From contig NZ_MQVV01000016.1 in assembly GCF_002954355.1 (NCBI RefSeq), positions 186,001 to 250,000 on the forward strand: a stretch of DNA of 64,000 nt, written 5' to 3'. Origin of the DNA: Nonlabens tegetincola (GTDB lineage Bacteria > Bacteroidota > Bacteroidia > Flavobacteriales > Flavobacteriaceae). A program made the position numbers and the translations under genes. Within the stretch, counting starts at the first letter, position 1. Each line of letters begins with the position of its first letter. The notes under the pieces are model-generated. The model saw only the letters and a program-made list of their open reading frames with translations, had not been told where the DNA came from and made no database searches. Positions 1-64,000 of the stretch are shown here, piece by piece.

Positions 1-1
1 G

Positions 2-532
2 CTCGCTCATATGGTGCGGTTTATTTATGCTTATTACGACATTGCTCCTATAGATTTATTTACACATCTGGACTATTTTTCCTTTGGTGCTATACCAGCG
101 TACTTGTTCATGTATAAAAAACACACGATTGAGCAACTCAATAAAATTCCTAAGGCTGTCAAATACCTTTTTGCATTAATAACACTAGGCGTAGTTTTCA
201 CTATACCTAACCTAGAATGGGAACAAATAGATTATCTTTTTCCATTGTTATGGGGAATACTTTTCTCAGTTTGTATACTCTTTACCTTGGGAAGCAATCC
301 GCTAAGGATTAGTAACAATTCCTGGTTGACAAAGTTGGGGTTATACACCTATGGTTTGTACTTATACCATACCATTATCATCTTGTTGCTGTTGAAATTT
401 ATTCCCGTATTGCAATTCTCGCATTGGCTATTACTATCGGCTAGCGCATTACTGCTCACGATACTTGTAAGTATCATCTCCTATCGTGTATTTGAAAAGC
501 CCTTTTTAAGATTGAAAAAGCACTTCTATTAA
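2..532 (+). CDS. Acyltransferase 3 family membrane protein, C-terminal part (5' end outside window)
   Basis: The reading frame is open to the left edge, so the gene begins upstream; an in-frame ATG at 11 is probably internal. The visible ~175 residues are very hydrophobic with about four to five membrane spans, and end in a YTYGLYLYHT stretch followed by a last span and SYRVFEKPFLRLK. This end is typical of OafA/YrhL-like acyltransferase 3 proteins, integral inner-membrane enzymes that transfer acetyl or other acyl groups to surface polysaccharides. The catalytic N-terminal His/Arg motifs lie outside the window, so the substrate cannot be judged. Confidence is good for the family. Confidence 0.8.
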   Translation, partial: LAHMVRFIYAYYDIAPIDLFTHLDYFSFGAIPAYLFMYKKHTIEQLNKIPKAVKYLFALITLGVVFTIPNLEWEQIDYLFPLLWGILFSVCILFTLGSNPLRISNNSWLTKLGLYTYGLYLYHTIIILLLLKFIPVLQFSHWLLLSASALLLTILVSIISYRVFEKPFLRLKKHFY

Positions 533-643
533 TTTTGATAACCAACGCTGCACAACCCATCAATAAGGTATATCTGCAGGAATGACAGGATCCCGCAAAA
601 CAATCTAGATAATCATGGAGTTGAAAGTTGTTGGGTTGTTGAG

Positions 644-663
644 TACGCTTTCGCGAAAGCGTA
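644..663. repeat. 20-base perfect palindrome, copy 1 (intergenic)
   Basis: TACGCTTTCGCGAAAGCGTA, a perfect 20-base inverted repeat. It lies in the 282-base gap between the acyltransferase and the DUF6624 lipoprotein. First of 13 exact-core copies in the window. Nothing else was recognised in the gap except a weak GTATCT...AGGTAC pairing near 708-720. Confidence 0.95.
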
Positions 664-814
664 AACACAACCATCCTGGTGTATAATTAGTGTCATACGT
701 TTAATGAGCAAGTATCTATAGGTACAGGTTGTCCCATTCCTGTTACTTAAAACATGGTATCTTTATCCACAATTAAATGCTTAAACCTAATTGTAACCTT
801 ATAACCTATTGAAA

Positions 815-1507
815 ATGAATATTCATAAAATGGTAATTATCGTGTTAATGATAAGCTTTATAAGTTGTAAAAAACAAGATGTAAAGGATCACTCCGATCA
901 CGTAGAATTGAATATGGATTTGAAAAATGAATTGGAAACCATTTTAATCAAAGATCAAGGAATAAGGGAACTTGTAAATGGAAATGTAAGTGATGAAAGA
1001 AAAGCAGAATTGCTAGTACAAATGCAAATCAATGAATCGGATATTGAAGGAAATAAACGATTTGAACTCATGCAACAAATTGACAGTATTAATTTAGCTA
1101 AAATCGAAAAAATCATTGAAGAATATGGCTATCCTGGTAAATCTCTAGTAGGAGAACCTGCAAATAAAGCGGCTTTTTACGTCATACAACATTCCAAACA
1201 AATAGGCACCTATTTACCATTGATTAGAGAGGCTGCAGCGGCTGGTGACATCGCTCAAACATCCCTAGCAATGATGGAAGATAGGAACCTGATGGAGCAA
1301 GGTCAAGAACAGATTTATGGAACACAAATCAAAGGAAAAGCCAATAAACAAGGGGCATGGATCTATTTCTTGTGGCCTGTTAAAAATGCAGATTCGGTTA
1401 ATTTAAGGAGAAAAGAAATTGGATTTGACCAAAGCCTTGAAGAATACCTAAAAAGTATGGATGTAGAGTTCCAATTGTACACCTTAAATGAAGTAAATGA
1501 ACTGTAA
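815..1507 (+). CDS. DUF6624-like lipoprotein
   Basis: Start chosen at ATG 815, because it gives a compact lipoprotein signal (MNIHKMVIIVLMISFISC) with the lipobox Cys at residue 18; a TTG two codons upstream is possible. The mature part is mostly helical, with YGYPGKSLVGEPANKAA, a QHS stretch, EDR, a YGTQ motif and a final RRKEIGFDQSLEEYL. This pattern fits the DUF6624 family as I remember it; function unknown. The protein is likely anchored in the inner or outer membrane facing the periplasm. It stands alone, followed by a 124-base gap and another lipoprotein. Confidence 0.75.
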   Translation: MNIHKMVIIVLMISFISCKKQDVKDHSDHVELNMDLKNELETILIKDQGIRELVNGNVSDERKAELLVQMQINESDIEGNKRFELMQQIDSINLAKIEKIIEEYGYPGKSLVGEPANKAAFYVIQHSKQIGTYLPLIREAAAAGDIAQTSLAMMEDRNLMEQGQEQIYGTQIKGKANKQGAWIYFLWPVKNADSVNLRRKEIGFDQSLEEYLKSMDVEFQLYTLNEVNEL

Positions 1508-1631
1508 CATCTTTTACAACAACTAATTATCTTAATTAAACTCTTTTTTATCTATCTTTAAAAGATTATGACTCATGCTTAACGACTGGTTAGAGGTGCA
1601 TGCTGTCAAACAATCAAAAAATTAAAAGAGT

Positions 1632-2597
1632 TTGAAGTATTTTATTGTAATCCTAGCAGTTGCTATTGTCCTCGGTTTGATAGGCTGTGACAGTAAGGAA
1701 AAAACATCCCAAATAGCCTACGCCTCACAACCTATCACCACGCCTACTCCTTTTGCCGAAGGAGTAATATCAACTAATGACAATAGCGAGTTTGATATTA
1801 CTTTTACTCCAGATGGGCTTACAGCCTACTTTTCTAGAAGAGCTCCAGGAGAAAAACAAAAGATCTATGTCACTCGATTTCTAAATGAATCCTGGTCAAC
1901 TCCTACCCTAGCCGAATTCTCGACAGACCGTGACGAAACGGCCTTTATTTCTCCTGATGGCAAGTATTTTTTCTTTGGATCAGAACGACCTATTCCTGAT
2001 AAACCCAATCAAGGGAATTTTGATATGAATATCTGGATGATGGAAAAAACTAAAGATGGATGGAGCGATCCAGAACCGTTACCAGAACCAATCAATGAAG
2101 TTCAAGTTAAAGAAGAAGAATGGCCGTCATCCAACAATAATTTCTTTTTTACCAACGACAATTACAGGTACTATTACACCACGATGATGCGCGGTACACA
2201 AAGTGTAAAACTGTATACAACTACTTATGATGGAGAAACATTTTCACAACCCGAAGTGATTAATGGCATTTTTGATGATGATAAAACCTGGATTTATTCT
2301 GCTGTACTTTCTCCAAATGGTGAGTATCTTGTTTTTAACTCTTACGATGCTTCAGGAGGAACCGGTGGTGAAGATATATTCATTTCAAAAAAAACAGTTG
2401 ACGGATGGAGCAAGGCCAAACCTATAGGAAGCCTGATCAACACAAAGGATGAGGAAAGCAGTCCTCGATTTTCTAGAGACGGCAAGTATTTCTTTTTTAG
2501 CCGTGCAGAAAATTTAGGTAATTATGAATACGGTGAATGGAGTATTTATTTTATCGAAACAGAATCTCTCCACCTAGAAAACCTATTTGAACAGTAA
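1632..2597 (+). CDS. PD40/TolB-like beta-propeller lipoprotein
   Basis: The 321-residue frame starts with TTG at 1632; no ATG precedes the signal, and KYFIVILAVAIVLGLIGC needs this start, giving lipobox Cys19. The body holds repeated strands of the type FTPDGLTAYFSRR, ISPDGKYFFFGS, LSPNGEYLVFNS and FSRDGKYFFFSR, i.e. four or more PD40/WD40-like blades as in TolB and dipeptidyl peptidase propellers. Such lipoproteins are common in Bacteroidota; partners are unknown. The next gene starts 42 bases downstream, so co-transcription is likely. Confidence 0.8.
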   Translation: MKYFIVILAVAIVLGLIGCDSKEKTSQIAYASQPITTPTPFAEGVISTNDNSEFDITFTPDGLTAYFSRRAPGEKQKIYVTRFLNESWSTPTLAEFSTDRDETAFISPDGKYFFFGSERPIPDKPNQGNFDMNIWMMEKTKDGWSDPEPLPEPINEVQVKEEEWPSSNNNFFFTNDNYRYYYTTMMRGTQSVKLYTTTYDGETFSQPEVINGIFDDDKTWIYSAVLSPNGEYLVFNSYDASGGTGGEDIFISKKTVDGWSKAKPIGSLINTKDEESSPRFSRDGKYFFFSRAENLGNYEYGEWSIYFIETESLHLENLFEQ

Positions 2598-2639
2598 TTG
2601 AAAAACCTAAATGTTCTTCTGAACAAAAAACCTAGTTCC

Positions 2640-3191
2640 ATGAAAAATACCTCGTACTTTTTTTATTTCTCTATATGGGTTGCTTTGCTTTTTGCTGTGC
2701 AACCTGCTATAGCGCAAGAAGATGACTTTATCAATGAATATATTGAACGGCTGGAACGATCTAAAGAATATTTGATTTTGGTGGCAGAAACCATGCCCGA
2801 AGAGCAATATTCCTATCGCCCTACTGAAGAATCTCTCAGTTTTGCTGAAAACTTAATGCATATAGGTTGGGCCATGGATTGGCACAGTCAATCCTTAATG
2901 GGCGGAAGACCTGCTAGAGATTGGAACACCGATACAGAACTAAAAGTGGATAAAAAAAGTAAAGCGGAGATGATTGCCAAAATCAAAGAAACCTTTAATC
3001 TTACTATAACGTTTATCAAGAGTTTTGATACGAATAAATTAAGCGAGCGACTGGATTATTTTGGTGCCAATAGAACTAAAAGACAAATTTTATTATTACT
3101 TACCGATCATATTACCCATCATAGAGGTCAAATGCTTGTCCACTTGCGTTTAAATGGTTTAAAACCGCCTAGATATGTTCTTTATCAGTAG
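2640..3191 (+). CDS. Exported DinB-like (DUF664 type) protein
   Basis: Start taken at ATG 2640, which gives a 25-residue signal peptide ending AIAQ; an in-frame TTG at 2598 would put 14 hydrophilic residues ahead of it. The mature protein is a four-helix DinB-like fold: His74 and His82 in HIGWAMDWH, and DHITHHRGQ with His157, His160 and His161 near the C-terminus, the usual metal-binding set. DinB proteins bind a divalent metal, and many act in thiol or bacillithiol-type chemistry. An exported form is commonly seen in Bacteroidota, but its substrate is unknown. Confidence 0.82.
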   Translation: MKNTSYFFYFSIWVALLFAVQPAIAQEDDFINEYIERLERSKEYLILVAETMPEEQYSYRPTEESLSFAENLMHIGWAMDWHSQSLMGGRPARDWNTDTELKVDKKSKAEMIAKIKETFNLTITFIKSFDTNKLSERLDYFGANRTKRQILLLLTDHITHHRGQMLVHLRLNGLKPPRYVLYQ

Positions 3192-3280
3192 TGTATTTGT
3201 TTTAGGTGCTGCAAGGATTATAATGATTATCTAATTACTCAAATCATTTCTTATTGCTATAAATTTGTTGTTGAAACCTT

Positions 3281-3751
3281 ATGCGACCTGCTCAATTACA
3301 ACCAATCATGACCCATAGAGAAGCTCATAAAGATAATTTTACTATTTCGACAGATAAAAGCAAATTGGACCTAATGAGTATTCACGAATTTCTTTCTAAA
3401 GCAACCGATTGGGCACTTGGTATTCCTATAGACACTGTAAAGAAGTCGATTGAGAATTCTTTGTGTTTTGGTGTATATGATCAAGGTCAACAAATTGGTT
3501 TTGCTAGGGTAATTTCAGACTTCTCTACTATTGCTTACCTAGGTGACGTCTATGTTTTAAATGAATATCGCGGTAAGGGTTTGAGCAAGTGGCTCATGGA
3601 AGAAATTATGAATCATCCTAACCTACAAGGGTTAAGACGCTGGATTCTACTTACCAATACGGCTGAATGGTTATACAAGAAATTCGGATTTACAGAAATT
3701 CCAAATCCAGAATTTTACATGGAGAAACACGATCCAAATGTTTATAAGTAA
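3281..3751 (+). CDS. GNAT family N-acetyltransferase
   Basis: 156 residues with the GNAT core: FGVYDQGQQIGFARVISD (strands 2-3), LGDVYVLNEYRGKGLSKWLMEE with acetyl-CoA-binding motif RGKGLS at residues 97-102, and AEWLYKKFGF near the end. The target of acetylation cannot be told. ATG 3281 is used; a second ATG at 3308 would drop nine residues that lie outside the usual domain and is equally possible. A -7 box TAAATTTG lies at 3260-3267, but a transcript from it would leave only a very short leader. Confidence 0.85.
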   Translation: MRPAQLQPIMTHREAHKDNFTISTDKSKLDLMSIHEFLSKATDWALGIPIDTVKKSIENSLCFGVYDQGQQIGFARVISDFSTIAYLGDVYVLNEYRGKGLSKWLMEEIMNHPNLQGLRRWILLTNTAEWLYKKFGFTEIPNPEFYMEKHDPNVYK

Positions 3752-3861
3752 GATTAAAAAGTTCTTTTATTAGAAAAATGAACACTTTCACACCATAAAA
3801 CTGAGATAAAAAACGTAGCTATTTATCACTTTTCATTTAATTAAATCTGTAGAACATAGAT

Positions 3862-3879
3862 CATCAGGTAATCCTGATG
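3862..3879. repeat. Hairpin within 3' repeat copy 1
   Basis: CATCAGG-TAAT-CCTGATG, a perfect 7-base stem, is embedded in a stretch (about 3852-3890) that resembles the 3' repeats near 5441, 6331, 12231 and 13071. No T-run follows, so it is not a clear terminator. The rest of the gap 3752-4160 holds only the cobW promoter and operator. Confidence 0.5.
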
Positions 3880-4096
3880 TTACTATAAAAAGGGTTTGTT
3901 TTCTTACTCCTTACTCTTACTTTATCGGTATTGATTTGCGCATGTTTAAGAATAAATAAAATAGCAATTAAGTCATGGGCTACAATGCATTGTAAAGGCC
4001 GATATTTCCTGCATGAACTCAATTTTACTAATGTCATAGTAGCCATTACAAATTTTTTACTATCACAATAAAGTAAGTTCTTACAGAAATACAAAC

Positions 4097-4109
4097 GCAA
4101 CAAAGTTGC
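4097..4109. promoter_or_regulatory. Inverted repeat overlapping the cobW -33 element (candidate operator)
   Basis: GCAAC-AAA-GTTGC, a 5-base-arm inverted repeat. It covers the TTG (4106-4108) that serves as -33 element for the box at 4128-4135. A repressor bound here would block transcription. Since COG0523 GTPases are often zinc-repressed, a Zur-type site is the natural guess, but this is inference. Confidence 0.45.
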
Positions 4110-4135
4110 ATTAGTATCATTTTGAACTATTTTTG
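4106..4135 (+). promoter_or_regulatory. Promoter of the CobW-like gene
   Basis: TTG at 4106-4108, a 19-base spacer, then TATTTTTG at 4128-4135: both Bacteroidota promoter elements at normal spacing. The predicted transcript begins about 20 bases before ATG 4161. Confidence 0.6.
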
Positions 4136-4160
4136 CTAAAAATTTTTAATACAAATAGGT

Positions 4161-5369
4161 ATGCATAAGAAATTGCCAGTAACCGTTTTGAGCGGATTTT
4201 TAGGTGCAGGAAAGACAACTTTACTTAATCATATTTTGCATAACAAGGAAGGGTTAAAGGTAGCCGTAATTGTAAACGATATGAGCGAAGTAAATGTGGA
4301 TGCTGATTTGGTAAAAAGCGAAAACACCCTTTCCCGTACAGAGGAAAAACTCGTTGAAATGAGCAACGGTTGTATTTGTTGTACTCTACGTGAGGATTTA
4401 ATGGTAGAAGTAGAAAGATTGGCAAAAGAAAACAGATTTGATTATTTACTTATAGAAAGTACAGGTATAAGTGAACCGGTTCCTGTAGCACAAACCTTTT
4501 CTTTTATAGATGAAGAAAGCGGTATCGATTTATCTCGATTTAGTTATGTAGACACCATGGTCACAGTTGTAGATGCTTTTAATTTTTTCAAAGATTTTGG
4601 AAGTCCAGAAACATTAATAGATCGAGAACTTACCGATATTGAGAATGACTTTAGAACCATTGTAAACTTACTTACAGACCAAATCGAATTTGCCAATGTT
4701 ATCGTGTTAAACAAAACCGATTTGGTTACCGCCGATCATCTTGGAGTATTAAAAGCTGCTATTAGAAAATTGAATCCATCTGCAAAGATTCTTGAGTCCT
4801 CCTTTAGTCGGATAAATCCAAAAGAGATATTGAATACTAATTTGTTTGATTTTGAAAAAGCAGAGCAAAGTGCTGGATGGATAGAAGAGCTTAACAAAGA
4901 TGAACATACTCCAGAAACTGAAGAATATGGTATTGGCTCATTTGTTTATCGTTCTAAAAAGCCTTTTGATCCTATAAGGTTTAGAGACTTTATACAAAAC
5001 AAATTCCCGATGAATATTATTAGAAGTAAAGGTTTATTTTGGATAGCCTCACGTCCTAAACAAGCACTTGTTTGGGGACAAGCAGGTGGCTCTTTAAGAA
5101 CAGACAGTGCTGGAGTTTGGTGGGCTAGTATGTCTTTTGGTGAGAGGTTTAATAATTCAGTTTTTATTAATAATCAACAAGAAATAGAAAAGGATTGGGA
5201 TAGTACATATGGAGATAGGAAGAATGAAATTGTCTTCATAGGTCAGGATATGGATGAAGGCCTTATAAAATCGCAATTAAATGATTGTCTTGCCACAGAA
5301 GAAGAGTTAGCTACTGGAAAATGGTTAATTGGATATGAAGATAACTGGCCTGTACAAAGAGCTTATTAA
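4161..5369 (+). CDS. CobW/YciC-like COG0523 GTP-binding metallochaperone
   Basis: 402 residues. Residues 12-19 are the Walker A GFLGAGKT, 70-74 the metal-binding GCICC, 99-102 ESTG, 184-187 the guanine-specificity motif NKTD. A CobW C-terminal domain follows from about residue 255. COG0523 proteins use GTP to deliver metal, usually zinc, to client enzymes in the cytoplasm; the YciC/ZNG1-like branch is often induced under zinc starvation. Length and motifs are complete. No client gene lies next door, so the metal is not proven by context. The upstream inverted repeat over the -33 element suggests metal-dependent repression. Confidence 0.88.
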
Positions 5370-5440
5370 TCGACTTGAATACCTTAATGAATAAAGAGAT
5401 AACCTAAGAGCATTTTTTTCAATTAACTTCTAGCATAAAA

Positions 5441-5469
5441 CAAATGATAGAGCAATCCTGAATTTACAA
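5441..5469. repeat. 3' repeat copy 2
   Basis: A stretch containing ATAGAGCAATCCTGAATTTAC resembles the copies at 6331 and 12231 by eye. With the leader that starts at 5519 it forms a composite of about 225 bases between the cobW-like gene and the next gene, the same arrangement as at 12189-12412. Confidence 0.45.
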
Positions 5470-5518
5470 CCAAGTAGACTAATTTTTGGAGTTCTCATTC
5501 GTGCTATTTTTTCTACGG

Positions 5519-5634
5519 TTTGGGTATATTTGAGAATACTTAATACTAACCAAATCAACGACTACCATACATTATTAAAGGCGAAGCATTCTGCGCTTAT
5601 TAGCCGTAAACTGTATTTGGTAGCAAAAATTAAA
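5519..5634 (+). repeat. Cassette leader copy A with promoter box
   Basis: First of five related leaders. It holds the -7 box TATATTTG (5525-5532), the invariant ACTAACCAAA, then ACGACTACC and GGCGAAGCATTCTGCG. It ends directly at the ATG of the next gene, 103 bases after the box. The leader reads open in frame with the gene from a TTG at 5530, but the signal peptide shows the true start is 5635. Confidence 0.75.
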
Positions 5635-6255
5635 ATGAAAAAAGTACTGTACATATTATTAACTCTCTTTTCTACTGTCTCATATGGACAAATCAACGAA
5701 ACCGACAGTAAAAAGGCCGATTCACTAATTGATAATTTTCAAAATCATATCGATTCGACCAAACAATTGACTAATTCTGCTAAAGTTTTCTACATCAGCG
5801 ACAAGTTGTTTAAAGGTATGATATTGACCTTACAAAATGGGGCCCAAATTGAACTAGACTTAAGATACAAGGACAATTTTCGCGGGTATACAGAATTAGG
5901 TGCTGACTTTGAAAATTATGTACTTATCAAGCATCGTGGAGACGGATCAGGAAACCCTGAAAAACTCCGAGTAATCAACAAAATAACAGGTGAAGACCAT
6001 TGGCTCGGAAACTATCCATTCTACCTTGACAAGGAAAATGAAATCGTAGTTTACAAAGCATATACGGAATCATCATCACAAATTGTAGTTCACGATTTCT
6101 TGTCAGAAAGAACAGAAACATATCCGACTCCAGATACCAAATGTGAATGTTGTGGATGTTTTGAGATTATCCAATTTGACTACGAGAGTTTCACGATAAA
6201 ATTTGTTGACCCAGAAGACAATCAGACAGAACTGAAAATGACAAGAAAAAAATAA
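5635..6255 (+). CDS. Exported hypothetical protein with a Cys cluster
   Basis: Not recognised. Start at ATG 5635 gives a clean signal peptide, MKKVLYILLTLFSTVSYGQ, whereas the frame upstream of it is the repeated leader. The 206-residue protein has a beta-rich middle (LTLQNGAQIELDLRYKDNFRGY) and a CECCGC cluster about 35 residues from the end, possibly a metal site or disulfides. It is the first gene of the cassette-like region, monocistronic, with its own promoter in leader copy A. Confidence 0.72.
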   Translation: MKKVLYILLTLFSTVSYGQINETDSKKADSLIDNFQNHIDSTKQLTNSAKVFYISDKLFKGMILTLQNGAQIELDLRYKDNFRGYTELGADFENYVLIKHRGDGSGNPEKLRVINKITGEDHWLGNYPFYLDKENEIVVYKAYTESSSQIVVHDFLSERTETYPTPDTKCECCGCFEIIQFDYESFTIKFVDPEDNQTELKMTRKK

Positions 6256-6330
6256 CGTTTTTCATCGAAGAAATGAGGTGAAAAACCAACTCTTTTTAGC
6301 CCTTTTTTAGTGAACTAATTTTTGAAGCTC

Positions 6331-6363
6331 CTATCATCAGGCAATCCTAAATTCACTATTGCC
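6331..6363. repeat. 3' repeat copy 3
   Basis: ATCATCAGGCAATCCTAAAT followed by TCACTATTGCC. The similarity extends back to about 6287 (AACTCTTTTTAG...), where it aligns by eye with 13023-13100 and 12189-12261. It sits just behind the gene ending at 6255. Confidence 0.55.
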
Positions 6364-6421
6364 AAAATCTTCTTTGTCAGTTAATTCCTTCCGTAAATAA
6401 AACTATTTCGTCGTTAAGCAA

Positions 6422-6441
6422 GTACCTAAAATGATAGGTAC
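6422..6441. promoter_or_regulatory. GTACCT...AGGTAC inverted repeat (candidate operator)
   Basis: Perfect 6-base arms with an 8-base spacer, 163 bases before the acetolactate-decarboxylase-like gene. A related sequence (AGCAAGTATCTATAGGTAC) is at about 702-720 upstream of the DUF6624 lipoprotein. Both lie close to a GCTTTCGCGAAAGC palindrome. Possibly a regulator site; the regulator is unknown. Confidence 0.35.
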
Positions 6442-6460
6442 AAACTTACTCTATAAGGAT

Positions 6461-6480
6461 TACGCTTTCGCGAAAGCGTA
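6461..6480. repeat. 20-base perfect palindrome, copy 2 (intergenic)
   Basis: TACGCTTTCGCGAAAGCGTA, identical to copy 1, in the 329-base gap ahead of the acetolactate-decarboxylase-like gene. That gap also holds 3' repeat copy 3 and the GTACCT/AGGTAC inverted repeat. Confidence 0.95.
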
Positions 6481-6584
6481 AAAACCAATAACCCTTAGTA
6501 TTGAGTAGTCCTTGCAGGCAGAAAAACGGTTTGATTAGATTGCTGTATCTTAGTTTTACTAAAAGTATGACCATCACAAATCCT

Positions 6585-7316
6585 ATGAAATTACCATATA
6601 CTGCAATTGCTGTGCTAGCCAGCCTACTTTTAGGTTGTCATTCAGCCGAGAAGAAAAAAACCACTGAAGAAGAAAAAACCTATGCCGACGTTGAAGTGGT
6701 GAGCGCCATGAGAAATGTCATGTGGAAAGGTGAACTGGGCAGTAACATACAGTTAGATAGTATTTCCAATAAAAAAGGACTTTACGGGATTGGTCCCGTG
6801 AGTTACCTACAAGGTGAATTACTCATCAACGATGGTAGTAGCTATGTGTCTACCGTGGTGACAGATTCCGCCATGAAAGTGACAAAAACTTATAAAGTCG
6901 GTGCGCCCTTTTTTGTTTATACCCATGTAAAAGAATGGCAACAAGTGGACGTTCCTGCTAGTGTAAAGAACATTAAACAATTAGAAACATTCATCAGTAA
7001 TCAAGTTAAGGACATGAAAAAACCACTTGCCTTTAAGCTCGCTGGTCATGTTGCTAGCGCTCACATTCATATTCAAAACCTACCTGATGGTGCTGTAGTT
7101 TCATCACCGCAGGAAGCACATCAAGGTCAAGTAAACTATAAATTACATGATGAGGCTGTTGAGATTGTAGGTTTCTACTCTACCGAGCACAAAGGAATTT
7201 TTACACATCACGATTCCTTTGTACACATGCATTTAATAACGCAGGATGAGCTTCAAATGGGACATCTTGACGAGGTAGAAATTAAGGACATGAAATTATT
7301 TTTACCTAATAAATAG
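6585..7316 (+). CDS. Acetolactate-decarboxylase-like lipoprotein
   Basis: Start at ATG 6585 gives lipoprotein signal MKLPYTAIAVLASLLLGC (Cys18); ATG 6567 is an alternative. The body matches the alpha-acetolactate decarboxylase (BudA) fold: LQGELLINDG with Glu78, and His214-x-His216 with His227, the same 2- and 11-residue spacing as zinc ligands His194/196/207 of the Brevibacillus enzyme. ALDC turns 2-acetolactate into acetoin. Residue 151 is Lys in FKLAG, where I would expect the conserved active-site Arg. Lipid anchoring would place it outside the cytoplasm, away from acetolactate synthase, so the real substrate may differ. The next gene starts 9 bases downstream. Confidence 0.8.
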   Translation: MKLPYTAIAVLASLLLGCHSAEKKKTTEEEKTYADVEVVSAMRNVMWKGELGSNIQLDSISNKKGLYGIGPVSYLQGELLINDGSSYVSTVVTDSAMKVTKTYKVGAPFFVYTHVKEWQQVDVPASVKNIKQLETFISNQVKDMKKPLAFKLAGHVASAHIHIQNLPDGAVVSSPQEAHQGQVNYKLHDEAVEIVGFYSTEHKGIFTHHDSFVHMHLITQDELQMGHLDEVEIKDMKLFLPNK

Positions 7317-7325
7317 CCTATTAAA

Positions 7326-7691
7326 ATGTCTTCCGTTTTTGTTTTAAGAGATCATCCGGAATTAAAATTTATTCTTGATGCAAACCAGGTAAAAATCTTA
7401 GATGTTTCAGATCCGACAAGTTCTGGCTCTTACTTATACTCTGAAATTAGAAGTATAACACTTAATGAAAAAGAAACAAACTGGATGTTTTCTATTTTTA
7501 GTATGCTTATAGAATTTTGGACAGGATTAGGTAATGGCAAAATATATGAAACCGATGCAAATCTGACTCTAATAACGGACGATCAAAAAATAAAAATAGG
7601 ATTGCAAGGCGCTGACCTAAAACAAGTGAATAAAACAATTGAATTTATAAATGAAAAAACTCATCTAGACAGTAAACTAATAACAAAATAA
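7326..7691 (+). CDS. Hypothetical protein, 121 residues
   Basis: Not recognised. No signal peptide; one hydrophobic stretch at about residues 57-70 (WMFSIFSMLIEFWTGLG). Alternating strands such as LKFILDANQVKILDV and LTLITDDQKIKIGLQG, plus a C-terminal helix, look like a PH-like small domain, but that is only a shape impression. It starts 9 bases after the acetolactate-decarboxylase-like gene and is probably co-transcribed with it. Confidence 0.6.
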   Translation: MSSVFVLRDHPELKFILDANQVKILDVSDPTSSGSYLYSEIRSITLNEKETNWMFSIFSMLIEFWTGLGNGKIYETDANLTLITDDQKIKIGLQGADLKQVNKTIEFINEKTHLDSKLITK

Positions 7692-7753
7692 CCTAGATTT
7701 AGGTGGTAAACGTAATGTTGTTTCATATCGGTGATATTCAAAAAAATTATTAA

Positions 7754-8284
7754 ATGAGAATCTTAATATTAGTTATTGCATTTGCGGCCACAATTAGCTG
7801 CAAGCAAAAGGAAGAAATCACCTATACTGTTAAATGCTACACTGAAACTAAAAGCGATTCAAATTTGTCCAGTGATATTCTTATAAAAACCTGTGAGTTT
7901 AAGAACCATCTTTTTCGTGCTACCGGAATAGCAGATTATAAAGGAAGATATTCATACGATTACGAGATTCTAAGAATAAGACAAGCAGATACCACAGTTG
8001 TAAAAAACACTGAGTTTTTCAATCAAAATACCAAAAAGTTAGAACAATTGATAAATGAAAAACTTAAAACCAAGTATGAATTGGACTCCAAAATTCCTGA
8101 AATCGAGGAATGTATGAATTGGATTGATTTTAGATATTATAAATTGGACGAATTTGGAATTATGTTTCCTAATAAAAATCAAATAGAATTTAATATAGAT
8201 TACAATATAGGTAGCGCCTGTTTTAATGTAAAAAATTCATCTGTAATCTTTGATATTTCGGATATAGGCATTTATTTACAGTAA
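7754..8284 (+). CDS. Hypothetical lipoprotein, 176 residues
   Basis: Not recognised. ATG 7754 starts a lipoprotein signal MRILILVIAFAATISC with lipid-attachment Cys16 followed by KQKEE. The mature part carries four further Cys residues (near 28, 45, 119 and 158) that could pair as disulfides in the periplasm. No leader repeat precedes it; the 62-base gap upstream holds nothing recognised. It belongs to the run of small exported proteins in this region. Confidence 0.65.
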   Translation: MRILILVIAFAATISCKQKEEITYTVKCYTETKSDSNLSSDILIKTCEFKNHLFRATGIADYKGRYSYDYEILRIRQADTTVVKNTEFFNQNTKKLEQLINEKLKTKYELDSKIPEIEECMNWIDFRYYKLDEFGIMFPNKNQIEFNIDYNIGSACFNVKNSSVIFDISDIGIYLQ

Positions 8285-8406
8285 CGAAAGGTCTATTGTT
8301 CATACCATTGAATATGAATCTGCACTTTTATATCACATTAGCCGATTGTTTTTTAAACTTCCTTACTATTTAAACCTGCACATTAACCTATTCAAATATT
8401 AGTAAA

Positions 8407-8700
8407 ATGGCATTAGGACTTGGACACTTAATAGATTTAAATAGAAAATTAAAAAACAACAAACAGTTACTTTCTTCAAAAAAGTCCAAAGCCAGATTAA
8501 AAAATCGAATTGGTGGTCGTGGTAAGGATACAGGTAAGTACAAACAACAATCACCCAATATCTCTGATGCCGAATTAAATTTAATCAAATCTGATATTAA
8601 GAATAAAATGATAAAGGAAAATAGAAGAATCAGGTTCATTACTATTCTTTGTTTTATACTTTGTATCAGTGTAATATTACTTATCATATCCATTCTGTAA
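8407..8700 (+). CDS. Small basic protein with C-terminal membrane span
   Basis: 97 residues, no named family that I can give with confidence. The N-terminus MALGLGHLIDLNRKLKNNKQLLSSKK and the following Lys/Arg-rich segment resemble small basic proteins seen in many Bacteroidota. The last ~25 residues (FITILCFILCISVILLIISIL) form a single membrane span, so it is probably tail-anchored with a cytoplasmic basic domain. An open frame lies on the other strand over the same bases, but it lacks comparable features. The gap 8285-8406 holds nothing recognised. Confidence 0.55.
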   Translation: MALGLGHLIDLNRKLKNNKQLLSSKKSKARLKNRIGGRGKDTGKYKQQSPNISDAELNLIKSDIKNKMIKENRRIRFITILCFILCISVILLIISIL

Positions 8701-8791
8701 AATTGTTTGCTGCAATTTCATACTTCTATGTAAATGACATAAAAATGTATTCTTGGATACTTATTGAAATTAGAGATTTAGGTTGATATTC

Positions 8792-8807
8792 CGCTTTCGC
8801 GAAAGCG
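8792..8807. repeat. CGCTTTCGCGAAAGCG palindrome, copy 3 (intergenic)
   Basis: Exact 16-base palindrome with the TA flank on the right side only. It lies in the gap 8701-8986 just upstream of leader copy B. Confidence 0.95.
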
Positions 8808-8863
8808 TACTGCATACATACAATTAAGAAGAACTGAGGTAAAATACAATTCTTTTTCACACC

Positions 8864-8986
8864 GTTTGGGTATATTTGAGAAAACAAAACACTAACCAAA
8901 CCAACGACTACCGCACTATATAGAAGGCGAAGTATTCTGAGTAAACTCGCTATAACCTGTGCGTGTTGTAAAAACAATTGAGAAAA
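8864..8986 (+). repeat. Cassette leader copy B with promoter box
   Basis: GTTTGGG then -7 box TATATTTG (8871-8878), ACTAACCAAA, ACGACTACC, AAGGCGAAGTATTCTG, and ACTCGCTATAACCTGTGCGT before the gene. Leader copies B and C share the ATAACnTGTGCGTGTT end most clearly. The ATG is 108 bases past the box. Confidence 0.78.
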
Positions 8987-9418
8987 ATGCGAGCTAAAAT
9001 TATAATAATTACATTTTTAATAGGAATTTTTAGCGTTATGAACGCTCAAGAAAATGTGGATAGAAATGAAATGGTTGGATTTGCTTGTTACTTTGCTGGT
9101 CAACCTTCAAAAACGGTAGAAAAGTATACTCAAAAACTATATAACCAAAATTACAAGTGGATTTCTAAACGACTGAAATCTAAAAATAACGCGGAAAAAT
9201 ATATGTCGGTTATAATACTTGAAAGACTAACCGAGGTCAAAAAATACAAACTAAATGAAACTGAATTGAATTTGATTTCTGAAATAAAAAATTCTGATGA
9301 ATTAGTTTCTGTTTGTTCTGGTTGTACATATTTTGAAAAAGTATCCCTAAAAGAACTTTTGGCTGATGATAAAAAGCTTTTTGCAAAGAATTGGCTCGAC
9401 AGGAATATTAAGATGTAA
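8987..9418 (+). CDS. Exported helical protein, paralogue of the gene at 10442
   Basis: Function not recognised. ATG 8987 gives signal peptide MRAKIIIITFLIGIFSVMNAQ; a TTG nine bases earlier is less likely. The mature part is helical: WISKRLKSKNNAEKYMSVIILERLTE, LNLISEIKNSDELVSVCSGC. The same layout (a 'repeat layer' helix pair, then a segment asking the E/D-x-V-SxCxG pattern) recurs in the protein at 10442-11161, so the two appear homologous. The gene is monocistronic behind leader copy B. HEAT-like helices are a possibility only. Confidence 0.7.
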   Translation: MRAKIIIITFLIGIFSVMNAQENVDRNEMVGFACYFAGQPSKTVEKYTQKLYNQNYKWISKRLKSKNNAEKYMSVIILERLTEVKKYKLNETELNLISEIKNSDELVSVCSGCTYFEKVSLKELLADDKKLFAKNWLDRNIKM

Positions 9419-9533
9419 GAAAAAACGTTTTACCACAATATATAATCGCTATTACAGAAGATTCTGACTGCGTCCGAATCCACTAGGAATTGCTAACAAC
9501 TGTGCTAAACCGGAAATCATTAACTTTAAATCC

Positions 9534-9548
9534 GTAACTGACGGTTAC
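9534..9548. other. GTAAC...GTTAC hairpin in a different leader
   Basis: The gap 9419-9568 lacks the ACTAACCAAA leader, yet it ends just before the next gene with GCTAACAACTGTGCTAAA, a GTAAC/GTTAC pair (9534-9548) and CATTGTGCATC. This may be a second, diverged leader type; support is weak. Confidence 0.3.
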
Positions 9549-9568
9549 ACTAGACCATTGTGCATCAT

Positions 9569-10243
9569 ATGACCATAAGAACGATTTATTACTTAGTATT
9601 TATAGGGATTGTACTTTCTAGCTGTGCTACAAAGATGTATTATTCAAAAAGTAATGCCTTAGCATCGAAAATAATACTCACAGACTCGAAATTTAGAATT
9701 ATTGAAACTAATGGCAATGAGGTCGTGAAGCACAAAGGTATTTACCAATTAAATGACAGCACACTTACATTAATTTTTGATAAGGAATCATCGCTTCCAA
9801 TAGTCACATCTACGAAAAATATCACGATTAAATCCCAATCAGAAATCCCAGATCGTCAAAAAATGACTATTATCTCAGCAATTGACGATAACCCAGCTTG
9901 GCTTGCTGAAATTGTTTTGAGAGATGCTTCTAAAAAAATTATCAGAAAAATGAAGCCAAATTTTGATGGTGAGGTAATTCTCGAAAATTTAGATAAAATT
10001 AGCGAAGTGGAGATATCTAGTCAAATAGATGCGCGAACAATGATATTTGATTTTCAAAAATATAAAAACCAGAACATTGAAATTAAGTTAGAACCCATAA
10101 TATGGGGTGGCGAAACAGTAAGTGCTCCCTATTGTGGAATAGTTTACGCTACGCAACCAGTCATTGTTGCGAAAATAGAACGATACAAGGATACTCTGAT
10201 CAAGATTTTCATCGATGAAAAAGTTTATTTAGCTGAAAGATAA
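9569..10243 (+). CDS. Hypothetical lipoprotein, 224 residues
   Basis: Not recognised. ATG 9569 starts lipoprotein signal MTIRTIYYLVFIGIVLSSC (Cys19). A GTG three codons upstream would add MHH. The N-terminal mature part (FRIIETNGNEVVKHKGIYQLNDSTLTLIF) reads like one edge of a lipocalin-like or META-like sheet. The C-terminal half (ILENLDKISEVEISSQ... IEIKLEP) is also beta-rich. A regular, monocistronic member of the small exported gene run. Confidence 0.65.
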   Translation: MTIRTIYYLVFIGIVLSSCATKMYYSKSNALASKIILTDSKFRIIETNGNEVVKHKGIYQLNDSTLTLIFDKESSLPIVTSTKNITIKSQSEIPDRQKMTIISAIDDNPAWLAEIVLRDASKKIIRKMKPNFDGEVILENLDKISEVEISSQIDARTMIFDFQKYKNQNIEIKLEPIIWGGETVSAPYCGIVYATQPVIVAKIERYKDTLIKIFIDEKVYLAER

Positions 10244-10317
10244 TATGATTTAGAACACGACCTATTTGCAATAGCTTGGGCATTGCTCATCCGAAAATGC
10301 CTGTTATGTATATTCTA

Positions 10318-10441
10318 ATTAAGTATCTTTGAAAAAACAAAATACTAACCAAACAAACAGCTACCGTACACTTTAGAATACCACGCTTTCTGCGTGAACT
10401 CGCCATAACTTGTGCGTGTTACCTGCAAGCTGAGAACAGAC
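10318..10441 (+). repeat. Cassette leader copy C with promoter box
   Basis: -7 box TATCTTTG (10324-10331), ACTAACCAAA, CAGCTACCGTAC, CACGCTTTCTGCGTG and ACTCGCCATAACTTGTGCGT. The box differs from the other copies by one base yet still fits TAnnTTTG. The stretch just upstream, GCTCATCCGAAAA (10287-10299), also occurs upstream of copy D (11203-11215). Confidence 0.78.
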
Positions 10442-11161
10442 ATGCAAAAAATTTTAATCATATTATTATTTCTATCATCAGCCGTAGTGCAATCACAAGA
10501 CATTTTTCCAAAAATTGTAGAGACAATTTCTAATCATAAACGAATAACTGAAATAGACAGTCTTCTCGACAAACCAAATTCGCACTCAACGGAAATCTAC
10601 TCGTATCGAAAATTTAAAAGAGAAATTGGTCTAAATTTTTATCAAAATAGATTTTATCTTACAAATAACTTAGTAATCAATATACTTAGTGAAAATGAAA
10701 TCGTTAAGTTTGGTTGGGTTTCAGAGGTAAAAAGAGAAAAAAATATCCGCACCGAACAACTATATCACTCAGACGAAGAAATCCTGAAATTTATTGAAGC
10801 ACATAACAAAATGTACGACTCAAATTTCACACTACTAGACCTCGAAAAACAAATGATAAAGGAGTACAAAGTTGCCATTGATTGTGGAATAAAAGAGCAA
10901 AACAAATCAAAGGAAACGAAGAAAATGCTTAAGTACGTAAAACGAAAAAACGTAAACAAATTGAACGAGTTTCTTACATCATTTGCACCAGAACTGAGAA
11001 CCTTAGGAATAATTGGGCTATTAAAACTTGGAAACCTAAGTAAAGAGCAAGAATCTATTGTAGAAAATTTGTATGAAATGGATGCTATTGTAAGTTATTG
11101 CATCGGCCATTTTGGTTCACATGATGATTATCAGACAGTCGTGAAATTTCATAGCGAATAA
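10442..11161 (+). CDS. Exported helical protein, paralogue of the gene at 8987
   Basis: Function not recognised. ATG 10442 gives signal peptide MQKILIILLFLSSAVVQSQ; an upstream GTG at 10412 lies within the leader and is rejected. The first ~110 mature residues are mixed; the rest is helical: KKMLKYVKRKNVNKLNEFLTS, LRTLGIIGLLKLGNLSKEQ, LYEMDAIVSYCIGHFG. This half parallels the mature protein encoded at 8987 (KYMSVIILERL, LNETELNLISEIKNSDELVSVCSG). Two homologous genes in the same cassette-like run, each with a leader, suggests duplication or repeated capture. Confidence 0.68.
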   Translation: MQKILIILLFLSSAVVQSQDIFPKIVETISNHKRITEIDSLLDKPNSHSTEIYSYRKFKREIGLNFYQNRFYLTNNLVINILSENEIVKFGWVSEVKREKNIRTEQLYHSDEEILKFIEAHNKMYDSNFTLLDLEKQMIKEYKVAIDCGIKEQNKSKETKKMLKYVKRKNVNKLNEFLTSFAPELRTLGIIGLLKLGNLSKEQESIVENLYEMDAIVSYCIGHFGSHDDYQTVVKFHSE

Positions 11162-11233
11162 GCAAGCAGGTAACAAGAGCTATACGCAATTGCTCGGTTT
11201 TTGCTCATCCGAAAATTTCTACTATGTTTTTTT

Positions 11234-11352
11234 CTAATTAAGTATATTTGAGAAAACTAAATACTAACCAAACCAACAGCTACCGTAAGCTTTAGAAGGC
11301 ATAGCATTCTGCGTGCGCACTACGTATAAATGTTCCATAACCAACATAAAAA
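11234..11352 (+). repeat. Cassette leader copy D with promoter box
   Basis: -7 box TATATTTG (11243-11250), ACTAACCAAA, CAGCTACCGTA and GCATTCTGCGTG. The 3' third differs from copies B and C (CATAACCAACAT instead of TGTGCGTGTT). CTAATTAAG just before the box is shared with copy C, so C and D form a sub-type. Confidence 0.75.
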
Positions 11353-12177
11353 ATGAAAAAAAAACTGTTATTGATTTTATTATTAGTTTACTCAAGTTCA
11401 ATTATACATGCTCAAAATGAAGAGAAGAGCTTGCAAATTAAGAAAACTATTCAAGCCTCGTATAGCACAAAAAGAACTGCTGAGATGCCTCGAGATTCTG
11501 CCTTTACAAATGATTTTCTTGAAAGATATGACATCTATGGTGACGACGAAAAAATAATCGAGTATGGTCAATATGACGGAAAAGGAACTATTTATGAAAT
11601 ATCAAAAATTCAAAAAAATGAAAATGGTAAACCTGTAAAAGGTCTAACCTTTGATTCAAAAGGTAACTTAAAAAAATATTATACAACGATGATAGATTCA
11701 ACGGGAAATGTCACAGAATTTAACAGCTATAATTCTAAGGACGAATTAGTATACATTCAATTAAACGAATATGACGCGGACGGAAATGTAACTAAAAGAA
11801 TAAGCAAAAATCCTAATTCTGACAAAGTATATAAAACTGAATTAATTTATAATTCAGATAATGAAGTTATAAAACAAATAAATTATAATTCCGATGGAAC
11901 TGTAAAAGACACTAGAACTTATAAATACGACCATAATGGAAATGAAATAGAATCCGAATTAGAAAGAGCAAATGGCGACTATACTAAATTTGTGTCTGAG
12001 TATGACAACATGAATAATTTATTAGTTCAAAACTGGTACGATAGAGAAGGAATTAAAAAACATCAAACTTCTTTTATTTATGTTTATGACAATCAAGGAA
12101 ACTGGATTACTAAAAAACGATTTTCCAATGGAGAATTAAGTTATGTTTGGGAAAGAAAAATTGAATATAAAATGTAA
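11353..12177 (+). CDS. Exported YD/RHS-like repeat protein
   Basis: 274 residues with signal peptide MKKKLLLILLLVYSSSIIHAQ. The mature part contains short repeats of the form YD-x-D/N-G-N-hydrophobic (YNSKDELVY, YDADGNVTKRI, YNSDNEVIKQI, YKYDHNGNEIE, YVYDNQGNWITKK), reminiscent of RHS/YD beta-repeats or MORN-like YwqK proteins. It is far too short for a full RHS toxin shell. Probably periplasmic or surface located. Own promoter in leader copy D; no immunity-like partner adjacent. Confidence 0.7.
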   Translation: MKKKLLLILLLVYSSSIIHAQNEEKSLQIKKTIQASYSTKRTAEMPRDSAFTNDFLERYDIYGDDEKIIEYGQYDGKGTIYEISKIQKNENGKPVKGLTFDSKGNLKKYYTTMIDSTGNVTEFNSYNSKDELVYIQLNEYDADGNVTKRISKNPNSDKVYKTELIYNSDNEVIKQINYNSDGTVKDTRTYKYDHNGNEIESELERANGDYTKFVSEYDNMNNLLVQNWYDREGIKKHQTSFIYVYDNQGNWITKKRFSNGELSYVWERKIEYKM

Positions 12178-12230
12178 CCTTTTATAACAGCTCATCTTAG
12201 GATTTTTTATTCATTGAATTTTTGAAATTC

Positions 12231-12261
12231 GGATCATAACGTATTCCTAATTTTACTAAAT
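12231..12261. repeat. 3' repeat copy 4
   Basis: GGATCATAACGTATTCCTAA followed by TTTTACTAAAT. Similarity to the copies near 6331 and 13071 extends back to about 12189. It lies directly between the YD-repeat gene and leader copy E, so the composite element spans about 12189-12412. Confidence 0.5.
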
Positions 12262-12305
12262 AGAGCTTGTATTCTCAGTCCTCTCTCCTACCGTATTATT
12301 TATGA

Positions 12306-12412
12306 TTTGGGTATATTTGAGAAAACCAAACACTAACCAAAACAATGACTACCCTACACTATAGAACTGAGTGAACTGGCCATAAGCTGATTGTGTTGCC
12401 GTAAATTTAGAA
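12306..12412 (+). repeat. Cassette leader copy E with promoter box
   Basis: TTTGGG then -7 box TATATTTG (12312-12319), ACTAACCAAA, TGACTACC, AGAACTGAGTGAACTGGCC, CATAAGCTGATTGTGTTGCC, then the gene. This copy lacks about ten bases in the middle compared with B; ATG is 94 bases past the box. Confidence 0.75.
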
Positions 12413-12784
12413 ATGAAATTCTGGAATACTGAAAATAGAATTGAACCTAAAAAGGAATTTTACTCAAAAATTAAAGAGTATTATGTTGGCATTTCAAACA
12501 GTCAAGTTCCGACTGATTTGCTTAATGAAATAATATTGATAGTAACGGATCAAATTTATAGCGATTACAAACGATTTTGGAAACAGTATCCTAAATCAAG
12601 GAAAAGGTACTCAACGTTGAAAATGGACGATATTCAACATCCATTCATACATTTTAAAGTTTCTAAATTCCTTAACGAAAAGGCAATTTCAAAATCAAGA
12701 GAATATTCAAAAATTTTGTTCAGTATGAATGATGAGGAATATGACAAACACTTAGATCATAAAGAATGGTATGAAACCAAATAA
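12413..12784 (+). CDS. Hypothetical cytoplasmic protein, 123 residues
   Basis: Not recognised. Unlike its neighbours it has no signal peptide. It is charged and helical (YSKIKEYYVGISNSQVP, LLNEIILIVTDQIYSDYKRFWKQYPK, KYKILFSMNDEEYDKHLDHKEW-like end) and would be cytoplasmic. It follows leader copy E directly. The 556 bases downstream (12785-13340) contain a possible coding relic, 3' repeat copy 5 and palindrome copy 4, but no intact gene. Confidence 0.6.
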   Translation: MKFWNTENRIEPKKEFYSKIKEYYVGISNSQVPTDLLNEIILIVTDQIYSDYKRFWKQYPKSRKRYSTLKMDDIQHPFIHFKVSKFLNEKAISKSREYSKILFSMNDEEYDKHLDHKEWYETK

Positions 12785-12830
12785 ATATTAAATACCGACA
12801 TTATCAAACATATCCGAAACCAAATACTAG

Positions 12831-12902
12831 AAATTTGTACAGTGGCTAAGAGAGGAAAGAGCTTATGCCTATCTGATTCAACTTTTGATAAAATGTCTGT
12901 GA
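12831..12902 (+). pseudogene. Possible coding relic
   Basis: A 23-codon open stretch between two stops reads KFVQWLREERAYAYLIQLLI and resembles real protein sequence more than the surrounding bases do. No start codon or continuation is visible in frame. It may be the remains of a cassette gene. Weak evidence. Confidence 0.2.
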
Positions 12903-13070
12903 TAAGAATTCTATAATTTATTCACAGAATCTGAATTCAACTCATCAGAATATGAATAGATTGTCAATCAACTTTTAAAAAAAGCGGAAAAAACTAAGTG
13001 CCACAAAGAAGAAGGTAAAAAAGCAACTCATTCTAGAGCTTTTTTATTGGATGGAACTTGTGAAATTCCG

Positions 13071-13100
13071 TTCACAATATCATCCTGATTTCACTATTGA
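13071..13100. repeat. 3' repeat copy 5
   Basis: TCACAATATCATCCTGATTT then CACTATTGAA. The alignment by eye extends back to about 13023 (AACTCATTCTAGAGCTTTTT), matching 6287-6363. It marks the right end of the accessory region. Confidence 0.5.
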
Positions 13101-13263
13101 ATATGCTTGTTATGGAAGTTCATTACACATCAACATAAAACCTAATTTTCGGCACCTTTTGTTGAGACTGACGGTTGTGGAATGATAACGAGGTTTTCAG
13201 ATCGTTTTGGCTTGTTAAAACGCTCCCTTGATGCACTGTATAATAATTGAGTGTTTTTCTGAT

Positions 13264-13282
13264 TACGCTTTCGCGAAAGCGT
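13264..13282. repeat. ACGCTTTCGCGAAAGCGT palindrome, copy 4 (intergenic)
   Basis: Exact 18-base palindrome (13265-13282) preceded by T, 59 bases from the 3' end of the minus-strand outer-membrane gene. Confidence 0.95.
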
Positions 13283-13340
13283 GATCAACACTTACCTATC
13301 GCATAACTGCTATAAATCTAATTTAAAACCTCTTATTCAA

Positions 13341-14171
13341 TTAGGGCAAATTGGATCGTCTAGCATTTCTTCTATTAATTCGTTTCTGTTTTTTTAGTAA
13401 GAAATATTTACGACGTTTTTCACTAATAGATAAGTCATCATGGTCCCGACTTAATAAGTCTTTAAGTTCCTGATCCTCGGTTATAATTTGGCGGCTTTTT
13501 TGAGCATTGGATAAATTGTCAATATGATACCTCACTCCTAGCGATAAAGTGAAAAAGCTAGCAGTTTCAAAATTTTCAATGAGATTAGGTGAAGCTTTTA
13601 TATCATAAAAACCTTGCTCAAAACTAGGTGAAAGTACCATAGAAAACGAGTCTGCAAAATGATACTCTAAAACAGAACGAATTTTGAGTAAGGAGCCTGA
13701 GTCTCTAAAAACTCCATTACCTTGTTCGGGAGATTGTCGATTTCTAAATTGAGTGTAACCATAACCTACATCTACTCCAACTCTAATCTTGTTGTGAAAA
13801 ACAAACTCATAACCGGCAAAAAAATAGGCATTAAAACGATGCGACCTGTCATAAGTTCCTGTGTCTAAAGGATTATCATTTTTGAAGTAATCAAAGTTCA
13901 AGGCTCCGCCTAGATACACGTTTTTATACGGATAAAACTGTAATCCTGTTCCAAATCCCAGCCTACCTGTAAAATTGGACCCAACAAAGGAATCACCTGT
14001 AGGAATGGGCTGTTGTAAGTACCAGTCAAATGCAAATATTCTGCGACCTTCATCCTCGCTGGTGGAATCATTTAATACAGGATCATTATCTTGTTCCTGA
14101 GCTGTGGATTGATTAAAAATTCCTAGAACTAACAAACAAGTGATAAAAAAACTTCTAGTAATTGATAACAT
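13341..14171 (-). CDS. Outer-membrane beta-barrel protein
   Basis: Start at ATG 14171 gives the signal MLSITRSFFITCLLVLGIFNQSTAQ; an upstream frame extension lacks a sensible signal. From about residue 50 there are regular amphipathic strands (GRLGFGTGLQFYPYKNVYLGG, FNAYFFAGYEFVF, IRVGVDVGYGYTQF, FFTLSLGVRYHI), as in small porin-like or OmpW-like barrels. The strongly basic C-terminal tail (KRRKYFLLKKQKRINRRNARR) follows the barrel and is unusual. It overlaps the lipoprotein gene upstream by 17 bases, so the two are translated from one message. Confidence 0.72.
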   Translation of the reverse strand: MLSITRSFFITCLLVLGIFNQSTAQEQDNDPVLNDSTSEDEGRRIFAFDWYLQQPIPTGDSFVGSNFTGRLGFGTGLQFYPYKNVYLGGALNFDYFKNDNPLDTGTYDRSHRFNAYFFAGYEFVFHNKIRVGVDVGYGYTQFRNRQSPEQGNGVFRDSGSLLKIRSVLEYHFADSFSMVLSPSFEQGFYDIKASPNLIENFETASFFTLSLGVRYHIDNLSNAQKSRQIITEDQELKDLLSRDHDDLSISEKRRKYFLLKKQKRINRRNARRSNLP

Positions 14172-14859
14172 AGGTTTGGGTATTTGCATCAATTTGAATA
14201 GTGCTTGTTGTGGTACTGGTACCATTAAAAATGCTTACTTCCATTTGTGATGGAGCTAGTGTGGTTACAGGAGCTTGTTGTGGATTCTCAGAAGCTGGAA
14301 CTCCAATAAATTGAGGATTACACTCAAAGCTCTCTATAGAACTGGGTAATTGAAAAGTTCCATTTTCATAAAGTAACGGACAGTCCATCGATTCTGCTAT
14401 AATTTGTATGTCAAGATCGTTATTCACTCCTGTAGAACTTTGAAAAACTAAAATCACATCGAGTTCTTCCTTAATAGGAACTTCAGGAATAAGTAATTCT
14501 AAATTTGTAAATGATTTTTTATTAATGCGATAATCTTGTAAAGGTTGGTCATCTCTATATACGGTTAGATAAAAAAGAGAATTAGTTGCTGACAAGGCTG
14601 TCATTTGAATTTTTCCCTCATCGTCTGTAAAAGCTCTTCCTAAAATGAAATCACGGTCTGGCTCAGAAAACTTTGCGTTGTCCCTAGAAAACAACCTGTT
14701 TATGATACGATAATTGGACAGTACCACTTCTACATCGGTTGCTCTGGAACCATCAGGTTCCATAATAGTAGCTTCTAAATATAATCGCGTATCGTTTTCT
14801 AAACGAGGTGTACACGCTACTATCACCATTAAAAAACTACAAAGGAAAAGATTTTTCAT
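14155..14859 (-). CDS. Hypothetical lipoprotein paired with the beta-barrel gene
   Basis: 234 residues with lipoprotein signal MKNLFLCSFLMVIVAC (Cys16). After it comes an Ig/carboxypeptidase-regulatory-like stretch (LYLEATIMEPDGSRATDVEVVLSNYR, FTDDEGKIQMTALS), typical of surface lipoproteins that bear a CarboxypepD_reg-like fold. The C-terminus (STTTSTIQIDANTQTYVINY) is beta-rich. It is first in a two-gene message with the barrel protein, which suggests that the two act together in the outer membrane. Confidence 0.65.
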   Translation of the reverse strand: MKNLFLCSFLMVIVACTPRLENDTRLYLEATIMEPDGSRATDVEVVLSNYRIINRLFSRDNAKFSEPDRDFILGRAFTDDEGKIQMTALSATNSLFYLTVYRDDQPLQDYRINKKSFTNLELLIPEVPIKEELDVILVFQSSTGVNNDLDIQIIAESMDCPLLYENGTFQLPSSIESFECNPQFIGVPASENPQQAPVTTLAPSQMEVSIFNGTSTTTSTIQIDANTQTYVINY

Positions 14860-14920
14860 ACAGTCGGTTTTACTTGAGATGTAAAATAATCAAAAAGGTT
14901 GCGTGATAGGCGAGTAAAAC

Positions 14921-14952
14921 AAAAAACCCGATGTTGTAACATCGGGTTTTTT
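14921..14952. terminator. Rho-independent terminator, bidirectional
   Basis: AAAAAACCCGATGTT-GT-AACATCGGGTTTTTT: a 15-base perfect stem with A/T runs. It ends the minus-strand transcript of the oxoamine synthase gene (stop at 14971); on the plus strand nothing reads into it. Confidence 0.85.
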
Positions 14953-14970
14953 ATATATAAAATGTAAGAA

Positions 14971-16227
14971 TTAAGCCATTGCTTTTGCAACGCTTGCGCT
15001 TAATCTTTTATAAACACCACCTTCTAAACGGTCACGAATAGCAGAGAATGCGTCTAATGTCTCATTGATATCATCCATAGTATGTGAAGCTGTAGGAATC
15101 AATCTTAATAGGATTAATCCTTTAGGAATAACTGGATAAACTACGATTGAACAGAAAATACCAAAGTTTTCTCTAAGATCTTTAACGAGAGCCATTGCTT
15201 CTGGTATACTTCCTTTAAGGTATACAGGTGTTACACAAGATTGTGTAGTTCCTATATCAAAACCTCTTTCTTTAAGACCACCTTGCAAAGCATTTACATT
15301 TTCCCAAAGCTTGTTTTTAAGTTCAGGCATAGAACGCAGCATGTCTAATCGCTTCAATGCTCCTTTAACTAATTGCATTTGCAGAGATTTTGCAAACATT
15401 TGCGATCTTAAATTGTATTTTAAGTAATCAATAATTTCTTGATCTGCGGCTATAAAAGCACCAGTACTAGCCATTGATTTTGCAAAGGTCGCAAAGTACA
15501 CGTCGATCTGATCTTGTACTCCTTGTTCTTCACCAGCTCCAGCACCTGTGGCACCAAGAGTTCCAAATCCATGTGCATCATCTACAAAGAGTCGGAAATT
15601 GTACTTTTCTTTAAGTGCAACAATTTCCTTCAATTTACCTTGCTCACCACGCATTCCAAAAACACCTTCTGAAATTACGAGTATACCACCGCCAGTTTGT
15701 TCAGCGATTTTGGTAGCTCGTTGTAAATTCTTCTCAATAGATTCAATGTCATTGTGCTTATAAGTAAAACGTTTACCGTGGTGCAATCTCACACCATCGA
15801 TAATACAAGCATGAGCATCTACATCATAAACGATTACGTCATCTTTAGAAACAAGCGCATCAACTGTAGAAACCATACCTTGATACCCGAAGTTCAATAA
15901 ATATGCAGCTTCTTTATTAACAAATTCTGCTAGCTCGTTTTGAAGTTGTTCGTGTAAATCAGTATGACCACTCATCATACGAGCACCCATAGGATAGGCA
16001 CTACCATATTCTGCGGCAGCTTCTGCATCTACTTTTCTTACATCAGGATGATTGGCAAGACCCAGGTAGTCGTTTACACTCCATGTAATAACTTCTCTAC
16101 CATTAAACTGCATGCGATTTGCAATAGGTCCTTCTAATTTAGGAAACACAAAGTAACCTTCGGCTACACTTGCCCATTTTCCTAGTGGTCCTTTATCCTT
16201 GTAAATTTTCTCAAATAAATCCTTCAT
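14971..16227 (-). CDS. Alpha-oxoamine synthase: cysteate acyltransferase (sulfonolipid) or serine palmitoyltransferase
   Basis: 418 residues, full-length alpha-oxoamine synthase (PLP-dependent). Seen: ISEGVFGMRGE, DDAHGFGTLG (Asp216-His219), and the PLP-lysine in TFAKSMASTGAF (Lys250). The family condenses an amino acid with an acyl thioester; members include serine palmitoyltransferase, 8-amino-7-oxononanoate synthase, KBL and the cysteate-specific CapA/SulB enzymes of capnine synthesis. The neighbour 198 bases upstream is a cysteine-synthase-fold enzyme, which favours cysteate as substrate and thus sulfonolipids. The -7 box CAAATATA complement lies at 16247-16254, and a hairpin CCGATT-TCT-AATCGG at 16232-16246 is in the leader. 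Confidence 0.82.
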   Translation of the reverse strand: MKDLFEKIYKDKGPLGKWASVAEGYFVFPKLEGPIANRMQFNGREVITWSVNDYLGLANHPDVRKVDAEAAAEYGSAYPMGARMMSGHTDLHEQLQNELAEFVNKEAAYLLNFGYQGMVSTVDALVSKDDVIVYDVDAHACIIDGVRLHHGKRFTYKHNDIESIEKNLQRATKIAEQTGGGILVISEGVFGMRGEQGKLKEIVALKEKYNFRLFVDDAHGFGTLGATGAGAGEEQGVQDQIDVYFATFAKSMASTGAFIAADQEIIDYLKYNLRSQMFAKSLQMQLVKGALKRLDMLRSMPELKNKLWENVNALQGGLKERGFDIGTTQSCVTPVYLKGSIPEAMALVKDLRENFGIFCSIVVYPVIPKGLILLRLIPTASHTMDDINETLDAFSAIRDRLEGGVYKRLSASVAKAMA

Positions 16228-16246
16228 AAAACCGATTTCTAATCGG

Positions 16247-16254
16247 CAAATATA
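16247..16254 (-). promoter_or_regulatory. -7 box of the oxoamine synthase gene
   Basis: TATATTTG on the minus strand, 19 bases before the ATG. No TTG at the proper distance upstream was found, so support is moderate. The presence of its own box suggests that the gene can be transcribed apart from the PLP gene upstream. Confidence 0.45.
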
Positions 16255-16363
16255 CGATATACTGCAAAACTTAACGGATATTGCGCACGTACAGCGACGT
16301 TAAATTATCAATAATTGTTGATAACAGTCGGATATCCAGTAACTTTTAAGAATAAAAATGTAG

Positions 16364-16387
16364 GTATCAAAAAATCATATTTGATAC
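16364..16387. other. GTATCAAA...TTTGATAC inverted repeat
   Basis: Eight-base perfect arms with an 8-base spacer, in the 198-base gap between the cysteine-synthase-like gene and the oxoamine synthase. It lacks a T-run, so an operator is as likely as an attenuator or a weak terminator. Confidence 0.4.
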
Positions 16388-16425
16388 TCTAAGAAAATAC
16401 AAGTAATTTAAGGTAAGGTAGCTAC

Positions 16426-17466
16426 TTATTTAACGTACTCAATGTGTTGCTGAGTAGCTGTTGATACCGAATCAAAGAACCCTTGCTCTTCCATCCACTT
16501 ATCGTTGTATATTTTACTCATATAACGAGATCCATGATCTGGAAAAATAACTACAACAACTGCATCCTTATCAAAAACTCCTTGAGCAGCTAATTGCTTT
16601 GTAGCTTGCATGGCTGCACCACTAGTATAACCTACAAATAATCCTTCATGCTGCGATATAAAACGAGCCATGTGAGCAGCGTCTTCATCTTTTACTTTGG
16701 TAAAGCTGTCTATAGCTTCAAAATCTGTTGCTGTAGGAATTAAGTTTTTACCGAGTCCTTCTATTCGGTATGGGTAAATCTCGTTTTTATCAAACTCTTG
16801 AGTCTCGTGGTACTTTTTAAGAACACTACCATACGCATCAACTCCCAAAATTTGAACATCTGGATTTTGTTCTTTTAAAAATCGAGCTGTTCCTGATATA
16901 GTTCCTCCTGTACCACTACAAGCTACAAGGTGTGTGATTTTACCTGCTGTTTGTTTCCAAATTTCAGGACCTGTGCTGTTGTAGTGAGCGTCTATATTAA
17001 GTTCATTGAAGTATTGATTAATGTAGATGCTGTCTTTAATTTCCTCGTGTAAACGCTTTGCTACTTGATAATAACTGCGTTCATCATCGGCACTTACATG
17101 TGCTGGACATACATAAACTTTGGCACCCATAGATTTAAGCATGTCAATCTTATCGGCACTTGATTTTGAACTTACAGCCAGAATACAGTCATACCCTTTT
17201 ATACGACTTACCATAGCAATACTGAAACCCGTGTTACCACTAGTAGTTTCTATAATTGTATCGCCTGGTTTTAAGATTCCTTTTCGCTCTGCTTCTTCTA
17301 TGATATGTAAAGCAATTCTATCTTTTGAAGAGTGTCCTGGATTGAAAGCCTCTACTTTTGCATAAAAATTACCTGAATATGGGGCTACTTTTTCTGAAAG
17401 CTTAATAAGTGGTGTTTCTCCTATGAGTTGCAACACATTATCGTAGGCTTGTATATCTTGGTTCAT
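16426..17466 (-). CDS. PLP-dependent cysteine-synthase-fold enzyme, candidate cysteate synthase
   Basis: 346 residues of fold type II. Lys48 in NPGHSSKDR is the PLP lysine, TSGNTG at 75-80 binds the substrate carboxylate, and GTGGTISG contacts the phosphate. The protein resembles O-acetylserine sulfhydrylase and cystathionine beta-synthase. The C-terminal [15 protein letters not shown] is typical of the CBS-like branch. Position next to an alpha-oxoamine synthase matches reported capnine/sulfonolipid gene sets, in which such an enzyme makes cysteate from phosphoserine or a related substrate and sulfite. A cysteine synthase role cannot be excluded. The -7 box TAACTTTG is on the minus strand at 17509-17516. 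Confidence 0.78.
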
Positions 17467-17508
17467 ATATAGGGTTTACTGTGTGTCCATTTTTTGGCAC
17501 AAACGTGG

Positions 17509-17516
17509 CAAAGTTA
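17509..17516 (-). promoter_or_regulatory. -7 box of the cysteine-synthase-like gene
   Basis: TAACTTTG read on the minus strand, 42 bases before the ATG at 17466. No clear -33 element. It lies just 3' of the oligopeptidase B coding end. Confidence 0.4.
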
Positions 17517-17527
17517 CACAAAAATTA

Positions 17528-19573
17528 TCAGTCTGTAATTCCTTCTAAATCAAGAAGAAAAGCATACTCAAGCGCTACTTCTTTGAGTGCATCATACCTG
17601 CCAGATGCACCGCTGTGACCACTTTTCATGTCGGTTTTGAACAAGAGAAGTTTGTCGTTTGTTTTGCTTTCGCGTAAGCGGGCTACCCATTTTGCTGGTT
17701 CCCAGTATTGAACTTGTGAGTCGTGATAACCCGTTGTAACAAGAATATTAGGATAATCCTGCTCCTTTATTTGATCGTAAGGACTGTAACTGAGCATGTA
17801 TTCATAACTGTCTTTATGGTTGGGATTACCCCATTCGTCATATTCACCTGTTGTTAATGGAATAGTGTCATCAAGCATGGTACTAACGACATCAACAAAT
17901 GGTACAGCACTTAATATACCGTTGTATAGTTGTGGTGCCATGTTTATAACCGCTCCCATAAGTAGTCCACCAGCACTACCACCGCTAGCATACAATTGTT
18001 TATTAGAAGTATAGCCTTCTTTAATGAGATGTTCACTACATGCAATAAAATCTGTAAACGTGTTGCGCTTTTTAAACATTTTACCGTCTTCATACCAAGT
18101 TCTTCCCAAATACTCACCACCGCGTATGTGGGCGATAGCGTAAATAAAGCCTCTATTAAGTAAGCTGAGTCTAGCTATTGAAAAGTAAGGATCTATAGTT
18201 GCTCCATAACTACCATAACCATATAGAAGTAAAGGATTACCGGTTTCCTTTTTCATACTAGTCTTGTAAACCAAGCTTATTGGTACTTTGGTGCCGTCTG
18301 GTGCAGTAGCCCAAACTCGCTGTGACGTATAATTACTAGGATCAAAATCTGCGTCCTCTACAGGTTGTGTTTTAAGTACCTTTTTCTCTCTGGTTTCCAT
18401 ATCAAACTCTATAACGCTTGCTGGAGTTGTTAATGAGTTGTAGACATAGCGTAATTTTGTTGTATCAAACTGTAGATTGGCACCGGTGTATGCCGTATAC
18501 GTTTCATTATCGAAAGGCAGAAAGTAATCGGACGTGCCATCCCATGCCTTAATCCTAATCCTATTAAGTCCATTAAATCGATCTGAAACTACAAGAAACT
18601 TTTCAAATAGATTAAAATCCTCTAGAAGAACATCGTTGTCATGTGCTATTAAGTCTTCCCAATTTTCCTTTTCGGTAAGGTGCAAGGGCGTTTGCATTAT
18701 TTTAAAATTGGTAGCTCCATCTTTATTAGTCATGATGAAAAAATGATCCTTGTAATGCGCTACACTGTATTCTAACTCCTTTTCTCTTTCTTGAAATAAT
18801 TGAAAATCAGCGTCTGGTTGATTAGATTTTATAAAACGGACCTCATCAGACAAGGTAGAAGAGGATTTAATCATTATAAACTCCTGCGACAGTGTTTTAT
18901 ACACAAAGCAGTTGTAAATCTCATCTTCTTCTTCAAAAACCAATTCACCATCATTATCAGGGTTGGTCAATTTATATTTAAAAATGCGATTTGCTCTTAG
19001 AGTTTCTGGATCTTTTCTTGTAAAAAAGAGAGTATTGTTGTCTGCTGCCCAAGTGGAACCACCAGTGGTTAGAGGAACAGCTACATCCAGTAACTCACCT
19101 GTTTCAAGGTTTTTTACCATAAGAGTATATTCTCTTCTACCCTTTGTATCAATTCCAAAAGCGGCCAATTTATTATCAGGCGAGATATTCATCCCGGTAA
19201 ACTTGTAAAAGTCGTGACCTTGAGCCATTTCATTTACATTAAATAGCAGCTCTTCTTTTTGAGTGGCGTCATTACGCCTGTAATAATATGGGTAGCTCTC
19301 ACCTACTTCCATTTTGGTATAATACCAATATCCGTTAAATAGATAAGGAACCGATTCATCATCTTCTTTAAGTCTACCTTTTATTTCTTGAAAAAGAGAT
19401 TCTTTAAGATCATCGGTATGAGCTGTCATGGCATCGTAATAATCATTCTCTTGTTCCAGATACGAAAGAACCTCTGGTGCGTCTCTTTCTCTCATCCAGT
19501 TGTAGTGGTCGATTCTTTGATGTCCGTGTTTTTCGTGAACGTGCGGTATTTTTTTTGCCACAGGTAACTTCAT
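17528..19573 (-). CDS. ptrB: Oligopeptidase B-like serine peptidase
   Basis: 681 residues from ATG 19573; a 15-residue upstream extension is ignored because it adds nothing family-like. N-terminal seven-bladed propeller, then an alpha/beta-hydrolase domain with GGSAGG and nucleophile Ser533, and a C-terminal TGYHDSQVQYWEPAKW and SGHSGASGRYD (Asp and His of the triad). Oligopeptidase B cuts small peptides after Lys or Arg, usually in the cytoplasm; no signal peptide is visible. A degraded palindrome (GCTTTCGCGTAAGC) lies in its 3' part and codes for LRESK. Confidence 0.88.
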   Translation of the reverse strand: MKLPVAKKIPHVHEKHGHQRIDHYNWMRERDAPEVLSYLEQENDYYDAMTAHTDDLKESLFQEIKGRLKEDDESVPYLFNGYWYYTKMEVGESYPYYYRRNDATQKEELLFNVNEMAQGHDFYKFTGMNISPDNKLAAFGIDTKGRREYTLMVKNLETGELLDVAVPLTTGGSTWAADNNTLFFTRKDPETLRANRIFKYKLTNPDNDGELVFEEEDEIYNCFVYKTLSQEFIMIKSSSTLSDEVRFIKSNQPDADFQLFQEREKELEYSVAHYKDHFFIMTNKDGATNFKIMQTPLHLTEKENWEDLIAHDNDVLLEDFNLFEKFLVVSDRFNGLNRIRIKAWDGTSDYFLPFDNETYTAYTGANLQFDTTKLRYVYNSLTTPASVIEFDMETREKKVLKTQPVEDADFDPSNYTSQRVWATAPDGTKVPISLVYKTSMKKETGNPLLLYGYGSYGATIDPYFSIARLSLLNRGFIYAIAHIRGGEYLGRTWYEDGKMFKKRNTFTDFIACSEHLIKEGYTSNKQLYASGGSAGGLLMGAVINMAPQLYNGILSAVPFVDVVSTMLDDTIPLTTGEYDEWGNPNHKDSYEYMLSYSPYDQIKEQDYPNILVTTGYHDSQVQYWEPAKWVARLRESKTNDKLLLFKTDMKSGHSGASGRYDALKEVALEYAFLLDLEGITD
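17665..17679. repeat. Degenerate palindrome, inside the oligopeptidase gene
   Basis: GCTTTCGCGTAAGC differs from the 14-base core by one base (A to T in the right arm). It lies 4.4 kb from copy 4, where a copy would be expected from the spacing seen elsewhere. Confidence 0.6.
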
Positions 19574-19711
19574 GTATGCTCTTTTTTTAACCGGCGCAAG
19601 ATACGCAGATATTACCAAGCAATTGTCATCGTTAACTCACTATTCAATAAGCATTTCAAATCATGACTGTAAGGTTATAAATGTCTATTTTTGCAAATAA
19701 AATTTAGATCT

Positions 19712-20035
19712 ATGTTTGGAGATATGATGGGAATGATGGGAAAAATCAAAGAAGCCCAAGAAAAAGTAGAAGCTACTAAACAACGTATGGACACTGTATT
19801 AATAGATGAGAAGTCCAGCGACAATCTATTAAATGTTACGGTTACAGCTAGTAGAAAAATTAAAAACATCTCTATCAATCCAGAATTGCTAGAGGACCAA
19901 GAACAGTTAGAAGACTATTTAATTTTAACTCTTAATAAGGCATTAAGCAAAGCTGAAGGTATTTATGACCAAGAAGTAGCTGCAGCTGCAAAAGATGGAA
20001 TGCCTAACATTCCAGGTATGGATATGTTTAAGTAA
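19712..20035 (+). CDS. YbaB/EbfC family nucleoid-associated protein
   Basis: 107 residues from ATG 19712 ([21 protein letters not shown]); seven residues upstream are not family-like. Typical YbaB: Met-rich start, long helix, [25 protein letters not shown] strands, and a helical end finishing in IPGMDMF. These proteins form dimers that bind DNA and are usually encoded near dnaX and recR; here neither is adjacent. A TATTTTTG box is at 19686-19693, 18 bases before the start. Confidence 0.88.
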
Positions 20036-20038
20036 CGA

Positions 20039-20329
20039 TCAAACCTTTTTTCCTTGCGCATCCATTTCAGGTAGAGCATCTGGGTCATCCATACTTTTTT
20101 CATCGTAATCGTCAAGGTCAAAAGCATCCATTTGAGCACTGAGGCGTTTGGAGATTTTAACCAAGTATTTTGTATCCTCAGTTAATACTTCAACCGCTTC
20201 AATGGTTTCATTTTTATGGTTTTTGAAGGTTATGATGTCTTCATCGCCGTAACCAGCAGGATACTTTTCTACGAGTAACGCAACCATTTCTGGAGTGAGC
20301 TTTTTGTAGTCTACAATAACATTTTTCAT
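20039..20329 (-). CDS. Small acidic conserved protein, 96 residues
   Basis: Function unknown. No signal peptide. MKNVIVDYKKLTPEMVALLVEKYPAGYGDEDIITF is followed by a short beta region and a very acidic C-terminus (AFDLDDYDEKSMDDPDALPEMD). I recall similar proteins as common in Flavobacteriia but know no role. It converges on ybaB with 3 bases between the stop codons. Confidence 0.7.
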   Translation of the reverse strand: MKNVIVDYKKLTPEMVALLVEKYPAGYGDEDIITFKNHKNETIEAVEVLTEDTKYLVKISKRLSAQMDAFDLDDYDEKSMDDPDALPEMDAQGKKV

Positions 20330-20436
20330 AAGACTAGAATTTTGAGGTGTTCTAAAATTAGAAAAAACTAATTACACCTCAACTTCTTCTAGACATTTTT
20401 AACTTAAAAAAGAGCTTTTCAGAAAGTGAATAACGT

Positions 20437-21510
20437 TTAAACTGTAGCCAATTCATGGAAAGCTAAAACAATATCCTCATTTTCCACCTTTTGATCAGTG
20501 ACAAAATCGCCTATGCTAGACAAAAGAACAAATCGTATTTCTCCATTGACATTCTTTTTATCATGAGCCATCAATTGAATCATATCTTGTATATCACGGT
20601 CAGTAAATGAAAAAGTAAAGCCAAGTCCTTTGTACCAGTTTTTAATAGAATCGTATTCTAATGGAGATAAACCGGTATATCTCGTACTTAAGAAGGACTC
20701 TACAAGTATTCCTGCAGCCACAGCCTCGCCGTGCAAAACATCAGGTTGATCTGGTTGAGTTAGGCAAAAAGATTCGATAGCATGACCTGCTGTATGCCCA
20801 TAGTTAAGAGCTTTACGAGCCCCTTTTTCAGTAGGGTCGTTAACTACAACGTCGTTTTTAATTACGGCGCTTTGAAAAATTAAATGATCAAATATGTCAT
20901 TATAATAGTTTTTACCGGCATTAATCATGTCGTTCCAATATGCCTTATCAGCTATTAAACCGTGTTTAAACATTTCGATGCTTCCATTGACTAATTGCTG
21001 CTCATCTAGAGTACGTAAAAATCTTGTGTCAATTAAAGTCATTATAGGTGAAACAATAACTCCTATTTGATTTTTAAGTGGTCCTAAGTCTACACCGTTT
21101 TTACCGCCTATTGCTGCATCGACCATACCTAATAAACTGGTAGGAACGTGTATAAAATCTACACCTCTTTTAATGGTGCTAGCTACAAATCCACCTAGGT
21201 CTGTAATTACGCCACCACCTAGATTGATTACAAGACTGTTACGGTCTATTCCTAATTCGACCATCGCACTCCACACACCACTACAAGTTTCAATTGACTT
21301 ATGTTCTTCTCCAGGATCAATTGCGATTACTTCAATTCTACTTTCAGTTTTCAATTCTGGCATAAAAACTGGATAACAATGATCCATTGTGTTTTCATCG
21401 ACCATAATGAAAATAGAGCTAGGTTGCTTAGTTTGTAGGTACTCATTAAGCTTAGTGTAGCTTTCTTCTTGAAAATAGATGTTGAATAGATGATTTTCAA
21501 TTGATTCCAT
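20437..21510 (-). CDS. aroB: 3-dehydroquinate synthase
   Basis: 357 residues from ATG 21510. Seen: GEEHKS, the NLGGGVITDLGGFVASTIKRG NAD-binding loop, PTSLLGMVDAAIGGKNGVD, and LNYGHTAGHAIE with zinc-ligand histidines. AroB converts DAHP to 3-dehydroquinate, the second step of the shikimate path to aromatic amino acids; it needs NAD+ and a divalent metal. Cytoplasmic. It stands alone on the minus strand, with no other aro gene in the window. Confidence 0.94.
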   Translation of the reverse strand: MESIENHLFNIYFQEESYTKLNEYLQTKQPSSIFIMVDENTMDHCYPVFMPELKTESRIEVIAIDPGEEHKSIETCSGVWSAMVELGIDRNSLVINLGGGVITDLGGFVASTIKRGVDFIHVPTSLLGMVDAAIGGKNGVDLGPLKNQIGVIVSPIMTLIDTRFLRTLDEQQLVNGSIEMFKHGLIADKAYWNDMINAGKNYYNDIFDHLIFQSAVIKNDVVVNDPTEKGARKALNYGHTAGHAIESFCLTQPDQPDVLHGEAVAAGILVESFLSTRYTGLSPLEYDSIKNWYKGLGFTFSFTDRDIQDMIQLMAHDKKNVNGEIRFVLLSSIGDFVTDQKVENEDIVLAFHELATV

Positions 21511-21570
21511 ATGTAGAGTCAAATATTTTTACTTTGATTAAATCTGTGCTTCCCTCGCCTATTTATAGGC

Positions 21571-21590
21571 TACGGTCGCGAAAGCTTACC
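21571..21590. repeat. Degenerate palindrome in the aroB/proline dehydrogenase gap
   Basis: TACGGTCGCGAAAGCTTACC keeps the right half (TCGCGAAAGC) of the palindrome, but the left arm has decayed. It fills the second half of the 10.5-kb interval that lacks an exact copy. Confidence 0.5.
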
Positions 21591-21706
21591 GCTAAAAAAT
21601 CGTTCAAAACCGGTAATTTTCTTAACATTGCCAAAAGTAAGTCCGACTGTGTGAAAAAGTCGATTTTTACGACAAAATTATCAGTTTCCTAAATCGTTTT
21701 CGCAAT

Positions 21707-21714
21707 TATATTTG
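21707..21714 (+). promoter_or_regulatory. -7 box of the proline dehydrogenase gene
   Basis: TATATTTG five bases before ATG 21719. So close a box implies a nearly leaderless message, or use of another promoter further up. Confidence 0.35.
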
Positions 21715-21718
21715 CATT

Positions 21719-22888
21719 ATGGCAGACAATCCTTTTAATAATACAGAACGTGCATTTGCATTAAAGAGTAATACAGATTTAAAAAAATCTCATTTCATCT
21801 TTAAAATGATGGATAAACCATGGTTAGTAAACTTTGGTTCCAAAGCTACTGTACTAGCTCTTAATCTAAACCTACCCATTAAAGGGCTTATTAAGAGCAC
21901 CATTTTTGAACAATTCTGTGGTGGTACTACCGAAGATGAATGTATGCCACTTGTAGAAAAAATGTACAGTAAAGGTGTGAGCTCCATACTGGATTATAGC
22001 GTTGAAGGTAAAGAAGAGGAAGCAGAATTTGATAAGGTTGTGGACAAAAAAATCCAACTTATTAAAAAAGCTTCTACCAGTGAAGCGCTTTCCTTTGAAG
22101 TAGTGAAACCTACCGGTATTGGCCGCTTTCATATCTGGCAGAAGGTTACGGAAAAACAACCTCTTACTAGTCAAGAACAAGCAGAATGGGAACGCATACA
22201 GCAGCGTGTGGATTTAATTTCAAAAACCGCTGCTCAGTACGATGTGGCATTGCTCTACGACGGTGAGGAAAGTTGGATGCAAGACGCGGCCGATGATTTG
22301 ATACGTGATATGATGTTGCGTTATAATAAAGACAAAGCCATAATTTATAATACGGTACAATGCTATCGTCATGATAGGTTAGAGTATATTAAAAACCTAC
22401 ATGAAGATGCGACCCAAAATAATTTTATTGTAGGAGCCAAAATAGTTCGTGGTGCTTATATGGAGAAAGAAAGAGAACGTGCTGCCGAAATGGGTTATCA
22501 ATCTCCTATTTGTATCAATAAAAAAGCAACCGATGCGATGTTCAATGACGTTATGCAGTTTATTCTTGATCGACTAGACCGCATCAAATTATGTATAGGA
22601 ACTCATAATGAACACAGTACACTGCTAGCCATGGATATTCTTAAAGAAAAAGGAATTCCTGCTAATCATAACGACGTTTGGTTCGGTCAACTTTATGGAA
22701 TGAGCGATAATCTAACCTATAATCTTGCGCATAAAGGTCACAACACCTTTAAAATTTTACCCTTTGGCCCAATCAAAGACGTGATGCCTTATTTGATTCG
22801 AAGAGCTCAAGAAAACACTTCTGTCGCAGGACAAATGGGTCGTGAATTGCTATTAATTAAAGAAGAAATGAAACGAAGAGGAATATAA
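21719..22888 (+). CDS. Proline dehydrogenase
   Basis: 389 residues of the FAD-dependent (beta/alpha)8 proline dehydrogenase family. Seen: LLYDGEESWMQ, the IVRGAYMEKERERA strand-loop with the conserved Arg and Lys, GTHNEH, and YLIRRAQENTS, the C-terminal substrate-binding RRxxE/N motif. It oxidises proline to P5C and passes electrons to the quinone pool, so it is membrane-associated. The gene is a monofunctional enzyme, not the PutA fusion. P5C dehydrogenase is not in the window. Confidence 0.92.
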   Translation: MADNPFNNTERAFALKSNTDLKKSHFIFKMMDKPWLVNFGSKATVLALNLNLPIKGLIKSTIFEQFCGGTTEDECMPLVEKMYSKGVSSILDYSVEGKEEEAEFDKVVDKKIQLIKKASTSEALSFEVVKPTGIGRFHIWQKVTEKQPLTSQEQAEWERIQQRVDLISKTAAQYDVALLYDGEESWMQDAADDLIRDMMLRYNKDKAIIYNTVQCYRHDRLEYIKNLHEDATQNNFIVGAKIVRGAYMEKERERAAEMGYQSPICINKKATDAMFNDVMQFILDRLDRIKLCIGTHNEHSTLLAMDILKEKGIPANHNDVWFGQLYGMSDNLTYNLAHKGHNTFKILPFGPIKDVMPYLIRRAQENTSVAGQMGRELLLIKEEMKRRGI

Positions 22889-22899
22889 AATTCCTCTTC
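22875..22899. terminator. Hairpin over the end of the proline dehydrogenase gene
   Basis: GAAGAGGAAT-ATAAA-ATTCCTCTTC, a 10-base perfect stem that includes the stop codon. It is not followed by a T-run, so it may serve as a weak terminator or protect the mRNA end. The gap to the convergent flavoprotein gene is 39 bases. Confidence 0.45.
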
Positions 22900-22927
22900 A
22901 TATAAATACACAAGGAATAATAGGAAT

Positions 22928-24160
22928 TTAACCAACTACTACCCTATTTTCAGCTTTATCGATCACAGCTTGTGCTGCAGCGGCACCGTTAAGCATGGCC
23001 GCATTTAAAGAGGAATTACTCAAATGATCACCTGCAAGAAATACATGCTGCGTAAGTTGCGTTTCAGTACTTGGTAACGCATAATTAAGGTTATTAAGCA
23101 CTGGTAACGCCTTCTTAATCTTGAAATATTTGATCATGTCACCTAGCTCTATTCCAGTTTCCTGCTTCAATTCTTGAGCAAGCAAACTAGATAGCTCTTC
23201 TTCGGTTTGTGTGTAATCCTTAACCACCGTAATACTTATTACTTTTTGATGATTTGGGAATACATCATGTAAAAAATGGAAATTATTAGCATATCCATTA
23301 CCAGTGAGCAATCCAATGATAGGCTGTTTGAATCCTTCATGGTCGGTCTTAAAATAAAATACTGTAGTTTGTTTCCAGTCTTGTTGTTGGTTACGTAAGT
23401 TAGGTACCACATCACTTGCTGGAGTAGCAACTATAGTATAATCGCTTTGAACTTGACTACCATCCTTAAACGTTAATTGATTCCCGACTACCTCGAGTAA
23501 TTCTTTATTGTAATTAATATCAATGTCATTTGAGAGTTGTTCAGGAATAGCCTTAATTCCCCTTGCAGGAATAGTTGCGTTTCCTGTTGCAAACATTTTG
23601 AAAACAAACTCAAACATGCGGCTGCTCGTTTCCAATTTATCCTCAAGAAATATTCCCGCATAAAAAGGCCTGAAAAAATTTTCAATAATTTTATCTGAAA
23701 AACCGTAATCTTTCAAGTATTGTTCGGTCGTTATCTCAGGTGTAGAAAATATGTCCGATAGTGATTTTTGTTTAAGCTTTCGCGAAAGCGTAAAAACCTT
23801 CCATTTATCTCCTAGGGTACCTATACCAGCAAATATCGTAGGTAATAAAAATTTAAGGTCTCTAGAGGCATCACCTAATTTGTAGGTACGGCCGTCTTTA
23901 AAGATTACAGCTCCAGGAGCAAATTTGATTAAGTCTAAAGATGATGTGTCTAAATAATCTTTTACTGCTGGATATTCATCTAACATTACCTGAAAACCCA
24001 AATCCATTATTACGTTGTTCTCAACAATAGTGTGTACACGTCCACCTGGATGAGTGTTTTTTTCAAAAATGATAGGTTCGTATCCTTGATTTTTAAGAGT
24101 TTGAGCAGCTACAAGTCCACTTACTCCAGCACCAATAATGACTATCTTTTTATTCTCCAT
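22928..24160 (-). CDS. FAD-dependent amine-oxidase/phytoene-desaturase-like oxidoreductase
   Basis: 410 residues. N-terminal dinucleotide fold GAGVSGLVAAQTL with IIFEKNTHPGGRVHT, an Rxxx-Arg signature of the flavin amine oxidase/protoporphyrinogen oxidase superfamily; the C-terminal VFLAGDHLSNSSLNAAMLNGAAAAQAV closes the FAD site. Substrate unknown: carotenoid, sterol-like and amine substrates are all possible, and no crt or hem gene is next to it. The palindrome at 23776 codes for LSRKL in the middle. Likely cytoplasmic or membrane-associated. Confidence 0.82.
   Translation of the reverse strand: MENKKIVIIGAGVSGLVAAQTLKNQGYEPIIFEKNTHPGGRVHTIVENNVIMDLGFQVMLDEYPAVKDYLDTSSLDLIKFAPGAVIFKDGRTYKLGDASRDLKFLLPTIFAGIGTLGDKWKVFTLSRKLKQKSLSDIFSTPEITTEQYLKDYGFSDKIIENFFRPFYAGIFLEDKLETSSRMFEFVFKMFATGNATIPARGIKAIPEQLSNDIDINYNKELLEVVGNQLTFKDGSQVQSDYTIVATPASDVVPNLRNQQQDWKQTTVFYFKTDHEGFKQPIIGLLTGNGYANNFHFLHDVFPNHQKVISITVVKDYTQTEEELSSLLAQELKQETGIELGDMIKYFKIKKALPVLNNLNYALPSTETQLTQHVFLAGDHLSNSSLNAAMLNGAAAAQAVIDKAENRVVVG
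23776..23789. repeat. GCTTTCGCGAAAGC palindrome, copy 5 (in a coding region)
   Basis: Exact 14-base core with an extra CG on the right, inside the flavoprotein gene. It is translated in the LSRK frame (TLSRKLKQK). Confidence 0.92.
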
Positions 24161-24246
24161 GCCACAAAAATAACGTCGATCACTTAATAAAAGCTTATTT
24201 AGATAAAGCTTAACAAATTAATAAGCAGCTCTATGTAATTTTAAGT

Positions 24247-25173
24247 ATGTTGAATTTCCAAGAACTAAATGAAGTACCCGTAGACGAAAAAATCTGGGAT
24301 ACTACCGTACAGATGTACGACAATTTCATCGCCTTTTTACCTAGATTGGGTTTAGGTCTCGCTATTATCATACTGGGTACATTAATCGCCACGTTAATCG
24401 GGCGATTAACAACAAGTAGTGTAAAATTGCGCACTAAAGATCCCTTGATGAGCAGGTTCTTGGGACGTGCGATACGTTTTACTATTATCATCGTTTTTAT
24501 TATGGTTGCTCTACGCGCTGCTGGATTGGGAGATATAAGCGCCGGTATACTGGCTACTGCTGGTGCAAGTGCCGTGGTACTAGGATTTGCTTTTAAGGAT
24601 ATAGGACAAAACTTTATTGCAGGAGTAATTTTAAGTTTTAATCGTCCTTTCAATGTTAATGATACCGTGGAGATAGGTGATAATTTTGGAAGAGTAAAAG
24701 CATTGATGTTTAGATACACAAAATTAAAATCATTTGATGGTAAGGATGTTTATATCCCAAATTCAGATGTGATAACTCAACCGGTTACCAATTATACTGA
24801 AGACGGATTCTATAGATGGGATTTTGTAGTAGGAATTGATTATGACGAGGATATAGAACTGGCTAAATCGACCATTATGCGAGCTCTAGAAAAGGATGAA
24901 AAAGTAATAAGTGATGAGAACCATGTGAATTATGTTATAGAAGATGAGCTTGCAACGAGTACCGTTAATTTAAAAGTTTTCTTTTGGGTAGATACATTAG
25001 ATTTTGGTTGGAAAGCAAATAGCACGCGCGGTCGAGTGATAGGACGAGTAAAACGCGCGTTAATGGAAGAAGGCTATTATTTACCGGCAGATATTCAAGA
25101 AATTAAACTGTATGGAAAGGATTCTGAATTACCTTTGTCACTCACTGATAAAAGACTGAAAAAAGATGCTTAA
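24247..25173 (+). CDS. MscS-family mechanosensitive channel
   Basis: 308 residues with about three membrane spans (LPRLGLGLAIIILGTLIATLI, FTIIIVFIMVALRAAGL and the pore helix). ISAGILATAGASAVVLGFAFKDIGQNFIAG is the Gly/Ala-rich pore-lining TM3. A cytoplasmic beta domain follows (FNVNDTVEIGDNFGRVKAL, VYIPNSDVITQPVTNY). MscS channels open on membrane stretch and release solutes on osmotic downshock. The coding strand opposite also shows an open frame over 24231-24719, which is a shadow. The next gene overlaps by 8 bases. Confidence 0.9.
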   Translation: MLNFQELNEVPVDEKIWDTTVQMYDNFIAFLPRLGLGLAIIILGTLIATLIGRLTTSSVKLRTKDPLMSRFLGRAIRFTIIIVFIMVALRAAGLGDISAGILATAGASAVVLGFAFKDIGQNFIAGVILSFNRPFNVNDTVEIGDNFGRVKALMFRYTKLKSFDGKDVYIPNSDVITQPVTNYTEDGFYRWDFVVGIDYDEDIELAKSTIMRALEKDEKVISDENHVNYVIEDELATSTVNLKVFFWVDTLDFGWKANSTRGRVIGRVKRALMEEGYYLPADIQEIKLYGKDSELPLSLTDKRLKKDA

Positions 25174-25438
25174 ATTCTTTAAATATCTTGCTATTGTTGA
25201 AGGCTATTCCTTCCTTCTTATTTTATTTGTTACTATGCCATTGAAATACCTGGCTGACTTTGGTTTCCCCAACAAAATTGCTGGTATGGCACATGGTTTT
25301 TTATTCTTGGCTTATGTAGTAGTTGCCATTTTAGTTGGAGCACAACTTAAATGGAAATTTAAAACTACTTTAATAGCCTTGGTTATGTCAGTTGTTCCTT
25401 TTGGAACATTTTGGTTTGAGGAAAAATACCTGGCTTAA
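25166..25438 (+). CDS. DUF3817 membrane protein
   Basis: 90 residues with three membrane spans (YLAIVEGYSFLLILFVTMPL, MAHGFLFLAYVVVAILVG, TTLIALVMSVVPFGTFWFE). The EGYSFLLIL...HG-x-LF pattern and the final PFG-TFWFE fit the DUF3817 family, function unknown. It starts inside the last codons of the MscS gene (8-base overlap), so the two are translationally coupled. That suggests a shared role in membrane stress. Confidence 0.8.
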   Translation: MLKFFKYLAIVEGYSFLLILFVTMPLKYLADFGFPNKIAGMAHGFLFLAYVVVAILVGAQLKWKFKTTLIALVMSVVPFGTFWFEEKYLA

Positions 25439-25519
25439 ACAGAGTTTTAATATCGATAATTTTATAAAAATTGAAATAATCGATAATGTTGTTGAACTAG
25501 TCATCAAAAAACAGCAACA

Positions 25520-26052
25520 ATGAGCAACAGCCTAACAGATTTAATGTGCCTTGACATTTACTTATCCAGTTTAAATGACAAAGAATACCAATCCATTCAA
25601 AAAGAATTAGAAACAGCCGTACCTAAAATGATGCCACTCCTGTCTTGGGATATCTTCATGGATGGTAATTACCGTTACACTTCTGCTCTTAAAAGAAAAC
25701 AGGATCTCTTCTCCATAAAAAATTTAGCCATGGATTATCAATGGATTATGAAGCGATTATCGTCACTGATAAAGATCAAAAGATAATTTGGGTAAATGAT
25801 GGATTTTCCGAAATGACTGGATATTCTACTCAATTTGCAATAAACAAAACACCACGATTCCTACAAGGAAACCAAACTAAAGAAGCTACTAAAAACCGTA
25901 TACGTTTTAATATTAAACAACATAAACCATTTAGTGAGGTAATTGTAAATCATAGAAAAGATGGTACCACTTACAAATGTAAAGTGAACATCATTCCTTT
26001 ATACCATAACCAGACAACACACTATATCGCTTTTGAAAAACAAATTGCTTAA
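25520..26052 (+). pseudogene. PAS-domain protein, frameshifted
   Basis: The first frame runs 25520-25786 (MSNSLTDLMCLDIYLSSLND...AMDYQWIMKRL, with LSWDIF) and is lost to a nonsense tail. From 25741 a second frame carries MDYEAIIVTDKDQKIIWVND, EMTGYS, PRFLQG and a REDOX/PAS end to 26052. Together they make one ~175-residue flavobacterial PAS protein of the usual length. The shift falls exactly at two adjacent 11-base near-copies (25730-25740 and 25741-25751, 10 of 11 identical). Gene is probably inactive, or the two parts are expressed separately. PAS target unknown. Confidence 0.75.
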
Positions 26053-26103
26053 ATAAACAGGCGATGTAGTTCCTTGATTAAGTAGTTAACCTATATTTTC
26101 TTA

Positions 26104-27144
26104 TTATTTATTATTCCTTTTAATCCACCTGCGATAGGCAGCTGCATTAATATTGTGTTGTGTGAGTGTTTTGGCAAATTTGTGATAACCAAAATTTTGA
26201 ACGTCGGCAACGAAGTAAAAGTAATCGTGATTTTCTGGTTGTAGAACAGCATTAATAGCGTCAATATCCGGTGTTACGATAGGACCAGGTGGCAATCCAG
26301 CATTTTTATAGGTGTTGTATTCACTATCTATTTCTAAATGCTTGTATAGAACCTGTTTAATGACTTGATTGAAATCACCGTCCTTTTTCTTTTTGGCGTA
26401 GATTACGGTAGGATCTGCATCTAGTTTTATATTCTTTTTTAGACGATTCAAATACACACCAGCTACTCTTGCACGCTCATCCTTCATTGCTGTTTCCTTA
26501 TGAACAATACTTGCTAAAATATAGGCTTGTGATGGAGAAAGGCGCTGCTTGCTAGCAAGACTTCTTCTATTCTCGTTCCAGTATTGCTGGTGATAGCTGT
26601 ATAATTTATCTCTTAAAGAAGTTGCGGTGGTATTCCAATAACTATCATACGTGTTAGGTAAAAATAAGGTCAAGGCCTCTTCTCTACTTACTCCTGCCTT
26701 ATTAAGAAAAGTAGAATCTGTAAACGCTTTTAATAAACTTAAACTATCTGGTTCTACTTGAGCCGCAAGCCTTCCTGCTAGATCCTCAATTCGTTCCTGA
26801 TTATTAAATCTAACTTTTACTGGAGTATTACCACTGCGCAGCGTATTGATGATATCGTTGTTAGAACTTCCTTTTTTAATTAGAAACCGACCTGCCTTTA
26901 CATTTTCATGATATTTTTTGCGAACAGCCGTTTGATGCAACGCGTCTCGATCTTCTACAGCATCGGCAATAATTAGGAATGCCTTGTTATAATCTGCATC
27001 ACTTGGTATGAATACCTCATAGGTTTCAGATTCAAAATTGGTATTGGGTGATAAGAAAGTGGTATAAACTTTATAGGCAAATCCTGCCATAAACAACAGT
27101 CCTACAAGGACTACTCCTAAAATAATTTTGCGGTATTTATTCAT
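26104..27144 (-). CDS. mltG: Endolytic murein transglycosylase
   Basis: 346 residues: N-terminal membrane anchor (ILGVVLVGLLFMAGFAYKVY), then a YceG/MltG domain with LPNTYDSYW, SIVHKETAM (catalytic Glu217), RVAGVYLNRLKKNIKLDADPTVIYA and YNTYKNAGLPPGPI. MltG cleaves nascent glycan strands in the periplasm and sets their length. It overlaps the GNAT gene by 8 bases and lies in the dapF-GNAT-mltG operon, which joins a peptidoglycan-precursor enzyme with a peptidoglycan-cutting one. Confidence 0.93.
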   Translation of the reverse strand: MNKYRKIILGVVLVGLLFMAGFAYKVYTTFLSPNTNFESETYEVFIPSDADYNKAFLIIADAVEDRDALHQTAVRKKYHENVKAGRFLIKKGSSNNDIINTLRSGNTPVKVRFNNQERIEDLAGRLAAQVEPDSLSLLKAFTDSTFLNKAGVSREEALTLFLPNTYDSYWNTTATSLRDKLYSYHQQYWNENRRSLASKQRLSPSQAYILASIVHKETAMKDERARVAGVYLNRLKKNIKLDADPTVIYAKKKKDGDFNQVIKQVLYKHLEIDSEYNTYKNAGLPPGPIVTPDIDAINAVLQPENHDYFYFVADVQNFGYHKFAKTLTQHNINAAAYRRWIKRNNK

Positions 27145-27655
27145 TAATCAATTGATAAATCAGTTCGTCTTTATAACCATCTGGAGTAGCGATCCAGTCT
27201 TTTTTTATTCCGCTTTCGCGAAAGCGTAATCTCTCAAACAACATTCTACTAGCTACATTATCCGTAGATATACTGGCATGTAGCTGGTGTAATCTAAGGT
27301 GTTTAAAAGCATATTCAATCATGAGTTGTAAACCAGCACGCGCGAGACCTTTTTTACGATGAGGTGTATCGATAACAATTCCAATTCCGGCACGATTATG
27401 AAATGGATCAAAATCATAGAGGTCTACCAAACCAGCAATTTGATCGCTATGGGTACAAATGGCTAGTCGCAGCTGCTTAACTTCATAAATATCTCGGTGA
27501 GCATTTTCTAAATACTCTCGTATCGTAAATCTAGAGTAAGGAGCTAGTAAATTCCCTACTTCCCATAATTCAGAATCATTCTCTAGCTGATAGATGTATT
27601 CCATATCAGCCAGATCAACAGCGCGCAGGTAACAAGTTTCATTCCTCAACATCAT
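27137..27655 (-). CDS. GNAT acetyltransferase (RimJ/RimL-like)
   Basis: 172 residues. MLRNETCYLRAVDLADMEYIYQLEND, then AGIGIVIDTPHRKKGLARAGLQLMIEYAF with a modified acyl-CoA loop RKKGLA, LHQLHASISTDNVASRMLFERLRF and a final DGYKDELIYQL. This is the RimJ/RimL/SpeG-like layout; substrate unknown. ATG at 27655 or 27652 can both serve. It overlaps dapF by 4 bases upstream and mltG by 8 bases downstream. The palindrome at 27211 codes for RFRES near the C-terminus. Confidence 0.85.
   Translation of the reverse strand: MMLRNETCYLRAVDLADMEYIYQLENDSELWEVGNLLAPYSRFTIREYLENAHRDIYEVKQLRLAICTHSDQIAGLVDLYDFDPFHNRAGIGIVIDTPHRKKGLARAGLQLMIEYAFKHLRLHQLHASISTDNVASRMLFERLRFRESGIKKDWIATPDGYKDELIYQLINE
27211..27226. 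repeat. CGCTTTCGCGAAAGCG palindrome, copy 6 (in a coding region)
   Basis: Exact 16-base palindrome inside the GNAT gene, translated in the RFRES frame (LRFRESG). Confidence 0.93.
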
Positions 27656-28434
27656 ATATTAATGTTTCCTTTAAACACTTGCTGGGCTGGACCCGAAAGC
27701 CAAATATCAGTATAACCATTATCCTTGTTTACAAAACGCACAGATAACTCGCCACCTGGAGTTACTAGTGAAACGTTTGTATTTGTCGTATGACTCGTAG
27801 CATGCATGGCTAGAGCAACCGCAGTTACTCCTGTACCACAGCTATAGGTTTCATCCTCTACACCGCGTTCATAAGTACGCACTTTATAAGTACCGTGAGA
27901 GATAGGTTGAACAAAATTAATATTGGCACCATCATCACCATAAACTTCATGTCGCAGCTTTCTTCCTGCCTCAACAACGGGATAATTATCAAGGTCTGCC
28001 ACTAATTGCACATGGTGTGGCGATCCTGTATTAGTAAAGCAATATTCTTTATTATCGTCTACCTTATTGACATCAATCATTTGAAGGCTTATGGTTCCGT
28101 CGTCATTAACGACCGCATCGTGCTTACCGTCAATAGCGTTAAAGGTGGTTTGTTTTTCAAAGATTCCTAAAAAATGAGCAAAACTTACTATACAACGACC
28201 ACCATTACCACACATGGTACTTTCATTACCATCTGAATTGAAGTAAACCATGTTAAAATCTAAATGAGCATGATTCTCTAATAAGATAAAACCGTCACCA
28301 CCAATTCCAAATCTTCTGTCACAGATACGTGCAATTGTTTTGGCATCTTTTTTGGTAAAAGATAAATCGCGATTATCTACTATGACAAAGTCGTTTCCAG
28401 TGCCTTGATACTTATAAAAGGTGAGTGAATCCAT
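27652..28434 (-). CDS. dapF: Diaminopimelate epimerase
   Basis: 260 residues. The two catalytic cysteines are visible: Cys75 in MCGNGGRC and Cys199 in YSCGTGVTA; GTGNDFVIVDN is at the start. DapF converts LL- to meso-diaminopimelate for lysine and peptidoglycan. Cytoplasmic. First gene of a three-gene operon with 4- and 8-base overlaps. A -7 box TATTTTTG reads on the minus strand at 28439-28446, five bases before the start, so a very short leader is implied. Confidence 0.95.
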   Translation of the reverse strand: MDSLTFYKYQGTGNDFVIVDNRDLSFTKKDAKTIARICDRRFGIGGDGFILLENHAHLDFNMVYFNSDGNESTMCGNGGRCIVSFAHFLGIFEKQTTFNAIDGKHDAVVNDDGTISLQMIDVNKVDDNKEYCFTNTGSPHHVQLVADLDNYPVVEAGRKLRHEVYGDDGANINFVQPISHGTYKVRTYERGVEDETYSCGTGVTAVALAMHATSHTTNTNVSLVTPGGELSVRFVNKDNGYTDIWLSGPAQQVFKGNINI

Positions 28435-28438
28435 GATG

Positions 28439-28446
28439 CAAAAATA
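28439..28446 (-). promoter_or_regulatory. -7 box of the dapF operon
   Basis: TATTTTTG on the minus strand, starting five bases upstream of the dapF ATG. No TTG at the normal distance. Confidence 0.4.
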
Positions 28447-28587
28447 CTATCAATTATACTAAAATTAAGGATGTAAATGCATTGTTTAATATGTTATCAA
28501 TCCATTGTTAATTAAGGTTAATTTGACGGTATAAAAACAATGAATTAAATAATTTTAAGTTCAATAAGAAGCTAAAAAAAGAAAGAA

Positions 28588-30003
28588 ATGAAAAGTTTAA
28601 TCAAAAATTTCGGTATGGCTGTTTTAGGTGGCGCTGTTGTTTTAGGTACTTATAAAATAGCCTTTGAACCAGAGTCACAAATTGCCGCACAACAATCACA
28701 ACAAGTTGCTAATGAGGTGCAAACACCAGTACTTCCTGTAAAGAATGTTAATTACACTAATTCTATAGAAGGTATCGATTTTACCGAAGCCGCAGAAAAA
28801 ACAGTGCATGCTGTGGTCCACGTAAAAAATACTACTATAGCTCGTGGTGGTATGTCTATTGCCGATCTTATGTATGGTAGAACACCTTATCGCCAGGCAG
28901 TAGGAACTGGTAGTGGTGTTATTATAACCGGTGATGGGTATATCGTAACTAATAATCACGTTATTGAAAATGCACAAAGTCTAGAAGTGACATTAAATAA
29001 TAACAAAACCTACAAGGCAGAACTCGTGGGAACTGAACCTAATAGTGATATTGCCCTATTAAAAATAGAAGCTGATGAAGAATTACCTTATGTAGTTTTT
29101 GGTGATAGTAATCAAGCTAAAATTGGTGAATGGGTACTGGCTGTAGGAAACCCTTTTAATCTAACAAGTACTGTTACCGCTGGGATTATAAGTGCAAAAG
29201 GACGTGATCTAGATGAACGCGATAGAAAAATGCAGTCTTTTATTCAAACTGATGCTGCTGTTAACCCAGGAAACTCAGGTGGCGCATTAGTCAACCAAAA
29301 TGGGGAATTAATTGGTATCAATACCGCAATTGCTAGTAGAACTGGTTCCTATGTAGGATACTCTTTTGCAGTTCCATCAAATAACGCTCGTAAGATTATC
29401 GAGGATCTTATGGAATTTGGATTTGTACAGAAAGGTATGCTAGGAATATCAGGAACAGACCTTAATGGTAACATCGCTGATGAAATGGGAATTGATGAGA
29501 GTGAAGGAATATATGTTGCCAAAGTGGTTGAAAATTCTGGTGCTGCAAAAGCGAATCTAAAAAATGGTGACATTATTAAAAGTATAGATGGTTTAAAAAT
29601 GAAAACCTTTGCCGATTTAACCGGATACATTTCGAGTAAAAATCCAGGTGATATTGTTTATGTGAGCTACCTAAGAAATGGAGTTCAAAAACAAGCTCAA
29701 ATTGAAATAACAAAAAACAATACGGTTCTCATTCCTCAAATTGAAATGGAAGTACGTAATCTTTTTAAAGAGGATCAAAAGATATTTGATACTAAAAAAG
29801 GTGTACGCATCACAAGAACAACAGGCGAATTATCTAGATATGACATGAGAGATTATATCATCACCAAGGTAAATGATTATGAAATTACTAATATTGACGA
29901 TCTACAAGAAATTTTAAGAGAGGTAAACCCAAGAGAGACACTATTGATTCAAATGAAAAACAGTCGTGGCGAAGTAGAACGATTTAGATATACAATAGAT
30001 TAA
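28588..30003 (+). CDS. DegP/DegQ-like periplasmic serine protease
   Basis: 471 residues. N-terminal hydrophobic signal/anchor (FGMAVLGGAVVLGTYKIAF). Trypsin-like domain with His124 (TNNHVIENA), Asp154 (NSDIALLKI) and Ser230 (NPGNSGGALVN), then two PDZ domains from about residues 280 and 390 (YVAKVVENSGAAKANLKNGDIIKSIDG). HtrA proteases degrade or refold misfolded envelope proteins. The 153-base gap upstream with dapF is divergent and contains the promoters of both. Well preserved and full length. Confidence 0.93.
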   Translation: MKSLIKNFGMAVLGGAVVLGTYKIAFEPESQIAAQQSQQVANEVQTPVLPVKNVNYTNSIEGIDFTEAAEKTVHAVVHVKNTTIARGGMSIADLMYGRTPYRQAVGTGSGVIITGDGYIVTNNHVIENAQSLEVTLNNNKTYKAELVGTEPNSDIALLKIEADEELPYVVFGDSNQAKIGEWVLAVGNPFNLTSTVTAGIISAKGRDLDERDRKMQSFIQTDAAVNPGNSGGALVNQNGELIGINTAIASRTGSYVGYSFAVPSNNARKIIEDLMEFGFVQKGMLGISGTDLNGNIADEMGIDESEGIYVAKVVENSGAAKANLKNGDIIKSIDGLKMKTFADLTGYISSKNPGDIVYVSYLRNGVQKQAQIEITKNNTVLIPQIEMEVRNLFKEDQKIFDTKKGVRITRTTGELSRYDMRDYIITKVNDYEITNIDDLQEILREVNPRETLLIQMKNSRGEVERFRYTID

Positions 30004-30025
30004 TTAGAAATGTTGGTTAATAAAG

Positions 30026-30062
30026 TACCGCTATCTTTATTTCAAGGTAGCGGTATTTTTTA
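30026..30062. terminator. Terminator between the convergent degP-like and DUF4251 genes
   Basis: TACCGCTATCTT / AAGGTAGCGGTA: 12-base stem with one T-G pair and a 6-base loop, followed by TTTTTTATT. The T-run favours the plus-strand message. Confidence 0.8.
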
Positions 30063-30584
30063 TTGATCAACCAATTGAGCATCATAATTCATGAAAGTTC
30101 TACTAGTAGAAGTAACATATATTTTTGAAAATCCATGTTTTAAAAATTCAATAACAAACTCATGGTTCTCATCCTTACCAGAAGCATTAAATTTTCTAGT
30201 TATCATCTTTCTTTCTTCATTAATAATGATTTCATTATCACTTATGGGAGCTTCCACTACAATTCCAGGATTAGACATATAACGTGTAGAAAGTCTTTGT
30301 TCTCCATAAAAAGGAAGTTGAGTAAACAAGGAATCATTTCTTACCTCAAAAGTTACAGACTCACCTGATAGGTTTATACGATTGGGAGAATCACCTCTTT
30401 GCATCGTGACTTGGGTTAATACTTGATTAGTAGCATTTGTATTAAAAGGGTACGCTACAGTTACATCAAGTTTAAAGTCATTAGTCGCAATACCCTTTAC
30501 ACGATTAAAATCTTCGACCGTATAAGTTTTAGAAGAACTACATCCTATTATAAAAAGTAAACCTATTAATAGAGAGAAACGCAT
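30060..30584 (-). CDS. DUF4251-like lipoprotein
   Basis: 174 residues with signal MRFSLLIGLLFIIGC (Cys15). The mature part has NATNQVLTQVTMQRGDSPNRINL, LPFYGEQRLSTRYMSNPGIVVEAP and a FNASGKDENHEFVIEF strand, a pattern I associate with DUF4251 of Bacteroidota. Role unknown. It faces the type B cargo gene to its right, on the same strand, 54 bases away. Confidence 0.6.
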   Translation of the reverse strand: MRFSLLIGLLFIIGCSSSKTYTVEDFNRVKGIATNDFKLDVTVAYPFNTNATNQVLTQVTMQRGDSPNRINLSGESVTFEVRNDSLFTQLPFYGEQRLSTRYMSNPGIVVEAPISDNEIIINEERKMITRKFNASGKDENHEFVIEFLKHGFSKIYVTSTSRTFMNYDAQLVDQ

Positions 30585-30637
30585 TTTTATTTTAAAGTTA
30601 CCTATTTAAATTCTTAAAACACTTAATATTCTAATAA

Positions 30638-32512
30638 TTAACGTATTAGTGAAAAATGACCCGTGATAGATTTATTATCATAGTCCAATTTAAACCAGTA
30701 ATCACTACTTGGTAAAGGTTGCCCGTTGTATGTTCCATCCCATCCTACTCTAACCGCGATATCATTTATCTCCTTGATCAACTTACCGTGTCTATCAAAT
30801 ATTTGGAGTCTGGCATCTGGAAAGTTTCTTAACCCTTCAAAATTAAAATAGTCATTAAAACCATCTTGATTAGGAGTAAAAAACTGAGGTATAATTATTC
30901 TGTTGTATTCTTGTTGAACTATCGTACAATTTAGTCTATCACGAACAAAAACAGTGACTTGAGTAAAAGTAGTAATATCAAAGTTTGGCAAATCAGACCA
31001 CCTTAAACCGTCAATACTGTATTGAAAATTTGACAAGTCAGTATTAGACAGTGTTACTTGTAAATCATTTCCAATAACGATTATTTCATCAATTATAGGA
31101 GCTTCGGTAATTGTTACAGTAAATGTCGCTGTAGAAGAACAACCGTCGTTGTTAATTACTTCTACGGTATAAATTCCTTCAGTATCAACGTCAATAGTTG
31201 GTGTACCTTCTCCAGTGCTCCATACGTAACTTGCTGGTGAGAATTGAGGATCTAGGACTACCGTTTCATCAGGACAAATTTCGTAATCTTGACTCGTTAC
31301 ATTTGGACTATTGAAGGCTAAGAAATCAATAGCAACTCTAGAATTTGAAACACAACCGCTTTGAATATCAACAGTTTCAACGTAATAAGTTCCTGGGATG
31401 GTTGTGGTATAATCATTGGAATCATCATGAATAGAGGTTCCACCTGTAGGCACGGTGTACCAAAAAGCCGTGGTCCCATTAGGCAAGGTTACTTCCATTT
31501 CTTCAGAAATACCATCACAAGCAATCACTGGATTTTGAACTGGAACTGCTAGCGGAACTGTAACATCACGAAATTCGAAAACATCAGAAAAGTTCACGCA
31601 TTGTGAATTGGATAAATTAACAGCATCTTCAGCTACTTTGACTCTATAAAAAATAGTGTCATTTAAATTAGGTGTAGTAAAAGTAGGTCCATTCTGTCCT
31701 AAAATATCAGTAAAAATAACACCATCATCGCTTTGCTGCCATTGGTACTCTGGGGTTGTGAATATGGAACTTACCGTACTTGCCGATAAAGTAATGGATT
31801 GTGCAGGATCATCCTCACATTTTGTAACAACTGTATTATTAGCCGTATCAATTATTTGTGTGGTATCACCACAAGTTCTAAAAACGATGTCATCGATGGC
31901 TAGGTCATTACCGCAACCACCAGCACCTTCATTTATTAGTTTTAAAATACATCCATTTTGTCCGGTTGCAGTAGTAAAAGTAAGACCGTATTGCTTCCAT
32001 GTAGGTGCAGGTTGTGAAAACTCAGGTGGCATTGCACCGCTTGCTAGTAAGGTGGAATCGGTAATGTCCCAAATTTCAAATCTTACTTGTATAGGAATTT
32101 CTCCAGCGCCACAAGGATTGTTGTTATCCAAAATATTGATCACCCAGGCACTAAATTCATAAGGTGTATTTTCACACAAGCCTGTTATCGGAGTTTGATA
32201 AAATAAACCTGCGGTAAAATCGGCATTTACTAAAAGCATTTTTCCATTAGGATCTCCTGTATGATCTGGAGCATCCCAAAAACTACTCAATTGTTGCATA
32301 TTACTTGAGATGGTATATTCTCCATCTTGAATACCACTATTAACGTATGTGTAGGTAGTTACATTTGCTGGTAAAGCAGGTCCATTGGTAGTTCCTGATC
32401 CAAAGGTTTCGGTAAAAATGGTTGGTCCAATTTCACCATCGCAAAATGATAATTGCGCTTTCGCGAAAGCGAAATAAAATAATACTAAAAGAGTTACAGC
32501 TATCCTTTTCAT
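30638..32512 (-). CDS. T9SS type B cargo protein with Ig-like repeats
   Basis: 624 residues from ATG 32512. Signal peptide RIAVTLLVLFYFAFAKAQ, in which the palindrome at 32456 codes for AFAKA at the cleavage site. Then a sugar-binding-like domain (TETFGSGTTNGPALPANVTTY), Ig-like/PKD-like segments (YEICPDETVVLDPQFSP, YVWSTGEGTPTIDVDTEGIYTV) and a C-terminal gliding-motility-associated sorting domain (FTPNQDGFNDYFNFEGL...IFDRHGKLI). Type B CTDs direct secretion through T9SS. Function on the cell surface, likely adhesion or degradation, cannot be told. Confidence 0.9.
   Translation of the reverse strand: MKRIAVTLLVLFYFAFAKAQLSFCDGEIGPTIFTETFGSGTTNGPALPANVTTYTYVNSGIQDGEYTISSNMQQLSSFWDAPDHTGDPNGKMLLVNADFTAGLFYQTPITGLCENTPYEFSAWVINILDNNNPCGAGEIPIQVRFEIWDITDSTLLASGAMPPEFSQPAPTWKQYGLTFTTATGQNGCILKLINEGAGGCGNDLAIDDIVFRTCGDTTQIIDTANNTVVTKCEDDPAQSITLSASTVSSIFTTPEYQWQQSDDGVIFTDILGQNGPTFTTPNLNDTIFYRVKVAEDAVNLSNSQCVNFSDVFEFRDVTVPLAVPVQNPVIACDGISEEMEVTLPNGTTAFWYTVPTGGTSIHDDSNDYTTTIPGTYYVETVDIQSGCVSNSRVAIDFLAFNSPNVTSQDYEICPDETVVLDPQFSPASYVWSTGEGTPTIDVDTEGIYTVEVINNDGCSSTATFTVTITEAPIIDEIIVIGNDLQVTLSNTDLSNFQYSIDGLRWSDLPNFDITTFTQVTVFVRDRLNCTIVQQEYNRIIIPQFFTPNQDGFNDYFNFEGLRNFPDARLQIFDRHGKLIKEINDIAVRVGWDGTYNGQPLPSSDYWFKLDYDNKSITGHFSLIR
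32456..32471. repeat. CGCTTTCGCGAAAGCG palindrome, copy 7 (in a signal-peptide codon region)
   Basis: Exact 16-base palindrome in the T9SS cargo gene. It codes for AFAKA immediately before the predicted signal peptidase cut (FAFAKA-Q). Confidence 0.93.
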
Positions 32513-32672
32513 TGAGTGCAAGATAACTAAGGTTGCTGATACTTTAACTTATAAATATATAAAGGTATTGACAGTAAATTAACAAAATTTATAAAGAGTG
32601 CTAAAGTGATATTAAGGTAAACTAAAAACAAAGAAATTCTATAACAACTGTTGTATCTTTAAAATAAAAATT

Positions 32673-32975
32673 ATGACTATACAGTTTAATTACGACGGAG
32701 TTTCTGGAAGTGAAAGACTAGAAAACTATACCAAAGAAAAGCTACAAACGATTTTTGAACGTTATGACTGGGTAACACGTGCAGACGTGTTTTTCAAAAC
32801 AGAAAATACATCGAGTGATCAAACGGGTATGATATCCCAAATAAGATTAAGTGCTCCTGGACCGAGACTTTTTGCTGAGGAGTCGCAAGATAATTTTGAA
32901 GAAGGAATTTCAAAAGTTATTACTCAACTGAAAACTCAATGTGAGAAGAGAAAAGCGACAATAGTAAAACATTAA
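32673..32975 (+). CDS. HPF/RaiA-type ribosome hibernation factor
   Basis: 100 residues of the short HPF/RaiA type: MTIQFNYDGVSGSERLENYTKEKLQTI, a central strand DWVTRADVFFKTEN and an end helix ISKVITQLKTQCEKRKATI. These proteins bind the 30S decoding site and inactivate ribosomes in stationary phase. The C-terminal dimerisation domain of long HPF is absent. The next gene starts 2 bases downstream. Confidence 0.85.
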   Translation: MTIQFNYDGVSGSERLENYTKEKLQTIFERYDWVTRADVFFKTENTSSDQTGMISQIRLSAPGPRLFAEESQDNFEEGISKVITQLKTQCEKRKATIVKH

Positions 32976-32977
32976 AA

Positions 32978-33367
32978 ATGGGAGTTCTTGCAAAATCCAG
33001 TCGTGAAGTAAGTATTTTTTACGATTCTAATAAAAAATTACACAAGGAAGTGTATGCTTACCTAGTGAGTAGTGGCAAATCAATTAATCAACGTGATATA
33101 AATAAATTTGATATTACTGGAACTATATATGCAGAACTTATTGAATTGCTAGAATGTGATATTATCGATTTAATTGACACCAGTCATGAGAAATATCAAG
33201 GTGGTGATAGTATTGAATTTAATGACGGTGTTGATGTTTTAGGCAATCAACCAGAATTATTGCGCTTTCCTATTCTAGTAAATGATAAAAAAGCTTTACA
33301 AGCTAAATCAATGAGCGACGCAATAAAGTTTTTTGATCCAGACACTGCACAAGTGAGAATACCTTAA
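32978..33367 (+). CDS. ArsC-like thioredoxin-fold protein without the catalytic Cys
   Basis: 129 residues, ArsC/Spx-like by layout: an N-terminal strand VSIFYDSNKKLHKEVYAYLV, the segment FDITGTIYAELIELLECD, and RFPILVNDKKALQAKSMSDAIKFF. In arsenate reductases the first loop holds CxxC or a single Cys followed by Ser; here YDSNKKLHK has none, so redox chemistry is unlikely. Possibly a regulator or scaffold. Placed in a likely operon hpf-ArsC-like-terC, 13 bases before terC. Confidence 0.68.
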   Translation: MGVLAKSSREVSIFYDSNKKLHKEVYAYLVSSGKSINQRDINKFDITGTIYAELIELLECDIIDLIDTSHEKYQGGDSIEFNDGVDVLGNQPELLRFPILVNDKKALQAKSMSDAIKFFDPDTAQVRIP

Positions 33368-33380
33368 GTATTTTTACATC

Positions 33381-34310
33381 ATGATTTGGACAGGATTTAT
33401 AATAATGGTCAGCATCTTTTTGATGCTTGACCTTTTTGTTTTTAATAGAAAGGCTCATGTTATAGGAACCAAAGAAGCTAGTAAATACACTGCTCTTTGG
33501 GTAAGTATCGCTGTAGCTTTTACAGGTGCCATTTACCTGATATACGACAATGGACTTGTAGACAATCCTGAAAACATGACAGCGATTGATGCATCTATTA
33601 AATATATTACTGGATATCTTATTGAGTTGTCGTTAAGCATAGACAACATTTTTGTGATTGCGGTTATTTTTGGCTCCTTTAATATTGCTCCCAAATACCA
33701 GCACCGAGTTTTGTTTTGGGGAATTGTTGGTGCTTTAGTTTTTAGAGCCTTAATGATTTTGTTTGGCGTTGCCTTAATTAACAAGGTAAGCTGGATGACT
33801 TATGTTTTTGGGTTATTTCTACTGTATACGGCTTTTAAAATGCTCAAGAACAATGACGAAGAATTTGATCCTGCTCAAAGTCCCATCTATAAACTAGTAC
33901 GCAAATTTTTACCGGTTACCGATCAAATTAATGGGCAGCAGCTCTTTATCAGAAAAATGGGTAAAAGAATTGCAACCCCATTATTTTTGGCCTTGGTGGT
34001 CATCGAATTGACCGATGTTCTTTTTGCTCTGGATTCTATACCGGCTATTCTAGCTATCACGGCTGATCCCTTTTTGGTTTTCACAAGTAACATTCTTGCC
34101 ATAATGGGATTGAGAAGTATGTACTTTTTCCTAACCAATCTCTTAAACAAGTTCCAATACATTCATTATAGTCTAGTAGCCATACTGGGTTTTGTGGGAA
34201 TCAAAATGTTATTAGTTCATCATATACATTTTCCAGAATGGTTGTCACTCGGATTTATATTTATAGCTTTACTTGCTGGTGCTTTGGCATCTAGAATGAA
34301 AAAAAATTAA
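33381..34310 (+). CDS. TerC-family membrane protein
   Basis: 309 residues with about nine membrane spans. Landmarks: ELSLSIDNIFVIAVIFGSF, a charged DN pair in the first conserved span, and a mirror motif VVIELTDVLFALDSIPAILAI later. TerC/Alx proteins handle manganese or other metals and are also linked to tellurite resistance and protein metalation at the Sec pore. Full length. It ends an operon beginning with the hibernation factor; no other ter gene is near. Confidence 0.88.
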   Translation: MIWTGFIIMVSIFLMLDLFVFNRKAHVIGTKEASKYTALWVSIAVAFTGAIYLIYDNGLVDNPENMTAIDASIKYITGYLIELSLSIDNIFVIAVIFGSFNIAPKYQHRVLFWGIVGALVFRALMILFGVALINKVSWMTYVFGLFLLYTAFKMLKNNDEEFDPAQSPIYKLVRKFLPVTDQINGQQLFIRKMGKRIATPLFLALVVIELTDVLFALDSIPAILAITADPFLVFTSNILAIMGLRSMYFFLTNLLNKFQYIHYSLVAILGFVGIKMLLVHHIHFPEWLSLGFIFIALLAGALASRMKKN

Positions 34311-34331
34311 TCTCATCAATCTCTCCTTACT

Positions 34332-35009
34332 ATGTTCAAATGGTTGCAAGCGATGATAGGTAAATCATCAAAAACGAGCGAGTCTTTAATGAAGGAGATG
34401 GCGCAAAAAGCTAAAATTCCAGAAAAGAATTTAGCTTTATTAAAAGAAGAACTGAATAAAATTGTCATTACGGCTACAGGTTATAATAAGGTTAAAGACA
34501 TAGACCAAAATGCATTTTTAAAAATTCAAAAAAAAGATTCTAAAGGCTTGATCATACCATTAAAAGGAGTATTCCCTATTAATGGCGAGTCTAAAGCTTT
34601 TTATTTTGATGAACATAAAGCGAATTCAATCGGTCCCTATTGTGAATTAAGCACGATTGATTATGACGAGTTCCCTATACAAGAATACTACCAGACAGTA
34701 ACCGTAAAAAGCTTACCGATTTGGGAAGAGGTAATTCATAGATATCCAGAATTACATAAATTAATAGTAAAGCTTGCTCCTGAATTTCCTTGGACATTAT
34801 ACAAAACAGCAAAAAGCCAAATCATCACTCCTACACCTTTAATTCAATTGGGTGGATATCCTCAATGGATCATCAATGATATCGATTTTAGAAAAATAAA
34901 AGGTAAAGAATTAAAGTTTCAATATCTTAATTCTAGGAGTAGAAAAGGTTACTTTGAGTTTGAATCAGAAGGAAATTTAGGAGATTTATGCTTTTTTCAA
35001 CGAGATTAA
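34332..35009 (+). CDS. Hypothetical protein, 225 residues
   Basis: Not recognised with certainty. No signal peptide. The N-terminal ~50 residues are helical and lysine-rich (FKWLQAMIGKSSKTSESLMKEMAQKAKIPEKN); the rest is beta-rich with a LIQLGGYPQWIINDIDF segment reminiscent of the YwqG/DUF1963 type LGGxPxWIQ motif. It starts 22 bases after terC and may share its message. Cytoplasmic by sequence. Confidence 0.55.
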   Translation: MFKWLQAMIGKSSKTSESLMKEMAQKAKIPEKNLALLKEELNKIVITATGYNKVKDIDQNAFLKIQKKDSKGLIIPLKGVFPINGESKAFYFDEHKANSIGPYCELSTIDYDEFPIQEYYQTVTVKSLPIWEEVIHRYPELHKLIVKLAPEFPWTLYKTAKSQIITPTPLIQLGGYPQWIINDIDFRKIKGKELKFQYLNSRSRKGYFEFESEGNLGDLCFFQRD

Positions 35010-35102
35010 CGACAGTTAAACGTTTTTAGAGAAATAGCCAAGTAAATACATATTCATTCCCTTTTTCTGTATTAAAATTGTTTCCCCTTAAACTTTTAAT
35101 AC

Positions 35103-35621
35103 ATGAAAACCCTAGAACCATTAATCCCTACCGAAATAAAGTTTGGAAGGAATATGGAATATAGATTTAAATGGACTCCACTTACCGATTCACTTACAGG
35201 TGGCAAAAGCACTGGAAAAATAATTCAGCACGATCATTATGTAGAATTTTGTGGTACCATTAAATCCGTCAATAATTCCTCGTGGAGCATGTTGAGATCT
35301 CACAAACTTGAACAAGATTTAAGTGAGGTGAAATTCATAGAAATTAAATTGAGAACCGATGGTAGACCCGTTGCTTTTGAAATAGAGTTCAATCCAGGTG
35401 TTCAACAAGAAAAATACGGATATATGATTCGTATGCATAAGAATACTTGGAAGACCATAAAGCTACCCATCAATCATTTCAAGCGTGTCCTTTTTCACAA
35501 CATTATTCCTGGAGAAATTGATAAAGAAAACTTAAAAAAAGTTTTAAGATATAATTTCTCTATATCCGATGGTATTGTAGGTAATTATAGTATCGATGTA
35601 GAATACATTAAGTTCTTATAA
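35103..35621 (+). CDS. CIA30/galactose-binding-like protein
   Basis: 172 residues, beta-rich. FKWTPLTDSLTGGKSTGKI, a FCGTIKSVNNSSWSMLRS stretch, EIKLRTDGRPVAFEIEF and a WKTIKLPINHF region follow the NDUFAF1/CIA30 layout (D-G-x-GGxS-xG, GxxS...G-F-S). Bacterial members are not complex I factors in general; they are carbohydrate-binding-like modules of unknown role. No signal peptide. It is followed immediately by a strong terminator. Confidence 0.65.
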   Translation: MKTLEPLIPTEIKFGRNMEYRFKWTPLTDSLTGGKSTGKIIQHDHYVEFCGTIKSVNNSSWSMLRSHKLEQDLSEVKFIEIKLRTDGRPVAFEIEFNPGVQQEKYGYMIRMHKNTWKTIKLPINHFKRVLFHNIIPGEIDKENLKKVLRYNFSISDGIVGNYSIDVEYIKFL

Positions 35622-35622
35622 T

Positions 35623-35652
35623 AAAAAAGGTGCGTTTACAAGCACCTTTTTT
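35623..35652. terminator. Terminator after the CIA30-like gene (bidirectional)
   Basis: AAAAAAGGTGC-GTTTACAA-GCACCTTTTTT: 11-base arms, A- and T-runs. Serves the plus gene before it and the minus panB gene after it. Confidence 0.85.
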
Positions 35653-35666
35653 ATTTGTTATTTTAA

Positions 35667-36485
35667 TTAGTATTGTTCATTCTCATTAGGAAAGTCTTTT
35701 GCTTTAACATCCTTAACGTAGGAACTTACTGCATCACCCATTTCCTCATAAAGATTTAAATACCTACGTAAAAAACGTGGATTAAATTCATGTGTCATTC
35801 CAAACATATCATGAGAAACTAATACCTGACCATCAACTCCAGCACCAGCACCTATACCAATTACAGGTATACTTAATTGACTTGCTACTTTTTCTGCAAG
35901 AGCAGCGGGAACTTTTTCTAGCACTAGGGCAAAACAACCCCATTTTTCGAGCAATAATGCATCCTCAATAAGCTTTTCCGCTTCGGCTTCTTCTTTAGCA
36001 CGTACTGTATAAGTACCAAATTTATATATACTTTGAGGTGTAAGTCCTAGATGGCCCATTACCGGTATTCCTGCGTGTAAAATACGTTTTATGGATTCCT
36101 TTACTTCTCTTCCTCCTTCAAGTTTAACGCTGTGTCCGCCACTTTCCTTCATTATTCTAATCGCACTGCGCAAGGCCTCTTTAGGATCACTTTGATAACT
36201 ACCAAAAGGTAAATCTACAACAACCAGCGAGCGCTCTGCGGCTCTTACAACACTACTCGCATGATAAATCATTTGATCCAGTGTTATAGGTAGCGTAGTC
36301 TCGTGACCTGCCATTACGTTACTAGCACTATCTCCTACTAGAATCACATCAACACCACCACTATCTACTATTTTGGCCATGGTATAATCATAAGCAGTAA
36401 GCATAGAGATTTTTTCTCCATTGGCCTTCATTTCGGATAATGATTTAACGGTTATTCTTTTATATTGCTTCTTTGCTACAGACAT
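35667..36485 (-). CDS. panB: 3-methyl-2-oxobutanoate hydroxymethyltransferase
   Basis: 272 residues. [65 protein letters not shown] and [22 protein letters not shown] are the standard PanB landmarks. It transfers a hydroxymethyl group from methylene-THF to 2-oxoisovalerate in pantothenate and CoA synthesis; cytoplasmic. panC and panD are not adjacent. The 5' end faces the NTF2-like gene with 51 bases between starts. Confidence 0.95.
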
Positions 36486-36536
36486 AATCTTGTTTTATGA
36501 AGTAAAAATACTAATATTACCATTCAATTAGATATT

Positions 36537-37046
36537 ATGAACAGGAAAGCTTTATTAATGATGGTTTGTGTTTGTTTCGCTTTCGCGAAAGCGTACTCTC
36601 AACAACCGGTAGAACAAGATTCCATTGCACAAGACTCTATTAATGAAATGGTGAAACCGATGAAAAAGTCTCCTGTGGAGGCTGTACGTGAATTTTTCGA
36701 TGCATTTCACGAGCAGGATAGCGTTGCCCTAGACCAGTCCATGGCCGATAATCTGATGCTATTCTCTTATATTAAGTCTCGTTCTAAAGGAAATTCAATG
36801 GAAAAGGCGAGTAAGTCTGACTTTATGAATAGCATTTTAAATATTCCAGAAAACATGACCTTTAAGGAAACGCTTATAGAAATTAGTCATACTACTTTTG
36901 AGGATATTGCAACGGTCCATACAACCTACGAATTTCATGTTAATGGTCAATTTTCACATAGTGGTGTCAACGTATTTACCATGGTTTATTACAATGATAA
37001 ATGGTTGATAACTGGAATTACGGACACTCGGAATATGCTTTACTAA
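36537..37046 (+). CDS. Exported NTF2-like protein
   Basis: 169 residues with signal peptide MNRKALLMMVCVCFAFAKAYSQ. The codons for AFAKA come from the palindrome at 36578, right at the predicted cleavage site. The mature part has the SnoaL/DUF4440-like layout: PVEAVREFFDAFHEQDSVALDQSM, a VHTTYEFHVNGQFSHSGVNVFTMV strand pair and the final KWLITGITDTR. Function unknown. Ends before a strong terminator. Confidence 0.75.
   Translation: MNRKALLMMVCVCFAFAKAYSQQPVEQDSIAQDSINEMVKPMKKSPVEAVREFFDAFHEQDSVALDQSMADNLMLFSYIKSRSKGNSMEKASKSDFMNSILNIPENMTFKETLIEISHTTFEDIATVHTTYEFHVNGQFSHSGVNVFTMVYYNDKWLITGITDTRNMLY
36578..36593. repeat. CGCTTTCGCGAAAGCG palindrome, copy 8 (in a signal-peptide codon region)
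   Basis: Exact 16-base palindrome in the NTF2-like gene, coding AFAKA at the end of the signal peptide, as in copy 7 in an unrelated gene. Confidence 0.93.
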
Positions 37047-37053
37047 CTTCAAT

Positions 37054-37087
37054 AAAAAAAGACCTGTGTTAAAACAGGTCTTTTTTT
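37054..37087. terminator. Terminator after the NTF2-like gene (bidirectional)
   Basis: AAAAAAAGACCTGT-GTTAAA-ACAGGTCTTTTTTT: 14-base perfect arms. Between convergent genes (the prohibitin-like gene ends at 37107 on the minus strand). Confidence 0.88.
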
Positions 37088-37106
37088 AATCCGCAATTAT
37101 TTAAAA

Positions 37107-37919
37107 CTACTGATTTCCTAGGATTATAGGTAAACCACCGTTGTCAGAACTACCTACAACGATCACTTTAGAATTAGGTGATTCAGCAAGTTTTAAAGTA
37201 GCCTCAATACCTTTTTCCATTAAAATTTTATCAGTAAGTGATTTACTTAAAATATCATTTGCTGCGGCCTTACCTTGTGCGTCAATTCTTTGACGTTCTG
37301 CTTCTTTTTGAGCCTTTACCAGTCTGAACTCGTACTCTTGAGCTTCTTGTTCCTGTCTTAACTTACGTTCGATAGCATCGTTAATTTTAGGTGGTAACTT
37401 TACCTCTTTTACAAACACCTTGTTCACTGTAAGGTATTGTCCTTCTAATTCCTTAGTAAGTTCAGACATGATTTCACTTACAATAATTTCCTTCTTAGAA
37501 GAATAAAGTTGCTCAGGAGTGTAACGACCAACTACTGATCTGGTAGCAGCGTTGATGGCAGGATCAAGGATAGTTTCAACGTAATTTGCTCCTTTTTCCT
37601 TATACAACCTAGGTAGGTTATCATATTCTGGTTGAAACCACACCGTACCTTCAACAGTTACTTTAAGACCGTTTACCGAAAGTACTTCCATACTATCAGA
37701 AAATGATTGTTGTTTCACTCTAAATTCCGTCATATCATTCCACGGTGCAATGATATGAAATCCTTCTCCATAGGTTTTACTGGTATCTACTCCAGAAAAG
37801 AAGTTGAATAGAACACCTGCTTCACCAGCACCTATATTAACTGAACTTTTAAATAAAATAATAATAGCTAGTACAATTCCTATCGCAAATAGAATTGCTG
37901 CTTTTGGTAATTTTTCCAT
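37107..37919 (-). CDS. Prohibitin/SPFH (band 7) protein
   Basis: 270 residues. One N-terminal membrane span (AAILFAIGIVLAIIILFKSSV), then the SPFH domain (GAGEAGVLFNFFSGVDTSKTYGEGFHIIAPW, STVEG-x-VWFQ), a helical part with AQKEAERQRIDAQGKAAAN and a C-terminal tail. Prohibitins form large rings in the membrane and act on protease and membrane quality control. It is the last gene of a minus-strand run; the gap of 9 bases to the next gene suggests co-transcription. Confidence 0.9.
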   Translation of the reverse strand: MEKLPKAAILFAIGIVLAIIILFKSSVNIGAGEAGVLFNFFSGVDTSKTYGEGFHIIAPWNDMTEFRVKQQSFSDSMEVLSVNGLKVTVEGTVWFQPEYDNLPRLYKEKGANYVETILDPAINAATRSVVGRYTPEQLYSSKKEIIVSEIMSELTKELEGQYLTVNKVFVKEVKLPPKINDAIERKLRQEQEAQEYEFRLVKAQKEAERQRIDAQGKAAANDILSKSLTDKILMEKGIEATLKLAESPNSKVIVVGSSDNGGLPIILGNQ

Positions 37920-37928
37920 AATCTAATT

Positions 37929-39953
37929 TTAAATTAATCCGTTGTACTTCCTGATAAACCATTCTAGTCCTAAGGACAAAAGCAAAACTCCTAATAAATA
38001 GTGCCAATCAATTAAAGAGGAATATTTAAGAGTTGCTTTTTCGATAGTTTTATACTTAGATTCATCAAGTAGTTCATCTAGTACTTTATTGGTCTCGCCA
38101 GCATAAAAAATATTACTAGAATCAATTAAAGAATTGAAAGAGCTAGAACTCGCACTAGTAAATTGTTTTTCAATGTCAAACTCGAGTATGCTTATTTTTC
38201 CAGATTGAGTTAAAACATCATTTTCAACTTTTACTGTAAAGTTATAATCTGCTGGTTCTATATCTGAAAGATTTACCTTATAGGTATTATTTGAGAGAAC
38301 AAATGGCCTAATTATTTTCTCACTGGTTTCAAGATTAGTTAAATAAAGATTTAGAATACCACTGTCTTCAAACTCGTAGTTTTTATTTAAAAACATAGCA
38401 TTGATTACTATTTCATTGTTTTGATAATAAAAGGAATTATAATCTACATCTAGTCGCTTACGTTTTTTATTACTTGCTAGTAGTTGCACCTGACTACTCA
38501 CTAAATCGTCAAAATTCGTAAAAGAGGTTGACTCTATAAAACTTTGTGATCGCCATCTCCATAATCCTGCACCCATTGTAACAGAATGTCGGTTGGTATT
38601 TTCCTCATAATTAAACCATAAAGGATCGGCTGTTTCTACAGATCCTATTTGTTTGTAGAAAAGTATATCAATAGGTGTATTAAAACTTACCATTCCAAAA
38701 GGTGCTCTTACCGGTGGATAATCATTAAATGAAAATGAATCAACATTATAGGCCGTAAAATTCTCATTAAGAATGGGTTGCACCTCATCAACATCCTTTG
38801 AGTTTTCGATTGAAAAGGCGTTTTGTAAAGAGTTGATCATTTGAATATCTGGAGATTCTCCCAGTAACCACCAAGTGTTTTTACCCAATAACTTTACCTG
38901 ATTTATAATTGGCTTTAAGTCCTGGTTGACACCATAAAAAATAATTAAGTTATACTCATTTAGATTAGAAATTTCATCGGGATTCACAATTTCAACTGTT
39001 CTTTGTTGATTGCTTTCAATGGCTTTACGCAACGCACCTACGTCAGGATGCATGCTAGCTGTAATAATGGCCACCTTGGTTTGTTGATCGATTACTTCAA
39101 CAGCAAAATTTCTATAATTGTTAGAGGTATTTTTCTCTTCTGTGAAAGGTTCTATAGCGATTTGGTACCGTTGTGTACCTATGGAAGTACTTTCTAATAA
39201 GGCCGAAATTACAGTACTAGAATTATTTTTGGAGAATGTTAGATTTTCTCGATAAACAATTTGGTTACCATTCTTGATTGTGAGTCTCGATTCTCTTGAT
39301 ACGTCTCCTGAATATTGAACAAATATCTCAACAGGAAATTCATTTTTTAAATAAGAATATTTATTAACATTTACCTGTCCTATTCTAAAATCGTCATAAA
39401 CAGTCGTATCCCCATAAATTACAGGAAAAAGTGATTCTGGATTATTTAATTTGGTGAACGCTAGATCCCTACCTCTACTTTGATTTCCATCTGTAAGCAG
39501 TAAAGTAACATTATTTCTTGATTTAAAAAGCTCTTGATTCTTGGATAACCCGTTTGAGATATTAGTAGCGTCACCTTTAAAATTTAAACTATCAAAGGGT
39601 TCAAAATTATCGTCTAGTGCAAATGTTCTTATTTCAAACTTTTCAACTAAATCTTCATTTTGAATCAAGCTTTGATAATCCGAGTTGAGTTGTTCGCTAG
39701 CATTAAGATAACCTATGGATTTAGATTGATCCAATAGAATGGAAAGAACCGGCTTTTCATCCTGAAAGGATTTTGTAACAAACTTTGGATTAATCAATAA
39801 AAAAGCTGCACTTAGAACAGAAATGAACCTAAGTACAGCTAAGTAATATAAACTATTTGATAAACGCTTTTCTTTAAAAAAATAGGAATACCAAGCAAAT
39901 AATGCACTAGCGACTACCGCTACTCCTATCCATAAATAATAAGCAGTTTGCAA
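37929..39953 (-). CDS. Membrane protein with VWA-like domain
   Basis: 674 residues. Two N-terminal membrane spans (AYYLWIGVAVVASALFAW, LAVLRFISVLSAAFLLINP), then a VWA-like fold with a modified MIDAS (SILLDQSKSIG, LLLTDGNQSRGRD), a long beta-rich periplasmic part and a C-terminal span (HYLLGVLLLSLGLEWFIRKY). This layout is common in Bacteroidota, similar to BatA-type or gliding-related proteins, without known role. Its start is 14 bases downstream of fabG. Confidence 0.75.
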   Translation of the reverse strand: MQTAYYLWIGVAVVASALFAWYSYFFKEKRLSNSLYYLAVLRFISVLSAAFLLINPKFVTKSFQDEKPVLSILLDQSKSIGYLNASEQLNSDYQSLIQNEDLVEKFEIRTFALDDNFEPFDSLNFKGDATNISNGLSKNQELFKSRNNVTLLLTDGNQSRGRDLAFTKLNNPESLFPVIYGDTTVYDDFRIGQVNVNKYSYLKNEFPVEIFVQYSGDVSRESRLTIKNGNQIVYRENLTFSKNNSSTVISALLESTSIGTQRYQIAIEPFTEEKNTSNNYRNFAVEVIDQQTKVAIITASMHPDVGALRKAIESNQQRTVEIVNPDEISNLNEYNLIIFYGVNQDLKPIINQVKLLGKNTWWLLGESPDIQMINSLQNAFSIENSKDVDEVQPILNENFTAYNVDSFSFNDYPPVRAPFGMVSFNTPIDILFYKQIGSVETADPLWFNYEENTNRHSVTMGAGLWRWRSQSFIESTSFTNFDDLVSSQVQLLASNKKRKRLDVDYNSFYYQNNEIVINAMFLNKNYEFEDSGILNLYLTNLETSEKIIRPFVLSNNTYKVNLSDIEPADYNFTVKVENDVLTQSGKISILEFDIEKQFTSASSSSFNSLIDSSNIFYAGETNKVLDELLDESKYKTIEKATLKYSSLIDWHYLLGVLLLSLGLEWFIRKYNGLI

Positions 39954-39966
39954 GATAATTAATGGT

Positions 39967-40713
39967 TTAAGTTAACATTCCACCATCAACATTAAGTACT
40001 TGACCAGTAATGTAAGCAGATAAATCACTAGCTAGAAATACACATGCATTTGCCACATCTTCTGGAGTACCACCTCTTTTAAGAGGAATTCCGTCTCTCC
40101 ATCCTTGTACCGTTTTCTCATCTAGAGCACCGGTCATTTCAGTTTCGATAAAACCTGGAGCAATGGCATTACAACGTATATTACGAGATCCCAATTCCAG
40201 AGCAACAGATTTTGTAAAACCTAAGATACCAGCTTTTGATGCGGCATAATTGGTTTGTCCTGCATTACCTTTAACACCAACCACGCTGCTCATATTGATA
40301 ATGCTTCCCTTACGTTGTTTTAACATGGTACGTTGTACAGCTTTAGTCATGTTAAAAACAGACTTTAAGTTTACTTCAATCACCTTGTCAAAATCCTCTT
40401 CACTTATACGCATAAGTAAATTATCCTTGGTTATCCCAGCATTATTTATCAATACATCTATAGTATCAAAATCATTTGAGACCGCTTCTATGAGTTCCTG
40501 AGCTTGATTGAAGTCTGCAGCGTTACTCTTATAAGCTTTTGCTTTAACTCCTAGGTCAGTTAACTCTTTTTCTAATTCTAGAGCAGGTGCTTCAGAACTT
40601 GCGTAGGTAAAAGCAACATTGGCACCATTTTCTGCAAAAACACGTGCAATCCCTTTACCTATTCCACGGCTTGCGCCAGTGATGATTACATTTTTTCCTT
40701 CCAGTAATTTCAT
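39967..40713 (-). CDS. fabG: 3-oxoacyl-ACP reductase
   Basis: 248 residues, classical SDR. TGASRGIG at 12-19 (NADPH-binding), NNAG at 90-93, and catalytic Ser142/143, Tyr156 and Lys160 (NMSSVVG...YAASK). GFIETEMTG and the final NVDGGM are FabG-like. It reduces 3-oxoacyl-ACP in fatty acid synthesis. It is not in a fab operon here but sits between the VWA-like gene and sucD. A strong terminator separates it from sucD. Confidence 0.9.
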   Translation of the reverse strand: MKLLEGKNVIITGASRGIGKGIARVFAENGANVAFTYASSEAPALELEKELTDLGVKAKAYKSNAADFNQAQELIEAVSNDFDTIDVLINNAGITKDNLLMRISEEDFDKVIEVNLKSVFNMTKAVQRTMLKQRKGSIINMSSVVGVKGNAGQTNYAASKAGILGFTKSVALELGSRNIRCNAIAPGFIETEMTGALDEKTVQGWRDGIPLKRGGTPEDVANACVFLASDLSAYITGQVLNVDGGMLT

Positions 40714-40735
40714 AAGTTTTGGTATTTATAAAAAT

Positions 40736-40772
40736 AAAACTCAATGGAACACAGTGTGTTCCATTGAGTTTT
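40736..40772. terminator. Terminator between sucD and fabG
   Basis: AAAACTCAATGGAACAC-AGT-GTGTTCCATTGAGTTTT: 17-base perfect arms with a 3-base loop, the longest hairpin in the window. It ends the minus-strand lipid A-sucD message, so fabG needs its own promoter. Confidence 0.9.
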
Positions 40773-40786
40773 AAGAAAATCTATAA

Positions 40787-41662
40787 TTATTTTCCTAGAA
40801 CTTCGGCAACTTTTTTACCTATCTCTGCTGGAGAATCAACAACGTGAATACCACATTCTCTCATAATTGCTTTCTTAGCTTGAGCAGTATCTTCAGATCC
40901 ACCTACAATAGCACCTGCGTGACCCATTGTACGTCCAGCAGGAGCAGTTTCACCTGCGATAAAACCAACAACTGGTTTTTTGTTACCTGTTTCTTTAATC
41001 CATCTAGCAGCATCAGCTTCTAACTGACCACCTATTTCACCTATCATTACGATAGCCTCAGTTTCTGGGTCATTCATAAATAATTCAACGGCTTCCTTTG
41101 TAGTCGTTCCAATAATTGGATCACCACCAATTCCTATTGCTGTAGAAATACCATAACCTTGTTTTACAACCTGGTCAGAAGCTTCATAAGTAAGTGTTCC
41201 AGATTTTGATACAATTCCTACTTTACCTTCTTTAAATACAAAACCTGGCATAATACCAACTTTTGCCTCACCTGGAGTAATTACACCAGGACAGTTAGGA
41301 CCAACTAATCTACAGTCCTTATCCTTGATATAATCAGCAGCTTTTACCATATCTGCCACAGGAATACCTTCAGTAATAGTAATGATTACTTTGATACCTG
41401 CGTCAGCAGCTTCCTTAATAGCATCAGCAGCAAATGCTGGTGGAACAAAAATAATTGTTGTATCGGCGTTTACCTTTTCAACAGCCTCTTTAACCGTATT
41501 AAAAACTGGCTTACCTAGGTGTTCTTGACCACCTTTACCTGGAGTAACTCCACCTACAACGTTTGTACCGTATTCAATCATTTGACCAGCATGAAAAGTA
41601 CCTTCACTACCAGTAAATCCTTGAACTATAATATTTGAATCCTTATTTACTAAAACACTCAT
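40787..41662 (-). CDS. sucD: Succinyl-CoA ligase, alpha subunit
   Basis: 291 residues. CoA-binding [25 protein letters not shown], and phosphohistidine His248 in [11 protein letters not shown]. It makes (with SucC) succinate from succinyl-CoA with substrate-level phosphorylation. The beta subunit is 11 kb away on the opposite strand (52804-53997), so the two subunits are expressed from separate promoters. Confidence 0.96.
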
Positions 41663-41686
41663 TTATATGTATTTATACTTATTAAA

Positions 41687-42064
41687 TTAACTTTCTTTTT
41701 CACTAGGATGACTAGAATGATGCGCTTCAATAATTCTGTCATCTTGAACTTTAAAAATACTAATAAAATAGCCTATTGGCATTTCTTCATTAGGATTTTC
41801 AAAGGTACGCACGTAAAGTGTGAATCGCGCAGCAACTTCGCTTTTATTATTTGCAAGAATATGAGTAACATCAGTTCTCATAACCTCGTAATTATCCGTA
41901 TTTGACTTGTACAAGTCTAGGTAAGATTGATAATCGAACACATTGAATCCTGAACTGGAATGCCAGTATACTTTTAAATCTTTATGAAAAAATTCTGGGA
42001 ATTGTGAACTATCTACAAATACCTGAGAATCTAAAAACGATTGAACTATTTTTTTTGCTGACAC
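41687..42064 (-). CDS. NTF2-like (SnoaL-type) protein
   Basis: 125 residues: KIVQSFLDSQVFVDSSQFPEFFHKDLKVYWHSSSGFNVFDY, then RTDVTHILANNKSEVAARFTLYVRT and a C-terminal YFISIFKVQDDRIIEAHHSSHP. This is the layout of SnoaL-like nuclear-transport-factor-2 fold proteins. No signal peptide. Position in the lpxD2-sucD tail of the lipid A operon, with 3- and 24-base gaps; role unknown. Confidence 0.72.
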   Translation of the reverse strand: MSAKKIVQSFLDSQVFVDSSQFPEFFHKDLKVYWHSSSGFNVFDYQSYLDLYKSNTDNYEVMRTDVTHILANNKSEVAARFTLYVRTFENPNEEMPIGYFISIFKVQDDRIIEAHHSSHPSEKES

Positions 42065-42067
42065 TTC

Positions 42068-42985
42068 TTATAATTTTTTGACTAAATTAGGCAACATTCT
42101 TAGGGCAGCCAACTCTTTGAACTTTTCTTTTGCATTAATTGCTGGTGAACCAAATACGGCCTCGCCTGGTTGAATATCTTTAGACACTCCACTTTGTGCC
42201 ATAACCTCACAACCTTCTCCTAGTTTAACATCGCTGCGCACACCTACCTGACCCCATAATTTTACGTTGTCCTCAATGATTACACAGCCCGCAATTCCTA
42301 CTTGACTGGCTATAAGTACATGTCTACCCAAAACGGTATCATGTCCTATATGAACCTGATTATCCAACTTTGACCCATAACCAATAGTAGTATCGCCAGA
42401 GGCACCTCTATCAATCGTACACAAAGCACCTATTTCAACTTGATCTTCAATGACTACTCTACCGTTACTCAATAGTTTGTCATATCCAGCTTCTCTCCTT
42501 TTATAATAAAAAGCATCTCCGCCTAAAACTGTACCAGCATGTATAATAACATTATCACCTATGATACAACGATCGCCTATCGATACGTTGGCATGTATAA
42601 CCGTATTTTCACCTACGACAACCTCATTTCCTAGGCTAGCTGTGGGATGAATTAATGCCGTGGTGGCTATTGTTGAGTTCGCTTTCGCGAAAGCGCTAAA
42701 AGGAACAAAATGTTGAGTCAACTTATTGAAATCCCTAAAAGGATCGTCTGATATTAGTAAGGCTTTTCCATCTGGACAATCCACTTTTTTGTTTATTAAA
42801 ACAATGGTGGCTGCACTGTTTAATGCCTTATCGTAATACTTAGGATGATCAACAAATACAATATCTCCTGGAGTAACAACATGAATCTCGTTCATTCCTG
42901 TTACAGGAAAGTCTGCTGGCCCAACAAATTCACATTTGATCAGGTCAGCAATAAAATCTAGTCTATGAGTTTGATTGAATTTCAC
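42068..42985 (-). CDS. LpxD-like acyltransferase, second copy
   Basis: 305 residues. N-terminal uridine-binding-like domain, then left-handed beta-helix repeats (LGNEVVVGENTVIHANVSIGD, VVIEDQVEIGALCTIDRGASGDTTIGYGSKLDNQVHIGHD). His in QVHIGHDTVLG fits the LpxD catalytic position. LpxD adds a 3-hydroxyacyl chain to UDP-3-acyl-glucosamine. It is one codon-gap from efp and 24 bases from the NTF2-like gene. The palindrome at 42680 codes for AFAKA in the linker between domains. The role beside the first LpxD is open. Confidence 0.82.
   Translation of the reverse strand: MKFNQTHRLDFIADLIKCEFVGPADFPVTGMNEIHVVTPGDIVFVDHPKYYDKALNSAATIVLINKKVDCPDGKALLISDDPFRDFNKLTQHFVPFSAFAKANSTIATTALIHPTASLGNEVVVGENTVIHANVSIGDRCIIGDNVIIHAGTVLGGDAFYYKRREAGYDKLLSNGRVVIEDQVEIGALCTIDRGASGDTTIGYGSKLDNQVHIGHDTVLGRHVLIASQVGIAGCVIIEDNVKLWGQVGVRSDVKLGEGCEVMAQSGVSKDIQPGEAVFGSPAINAKEKFKELAALRMLPNLVKKL
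42680..42695. repeat. CGCTTTCGCGAAAGCG palindrome, copy 9 (in a coding region)
   Basis: Exact 16-base palindrome in the lpxD2 gene, translated as AFAKA (FSAFAKANS). Confidence 0.93.
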
Positions 42986-43552
42986 CTATTCCTTGATACG
43001 CTCGTGATAAGCTCCTTTTTCTGTATCGATTCTTATCTTATCACCTTCATTAATAAATAAAGGAACCATTACTCGTTCACCTGTTTCTACGGTAGCTGGT
43101 TTTGTAGCGTTTGTTGCTGTGTTACCTTTTACACCAGGCTCTGTCGCTGTAACTTCTAATATTACATATTGAGGCATATCAACTGAAAGTGGTGAGTCGT
43201 CCTCTGTATTAATTTGAATTTTCACATTTTCACCTTCCTTAAGAAGACCAGGAGCATCTAGACTACTTTCAGGTAGCTGGATTTGCTCATAGGTATCAGT
43301 ATTCATAAAGTGGTAGGCTTCACCATCATTATACAAATACTGGAATGTATGAGTTTCAACACGGATTTCATCAATTTTATGACCTGCAGAAAAGGTATTA
43401 TCGATAACCTTACCAGTAGTTACACTTTTAAGTTTTGTTCTTACAAATGCTGGTCCTTTACCAGGTTTTACGTGTAAAAATTCAATGATTTTGTATATAT
43501 CGTGATTATAACGTATACATAATCCTTTTCTAATGTCGCTTGTATTTGCCAT
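42986..43552 (-). CDS. efp: Elongation factor P
   Basis: 188 residues, three-domain EF-P. KPGKGPAF puts the modified-lysine position at Lys32; the C-terminal is TEKGAYHERIKE. EF-P rescues ribosomes stalled at polyproline. Placed within the lipid A operon between lpxA and lpxD2 (6- and 0-base gaps), an order found in Flavobacteriaceae. No epmA/epmB-like modification gene is nearby. Confidence 0.95.
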   Translation of the reverse strand: MANTSDIRKGLCIRYNHDIYKIIEFLHVKPGKGPAFVRTKLKSVTTGKVIDNTFSAGHKIDEIRVETHTFQYLYNDGEAYHFMNTDTYEQIQLPESSLDAPGLLKEGENVKIQINTEDDSPLSVDMPQYVILEVTATEPGVKGNTATNATKPATVETGERVMVPLFINEGDKIRIDTEKGAYHERIKE

Positions 43553-43558
43553 ATATTC

Positions 43559-44344
43559 TTAATTGTTGCGCACGTATCCTCTCATGATACCTCGCTTAGA
43601 GTTTTTAATAAATTCTATAATTTCATCACGCTCGTTTGAAGCGCTCATTTCTGCCTCGATAATTTGAACCGCTTGTGAAACGTTATAGTTCTTTTGATAT
43701 AAAATGCGATAGATATCTTGAATCTCTCGTATTTTTTCTAGTTCAAAACCTCGTCTTCTTAATCCTACCGAATTAATACCTACATAACTTAGAGGTTCTC
43801 TACCTGCTTTAACGTATGGTGGTACATCTTTACGCACCAACGATCCACCGGTAACAAATGCATGATTCCCTATTTGACAGAATTGTTGAACGGCCGCCAT
43901 TCCCGCAAGCACCACGTGATCTCCTACGGTTATATGACCTGCGAGTGTACTGTTATTTGAGAAAATACAATTATCTCCTACAACACAATCATGTGCAATA
44001 TGGCAATAAGCCATAATCCAACAATTTTTACCAATGATAGTTTTCATTTTATCACTAGTACCACGGTTAATCGTTACGCATTCTCTAATGGTAGTACCAT
44101 CTCCTATGACAGTGGTAGTTTCTTCATCTTCAAACTTCTTATCCTGCGGTATTGCAGATATAACTGCTCCTGGAAAAATGCTTACATTTTTACCTATGCG
44201 GGCACCTTCCATGATAGTAACGTTTGATCCAATCCAGGAACCTTCACCTATTACTACATTGTTATGAATAGTAGCAAATGGTTCAATGACTACATTTTTT
44301 GCAATTTTTGCTCCTGGATGTACGTATGCTAAAGGTTGATTCAT
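43559..44344 (-). CDS. lpxA: UDP-N-acetylglucosamine acyltransferase
   Basis: 261 residues of left-handed beta-helix (IEPFATIHNNVVIGEGSWIGSNVTI), with the catalytic His in MAYCHIAHDCVVGDN, and a C-terminal helical part (RRRGFELEKIREIQDIYRILY). LpxA makes UDP-3-O-acyl-GlcNAc, the first step of lipid A. Directly abuts lpxC-fabZ with no gap, so the genes are translated together. Confidence 0.95.
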   Translation of the reverse strand: MNQPLAYVHPGAKIAKNVVIEPFATIHNNVVIGEGSWIGSNVTIMEGARIGKNVSIFPGAVISAIPQDKKFEDEETTTVIGDGTTIRECVTINRGTSDKMKTIIGKNCWIMAYCHIAHDCVVGDNCIFSNNSTLAGHITVGDHVVLAGMAAVQQFCQIGNHAFVTGGSLVRKDVPPYVKAGREPLSYVGINSVGLRRRGFELEKIREIQDIYRILYQKNYNVSQAVQIIEAEMSASNERDEIIEFIKNSKRGIMRGYVRNN

Positions 44345-45745
44345 TTATTTTTCTTTTGAAATTTGAGCCATAAGCTCTGCTTCGGCACATAAAACGCCGT
44401 TTGCATAAGCATATGCTTGCATGTGAGCAATTCCTCTTCTTATAGGAGTGATTAGATCACATTTAAATATTAAGGTATCTCCAGGTACTACTTTACGTTT
44501 AAATTTAACGTTATCGATTTTCATAAAGAAAGTGAGGTAGTTTTCAGGATCTGGAACGGTGCTTAGAACTAATATACCACCATTTTGAGCCATTGCCTCT
44601 ACTATAAGAACACCTGGCATAACCGGTTGTCCAGGAAAGTGGCCTACAAAAAATGGTTCATTCATAGTCACATTCTTGAGTCCGATTACCTGACTATCAG
44701 TCAAGGTGAAAATTTTATCTACCAACAAGAATGGTGGACGGTGAGGTAACATAGCCATAATTTGATTGACGTCCATAAGTGGTGTTTGATTGACATCAAT
44801 ATCAGGCACATTTTCTCGAATATCCTTTTTTATAATCTTGGCCATTTTCTTTGCAAATTGAGTGTTTACAAAGTGACCTGGTTTTGTTGCAATAACTTTA
44901 CCGCGTATTCTATAACCTATTAAAGCAAGATCACCGATTACATCTAATAATTTATGCCGTGCTGCCTCATTAGGGTGATGTAACTCTAGGTTATCTAAAA
45001 TACCATTAGGTTTTACACTTATATTTTCCTTGTTGAACGCTTTTTTTAAGCTGTTCATAGTTTTCTCAGAAATCTCTTTATCTACATAAACTATCGCATT
45101 ATTAAGATCACCACCTTGAATAAGTCCGTGATCCAGCAACATCTCTAATTCATGTAAAAAGCTAAAGGTTCTTGCTTCTGATATTTCTGATTTAAAATCT
45201 GATAATTTTTCAAGAGTAGCATTTTGAGTACCTAATACTTTAGTACCAAAATCAACCATTGTGGTTACTTGGTATTTATCGGAAGGCATCAAAATAATCT
45301 CGCTACCTGTTTCCTCATCTTTGTAAGAAATGATTTCCTTGACTACAAATTCCTGACGCTTTGCATCTAATTCCTTGATACCAGCCTTTTCAAGAGCTTC
45401 AATAAAAAACTTAGAGGATCCATCCATAATTGGTGGTTCACTACTATTGATTTCTATAAGACAATTGTCTATTTCCAGTCCTACAAGGGCAGCAAGTACA
45501 TGCTCACAAGTATTGATTTGCACTCCTCGTTTATCAAGGGTTGTTCCTCTTTTAGTATCAGTTACATAAGCAGCTAGCGCTTCAATAACTGGTTCTCCTT
45601 CAAGATCAACTCTTTGAAAGGCATAACCATGATCTGCCGGAGCTGGTTTAAATACTAGAGTTACTTCTTTACCTGTATGTAATCCTACACCAGATAAGGT
45701 GACCTCACGGTCGATTGTTGTTTGATTAATGTCTGTGACAGTCAT
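44345..45745 (-). CDS. LpxC-FabZ bifunctional protein
   Basis: 466 residues. N-terminal LpxC (about 1-305) with zinc ligands His82, His264 and Asp268, and [12 protein letters not shown]-terminal FabZ (about 320-466) with [24 protein letters not shown] (His369) and Glu383. The N-terminal half is the committed deacetylase of lipid A synthesis, the other half 3-hydroxyacyl-ACP dehydratase. This fusion is a Bacteroidota hallmark. Linking the two enzymes may match lipid A flux to fatty acid supply. Confidence 0.95.
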
Positions 45746-45750
45746 AATGA

Positions 45751-46764
45751 CTAACGTTTTTCTAGGTCAGTAATGCGTTTTTCGATTTTTGGCAAATTTT
45801 TGAAATACACATAGGAACGATTCCAATCACCGTAATCAAAGGCTGGCGATCCTTGTATATTTGAATTTGATTTTATATTTCTCCCTACTCCACTTTGAGC
45901 TTGGATACCGACATTATCACCTATTGTGATATGCCCTACTATTCCTACTTGACCACCTATCCTGCAATTTTTACCTACCTTGGTAGAACCTGCAACGCCC
46001 GTTTGGGCTGCAATAACCGTATTTTCACCTATCTCTACATTGTGAGCTATTTGAATTTGGTTATCCAACTTGGCTCCTTTCCTTATTATAGTACTACCTA
46101 GAGTAGCCCTATCAATAGTTGAAAGAGCACCTACATCAACATGATCTTCAATAATTACATTTCCTGTTTGTGGTACCTTACTATAAGTACCATCAGGATT
46201 AGGTGAAAAACCAAAACCATCGGCTCCTATCACACAACCAGAATTGATAACTACTCGATTACCGATTACACAATCTGATAATACTTGAGCCGACGAGAAA
46301 ATTACAGAATGATCACCTATTGTAACGTTGTCACCTATATGTGATTGCGGAAAAATCTTTACTCCATCACCTATTTTTACATTCTCACCTATGTAAGCAA
46401 AAGCACCTATATAGACATCATCACCTAGTTGTGCCGTTTCATGAATAAAACTAGGTTGTTCTATACCTGTTTTACTCATTTTGGCCATTTGGTAATATTC
46501 AAGCAATTTTGAAAAAGCCTTATAACTATCTTCAACCTTAATGAGTGTGGTGTCTACCGGCTGTTCTGGCAGGAAGTCTTTATTCACGATAACAGCACTG
46601 GCTTGTGTGTTATATATATAAGGAGTGTATTTAGGATTTGATAAAAAGGACAAGCTTCCTTTTTCTCCTTCCTCTATCTTGGATAATTTACTTAATTCTA
46701 GTTGTTCATCTCCATCTACGATTCCTTCTAGAATGTCAGCTATTTGTTGGACTGTAAACTTCAT
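45751..46764 (-). CDS. lpxD: UDP-3-O-acylglucosamine N-acyltransferase
   Basis: 337 residues. Uridine-binding N-domain and beta-helix hexapeptide repeats; [22 protein letters not shown] carries the catalytic His. It is the first gene of the operon lpxD, lpxC-fabZ, lpxA, efp, lpxD2. A TATTTTTG -7 box lies on the minus strand at 46770-46777, six bases before the start. Confidence 0.94.
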
Positions 46765-46769
46765 TGTGG

Positions 46770-46777
46770 CAAAAATA
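46770..46777 (-). promoter_or_regulatory. -7 box of the lipid A operon
   Basis: TATTTTTG on the minus strand, beginning six bases before the lpxD ATG, so the message would be almost leaderless. No obvious -33 TTG. Confidence 0.4.
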
Positions 46778-46852
46778 AGTAAACTAATGTAATATTAATC
46801 CCGTAGCAACAACATACTCATATTGTGTTATCCACAATAAAACAAAAAAATA

Positions 46853-48082
46853 CTATGAATTATCCTTTAATTTAGGATGACAGTAGTAATGTTTTTGAGC
46901 AACTTTGGTAAGAGCTTTGAAACTATCTTCTTTAGTTACTTTAAGTAATTCCTTAACCTTTCCTGTTTTGGTGAGAATTTTAATAGGGTTCGCTTTCGCG
47001 AAAGCGGTATGCTTAACCACTCCTTGAAAAACGAAATAACTAGCCTGATCCTCAGACAATTTATATTGCTTTTGAAGTTGAATTATTTTACTATTCAATT
47101 TCTTTTCTGAAACAGGAGCATCTCTAAACTTGACTTTGAGTAATTGTCTATTAAGAAGCATATTACTTAATTCCCTGAGCACAAAGTCCTCATGATCGAC
47201 ATTCATTTTAAGCGCAGTAAAAACATCAGTATCATCTAACCTTGCAAACATCTTTAAATCATGAGCACTAGCCTGATCAAAATTTTCTCTAGTAATAAAG
47301 TACTCGATACGGTCTGGTAATGCAACGGCAACTTTGGACTCATACAATTCAACTAATCGCTTGAAAAAAGATTGTAATAAATGCTCGGCAGCGATCCCTG
47401 TTTTATGTAAATACACTTGCCAGTACATAAGCCTGCGCGAAGTCAAAAAATGCTCTATGCTATAAATACCCTTTTCTTCTACTACAAGCTCATCATTAAC
47501 AACATTAAGCATCGCGATAAGCCTAGTACTGTTTATATTTCCTTCTGCAACTCCTGTATAAAAACTGTCTCGTTTAAGGTAATCCAGTCGATCCATATCT
47601 AATTGACTAGAAATTAATTGTAACATAAACGGTCGATGATACTCTCCTTTAAAAATTTTAATAGCAAGCGTTAAACTACCGTTAAACTCCTCGTTAAGAG
47701 CTTGCATAAAATTTAAAGATAGCTGCTCGTGAGTAACACCTTTAACGATCTTATATTCAAGAGCATGAGAGAATGGTCCATGACCAATATCATGTAATAA
47801 AATGGTTTTATAAAGAGCATCCTCTTCCTTATCATCAATCACAACACCTTTAGATCGTAATACTTGGACTGCTTTTTGCATGAGATGCATGCATCCCAAG
47901 GCATGATGGAAACGAGTGTGATGAGCACCTGGGTAAACCAGATAACTTAATCCCATTTGTGTAATTCTACGCAACCTTTGAAAGTAAGGATGCTCAATTA
48001 ACTGAAAGATCTCTCTACTAGGAATAGAAATAAATCCATAGATAGGATCGTTTAATATTTTAAGTTTGTTTTGTTGTTTCAA
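46853..48082 (-). CDS. HD-domain phosphohydrolase
   Basis: 409 residues. HTRFHHALGCMHLM and LLHDIGHGPFSHALE carry the HD-domain metal ligands, as in dGTPase/SAMHD1-like YdhJ proteins. Substrate unknown, possibly dNTPs. The gene is divergent from porX with 31 bases between the starts. The palindrome at 46991 codes for AFAKA near the C-terminus (KHTAFAKANP). Confidence 0.85.
   Translation of the reverse strand: MKQQNKLKILNDPIYGFISIPSREIFQLIEHPYFQRLRRITQMGLSYLVYPGAHHTRFHHALGCMHLMQKAVQVLRSKGVVIDDKEEDALYKTILLHDIGHGPFSHALEYKIVKGVTHEQLSLNFMQALNEEFNGSLTLAIKIFKGEYHRPFMLQLISSQLDMDRLDYLKRDSFYTGVAEGNINSTRLIAMLNVVNDELVVEEKGIYSIEHFLTSRRLMYWQVYLHKTGIAAEHLLQSFFKRLVELYESKVAVALPDRIEYFITRENFDQASAHDLKMFARLDDTDVFTALKMNVDHEDFVLRELSNMLLNRQLLKVKFRDAPVSEKKLNSKIIQLQKQYKLSEDQASYFVFQGVVKHTAFAKANPIKILTKTGKVKELLKVTKEDSFKALTKVAQKHYYCHPKLKDNS
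46991..47006. repeat. CGCTTTCGCGAAAGCG palindrome, copy 10 (in a coding region)
   Basis: Exact 16-base palindrome in the HD-hydrolase gene, coding AFAKA. Confidence 0.93.
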
Positions 48083-48113
48083 ACGACAGGCATTTTAAAG
48101 CAAAGATACTAGT

Positions 48114-49664
48114 ATGAATAATATCAAAATATTATGGGTAGATGACGAGGTAGATTTATTAAAACCTCACATACTCTTTTTAGAAAGTAAAGGTTACAAA
48201 GTTGATACTCGCGTGAGCGGCACAGAGGCCATTGAAGCTATTGATGAGGACAACTATGATATTGTTTTTCTTGATGAAAATATGCCTGGACTTACAGGGC
48301 TAGAAACTCTTACAGAGATAAAAGAAAAACAATCACAGCTTCCTGTCATCATGATCACTAAAAGTGAAGAGGAATACATCATGGAAGAAGCAATAGGAGC
48401 AAAAATTGCTGACTACCTTATCAAACCTGTGAACCCTAATCAAATATTACTGTCGGTAAAAAAGAATCTGGATCACTCAAGGTTGATTAATGAGAAAACA
48501 ACTAGTGATTACCAAAAAGAGTTTCAAAAAATATCAATGGAATTATCCATGATCAATTCCTATGAAGAATGGGTAAAGCTTTATCAAAAACTACTTTATT
48601 GGGAAATAGAATTAGAGGATATTGAGGATAGTGGTATGAGAGAAATATTAAATGCTCAAAAGACCGAAGCAAATCATCAGTTTTGCAAATTTATCGATCG
48701 TAATTACCCAGAATGGTTTGAAGATGAAGAAGAAGCTCCTTTATTAAGTCATCAATTATTTAGGAAAAAGGTTGTCCCTTCTTTAAAAAACAAGGAACAG
48801 GTTTTATTTGTAGTTATTGACAATTTAAGGTATGATCAATATAAAGCTTTTGAAGGGCTAGTTAACAATCATTATAAAAAACAACAAGAAGAAACATACT
48901 GCTCCATTTTACCTACAGCCACTCAATACGCTAGAAATGCCATATTTAGTGGTTTAATGCCTGAAGATATGAAGAAACGTCATCCAGAATATTGGAAAGA
49001 TGATACTGATGAAGGCGGTAAAAATATGCACGAGGCAGACTTTCTAGAAGCTCAGTTAAAAAGATTAAGATTAGATGTAAGTTGGCAATATCATAAAATC
49101 ACCAACGAAAATAACGGGAGAAAACTTGCAGATAATTTTAAATCTCAAAAAGATAACGACCTTACCGTTGTGGTCTACAACTTCGTCGATATGCTCTCTC
49201 ATTCTAAAACTGAAATGGAGGTTATAAAAGAACTAGCTAGTAATGACAAAGCATACCGTTCCTTAACCTTAAGTTGGTTCAAAAATTCACCTTTACTAGA
49301 AATCATACAACGTGCGCAGCAATTGGGTATGAAACTAATCCTAACCACTGACCACGGTACGATAAATGTGACAACACCTAGTAAAGTAATTGGTGATAAG
49401 AATACGAGTTTGAATTTGAGATACAAAACAGGTCGTAGTTTAACATATGAAGACAAAGATGTTCTGGCAGCTCAAGACCCAGCTACTATAAAACTTCCTA
49501 AGATCAACATGAGTAGTAGTTTCATTTTTGCCAAAGGAGATTTATTTTTTGCTTACCCTAATAATTACAATCACTACGTGAGTTATTACCGTAATACATA
49601 TCAACACGGTGGTGTGTCTATGGAAGAAATGTTAATACCAGTAGCAACTTTTGAACCTAGATAA
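48114..49664 (+). CDS. porX: PorX response regulator with PglZ phosphatase domain
   Basis: 516 residues. N-terminal receiver domain with phospho-accepting Asp54 (FLDENMPG), a helical linker and a PglZ-type alkaline-phosphatase-like domain from about residue 200 (VIDNLRYDQYKAFE, YSIL-like SILPTATQYARNAIFSGLMP, TTDHGTINV). PorX with the kinase PorY controls T9SS genes; PglZ hydrolyses cyclic oligonucleotides. porY is not in the window. The start codon of tsaE overlaps the stop by one base. Confidence 0.92.
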   Translation: MNNIKILWVDDEVDLLKPHILFLESKGYKVDTRVSGTEAIEAIDEDNYDIVFLDENMPGLTGLETLTEIKEKQSQLPVIMITKSEEEYIMEEAIGAKIADYLIKPVNPNQILLSVKKNLDHSRLINEKTTSDYQKEFQKISMELSMINSYEEWVKLYQKLLYWEIELEDIEDSGMREILNAQKTEANHQFCKFIDRNYPEWFEDEEEAPLLSHQLFRKKVVPSLKNKEQVLFVVIDNLRYDQYKAFEGLVNNHYKKQQEETYCSILPTATQYARNAIFSGLMPEDMKKRHPEYWKDDTDEGGKNMHEADFLEAQLKRLRLDVSWQYHKITNENNGRKLADNFKSQKDNDLTVVVYNFVDMLSHSKTEMEVIKELASNDKAYRSLTLSWFKNSPLLEIIQRAQQLGMKLILTTDHGTINVTTPSKVIGDKNTSLNLRYKTGRSLTYEDKDVLAAQDPATIKLPKINMSSSFIFAKGDLFFAYPNNYNHYVSYYRNTYQHGGVSMEEMLIPVATFEPR

Positions 49665-50089
49665 TGGAATACGCATATACTTTAGATACCGTTAACCAGG
49701 CTGCCAAAAAACTATTAAGAGACCTTAATATAGAACAATCCGTTTTTAATCGTTCTATTATAATTTGTTTTGAAGCAGAAATGGGTTCAGGCAAAACAAC
49801 TTTGATAAAAGAATTGTGCAAAGTACTTAAATCGAAAGATGAGATATCTTCACCGACATTTTCACTGGTAAACGAATATAAGTGCCCATTCGGCGATATT
49901 TTTCATTATGACCTGTACCGAATTAACCAAACAGAAGAGTTGCTCGATCTAGGAATGGAAGATTATATCGACAAAATAGGTATTCATTTTATAGAATGGC
50001 CACAGGTAGCAAAGCCTTTATTAACTGATTTTAAAACAGTTACAATTAATTTTGTAGATTTTAACTCTAGAACGTTTAACATATATTAA
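49664..50089 (+). CDS. tsaE: tRNA threonylcarbamoyladenosine biosynthesis ATPase
   Basis: 141 residues. P-loop EAEMGSGKTTLIKEL (GSGKTT at 41-46), SSPTFSLVNEYK and FHYDLYRINQTEELLDLG with the YRL-like and DLG motifs. TsaE drives the TsaB-TsaD complex that puts t6A on ANN-decoding tRNAs. The 1-base overlap with porX means translational coupling, an order known from Bacteroidota. Confidence 0.93.
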   Translation: MEYAYTLDTVNQAAKKLLRDLNIEQSVFNRSIIICFEAEMGSGKTTLIKELCKVLKSKDEISSPTFSLVNEYKCPFGDIFHYDLYRINQTEELLDLGMEDYIDKIGIHFIEWPQVAKPLLTDFKTVTINFVDFNSRTFNIY

Positions 50090-50193
50090 AAAATTTTAAT
50101 TGAACTTTAGATAAATTGTACTTTATCGATATGCAACACATAAACTATATAACGATTTTTTACTTTCGTTAAACTTTTTTATCATGTAGGAGT

Positions 50194-50224
50194 TTGGTTA
50201 CACGATAAAGTGATTCTACATTTG
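50194..50224 (+). promoter_or_regulatory. Consensus promoter of the 59-residue peptide gene
   Basis: TTG at 50194-50196 within TTTGG, a 20-base spacer and TACATTTG at 50217-50224: both boxes at ideal spacing. The ATG lies 42 bases past the -7 box. Confidence 0.7.
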
Positions 50225-50266
50225 AATCATCTTAATTGAAAACCTAACTATTTAAAACCCTACATT

Positions 50267-50446
50267 ATGAAATCAAGAAAGATTCAAGCCTTCGCATTTT
50301 TAGCATTATTCACAGTATCATTAGCTGGTGCAGCTGTACAGTTCACTCCAGATACTGCTAAAGAAGAAACTTCTAAAACTTCTAAAGAAATCAAGAAGAA
50401 GCGTCTAGGTGAAGTATTAAACAGAGAAAACTTAAGATGGTTATAG
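50267..50446 (+). CDS. 59-residue exported peptide
   Basis: Function unknown. A short reading frame with MKSRKIQAFAFLALFTVSLAGAAVQ as a signal peptide (cut near AGA-A), and a mature part of about 34 residues that is strongly basic at the end (KEIKKKRLGEVLNRENLRWL). It has its own consensus promoter and its own strong terminator, so it is expressed as a single small message between tsaE and the next membrane gene. No lipobox. Could be a secreted peptide or a small membrane-linked factor. Confidence 0.7.
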   Translation: MKSRKIQAFAFLALFTVSLAGAAVQFTPDTAKEETSKTSKEIKKKRLGEVLNRENLRWL

Positions 50447-50464
50447 TACTATCTACTCTTTTAT

Positions 50465-50503
50465 AAAAAAATCGGTTACTGAATAAGTAACCGATTTTTT
50501 TTT
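50465..50503 (+). terminator. Terminator of the 59-residue peptide gene
   Basis: AAAAAAATCGGTTAC-TGAATAA-GTAACCGATTTTTTTTT: 15-base arms with T-run. Ends the small message. Confidence 0.88.
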
Positions 50504-50552
50504 GAATTACTTTTTTTGACTAATTTGCAGCAACTAGTCATTAAACCTATAA

Positions 50553-51035
50553 ATGTCCAACAACTCTACCAATAAGAAAAGAAAGGTATTAGGTGGTAAT
50601 ATCATTATCGTCTTTCTTGCAAGTCTACCTTATCTTTTTCATTTCTATCAATTTGTTGATGCAGAAGATTATGTTGATTCAGATTTCGTAAACTCTCTTA
50701 CTGAACCATTTGGAGGAGATCTCTATGTTGCACTTTGGGTGTTTTTTCAAAAACTATTTCCTTTTTTAATAACCTTAATTTGGTTTTTAACCTGTAAACA
50801 TTGGTGGTATCATGCCATATTAATACCTATGGGAATGTATGCCATACAAGTATATACTGTATTAGACCCATCTATTGAGTTTGTAGATCAAAGAGACTTA
50901 TATTTTATGGTACCCGTAGTTATAGGTGCCATCTTTTTAAGTTATACAGCAAGAGACATCGTGAGAGCAAGACTTGATGAACAAGGTTCTAAATTAGACG
51001 AGGAAATGCACAAGCCATCCGATAAGTGGATCTAA
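50553..51035 (+). CDS. Conserved membrane protein, 160 residues
   Basis: Not assigned to a family. About four membrane spans (IIIVFLASLPYLFHFYQF, VFFQKLFPFLITLIWFLTC, WWYHAILIPMGMYAIQVYTVL, YFMVPVVIGAIFLSYTA) and a charged C-terminus (DEQGSKLDEEMHKPSDKWI). I recall similar proteins in Flavobacteriia just ahead of alanine dehydrogenase, but no function. The next gene starts 13 bases downstream. Confidence 0.7.
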   Translation: MSNNSTNKKRKVLGGNIIIVFLASLPYLFHFYQFVDAEDYVDSDFVNSLTEPFGGDLYVALWVFFQKLFPFLITLIWFLTCKHWWYHAILIPMGMYAIQVYTVLDPSIEFVDQRDLYFMVPVVIGAIFLSYTARDIVRARLDEQGSKLDEEMHKPSDKWI

Positions 51036-51048
51036 TAGTTTTTATCAT

Positions 51049-52248
51049 ATGTCTAATATCTCTACACCTTTTACAAAAGACCAACTTATACCTCAAGAGG
51101 AGCGATTAGAAATTACTAGAACTAGTAGAGATTTAATCATAGGTATACCTAAAGAAAATCAAGAAATTGAAAGAAGGATTTGTCTCACTCCCGATGCTGT
51201 TGCTGCAATTACAGCACACGGACATAAAATAATTATAGAAAAAGGTGCAGGATTAGGAAGTAATTTTACCGATCAAGATTACATAAATGCTGGTGGAGAA
51301 ATCACATCAGACAAAAATAAAGTCTTTTCTTGTCCCATGGTCCTCAAAGTTGCTCCACCATCTTTAGATGAGATAGACTTATTAAAGCCTAATGCAACTT
51401 TGTTTTCTGGTCTTCAATTAAAAACTAGAAGTAAAGCATATTTCAAAAAACTTGCCTCAAAAAAAATCACAGCTCTTGCTTACGAATTCATAACCGATGA
51501 ATCGGGAAGATTTACAGCCGTAAATGCGCTTAGGGAGATATCAGGAATTGCATCAGTATTGATAGCTTCGGAGCTACTAGCAACTGGATCAAATAGAACC
51601 GGTCAGTTATTTGGTAATATTACAGGTGTTCCTCCTGTTGACGTTGTAATTCTAGGAGCTGGTGTAATAGGTGAATTTGCCGCAAGAACAGCTCAAGGTC
51701 TAGGTGCCACGATAAAGGTTTTTGATAATTCCATTACCAATTTGAGGAGAATTCAGGATCGTGTAGGTAATCATATCTATACGTCCACTATTCAACCTAA
51801 ATATTTAGCCAAAGCCTTGCGTCGATGTGACGTTGCTATTGGAGCATTAAGTGGTGAAGATCGTACACCTGTGGTAGTATCACAGCCTATGGTGGAAAAT
51901 ATGAAATCGGGTGCTGTAATCATTGATACAAGTATCGATATGGGTGGATGTTTTGAAACCAGTGAATTAACAACTCACTCCTCGCCTACCTATGATAAAT
52001 TTAATATTACACATTATTGTGTACCTAATTTACCTAGTAGATATAGTCGTACAGCAACGATCTCCCTAAGTAATATCTTTACACCTTATCTTCTTAATAT
52101 CGGTGGTGATGGTGGCATTGAACACACATTACGAACCGATAAAGGTTTAAAATGTAGCGTTTATTTATACCACGGTATTCTTACAAATAAATCCGTTGGA
52201 CAATGGTATGACTTACCACATAGCGATGTAAATTTGCTCATCTTTTAA
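51049..52248 (+). CDS. ald: Alanine dehydrogenase
   Basis: 399 residues. N-terminal AlaDh/PNT domain (GIPKENQEIERRICLTPDAV), then the Rossmann part with GAGVIGEFAARTAQGLGA, and the C-terminal GGCFETSE, THYCVPNLPSRYSRTATISLSN. It makes pyruvate and ammonia from alanine, or the reverse, with NAD. Cytoplasmic. Likely operon with the membrane protein before it and the single-span protein after it. Confidence 0.9.
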   Translation: MSNISTPFTKDQLIPQEERLEITRTSRDLIIGIPKENQEIERRICLTPDAVAAITAHGHKIIIEKGAGLGSNFTDQDYINAGGEITSDKNKVFSCPMVLKVAPPSLDEIDLLKPNATLFSGLQLKTRSKAYFKKLASKKITALAYEFITDESGRFTAVNALREISGIASVLIASELLATGSNRTGQLFGNITGVPPVDVVILGAGVIGEFAARTAQGLGATIKVFDNSITNLRRIQDRVGNHIYTSTIQPKYLAKALRRCDVAIGALSGEDRTPVVVSQPMVENMKSGAVIIDTSIDMGGCFETSELTTHSSPTYDKFNITHYCVPNLPSRYSRTATISLSNIFTPYLLNIGGDGGIEHTLRTDKGLKCSVYLYHGILTNKSVGQWYDLPHSDVNLLIF

Positions 52249-52255
52249 ATAAGTT

Positions 52256-52633
52256 ATGAGAAAAATAAGACGATGGGGACTGTACATGAGTGGATTTGCA
52301 ATAGGAATGGTCTTTCTACTATTTTTTTGGACAGGAAAACGCACTCAATGCACTTGGATGCCCGAATCTAGAGTGATAAATGATATAGGTAAAAAATCTA
52401 TAAGATTGTCCCCAGAAGTTAGAGAATTACTTAAAAGTGAACAATTAGACACTTTAAGTATCCAGCTTATTCTTAAATATGGTAATGTTGATTTTTCAAA
52501 ATCAAATACAGATACAATTCCTTGTAATTTTTATCATATTTCTGGTAGAGAAGATTTAAAAAACACCGCACTTTGGGTGCGCAACTGTGATCGTTTTGCA
52601 AGAGTAGAAAAAGTTATAACTACAACGGAGTAG
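52256..52633 (+). CDS. Single-span conserved protein, 125 residues
   Basis: Function unknown. N-terminal membrane span (WGLYMSGFAIGMVFLLFFWTG) with a soluble periplasmic part of about 90 residues containing three Cys (CTW near 38, CNF near 94 and NCDRFA near 114). Start ATG 52256 lies 7 bases after ald, so it is the last gene of that operon. I recall a link with DUF4258 in databases but cannot support it from the sequence. Confidence 0.65.
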   Translation: MRKIRRWGLYMSGFAIGMVFLLFFWTGKRTQCTWMPESRVINDIGKKSIRLSPEVRELLKSEQLDTLSIQLILKYGNVDFSKSNTDTIPCNFYHISGREDLKNTALWVRNCDRFARVEKVITTTE

Positions 52634-52664
52634 AAACTTATCTTTTAAATTGGGATGTATTTAT

Positions 52665-52684
52665 TACGCTTTCGCGAAAGCGTA
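52665..52684. repeat. 20-base perfect palindrome, copy 11 (intergenic)
   Basis: TACGCTTTCGCGAAAGCGTA in the gap between the ald operon and sucC, 79 bases upstream of the sucC -7 box. Confidence 0.95.
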
Positions 52685-52762
52685 GATCAAATAACAAAGT
52701 ACTTTGATAAAACCTTAATAAAATAGGCCTAAATTATACTATCAATTCTAAGGCTCATTTCT

Positions 52763-52770
52763 TATTTTTG
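52763..52770 (+). promoter_or_regulatory. -7 box of sucC
   Basis: TATTTTTG, 33 bases before ATG 52804. No clear -33 element at 19-21 bases. Confidence 0.45.
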
Positions 52771-52803
52771 CTACAAATTATTAATTGACATTAAATTCTA
52801 TAT

Positions 52804-53997
52804 ATGAATCTTCACGAATATCAAGGAAAAGAAATACTCGCTGGATACGGTGTAACTGTTCAAAGAGGTAAAGTAGCAACTACTGCTGCAGAAGCTGTAG
52901 AAGCAGCAAAAGCACTTACCGAAGAAACCGGAACTGGATGGCATGTAATTAAAGCACAAGTTCACGCTGGTGGTCGCGGTAAAGGTGGTGGAGTTAAACT
53001 TGCAAAAAACTTAGATGAAGTTAATGAAATTGCAGGTCAAATTATAGGAATGGACTTAGTTACTCCTCAAACTCCGCCAGAAGGAAAAAGAGTTCACCAG
53101 GTCCTTGTAGCTGAAGATGTTTACTATCCTGGAGACAGTGAACCAGAAGAGTTTTACATGTCTGTTTTATTAGATCGTGCAGCTGGTAAAAATATGATCA
53201 TGTATTCTACAGAAGGTGGAATGGACATTGAAACTGTTGCTGAAGAAACTCCACACTTAATTTTTACTGAAACTATTGATCCTGCTCACGGTTTACAAGG
53301 TTTCCAAGCTAGAAGAATAGCTTTTAACCTAGGTCTAAGTGGTAAAGCGTTCAAAGAAATGACAAAATTTGTCAATGCTCTTTACAACGCCTATGTAGGT
53401 TCTGATTCTTCTTTATTTGAAATCAACCCTGTATTAAAAGCAAGTGATGACCGCATAATCGCTGTAGACTGTAAAATTTCTCTTGATGAAAACGCGCTTT
53501 ATCGTCACAAAGACATCGCAGAGATGCGAGACACTCGTGAAGAAAATGCAACCGAAGTAGAAGCTAAAGCAGTTGGTCTTAACTATGTAGATCTTGATGG
53601 TAACGTAGGTTGTATGGTAAATGGTGCTGGACTAGCAATGGCTACCATGGACTTAATTAAAATGGCTGGTGGAGAACCAGCAAACTTTCTTGACGTAGGT
53701 GGTACTGCAGATGCTAAACGTGTAGAGGAAGCTTTTAGAATTATTCTTAAAGATCCAGCAGTAGAAGCTATCCTAGTTAATATCTTTGGTGGTATTGTAA
53801 GATGTGATAGAGTAGCACAAGGAATTGTTGACGCTTACAAAAATATGGGTGATGAAATCAATGTGCCTATCATCGTAAGATTGCAAGGTACTAACGCAGA
53901 AATCGCTAAGGAATTGATAGATAACTCTGGACTAGACGTACAGAGTGCAGTTGAATTCCAAGAAGCTGCAGATAAAGTACAGCAAGTACTAGCTTAA
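52804..53997 (+). CDS. sucC: Succinyl-CoA ligase, beta subunit
   Basis: 397 residues. ATP-grasp N-terminal domain (MNLHEYQGKEILAGYGV, KAQVHAGGRGKGGGVKLA), then the ligase domain (VNIFGGIVRCDRVAQGI). With SucD it makes ATP or GTP from succinyl-CoA in the TCA cycle. Full length; the alpha subunit is encoded 11 kb away on the other strand. A strong terminator follows. Confidence 0.96.
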   Translation: MNLHEYQGKEILAGYGVTVQRGKVATTAAEAVEAAKALTEETGTGWHVIKAQVHAGGRGKGGGVKLAKNLDEVNEIAGQIIGMDLVTPQTPPEGKRVHQVLVAEDVYYPGDSEPEEFYMSVLLDRAAGKNMIMYSTEGGMDIETVAEETPHLIFTETIDPAHGLQGFQARRIAFNLGLSGKAFKEMTKFVNALYNAYVGSDSSLFEINPVLKASDDRIIAVDCKISLDENALYRHKDIAEMRDTREENATEVEAKAVGLNYVDLDGNVGCMVNGAGLAMATMDLIKMAGGEPANFLDVGGTADAKRVEEAFRIILKDPAVEAILVNIFGGIVRCDRVAQGIVDAYKNMGDEINVPIIVRLQGTNAEIAKELIDNSGLDVQSAVEFQEAADKVQQVLA

Positions 53998-54015
53998 ATT
54001 TTCATAAATGCACAT

Positions 54016-54046
54016 AAAAAAACCGCCTTTTAAAGGCGGTTTTTTT
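54016..54046 (+). terminator. Terminator after sucC
   Basis: AAAAAAACCGCCTTT-TAAAGGCGGTTTTTTT hairpin with T-run. The following gap 54047-54324 is AT-rich, and I see nothing in it beyond the amt leader. Confidence 0.88.
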
Positions 54047-54324
54047 ATGTGCTGTTTTTTAAGAATTAAACGAAAACGATATAGTCTTTACGCAATTCCA
54101 GCAACGATGGTTTTAATTTTATCATATTCTTGATAATTTATTCCTTCTTTTGAGATATTTCTATTTAATTACTATAATCCAATTCTACAACACTGAATTA
54201 TGTATTTGATTTATAGTGACTTAATAATTTTACCAATAGAATTGAATTGAAATTTTCTTTATTATCTATTAATCTAATTTGAAGTACTCCTAATTTTAAA
54301 ACCTTAATTCAATACGTTTTAAGA

Positions 54325-55608
54325 ATGGGAAAAAAATGGAACTTTATCGTTTTACTTGTACTTATTATTATCTCACTTATTTTGGGAGAACCTTATGAGA
54401 TAGGAGAATTAAATACTCAAATTGATACGGGTGATACTGCATGGATGTTAGTTGCTAGTGCGTTTGTATTACTTATGACCCCTGGACTAGCTTTTTTCTA
54501 CGGTGGAATGGTTAACAAGAAAAATGTGATTTCCACGATGTTGCAAAGTTTTATTGCCTTAGGTATTGTAAGTGTTCTTTGGGTGATGGTTGGATTCAGC
54601 CTAGCCTTTGGTGATAGTATAGGAGGAATAATAGGTAACCCAATGACTTATTTCAATTTTAAAAATGTAACTCTATCACCTAATCCAAATTTTGGTACTA
54701 CTATTCCCTTTTTGTTATTTGCCTTTTTTCAATTAAAATTTGCCATTATCACTCCTGCTCTTATTACTGGTAGTTTTGCTGGTAGAATAAGATTTAGATC
54801 TTACATCCTTTATATTGTTCTGTTCATCTTATTTATCTATACCCCATTAGCTCACATGACTTGGCATCCGGATGGATTGTTAAGAAATCTAGGTGTACTA
54901 GATTTTGCAGGCGGGACAGTCGTTCATATGAGCGCTGGATTTGCTGCACTTGCTGGTGCAGTTTTCTTAGGTAAACGTAAAAAGATTACACACGAGACTA
55001 CTAACACGGCTTACATCATTTTAGGAACAGCTTTATTATGGTTTGGCTGGTTTGGTTTTAACGCAGGATCTGCTCTAGGTGTAAATATGGATACGGTAAT
55101 ATCATTTGCAAATACAAATCTTGCAAGTGCCACCGCTATGATTACTTGGGTTTTTTATGACAGATTTTCTGGCCGCAAGATGAGTGCTTTAAATGCTTGT
55201 ATTGGAGCTATAGTAGGATTAGTAGCCATAACTCCAGCAGCTGGATTTGTATCACTTAGTCAGTCTATTTTTATAGGATTTATCGCAGCACTAATAAGTA
55301 ATTGGGCTATTAGATTTAAAAACAAAACCAATCTTGATGATACGCTAGACGTTTTTCCTTCTCATGGTGTAGGTGGTGTTGTAGGAATGATCCTTACAGC
55401 TGTTTTTGCCAAAGAAGTTGGGCTGATTTATGGAGAGACAACTACTTTTACATGGCATATGATATCTCTTGTAGGCGTTTCTATATTTACGTTTGCTGGC
55501 AGCTGGATATTATATTGGATAGTAAATAAAATAATCCCATTAAGAGTGAGAGAAGATCAAGAAAAGAGAGGACTAGACGCTTCACAACATGGTGAAACCT
55601 ATTCTTAG
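54325..55608 (+). CDS. amt: Ammonium transporter
   Basis: 427 residues, 11-12 membrane spans. GDTAWMLVASAFVLLMTPGLAFFYGGMV, FAGGTVVHMSAGFAALAGAVFLG (first pore His), and FPSHGVGGVVGMILTAVFA (second pore His) are Amt/MEP landmarks. N-terminal hydrophobic stretch may be a signal peptide. It carries ammonium across the inner membrane. No glnK is next to it in the window. Confidence 0.92.
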   Translation: MGKKWNFIVLLVLIIISLILGEPYEIGELNTQIDTGDTAWMLVASAFVLLMTPGLAFFYGGMVNKKNVISTMLQSFIALGIVSVLWVMVGFSLAFGDSIGGIIGNPMTYFNFKNVTLSPNPNFGTTIPFLLFAFFQLKFAIITPALITGSFAGRIRFRSYILYIVLFILFIYTPLAHMTWHPDGLLRNLGVLDFAGGTVVHMSAGFAALAGAVFLGKRKKITHETTNTAYIILGTALLWFGWFGFNAGSALGVNMDTVISFANTNLASATAMITWVFYDRFSGRKMSALNACIGAIVGLVAITPAAGFVSLSQSIFIGFIAALISNWAIRFKNKTNLDDTLDVFPSHGVGGVVGMILTAVFAKEVGLIYGETTTFTWHMISLVGVSIFTFAGSWILYWIVNKIIPLRVREDQEKRGLDASQHGETYS

Positions 55609-55705
55609 AATTGTAAATTTTACAAATAGTTAACTAATTATTCTCATTAAATTTAATGGGTTACGCTAGAACTATTTTACTTTTATTCTAGTAAAATGTT
55701 GCGTT

Positions 55706-55852
55706 ATGGAAAAGGAAAAACAAGAACTATTAAGTCGCTACAATACTTGTAATCTTGGACTTTCAAGACAATTAAACTATCTAAGAAAAAAATCTATAGA
55801 AGCTAGAAGTTATTTTCCTATTTTTCGAAATAGGAAACTATCAAATTCCTAA
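55706..55852 (+). CDS. Possible small protein, 48 residues
   Basis: A short frame (MEKEKQELLSRYNTCNLGLS start, rich in Lys and Arg) in the 284-base gap between amt and rluE. No signal peptide. No recognised family. The frame could be chance; coding is only mildly favoured. Confidence 0.3.
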   Translation: MEKEKQELLSRYNTCNLGLSRQLNYLRKKSIEARSYFPIFRNRKLSNS

Positions 55853-55869
55853 ATTTTACTTAGATCAGA

Positions 55870-55877
55870 TATCTTTG
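55870..55877 (+). promoter_or_regulatory. -7 box of rluE
   Basis: TATCTTTG, 15 bases before ATG 55893. -33 element not found at the usual distance. Confidence 0.4.
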
Positions 55878-55892
55878 TGCATCTACATTATT

Positions 55893-56498
55893 ATGGATGC
55901 TCAACATTTTTTAGTTTATAAACCGTTCCGCATGGTGAGTCAATTTCTCACTAATGATGGAAAACAAAAAAGAAAAAGGTTTTTAAAAGAGTTGGGCTCG
56001 TTTCCCAATAACATAATGGCAATAGGTAGACTAGATGAAAAGACTGAAGGTTTACTTTTACTAACCACTTGTGGCAAAACAAGTGATATTATCAACAGAT
56101 CAAAACTATGGTCAAAAACCTATCACGCTCAAGTAGATGGGAAGATAACTCAATCCGTAATAGAACAATTAAAACATGGTGTAGTTATTACCGTAAACGG
56201 TAAACCTTATACCACAAATCCATGTGAAGCTGCTTTAAGCCAAGAACCAGATTACAATTTAACTCATACCTATATTAGAGACGAAAAACACGGTCCTACA
56301 AGTTGGATTTCTATCACATTAAACGAAGGAAAGTTTAGACAGGTAAGAAAAATGTGTAGCAAGGTAGGTTTTCCTGTTTTAAGACTTGTACGCACACAAA
56401 TAGGCCCATTTCAATTAAATGATGTTAAAAATCAAAAGGTAATTGATGTAACTGATCGTCTGGAAACTATTCTTTTAGAACAACAAGCAAAGCTTTAA
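55893..56498 (+). CDS. rluE: 23S rRNA pseudouridine synthase, RluE-like
   Basis: 201 residues from ATG 55893. The RsuA/RluB/RluE family: FLVYKPFRMVSQF, catalytic Asp48 in GRLDEKTEGLLLLT, and NEGKFRQVRKMCSKVGFPVLRLVR. No S4 domain at the N-terminus, as in RluE, which acts on U2457 of 23S rRNA in E. coli. Its 3' end overlaps the convergent gene by 32 bases. Confidence 0.88.
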   Translation: MDAQHFLVYKPFRMVSQFLTNDGKQKRKRFLKELGSFPNNIMAIGRLDEKTEGLLLLTTCGKTSDIINRSKLWSKTYHAQVDGKITQSVIEQLKHGVVITVNGKPYTTNPCEAALSQEPDYNLTHTYIRDEKHGPTSWISITLNEGKFRQVRKMCSKVGFPVLRLVRTQIGPFQLNDVKNQKVIDVTDRLETILLEQQAKL

Positions 56499-57081
56499 CA
56501 CCAGAAGCAAGATTCCATTCATTTTTTTGAATAACCTCACCTTTATCGTTCATCACTACAAACTCTGCCGTATTAGGACCTGACTCACCTTGATTAAGAG
56601 CTTCTATTTCTATTTTATTAAATCCTTGCTTAAGCGGAATTCGTACACCTTGGTAAGCATATTTTAAATAAATCTTCTCAATTACCACCTTATCATCTAC
56701 CCATATACGTACTAGATCGCCATCTTGATAACCATGATCTCTACACATCAATTTTATAATGGTTTCCCCAGTTCTTATTTCCCCTAGAAAGGTGTCGCTT
56801 ACAAAACCAGGTCCCATGGGTGCATCCTGTTTAAGCTTTGTCTTCTCTTTAAATTTAATACCTGGATTAGTAAGGTCTGTTTCCTGTCTCAGATTAATTT
56901 TGGGTTCCTTTTTAGGTCTTTTCAATACAGTAGACTCCTCATTTTCTGGAAATAACAAACTTCCTCCTGATTCCGTTTCTGGAACAGGTTTAATTTTTTT
57001 ATTAGTCGACTCCGGTAATTCCTGTGCATTTAGTACATAAGGAACCGCGACTAATAACAATAAAAATAGGAATCTTCTCAT
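56467..57081 (-). CDS. Conserved secreted protein, 204 residues
   Basis: Function unknown. Signal peptide MRRFLFLLLLVAVPYVLNAQ. The first mature ~70 residues are charged and low-complexity (ELPESTNKKIKPVPETESG, LKRPKKEPKINL); the second half is a beta-sandwich (GETIIKLMCRDHGYQDGDLVRIWVDDKVVIEKIYL, GFNKIEIEALNQGESGPNTAEFVV). I recall a similar flavobacterial family of secreted proteins. It overlaps rluE by 32 bases at the 3' end. The murA terminator lies just upstream. Confidence 0.72.
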   Translation of the reverse strand: MRRFLFLLLLVAVPYVLNAQELPESTNKKIKPVPETESGGSLLFPENEESTVLKRPKKEPKINLRQETDLTNPGIKFKEKTKLKQDAPMGPGFVSDTFLGEIRTGETIIKLMCRDHGYQDGDLVRIWVDDKVVIEKIYLKYAYQGVRIPLKQGFNKIEIEALNQGESGPNTAEFVVMNDKGEVIQKNEWNLASGVKALLVVLKE

Positions 57082-57095
57082 AACAATTAAATACC

Positions 57096-57128
57096 AAAAA
57101 CCTTGCCTTTTTTAAAGGTAAGGTTTTT
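57096..57128 (-). terminator. Terminator after murA
   Basis: AAAAACCTTGCCTTT-TTT-AAAGGTAAGGTTTTT: long hairpin with one wobble pair and A/T runs on both sides, between the murA stop (57174) and the start of the next gene. Confidence 0.7.
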
Positions 57129-57173
57129 AGTCTTTTAATCACCAACACTTTACGTTAATAAAGTTAATTAGTT

Positions 57174-58493
57174 TTAAAATTGAGAACCAACGCGTTCAAT
57201 TTTAGCTCCAATAGCTTTAAGTCTAGAGTCAATATTTTGATATCCACGATCAATCTGTTCAATGTTATGGATAGTACTAGTTCCTTTGGCACTTAGTGCG
57301 GCGATTAATAAAGATATCCCAGCCCTAATATCTGGACTTGTCATTGTTGTTGCTTTTAAAGAGGACTTAAAATCATGACCTATCACACTCGCTCTATGAG
57401 GATCGCAAAGAATTATTTTTGCTCCCATGTCGATTAATTTGTCTGTAAAGAAAAGTCTACTTTCAAACATTTTTTGATGAATAAGAACACTACCGCGAGC
57501 TTGCGTGGCTACTACAAGAACAATACTCAATAAATCTGGGGTAAAACCTGGCCATGGAGCATCAGAAATAGTTAAGATACTACCATCTATATAGTTTTGA
57601 ATTTCATAACCATTCTCATGGGCAGGAATATGAATATCATCTCCTACTCTATTTATCGTTATACCTAATTTTCTAAAAGTATCTGGAATTATTCCCAGCT
57701 CATCATAAGCTACATTTTTGATAGTAATTTCACTTTTTGTCATGGCAGCAAGACCTATCCAACTGCCAATTTCTATCATATCAGGTAGGATTCGATGTTT
57801 AGTTCCTCCTAATTTTTCAACTCCCGTAATTTTTAATAGATTGGATCCTATCCCATCTATTTTGGCGCCCATGCGCACAAGCATGTTACATAATTGCTGT
57901 AAGTAAGGCTCGCAAGCCGCGTTGTAAATAGTTGTGACACCTTTAGCTAGTACGGCTGCCATGACAATGTTTGCAGTTCCAGTCACCGATGCCTCATCTA
58001 ATAACATATACGTCCCGTGCAACTCTTCGGCCTCAACCCCATAAAAGTATTCTTCTTTATTGTATCTAAAAGTAGCCCCCAGTTTTATAAAACCCTCAAA
58101 ATGAGTATCTAATCTACGTCTACCTATCTTATCACCACCTGGTCTAGGAATGTATCCTTTACCAAATCTAGCGAGCAATGGACCTACTAGCATAATGGAA
58201 CCTCTTAATCCTCTTCCTTGAATTTTATAATCTTCAGATTGAAGAAAATCTAAATTGATTTCATCGGCTTGAAAGGTATAGGAGTCTGAACTGTTTTTTG
58301 TGACTTTTACACCTAGATTATTTAATAGAGCTATTAATTTATTTACATCAATAATATCAGGAACATTATCAATACGTACAGGTTCATCAGTAAGCAATAC
58401 AGCACATAAAATTTGAAGTGCTTCATTTTTGGCTCCTTGCGGTTGTATGTCTCCTTTTAATTGGTGTCCTCCTTCTATTATAAATGTTCCCAT
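57174..58493 (-). CDS. murA: UDP-N-acetylglucosamine 1-carboxyvinyltransferase
   Basis: 439 residues. GAKNEALQILCAVLL at the start and the active loop PGGDKIGRRRLDTH. In E. coli MurA this loop holds Cys115 (GGCAIGARPVDLH); here the matching residue is Asp121. MurA uses phosphoenolpyruvate in the first step of peptidoglycan synthesis. A Cys-to-Asp change is known to keep activity yet prevent alkylation by fosfomycin. The C-terminal domain (ALSAKGTSTIHNIEQIDRGYQNI) is normal. Single gene, ending in a terminator. Confidence 0.95.
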   Translation of the reverse strand: MGTFIIEGGHQLKGDIQPQGAKNEALQILCAVLLTDEPVRIDNVPDIIDVNKLIALLNNLGVKVTKNSSDSYTFQADEINLDFLQSEDYKIQGRGLRGSIMLVGPLLARFGKGYIPRPGGDKIGRRRLDTHFEGFIKLGATFRYNKEEYFYGVEAEELHGTYMLLDEASVTGTANIVMAAVLAKGVTTIYNAACEPYLQQLCNMLVRMGAKIDGIGSNLLKITGVEKLGGTKHRILPDMIEIGSWIGLAAMTKSEITIKNVAYDELGIIPDTFRKLGITINRVGDDIHIPAHENGYEIQNYIDGSILTISDAPWPGFTPDLLSIVLVVATQARGSVLIHQKMFESRLFFTDKLIDMGAKIILCDPHRASVIGHDFKSSLKATTMTSPDIRAGISLLIAALSAKGTSTIHNIEQIDRGYQNIDSRLKAIGAKIERVGSQF

Positions 58494-58601
58494 ATTTTAA
58501 TTCTTCTATTTCAGTAAAAATAAGTCGATAGAATTACATAACTAATAGATTTTTAATCAAGTTTACACTTTTAGTTAACAGTAAAAGGTGAATCATTTTT
58601 A

Positions 58602-58617
58602 CGCTTTCGCGAAAGCG
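58602..58617. repeat. CGCTTTCGCGAAAGCG palindrome, copy 12 (intergenic)
   Basis: Exact 16-base palindrome with TA on the left flank only, in the 250-base divergent gap between murA and the DUF937 gene. Confidence 0.93.
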
Positions 58618-58743
58618 AATCAATAAAAACAGTCTTTTAATCGTATTTTTACACCTTTAATCTACTAATTTTTTAACAATTAATATTTTTGAATTCCTAT
58701 CACCATAAATCATAATTTTAAAAACAAATCAAATTAATAAACA

Positions 58744-59385
58744 ATGGCTTCAATTTTAGATCTTTTACAATCTGACCTAGGTCAGACTTTGATACAAGGC
58801 GCATCTCAAAAAACAGGACAACCAGCAGATAAAACTGCCAATGTACTTTCACAGGCTATGCCTTTAATACTGGGCGCGATGCAACGTAATGCAAGTACTC
58901 CTGAAGGGGCAGCTGCTTTAAATAATGCGCTAGAAAATCCTAAACATAGCTCTGGCGGTGTTCTCGATATGCTAGGAGGAATTTTTGGTGATGGTCCAGG
59001 TTCTCCAGACGAGTTAGAGAATGACGGTGCTGGAATATTGGGACATGTTCTAGGTGCTAAACAACTTAGAATTGAATCTGCATTATCACAATCTAGTGGG
59101 ATGGACATGCAGTCGGTAAGTAAAATTATAAAAATTGCAGCTCCTATTTTAATGGGTATGCTAGGTAAGCAAAAACAGACTTCTCAAACGCAATCGAATG
59201 GTATAGGTGATTTACTAGGATCTGTTTTGGGACAATCTGGATCACATGATCAATCATTTATTGAAACTTTATTAGACAGTGATGGCGATGGAAGCATTGT
59301 TGACGATGTGGCCGGAATGGTGCTAGGTGGCAATAAGAAAAAAGGTGGTCTAGGTGGACTTCTAGGTGGACTATTTGGAAAATAA
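58744..59385 (+). CDS. DUF937 protein
   Basis: 213 residues. MASILDLLQSDLGQTLIQGASQKTGQ...ANVLSQAMPLILGAMQRNAS fits DUF937/YidB-like helices. The C-terminus has a repeat of Gly (GGLGGLLGGLFGK), common in the family. No signal peptide. Role unknown, though family members affect cell-surface features. Full length; followed by a terminator. Confidence 0.85.
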   Translation: MASILDLLQSDLGQTLIQGASQKTGQPADKTANVLSQAMPLILGAMQRNASTPEGAAALNNALENPKHSSGGVLDMLGGIFGDGPGSPDELENDGAGILGHVLGAKQLRIESALSQSSGMDMQSVSKIIKIAAPILMGMLGKQKQTSQTQSNGIGDLLGSVLGQSGSHDQSFIETLLDSDGDGSIVDDVAGMVLGGNKKKGGLGGLLGGLFGK

Positions 59386-59408
59386 ATCCCTAACTATTTC
59401 TCATAATT

Positions 59409-59438
59409 AAGCCCTACTTTTATAAGTAGGGCTTTTTT
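59409..59438 (+). terminator. Terminator after the DUF937 gene
   Basis: AAGCCCTACTT-TTAT-AAGTAGGGCTTTTTT: 11-base arms with T-run. Confidence 0.88.
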
Positions 59439-59517
59439 ACTCAATAAAATGCAGTCTTTACTAAATGGTACTTTAATAGCTATATAGTTTCTATCATTTT
59501 TGTTTAAAATTATTACC

Positions 59518-59928
59518 ATGAAAAATATTATAACAACACTAGGGCTAATAGCAATTCTTATATCTTGTAGTGCTTTAAAAGAATCAAATCACGTAAAGAA
59601 TAATAAAAATGTTATTACTAACGATACCATACGTATTGCCAATGATAGCCTGGACTATGAAATAATAATTATTGAACCAGGATTTTATGGATGGCTGGGT
59701 ACACAACCACAAAGAGGATATTACACCCAATCCTCAATGGAAATTACTAATCAATTTAAAGTAAGGGAATATAATTTAAGAGTTCTTAATCCGACAAGAT
59801 TTGATCCTAACCTGTACGTATGGAGAATCGACTATGAAAGTAAAATTGATTATGGGTATGAAGTAAATTGGTTGCTATATAACTACTTCCTATTCTTTGA
59901 AAAAAAGTATAATCAAAAATTGATGTAA
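59518..59928 (+). CDS. DUF6146-like lipoprotein
   Basis: 136 residues from ATG 59518. Signal MKNIITTLGLIAILISC with lipobox Cys17. The mature part has YEIIIIEPGFYGWLGTQPQRGYYTQSSMEITNQF and VWRIDYESKIDYGYEVNWLLYNYFLFFEKKY, which I associate with DUF6146 of Flavobacteriia. Function unknown. It is followed after 17 bases by the DUF6787-like membrane gene, likely an operon. Confidence 0.75.
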   Translation: MKNIITTLGLIAILISCSALKESNHVKNNKNVITNDTIRIANDSLDYEIIIIEPGFYGWLGTQPQRGYYTQSSMEITNQFKVREYNLRVLNPTRFDPNLYVWRIDYESKIDYGYEVNWLLYNYFLFFEKKYNQKLM

Positions 59929-59945
59929 GCCTTAACTTTGCTCCC

Positions 59946-60443
59946 ATGAATAGAATAAAAAGCAATTGGGATATAGAGAAAAATTGGCAACTTATTTATA
60001 TCGTATTAGGTGTAGTTGGATTATTATTTAGTGGATACTTTGTAGCTATAAATTTGATACCAAATATATTTGAAGATGCTATTTATGAATTTGTATTTGT
60101 CTGTTGTGTTACCTTAATACTTGCCTATTTGTTTTACAGATTGTGCTTGTACTTTTTTGGAAAATTGTATGACAAATGGGGTATAACAAAAAAATACCGC
60201 ATGGTAGCGATATTTATTGTTTTTGCAATTACAGGATCCTTATCTGCGAGACTTTCAAGTCCATTATTGCATTATATTGGATTAGATCAATTATCCAAAT
60301 GGATATACTGGCCTGTCAGACTGCTCATCATTTTTCCTATCTACCAAATATTATTAGTAGCCATGGGATGGCTTTTTGGTCAATTTGAATTTTTCTGGTG
60401 GTTTGAAAAGAAAATGCTTAGCAGGTTCGGTATAAAACTTTAA
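59946..60443 (+). CDS. DUF6787-like membrane protein
   Basis: 165 residues, four membrane spans (WQLIYIVLGVVGLLFSGYFVA, VFVCCVTLILAYLFYRL, MVAIFIVFAITGSLSARL, LLIIFPIYQILLVAMGWLFG). KWGITKKYRM between spans and the last WWFEKKMLSRFG recall DUF6787 of Bacteroidota. Function unknown. It ends in a 4-base overlap with the convergent DUF6495 gene. Confidence 0.75.
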   Translation: MNRIKSNWDIEKNWQLIYIVLGVVGLLFSGYFVAINLIPNIFEDAIYEFVFVCCVTLILAYLFYRLCLYFFGKLYDKWGITKKYRMVAIFIVFAITGSLSARLSSPLLHYIGLDQLSKWIYWPVRLLIIFPIYQILLVAMGWLFGQFEFFWWFEKKMLSRFGIKL

Positions 60444-60919
60444 TTACCTAATTCAACGAGATTTTCAAAGTACTGATATAATTGTCCTTTGGTTATTACT
60501 GCTCCAGATTCAATAATTTTAAATTTATCCTCATTTGGAAATTCTCCGTAAGCTTTTGTAGCAGTGAATAGTTTAACTGATTCATCCAGTAAATTATCTT
60601 GCAACCATTTATATCCTTCGGTAGTGGTAATGTCAATTTCTTTATTACCTATAATGATAGATATAAGACTCATTTCCTTTTCGCCTGTGTGAAAAAGATT
60701 CATTGATTGGGCCGATATGTGTTCTAGGTATTCTGCTTTATTTAATACACCTTCCCAAACTAGATCAGAAAACACATCAATCTCTTGTTCTGCAACATGA
60801 GGCTGGGTATTTTTTATATCATCCCATTCTTTTTTATCAATGGACTGAGCAGCAAGAAAATTAATAAATTCCTCGTGCATTTCTTCCAACTGTTCTTTTG
60901 TGAGTCTACGGTATTTCAT
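60440..60919 (-). CDS. DUF6495-like protein
   Basis: 159 residues, no signal peptide, largely helical: MKYRRLTKEQLEEMHEEFINFLAAQ, WDDIKNTQPHVAEQEIDVFSDLVWEGVLNKAEYLEH. I associate this with DUF6495 of Flavobacteriia, function unknown. Its start is 16 bases from the rplI terminator hairpin; its stop overlaps the neighbour by 4 bases. Confidence 0.72.
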   Translation of the reverse strand: MKYRRLTKEQLEEMHEEFINFLAAQSIDKKEWDDIKNTQPHVAEQEIDVFSDLVWEGVLNKAEYLEHISAQSMNLFHTGEKEMSLISIIIGNKEIDITTTEGYKWLQDNLLDESVKLFTATKAYGEFPNEDKFKIIESGAVITKGQLYQYFENLVELGN

Positions 60920-60934
60920 AAAAAGACTTATTAA

Positions 60935-60966
60935 AAAAGCCGTTTCAATAAATTGAAACGGCTTTT
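60935..60966 (-). terminator. Terminator of the rpsF-rpsR-rplI operon
   Basis: AAAAGCCGTTTCAAT-AA-ATTGAAACGGCTTTT, 15-base perfect arms, directly after the rplI stop (60986) on the minus strand. Confidence 0.88.
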
Positions 60967-60985
60967 ATGTTATTAATTTGAAAGA

Positions 60986-61435
60986 TTACTTTGCTTCAAC
61001 TACGTTAAAACTAAAGTTAGACTGTACTTCTCTGTGGAAACGTACAGTTGCCTCGTATGGGCCTAATCTTTTGATACTACCACCTGCAATAGAGATGAAT
61101 TTCTTATCGATTTCTATACCTTCTTTAGCAAGATAGTCTGAAACATCTGCAGTAGTTACAGAACCGAATAATTTATCACCATCACCAGTTTTAGCCGGGA
61201 TACTCAATTCAAGAGCGTTTAATTTATCAGCTTGTGATTGTGCGTTCTTGATATTGTTTGCTTCTTTGTGAGCTCTTTGTTTAAGAGTTTCTGCTAATTG
61301 CTTCTTTGCACTAGCTGTAGCCATTACCGCAAGTCCATTTGGGATAAGGTAATTGCGACCATAACCAGGCTTAACAGTCACTACGTCATCTGTAAAACCT
61401 AAATGTTCTACGTCTTTCTTTAATATAAGTTCCAT
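60986..61435 (-). CDS. rplI: 50S ribosomal protein L9
   Basis: 149 residues. MELILKKDVEHLGFTDDVVTVKPGYGRNYLIPNGLA is the conserved rRNA-binding N-domain, then a long helix and a C-terminal domain (DVSDYLAKEGIEIDKKFI). Third gene of rpsF-rpsR-rplI, 17 bases after rpsR. Confidence 0.97.
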   Translation of the reverse strand: MELILKKDVEHLGFTDDVVTVKPGYGRNYLIPNGLAVMATASAKKQLAETLKQRAHKEANNIKNAQSQADKLNALELSIPAKTGDGDKLFGSVTTADVSDYLAKEGIEIDKKFISIAGGSIKRLGPYEATVRFHREVQSNFSFNVVEAK

Positions 61436-61452
61436 ATTGTTAAACTGATTAA

Positions 61453-61749
61453 TTATTTAAGTAAATCTCCTACGTAAGGCATTAATGCAAGGTGACGAGC
61501 TCTTTTTACTGCAACTGCCACTTTACGCTGATACTTTAAAGAAGTTCCTGTAAGACGTCTAGGTAATAACTTACCTTGTTCGTTTACAAATGAAAGTAAA
61601 AAATCAGCATCTTTGTAATCTATGTATTTAATACCGCTACGCTTAAAACGACAGTATTTTTTTCTAGATTGAGTTTCTATATTAAGAGGAGACAAGTAAC
61701 GGATGTCACCATCTTTTTTACCTTTAGCTTGTTGTTGTAATGTTGCCAT
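61453..61749 (-). CDS. rpsR: 30S ribosomal protein S18
   Basis: 98 residues with an extended N-terminal tail; [63 protein letters not shown] is S18 throughout. Two bases downstream of rpsF. Confidence 0.97.
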
Positions 61750-61751
61750 GA

Positions 61752-62096
61752 TTAAGCTTTTTGTTTTTTAGACATTCTACTTCTTCTTTTCTCTGCCCAC
61801 TCGATAGCATACTTATCAAGTTTCACAGTTAGATAACGCATAACGCGCTCATCACGACGGAATTCAACTTCAAAATCGTTGATTACCTCACCTTCAACTT
61901 GGAATTCAAAAAGAGAATAAAATCCACTTTTCTTGTTTTGGATTGGGTAAGCTAATTTTTTTAGTCCCCAATCTTCTTTTGATACCATTTTTGCTCCACG
62001 GCTAGTAAGGAAATCTTCGTATTTCTTTACTGCTTCCTTTACCTGATCTTCAGATAAAACGGGATTCAAAATGAAAACAGTTTCGTATTGATTCAT
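61752..62096 (-). CDS. rpsF: 30S ribosomal protein S6
   Basis: 114 residues from ATG 62096 ([21 protein letters not shown]); an in-frame start 33 bases upstream would add eleven residues that are not S6-like. Ends in [12 protein letters not shown]. First gene of the operon, behind a consensus promoter. Confidence 0.96.
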
Positions 62097-62118
62097 ATTA
62101 ATTGTATTTAAACGGCTG

Positions 62119-62149
62119 CAAAAGTACACCTTTAATAATATTTATACAA
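62119..62149 (-). promoter_or_regulatory. Consensus promoter of the rpsF operon
   Basis: On the minus strand: TTG (62149-62147), 20-base spacer, TACTTTTG (62126-62119). Both Bacteroidota elements at ideal spacing, as expected for a ribosomal operon. Confidence 0.75.
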
Positions 62150-62175
62150 CTTGTTTTTATTCCTGCTTTAAAAAG

Positions 62176-62268
62176 TTAACAATTGATTATAATTATGTAA
62201 ATGCTTAAAAATAAAAGTTTAAACAAAATTTTATTAACAATGTTATCATTAACAACTGATTAACAATG
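62176..62268. promoter_or_regulatory. Four TTAACAA repeats upstream of the LytTR gene
   Basis: TTAACAA at about 62176, 62234, 62249 and 62260, the last three as ATTAACAA at 62233, 62248 and 62259 (spacings 15 and 11). They lie 130-220 bases before the LytTR regulator start. LytTR proteins bind spaced short direct repeats, so autoregulation is a possibility; the region is AT-rich and chance is not excluded. Confidence 0.35.
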
Positions 62269-62393
62269 ATTTAGAAGTCAAGTTTTTAAGAAGCAATTCG
62301 TTTAAACATCAAATTTATTCGATAAAATGTACTTTTTTTTGCATTTCATCAGAAAAGTGTGTAGAATTGTCCAAGAAATCAAAAGTAATAAGT

Positions 62394-63098
62394 ATGAGTA
62401 ACGCAGTGCTTAATTGTTTTGTTGTGGATGATTCAAGTATCCAACGACTTTCAATCGTCAAATTAATAGAAGGTCACCCTAACCTTAGATTAGTAGGTGA
62501 GTTTAGTAATGCAGTCGAGACTAAATCTGCTCTAGAGAATCAATCCGTTGATCTCATATTTTTAGACATCGAAATGCCCATACTTACAGGATTTGATTTA
62601 TTAGATGATATCGCAGAAAAACCGGGAATTATTTTTGTAACTGGTCAAACTAAGTATGCCTTTAAAGCATTTGATTATGCGGCAATCGATTACTTACAGA
62701 AACCAATAAAAAAGGATAGGTTTTTATATGCTGTAGAACGTGCACTATTAGCACACAAGGTGAAAAACGAAATGATTGAAGATCGTGGAGAATTCATCTT
62801 TGTTAAAAGCAATCTTAAAAAACGTAAAGTGTACCTTAAAGAGCTACGATACATACAAGCTCTTGGAGATTACGTAAAGTTGATTACCGAGGAAGATAAT
62901 CTTGTCGTACTCTCGACAATGAAGTCTTTTGAAAACCTTCTTCCAGAAGAAGATTTTATGAGAATTCACAAGTCTTACATTATAAATCTTAGAAAAGTAG
63001 AAAAGTTCAATTCCAAAGCGGTTGAATTAGGAACCGATGTGTTACCTCTTTCCCGCAACAGGAAATCAGAATTAGTTGAGGCGTTGTCTCAATTTTAA
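62394..63098 (+). CDS. LytTR-family response regulator
   Basis: 234 residues from ATG 62394. Receiver domain with DD at 12-13, phospho-Asp58 (FLDIEMP) and a Lys in LQKPIKKDRF, then a LytTR DNA-binding domain from about residue 135 (FIFVKSNLKKRKVYLKELRYIQALGDYVKL, MRIHKSYIINLRKV). Activated by a partner histidine kinase that is not in the window. Targets unknown. Confidence 0.93.
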   Translation: MSNAVLNCFVVDDSSIQRLSIVKLIEGHPNLRLVGEFSNAVETKSALENQSVDLIFLDIEMPILTGFDLLDDIAEKPGIIFVTGQTKYAFKAFDYAAIDYLQKPIKKDRFLYAVERALLAHKVKNEMIEDRGEFIFVKSNLKKRKVYLKELRYIQALGDYVKLITEEDNLVVLSTMKSFENLLPEEDFMRIHKSYIINLRKVEKFNSKAVELGTDVLPLSRNRKSELVEALSQF

Positions 63099-63122
63099 AT
63101 AGTAGGTTCAATTAGGATAAAG

Positions 63123-63149
63123 AAGCATCTCATTTGAGGTGCTTTTTTA
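63123..63149. terminator. Terminator after the LytTR gene
   Basis: AAGCATCTCA-TT-TGAGGTGCTTTTTT, stem with one wobble pair and a T-run. It lies just before palindrome copy 13. Confidence 0.7.
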
Positions 63150-63152
63150 GTT

Positions 63153-63172
63153 TACGCTTTCGCGAAAGCGTA
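63153..63172. repeat. 20-base perfect palindrome, copy 13 (intergenic)
   Basis: TACGCTTTCGCGAAAGCGTA between the LytTR terminator and the 3' end of priA. Confidence 0.95.
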
Positions 63173-63187
63173 ATAGAACTCCATTTT

Positions 63188-64000
63188 TTAATAAGGGTCT
63201 ACATCTATCACACACCTCACTGATCTATATGGAGCTATGGTTTCAAAACTGGATTTGACTTTATTGATATGATTTTTAATAGAAGCAATACTGTGTTTTT
63301 TATCGGCCTTGAGAAAAATATTCATCAAATATTGATTTCTTATCCTGGCAACAGCAGGAAATTCTGGACCTAACAATTGAGCTACACTTTCTAAAGGTTG
63401 CAGACCTTTGTGAAACCAATTAGCAGCCTCTTGCACTCTAGTAATATCTTTGGCTTTAAAAGTTATTTTTATCATACGATAGTACGGCGGATATTTAAAC
63501 TGATACCTATCCTCTACTTGTTGTTTGTACATTGTATGATAGTCATAAACACTTACCTGTTGTAAAATTTGATGATCTGGTGAATAGCTTTGAATTAATA
63601 CTTTACCTCGCTTATTAGTACGACCACTGCGTCCTGCTACTTGAGTGAGTAATTGAAAACAACGTTCATGAGATCTAAAGTCAGGGAAATTAAGCATACT
63701 ATCTGCATTAAGAACACCAACTAGCGCTACATTTCTAAAATCCAATCCCTTAGTGAGCATTTGTGTTCCTACTAGACAGTCAACCTCTTGATTTTCTACT
63801 TGATTTATTATGGTTTGATAACTGTTTTTTCCTCGAGTAGTATCTAAATCCATTCTTAAGATACTATGATTAGGAAACAATTCTTTAAATTCTTGTTCAA
63901 CTTGTTCTGTCCCTAATCCTTTTGTTGATAAATCATTACTCGTACATGAGGCACATTGAGTAGGTGCTGCAGTATGAAATCCACAGTAATGACACCTTAA
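63188..64000 (-). CDS. priA: Primosomal protein N' (PriA), C-terminal part (5' end outside window)
   Basis: The frame is open to the right edge. Visible at the start are CHYCGFHTAAPTQCASC (zinc-binding CxxC...CxxC) and GLGTEQVEQEF, then DCLVGTQMLTKGLDFRNVALVGVLNADSMLNFPDFRSHERCFQLLTQVAGRSGR, the helicase motifs V and VI of PriA. The last part is its C-terminal domain. PriA restarts replication forks. The gene starts beyond 64000; no start codon is seen. Confidence 0.93.
   Translation of the reverse strand, partial: LRCHYCGFHTAAPTQCASCTSNDLSTKGLGTEQVEQEFKELFPNHSILRMDLDTTRGKNSYQTIINQVENQEVDCLVGTQMLTKGLDFRNVALVGVLNADSMLNFPDFRSHERCFQLLTQVAGRSGRTNKRGKVLIQSYSPDHQILQQVSVYDYHTMYKQQVEDRYQFKYPPYYRMIKITFKAKDITRVQEAANWFHKGLQPLESVAQLLGPEFPAVARIRNQYLMNIFLKADKKHSIASIKNHINKVKSSFETIAPYRSVRCVIDVDPY

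Follow-up and report, generated by a model that had tools for sequence, protein, structure and literature searches.

A 16-base palindrome iterated at regular intervals along Nonlabens chromosomes, a possible site for chromosome organisation

Palindromic sites in the 64-kb window

The window analysed here, a stretch of 64,000 nt from Nonlabens tegetincola, contains 13 exact copies of GCTTTCGCGAAAGC, the 14-base core of the 16-base palindrome CGCTTTCGCGAAAGCG, and one variant that looks functional (Table 1). All 13 had been listed in the initial annotation, 0-3 nt from the positions given here, together with two decayed copies. One of these, GCTTTCGCGTAAGC at 17666, is probably a working variant, because its single mismatch lies at mirrored position 5/10 of the core, the position that varies in 9 of 11 copies with one mismatch across 400 kb of this genome. 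The other, at 21572, has three mismatches, no more than chance would supply (the window is expected to hold 1.35 matches at three mismatches or fewer); it was dropped. Two Nonlabens relatives have AYAKA, ungapped, at the place of the AFAKA encoded by the site in gene 46853-48082. An Rfam search of the window gave no match.

Table 1. Copies of the palindrome core in the window and their gene context
Feature	Position	Strand	Context
Exact site, intergenic	647..660	none	Between ORFs 11-532 (+) and 809-1507 (+)
Exact site, intergenic	6464..6477	none	Upstream of ORF 6501-7316 (+)
Exact site, probably intergenic	8793..8806	none	Sole overlap is a doubtful 83-aa minus-strand ORF, 8726-8977
Exact site, intergenic	13267..13280	none	Ends of facing genes on either side
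One-mismatch variant	17666..17679	none	Within oligopeptidase B-like gene 17528-19618 (-); mismatch at tolerated position
Exact site, genic	23776..23789	none	ORF 22928-24160 (-); translated LSRK
Exact site, genic	27212..27225	none	ORF 27137-27655 (-); translated RFRES
Exact site, genic	32457..32470	none	T9SS-sorted ORF 30638-32521 (-); near N terminus (codon ~16, signal-peptide-like); translated AFAKA
Exact site, genic	36579..36592	none	ORF 36537-37046 (+); near N terminus, signal-peptide-like; called intergenic by the crude gene finder
Exact site, genic	42681..42694	none	ORF 42068-42985 (-); AFAKA, likewise in two Nonlabens relatives
Exact site, genic	46992..47005	none	HD-domain-like gene 46853-48082 (-); AFAKA
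Exact site, intergenic	52668..52681	none	
Exact site, intergenic	58603..58616	none	Starts of divergent genes on either side
Exact site, intergenic	63156..63169	none	Ends of facing genes on either side

Abundance and taxonomic range

The source genome contains 577 copies of the core and none of the reversed control pattern, the chance expectation being about 0.0004 per 400 kb. The count is thus far beyond chance, as the initial annotation had supposed. Base composition, which it had named as a possible refutation, does not produce this many copies: controls based on iid sequence, a third-order Markov model or the reversed pattern were all near 0, and dinucleotide shuffles and Markov models failed to account for either count or spacing. 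All 22 other Nonlabens genomes searched carried 288-857 copies each, Dokdonia sinensis 857, and one genome of a third genus 408. Other Flavobacteriaceae (294 members) had 0-19 copies, and other Bacteroidota genomes (n = 394) 6 at most. In a PorX tree the node uniting Nonlabens and Dokdonia had a support of 0.16, so that a clade of the three user genera is neither shown nor rejected.

On mobile DNA the site was unevenly represented. Two Nonlabens phages had none, and one relative contained a 30-kb gap without sites that by eye resembled accessory DNA; Mu-like phage records carry the site, and metal-resistance islands of non-user genera retain it. No paper of the open literature searched contained the 14-mer, and among the matches listed for Dokdonia, Nonlabens or flavobacteria with palindromes, and for natural transformation in Dokdonia, none dealt with it, subscription journals and preprints lying outside its scope. 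Papers containing TTTCGCGAAA were off-topic, as judged by title and start of abstract.

Spacing along the chromosome

The 14 sites of the window are separated by gaps of 2.3-6.1 kb (mean 4.8 kb, CV 0.24). With the 13 exact sites only, the CV was 0.39; among 20,000 uniform placements, 0.055% were as regular. Over 400 kb of the source genome the CV was 0.47, and in two other Nonlabens 0.44 and 0.56; regularity was weak in Dokdonia, with 0.74, and in the third genus, with 0.81. Every measured value was below the approximately 1 of random placement. The pooled Nonlabens gaps gave 0.48 (n = 258, including orthologous stretches of genomes G004 and G020 and hence not fully independent). The regular spacing is a real effect, and the extra evenness of the window, for which a CV of about 0.28 had been estimated earlier, is partly local luck.

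The chance per kb of encountering another site (hazard) rose about 50-fold with distance, being 0.012 at <1 kb and 0.63 at 6-8 kb, and exact gaps <1 kb were absent (0 of 79, 14.3 expected). The exponential gaps that the initial annotation had named as grounds for abandoning its view were absent: a gamma distribution of shape 4.45 fitted with a log-likelihood of -524, against -629 for the exponential. Uniform placement fails to explain the spacing. Placement among near-match slots fails as well, giving a CV of 0.99 (minimum 0.71 in 2000 draws) against the observed 0.47.

A check of position relative to origin and terminus, suggested at the outset, showed no trend in one complete genome (G019, 20 samples of 20 kb, Spearman -0.02). 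The half containing parS had 5.3 sites and the far half 4.7, with no depletion at the terminus.

Sequence specificity and dyad symmetry

In 400 kb of the source genome we found 80 exact copies, 11 with one mismatch and 1 with two, and beyond that chance level; over-representation along this mismatch ladder was 184,000, 508, 2.0 and 0.9. In Dokdonia it was 122,000, 902, 39 and 4.3, a graded excess of copies with one to three mismatches. Two-mismatch copies were mildly in excess in two Nonlabens genomes, with 4 in G004 and 7 in G020 where about 0.5 was expected, and in excess in the user genome G226.

The half-site GCGAAAGC was not enriched outside full motifs (6 against 5.4 expected); the full dyad is required, because half-sites alone are at background. 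Outside the motif, the inner TCGCGA was scarcer than expected (54 copies, 94 expected). The flanks are A-rich and G-poor on both sides, G being avoided outward, and this preference reaches about 25 bp from the centre, is symmetric and is the same in coding and intergenic copies. A longer hairpin was rejected, the flanks complementing each other no more than chance except at +2.

These properties bear on the suggestion that the palindrome is a Chi-like or self-tag site steering a nuclease or recombination machine. The density of Chi in E. coli is similar to one per 4-5 kb, and some phage and island DNA bears the site. Chi-type sites, however, are recognised on a single strand without any dyad, whereas half-sites here are at background, and two Nonlabens phages are devoid of the site. 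We consider this reading improbable.

Gene context and conservation

Of 103 sites taken for classification, 2 were unclassifiable; among the other 101, called with a crude gene finder that misplaced the site at 36579, 65 were genic and 36 intergenic. All three reading frames were used, with one preferred (33/19/13). Intergenic DNA was 2.2-fold enriched in the site, and all types of intergenic region were represented, with only 5 of the 36 copies between facing genes.

In a comparison of two species whose DNA is 79% identical, 39 of the 42 sites that could be aligned were unchanged, compared with 7-9% of control 14-mers. Orthologous copies keep their place, and where a copy is missing, a single base change or a small insert often accounts for it. 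From these alignments the site appears to be under strong purifying selection. The selection for spread-out copies proposed in the initial annotation is supported by this conservation, by the scarcity of short gaps and by the rising hazard.

A mobile, REP-like repeat or a bidirectional terminator would be short and palindromic and could be enriched between genes, as this site is, and a second palindrome inserts in it. Most copies are genic, however, and few intergenic ones lie between facing genes. REPs cluster, whereas copies of the palindrome avoid each other, stay put in orthologous places and, when missing, are often a base or a small insert away. An intrinsic terminator was rejected, the locations being mixed and the outward flank A/C-rich rather than T-rich. 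We regard this explanation as very improbable. The second palindrome is small and lands repeatedly inside sites.

Candidate partner proteins

The palindrome resembles parS, a palindrome with TTTC/GAAA arms, but Nonlabens carries ordinary parS separately, all 6 genomes tested having 1-2 exact copies. G226 and Dokdonia lacked the exact parS 14-mer, as did 4 of 6 non-users. ParB is therefore ruled out as the reader for Nonlabens only. No extra ParB-type protein was seen, 8 of 10 users having a single ParB_N match; G015 and G019 have a second match, of a type present in non-users too.

A HIP-like motif, maintained because its inner TCGCGA or CGCG is a target of a DNA methyltransferase or of a repair process, was also considered. 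Like HIP1, which contains methylase sites, the palindrome is iterated in coding and non-coding DNA (PMC4390886; PMC6604393). However, a match to the C5 methylase family (PF00145) was lacking in 5 of 13 users tested (4 of 11 Nonlabens, and G226), against the C5-methylase form of the methylation site proposed initially. The deficit of TCGCGA outside the motif points the same way, yet a 6-base methylase could ignore the outer bases. Such maintenance appears unlikely.

The comparison with HIP1 made at the outset holds as a likeness, not as membership. HIP1, a motif of cyanobacteria, occurs about once per 1.1 kb in Synechocystis. It has 8 bases, compared with 16 plus flanks here, contains methylase sites, and belongs to another phylum. 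The palindrome, at 577 copies against none for the control, lies far above expectation as HIP1-like motifs do, and its sequence is other than GCGATCGC. Both are highly iterated, lineage-bound palindromes of coding and intergenic DNA, HIP1 being described as thought to be maintained by selection (PMC6604393).

DNA uptake as the main rival

The main rival is a self-recognition sequence for natural transformation, built up by molecular drive like the USS of Haemophilus and the DUS of Neisseria. Even spacing would follow because one site per incoming fragment suffices, and molecular drive is described as predicting it, with uptake motifs rare in newly acquired DNA (PMC7811141; PMC2397512). The two site-free phages and the accessory-like gap fit this description, but Mu-like phage records and metal islands carry the site. 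As with USS (Pasteurellaceae) and DUS, there are hundreds of copies, fairly even, mainly genic and with a preferred frame. Competence exists within the family: two Riemerella species are reported competent, and R. columbina to favour its own DNA (PMC7965970). The graded ladder of Dokdonia and the presence of the ComEC family also agree.

Against uptake, ComEC was found in users and non-users alike (15 of 15) and does not discriminate. The known uptake motifs treated in one study have a non-palindromic consensus (PMC1939737), and here half-sites are not enriched. The same study gives over-representation steps of 82-92-fold, then 7-9-fold, for two classical motifs (PMC1939737); the ladder of the source genome is sharper and shorter. 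USS and DUS are denser, the spacing here being several-fold wider. Uptake is possible but doubtful.

A possible role in chromosome organisation

With the terminator, REP, extra-ParB, standard-Chi and C5-methylase readings disfavoured, we tentatively propose that CGCTTTCGCGAAAGCG may be a homodimer-binding site acting on the resident chromosome and spaced by selection for chromosome organisation. A homodimeric protein would bind the 16 bases, with positions 5/10 of the core tolerant, plus the flanks. The protein at one site would take care of a few kb around it, perhaps as the anchor or the boundary of a small chromosomal domain. A second site nearby would then be useless and a long site-free stretch costly. 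If one bound site covers a few kb, selection would therefore hold about one site per 4-5 kb, genic or intergenic, from origin to terminus.

The required dyad, the sharp specificity in the source genome, and the symmetric flank preference in coding and intergenic copies alike, without mutual complementarity, are consistent with this proposal. So are the spacing control, the rising hazard, the conservation of 39 of 42 sites, the absence of an origin-terminus trend, and the occupation of every intergenic type and reading frame. The matS sites of MatP are palindromic. Like them, the NBS of Noc and the SBS of SlmA are palindromes spread over a chromosome or domain with chromosome-coupled functions, and are described as bound by sequence-specific division regulators (NBS/SBS: PMC4726725), which offers a precedent. 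All three, however, number in the tens and are uneven between origin and terminus; for Noc and SlmA about 24-70 sites that avoid the terminus are described (PMC4726725), compared with an approximately 10-fold denser and uniform palindrome here. Also against organisation, the families examined yielded no binding protein and none was seen to track the site, sites are less regularly placed in Dokdonia and the third genus, and non-user metal-resistance islands retain the site. The graded mismatch excess in Dokdonia is what uptake drive would yield, and G004 and G020 have a mild two-mismatch excess.

A bolder version is conceivable, though we are inclined to doubt it: Nonlabens and Dokdonia may possess a chromosome-wide system of architecture or self-identity that has no known parallel and controls the spacing of its sites, with a dedicated dimeric reader every 4-5 kb or so from origin to terminus, each site strongly selected even against protein sequence, and long-term resident phages and islands carrying it. 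The site would then double as a watermark of the source of transferred DNA.

To our knowledge, the function of HIP1-like motifs has been unsettled for decades. The palindrome provides an independent HIP1-like case in culturable marine bacteria with fairly small genomes, and it is far longer and sharper than HIP1. Its spacing is clearly controlled, and the evidence for purifying selection on it is direct. Clusters of the site in genera otherwise without it can serve as a tracer of transferred metal-resistance islands.

Occurrence of the palindrome

The window contains 13 exact copies of the 14-base core GCTTTCGCGAAAGC. Twelve of these have a 5' C or a 3' G next to the core, and most have both outer bases, giving the 16-mer CGCTTTCGCGAAAGCG. 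Two further copies were read as decayed in the initial annotation; one differs from the core by a single mismatch, and the other, with three mismatches, is at chance level (Table). Across 400 kb of the N. tegetincola genome, copies with 0, 1, 2 and 3 mismatches numbered 80, 11, 1 and 6, against expectations of 0.0004, 0.02, 0.5 and 6.9. Nine of the 11 one-mismatch copies differ at the mirrored positions 5/10, and the working motif is therefore close to GCTTNCGCGNAAGC. Outside the full motif, the half-site GCGAAAGC occurred at background frequency only, and the inner TCGCGA was below background.

The complete set of contigs (3.03 Mb, 21 contigs) contained 577 copies, and none of the reversed-pattern control. 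In the 22 further genomes searched within the genus, counts ranged from 288 to 857. In a survey of 299 genomes of the family, including that of the window and two of its genus, hundreds of copies were present in just two further genomes (G242, 857; G226, 408), and the remaining 294 contained 0-19 each. A survey of 395 Bacteroidota genomes revealed at most 6 copies in all 394 besides that of the window. The T9SS response regulator PorX (NF052313) served as a marker gene. Among named genomes, the closest homologs of the window's PorX belong to Nonlabens (84 and 83% identity), and G242 was assigned to Dokdonia, as its PorX is identical to that of D. sinensis. Of 80 named PorX loci, 5 carry the site. 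Two of these are from Nonlabens and two from Dokdonia; the fifth is from a MAG with a PorX most similar to that of Dokdonia. Occurrence of the site is tracked neither by the number of ParB proteins nor by C5 methylases or ComEC.

No earlier report of the motif was found in the literature searched, which excludes most subscription papers. Like the cyanobacterial HIP1, the Nonlabens site is a highly iterated palindrome, but it is longer and sharper, with measured spacing control.

Spacing, placement and flanks

Exact gaps in the 400 kb averaged 5.0 kb with a CV of 0.48, matched by 0 of 20,000 uniform placements, and none of the 79 gaps was shorter than 1 kb (14.3 expected). When 258 motif gaps from four Nonlabens genomes were pooled, the hazard of the next site rose with distance: it was 0.012 per kb for gaps under 1 kb, then 0.10, 0.23, 0.42, 0.46 and 0.55 in successive bins, reaching 0.63 at 6-8 kb (0.58 beyond). 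A gamma distribution (shape 4.45) was preferred over an exponential by 105 log units. Spacing was less regular outside Nonlabens, in Dokdonia (CV 0.74; 1 gap below 1 kb, 8.6 expected) and in G226, of a third site-rich genus (CV 0.81; 0 gaps, 6.8 expected). Site density showed no trend with distance from parS in twenty 20-kb samples of one complete genome.

Placement was analyzed for 103 sites in 464 kb, 101 of which were classified using a crude gene finder. Intergenic sites were in 2.2-fold excess, yet the majority (65/101) were genic, encoding AFAKA, RFRES and LSRK in the three reading frames (33, 19 and 13 sites). Intergenic sites lay between tandem (19), divergent (12) or facing (5) genes. 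One coding case with an unambiguous alignment showed gain or loss of a site via substitution (AFAKA versus AYAKA). A rare close pair, 270 bp apart and both AFAKA, lies in a HisB-like ORF, and another pair with the same separation was seen in the Nonlabens genome G004.

Among 203 Nonlabens sites, counting outward from the core, G occupies the first position in 91%, and A occupies the third in 79% and the fourth in 63%. Farther out, between +4 and about +18 on both sides, G is scarce (2-11%) and C frequent. This preference is common to genic and intergenic sites, and is weaker in G226 (G 0.175 versus 0.230 genome-wide). Mutual complementarity between the two flanks of one site was at chance level, except at +2. 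Such a pattern would be expected if a putative protein contacted the DNA symmetrically over roughly 50 bp.

We tentatively propose that the palindrome is the chromosomal target of a putative homodimeric protein, most likely one organizing the chromosome, with each site serving perhaps a few kb. A role as a DNA-uptake sequence, which we consider somewhat less likely, would account for placement and evenness about equally well and for the Dokdonia mismatch ladder better, but is the poorer explanation of the full palindrome and of the sharp mismatch ladder in the N. tegetincola genome.

Conservation of the sites

Comparison of 300 kb from each of two Nonlabens genomes, G004 and G020 (79.0% identity over 172 kb), showed that 39 of 42 alignable sites (of 72) were unchanged, and 39 of 42 (of 73) in the reverse direction. 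Control 14-mers were unchanged in 7.3% of cases, and controls of equal G+C in 7.5-8.7%. For a pair at 94.8% identity, 22/22 and 22/24 sites were unchanged (control 55%), and for a pair at 84.2%, 7/8 and 7/7 (control 13%). Identity of the site flanks between G004 and G020 was near background. Taken together, these comparisons indicate that individual cores are maintained, whether through selection or through repeated conversion.

Insertion of a second palindrome

Three sites of G004 are split, with no target duplication, by a GC-rich, 20-21-base palindrome near CCTGCCTGNCGGCAGGCAGG, and are intact in G008 or G020 of the same genus; both flanks align in two cases, and the left flank alone in one. 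Five of the seven repeats in Nonlabens stretches lie within a site (0-2 mismatches with flanks joined), two of the five being orthologous. Of 17 repeat places in Dokdonia G242, nine were examined, and the joined flanks matched the site with 0-4 mismatches in six and 5-6 in three, with 0.6% of random junctions having four or fewer. All nine insertions interrupt the 16-mer at base 4 or base 12, with no target duplication. In contrast, in G735, a second genome of the Dokdonia genus, the repeat was within a site in only one of eight cases examined. The exact repeat was absent from 11 of 13 genomes of this genus, and no repeat near CCTGCCTGNCGGCAGGCAGG occurred in the N. tegetincola stretches. In some genomes, another small repeat thus lands preferentially in the main palindrome, consistent with the site forming a structure or undergoing a processing event in the cell.

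Table. Locations of individual features
Feature	Sequence	Position
Copy with one mismatch	window	17666
Copy with three mismatches	window	21572
Exact copy lacking both outer C and G	window	23776
PorX gene	window	48114-49664
HisB-like ORF with two sites	L243	2734-3843
Inserted repeat, G004	L264	16315
Inserted repeat, G004	L265	16715
Inserted repeat, G004	L265	19499
Inserted repeat, Dokdonia	L240	4207
Inserted repeat, Dokdonia	L332	366
Inserted repeat, Dokdonia, others
Site-free stretch (L322-L324)	G004:C4	297971-327625
Second copy of Rhs-like pair	G004	340083

Sites in mobile and transferred DNA

The site is absent from two phages with a Nonlabens-like host, in neither of which is an integrase annotated. 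Twelve IMG/VR records, selected for carrying the site, contained 2-7 copies each in 12-40 kb; one includes Mu-type transposase and transposition-protein families, and another a baseplate hub. Scarcity in new DNA is predicted by both the chromosome-organizing and the uptake readings.

In six genomes of other genera, in which the site is otherwise nearly absent (G114, G123, G137, G251, G237, G147), the few copies seen were clustered, with 22 sites in eight stretches (L226-L233) of about 71-95% mutual homology. A site pair spaced 933 bp is common to five genomes, and ten proteins tested from two stretches included CusA/CzcA-type, multicopper oxidase and metal P-type ATPase families. These stretches look like transferred metal-resistance islands that retain their donors' marks.

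G004 also contains a 30-kb stretch free of sites, with ORFs that by eye resemble Wadjet-type, AbiEii-type and Rhs-like genes, the Rhs-like pair appearing, again by eye, a second time (Table).
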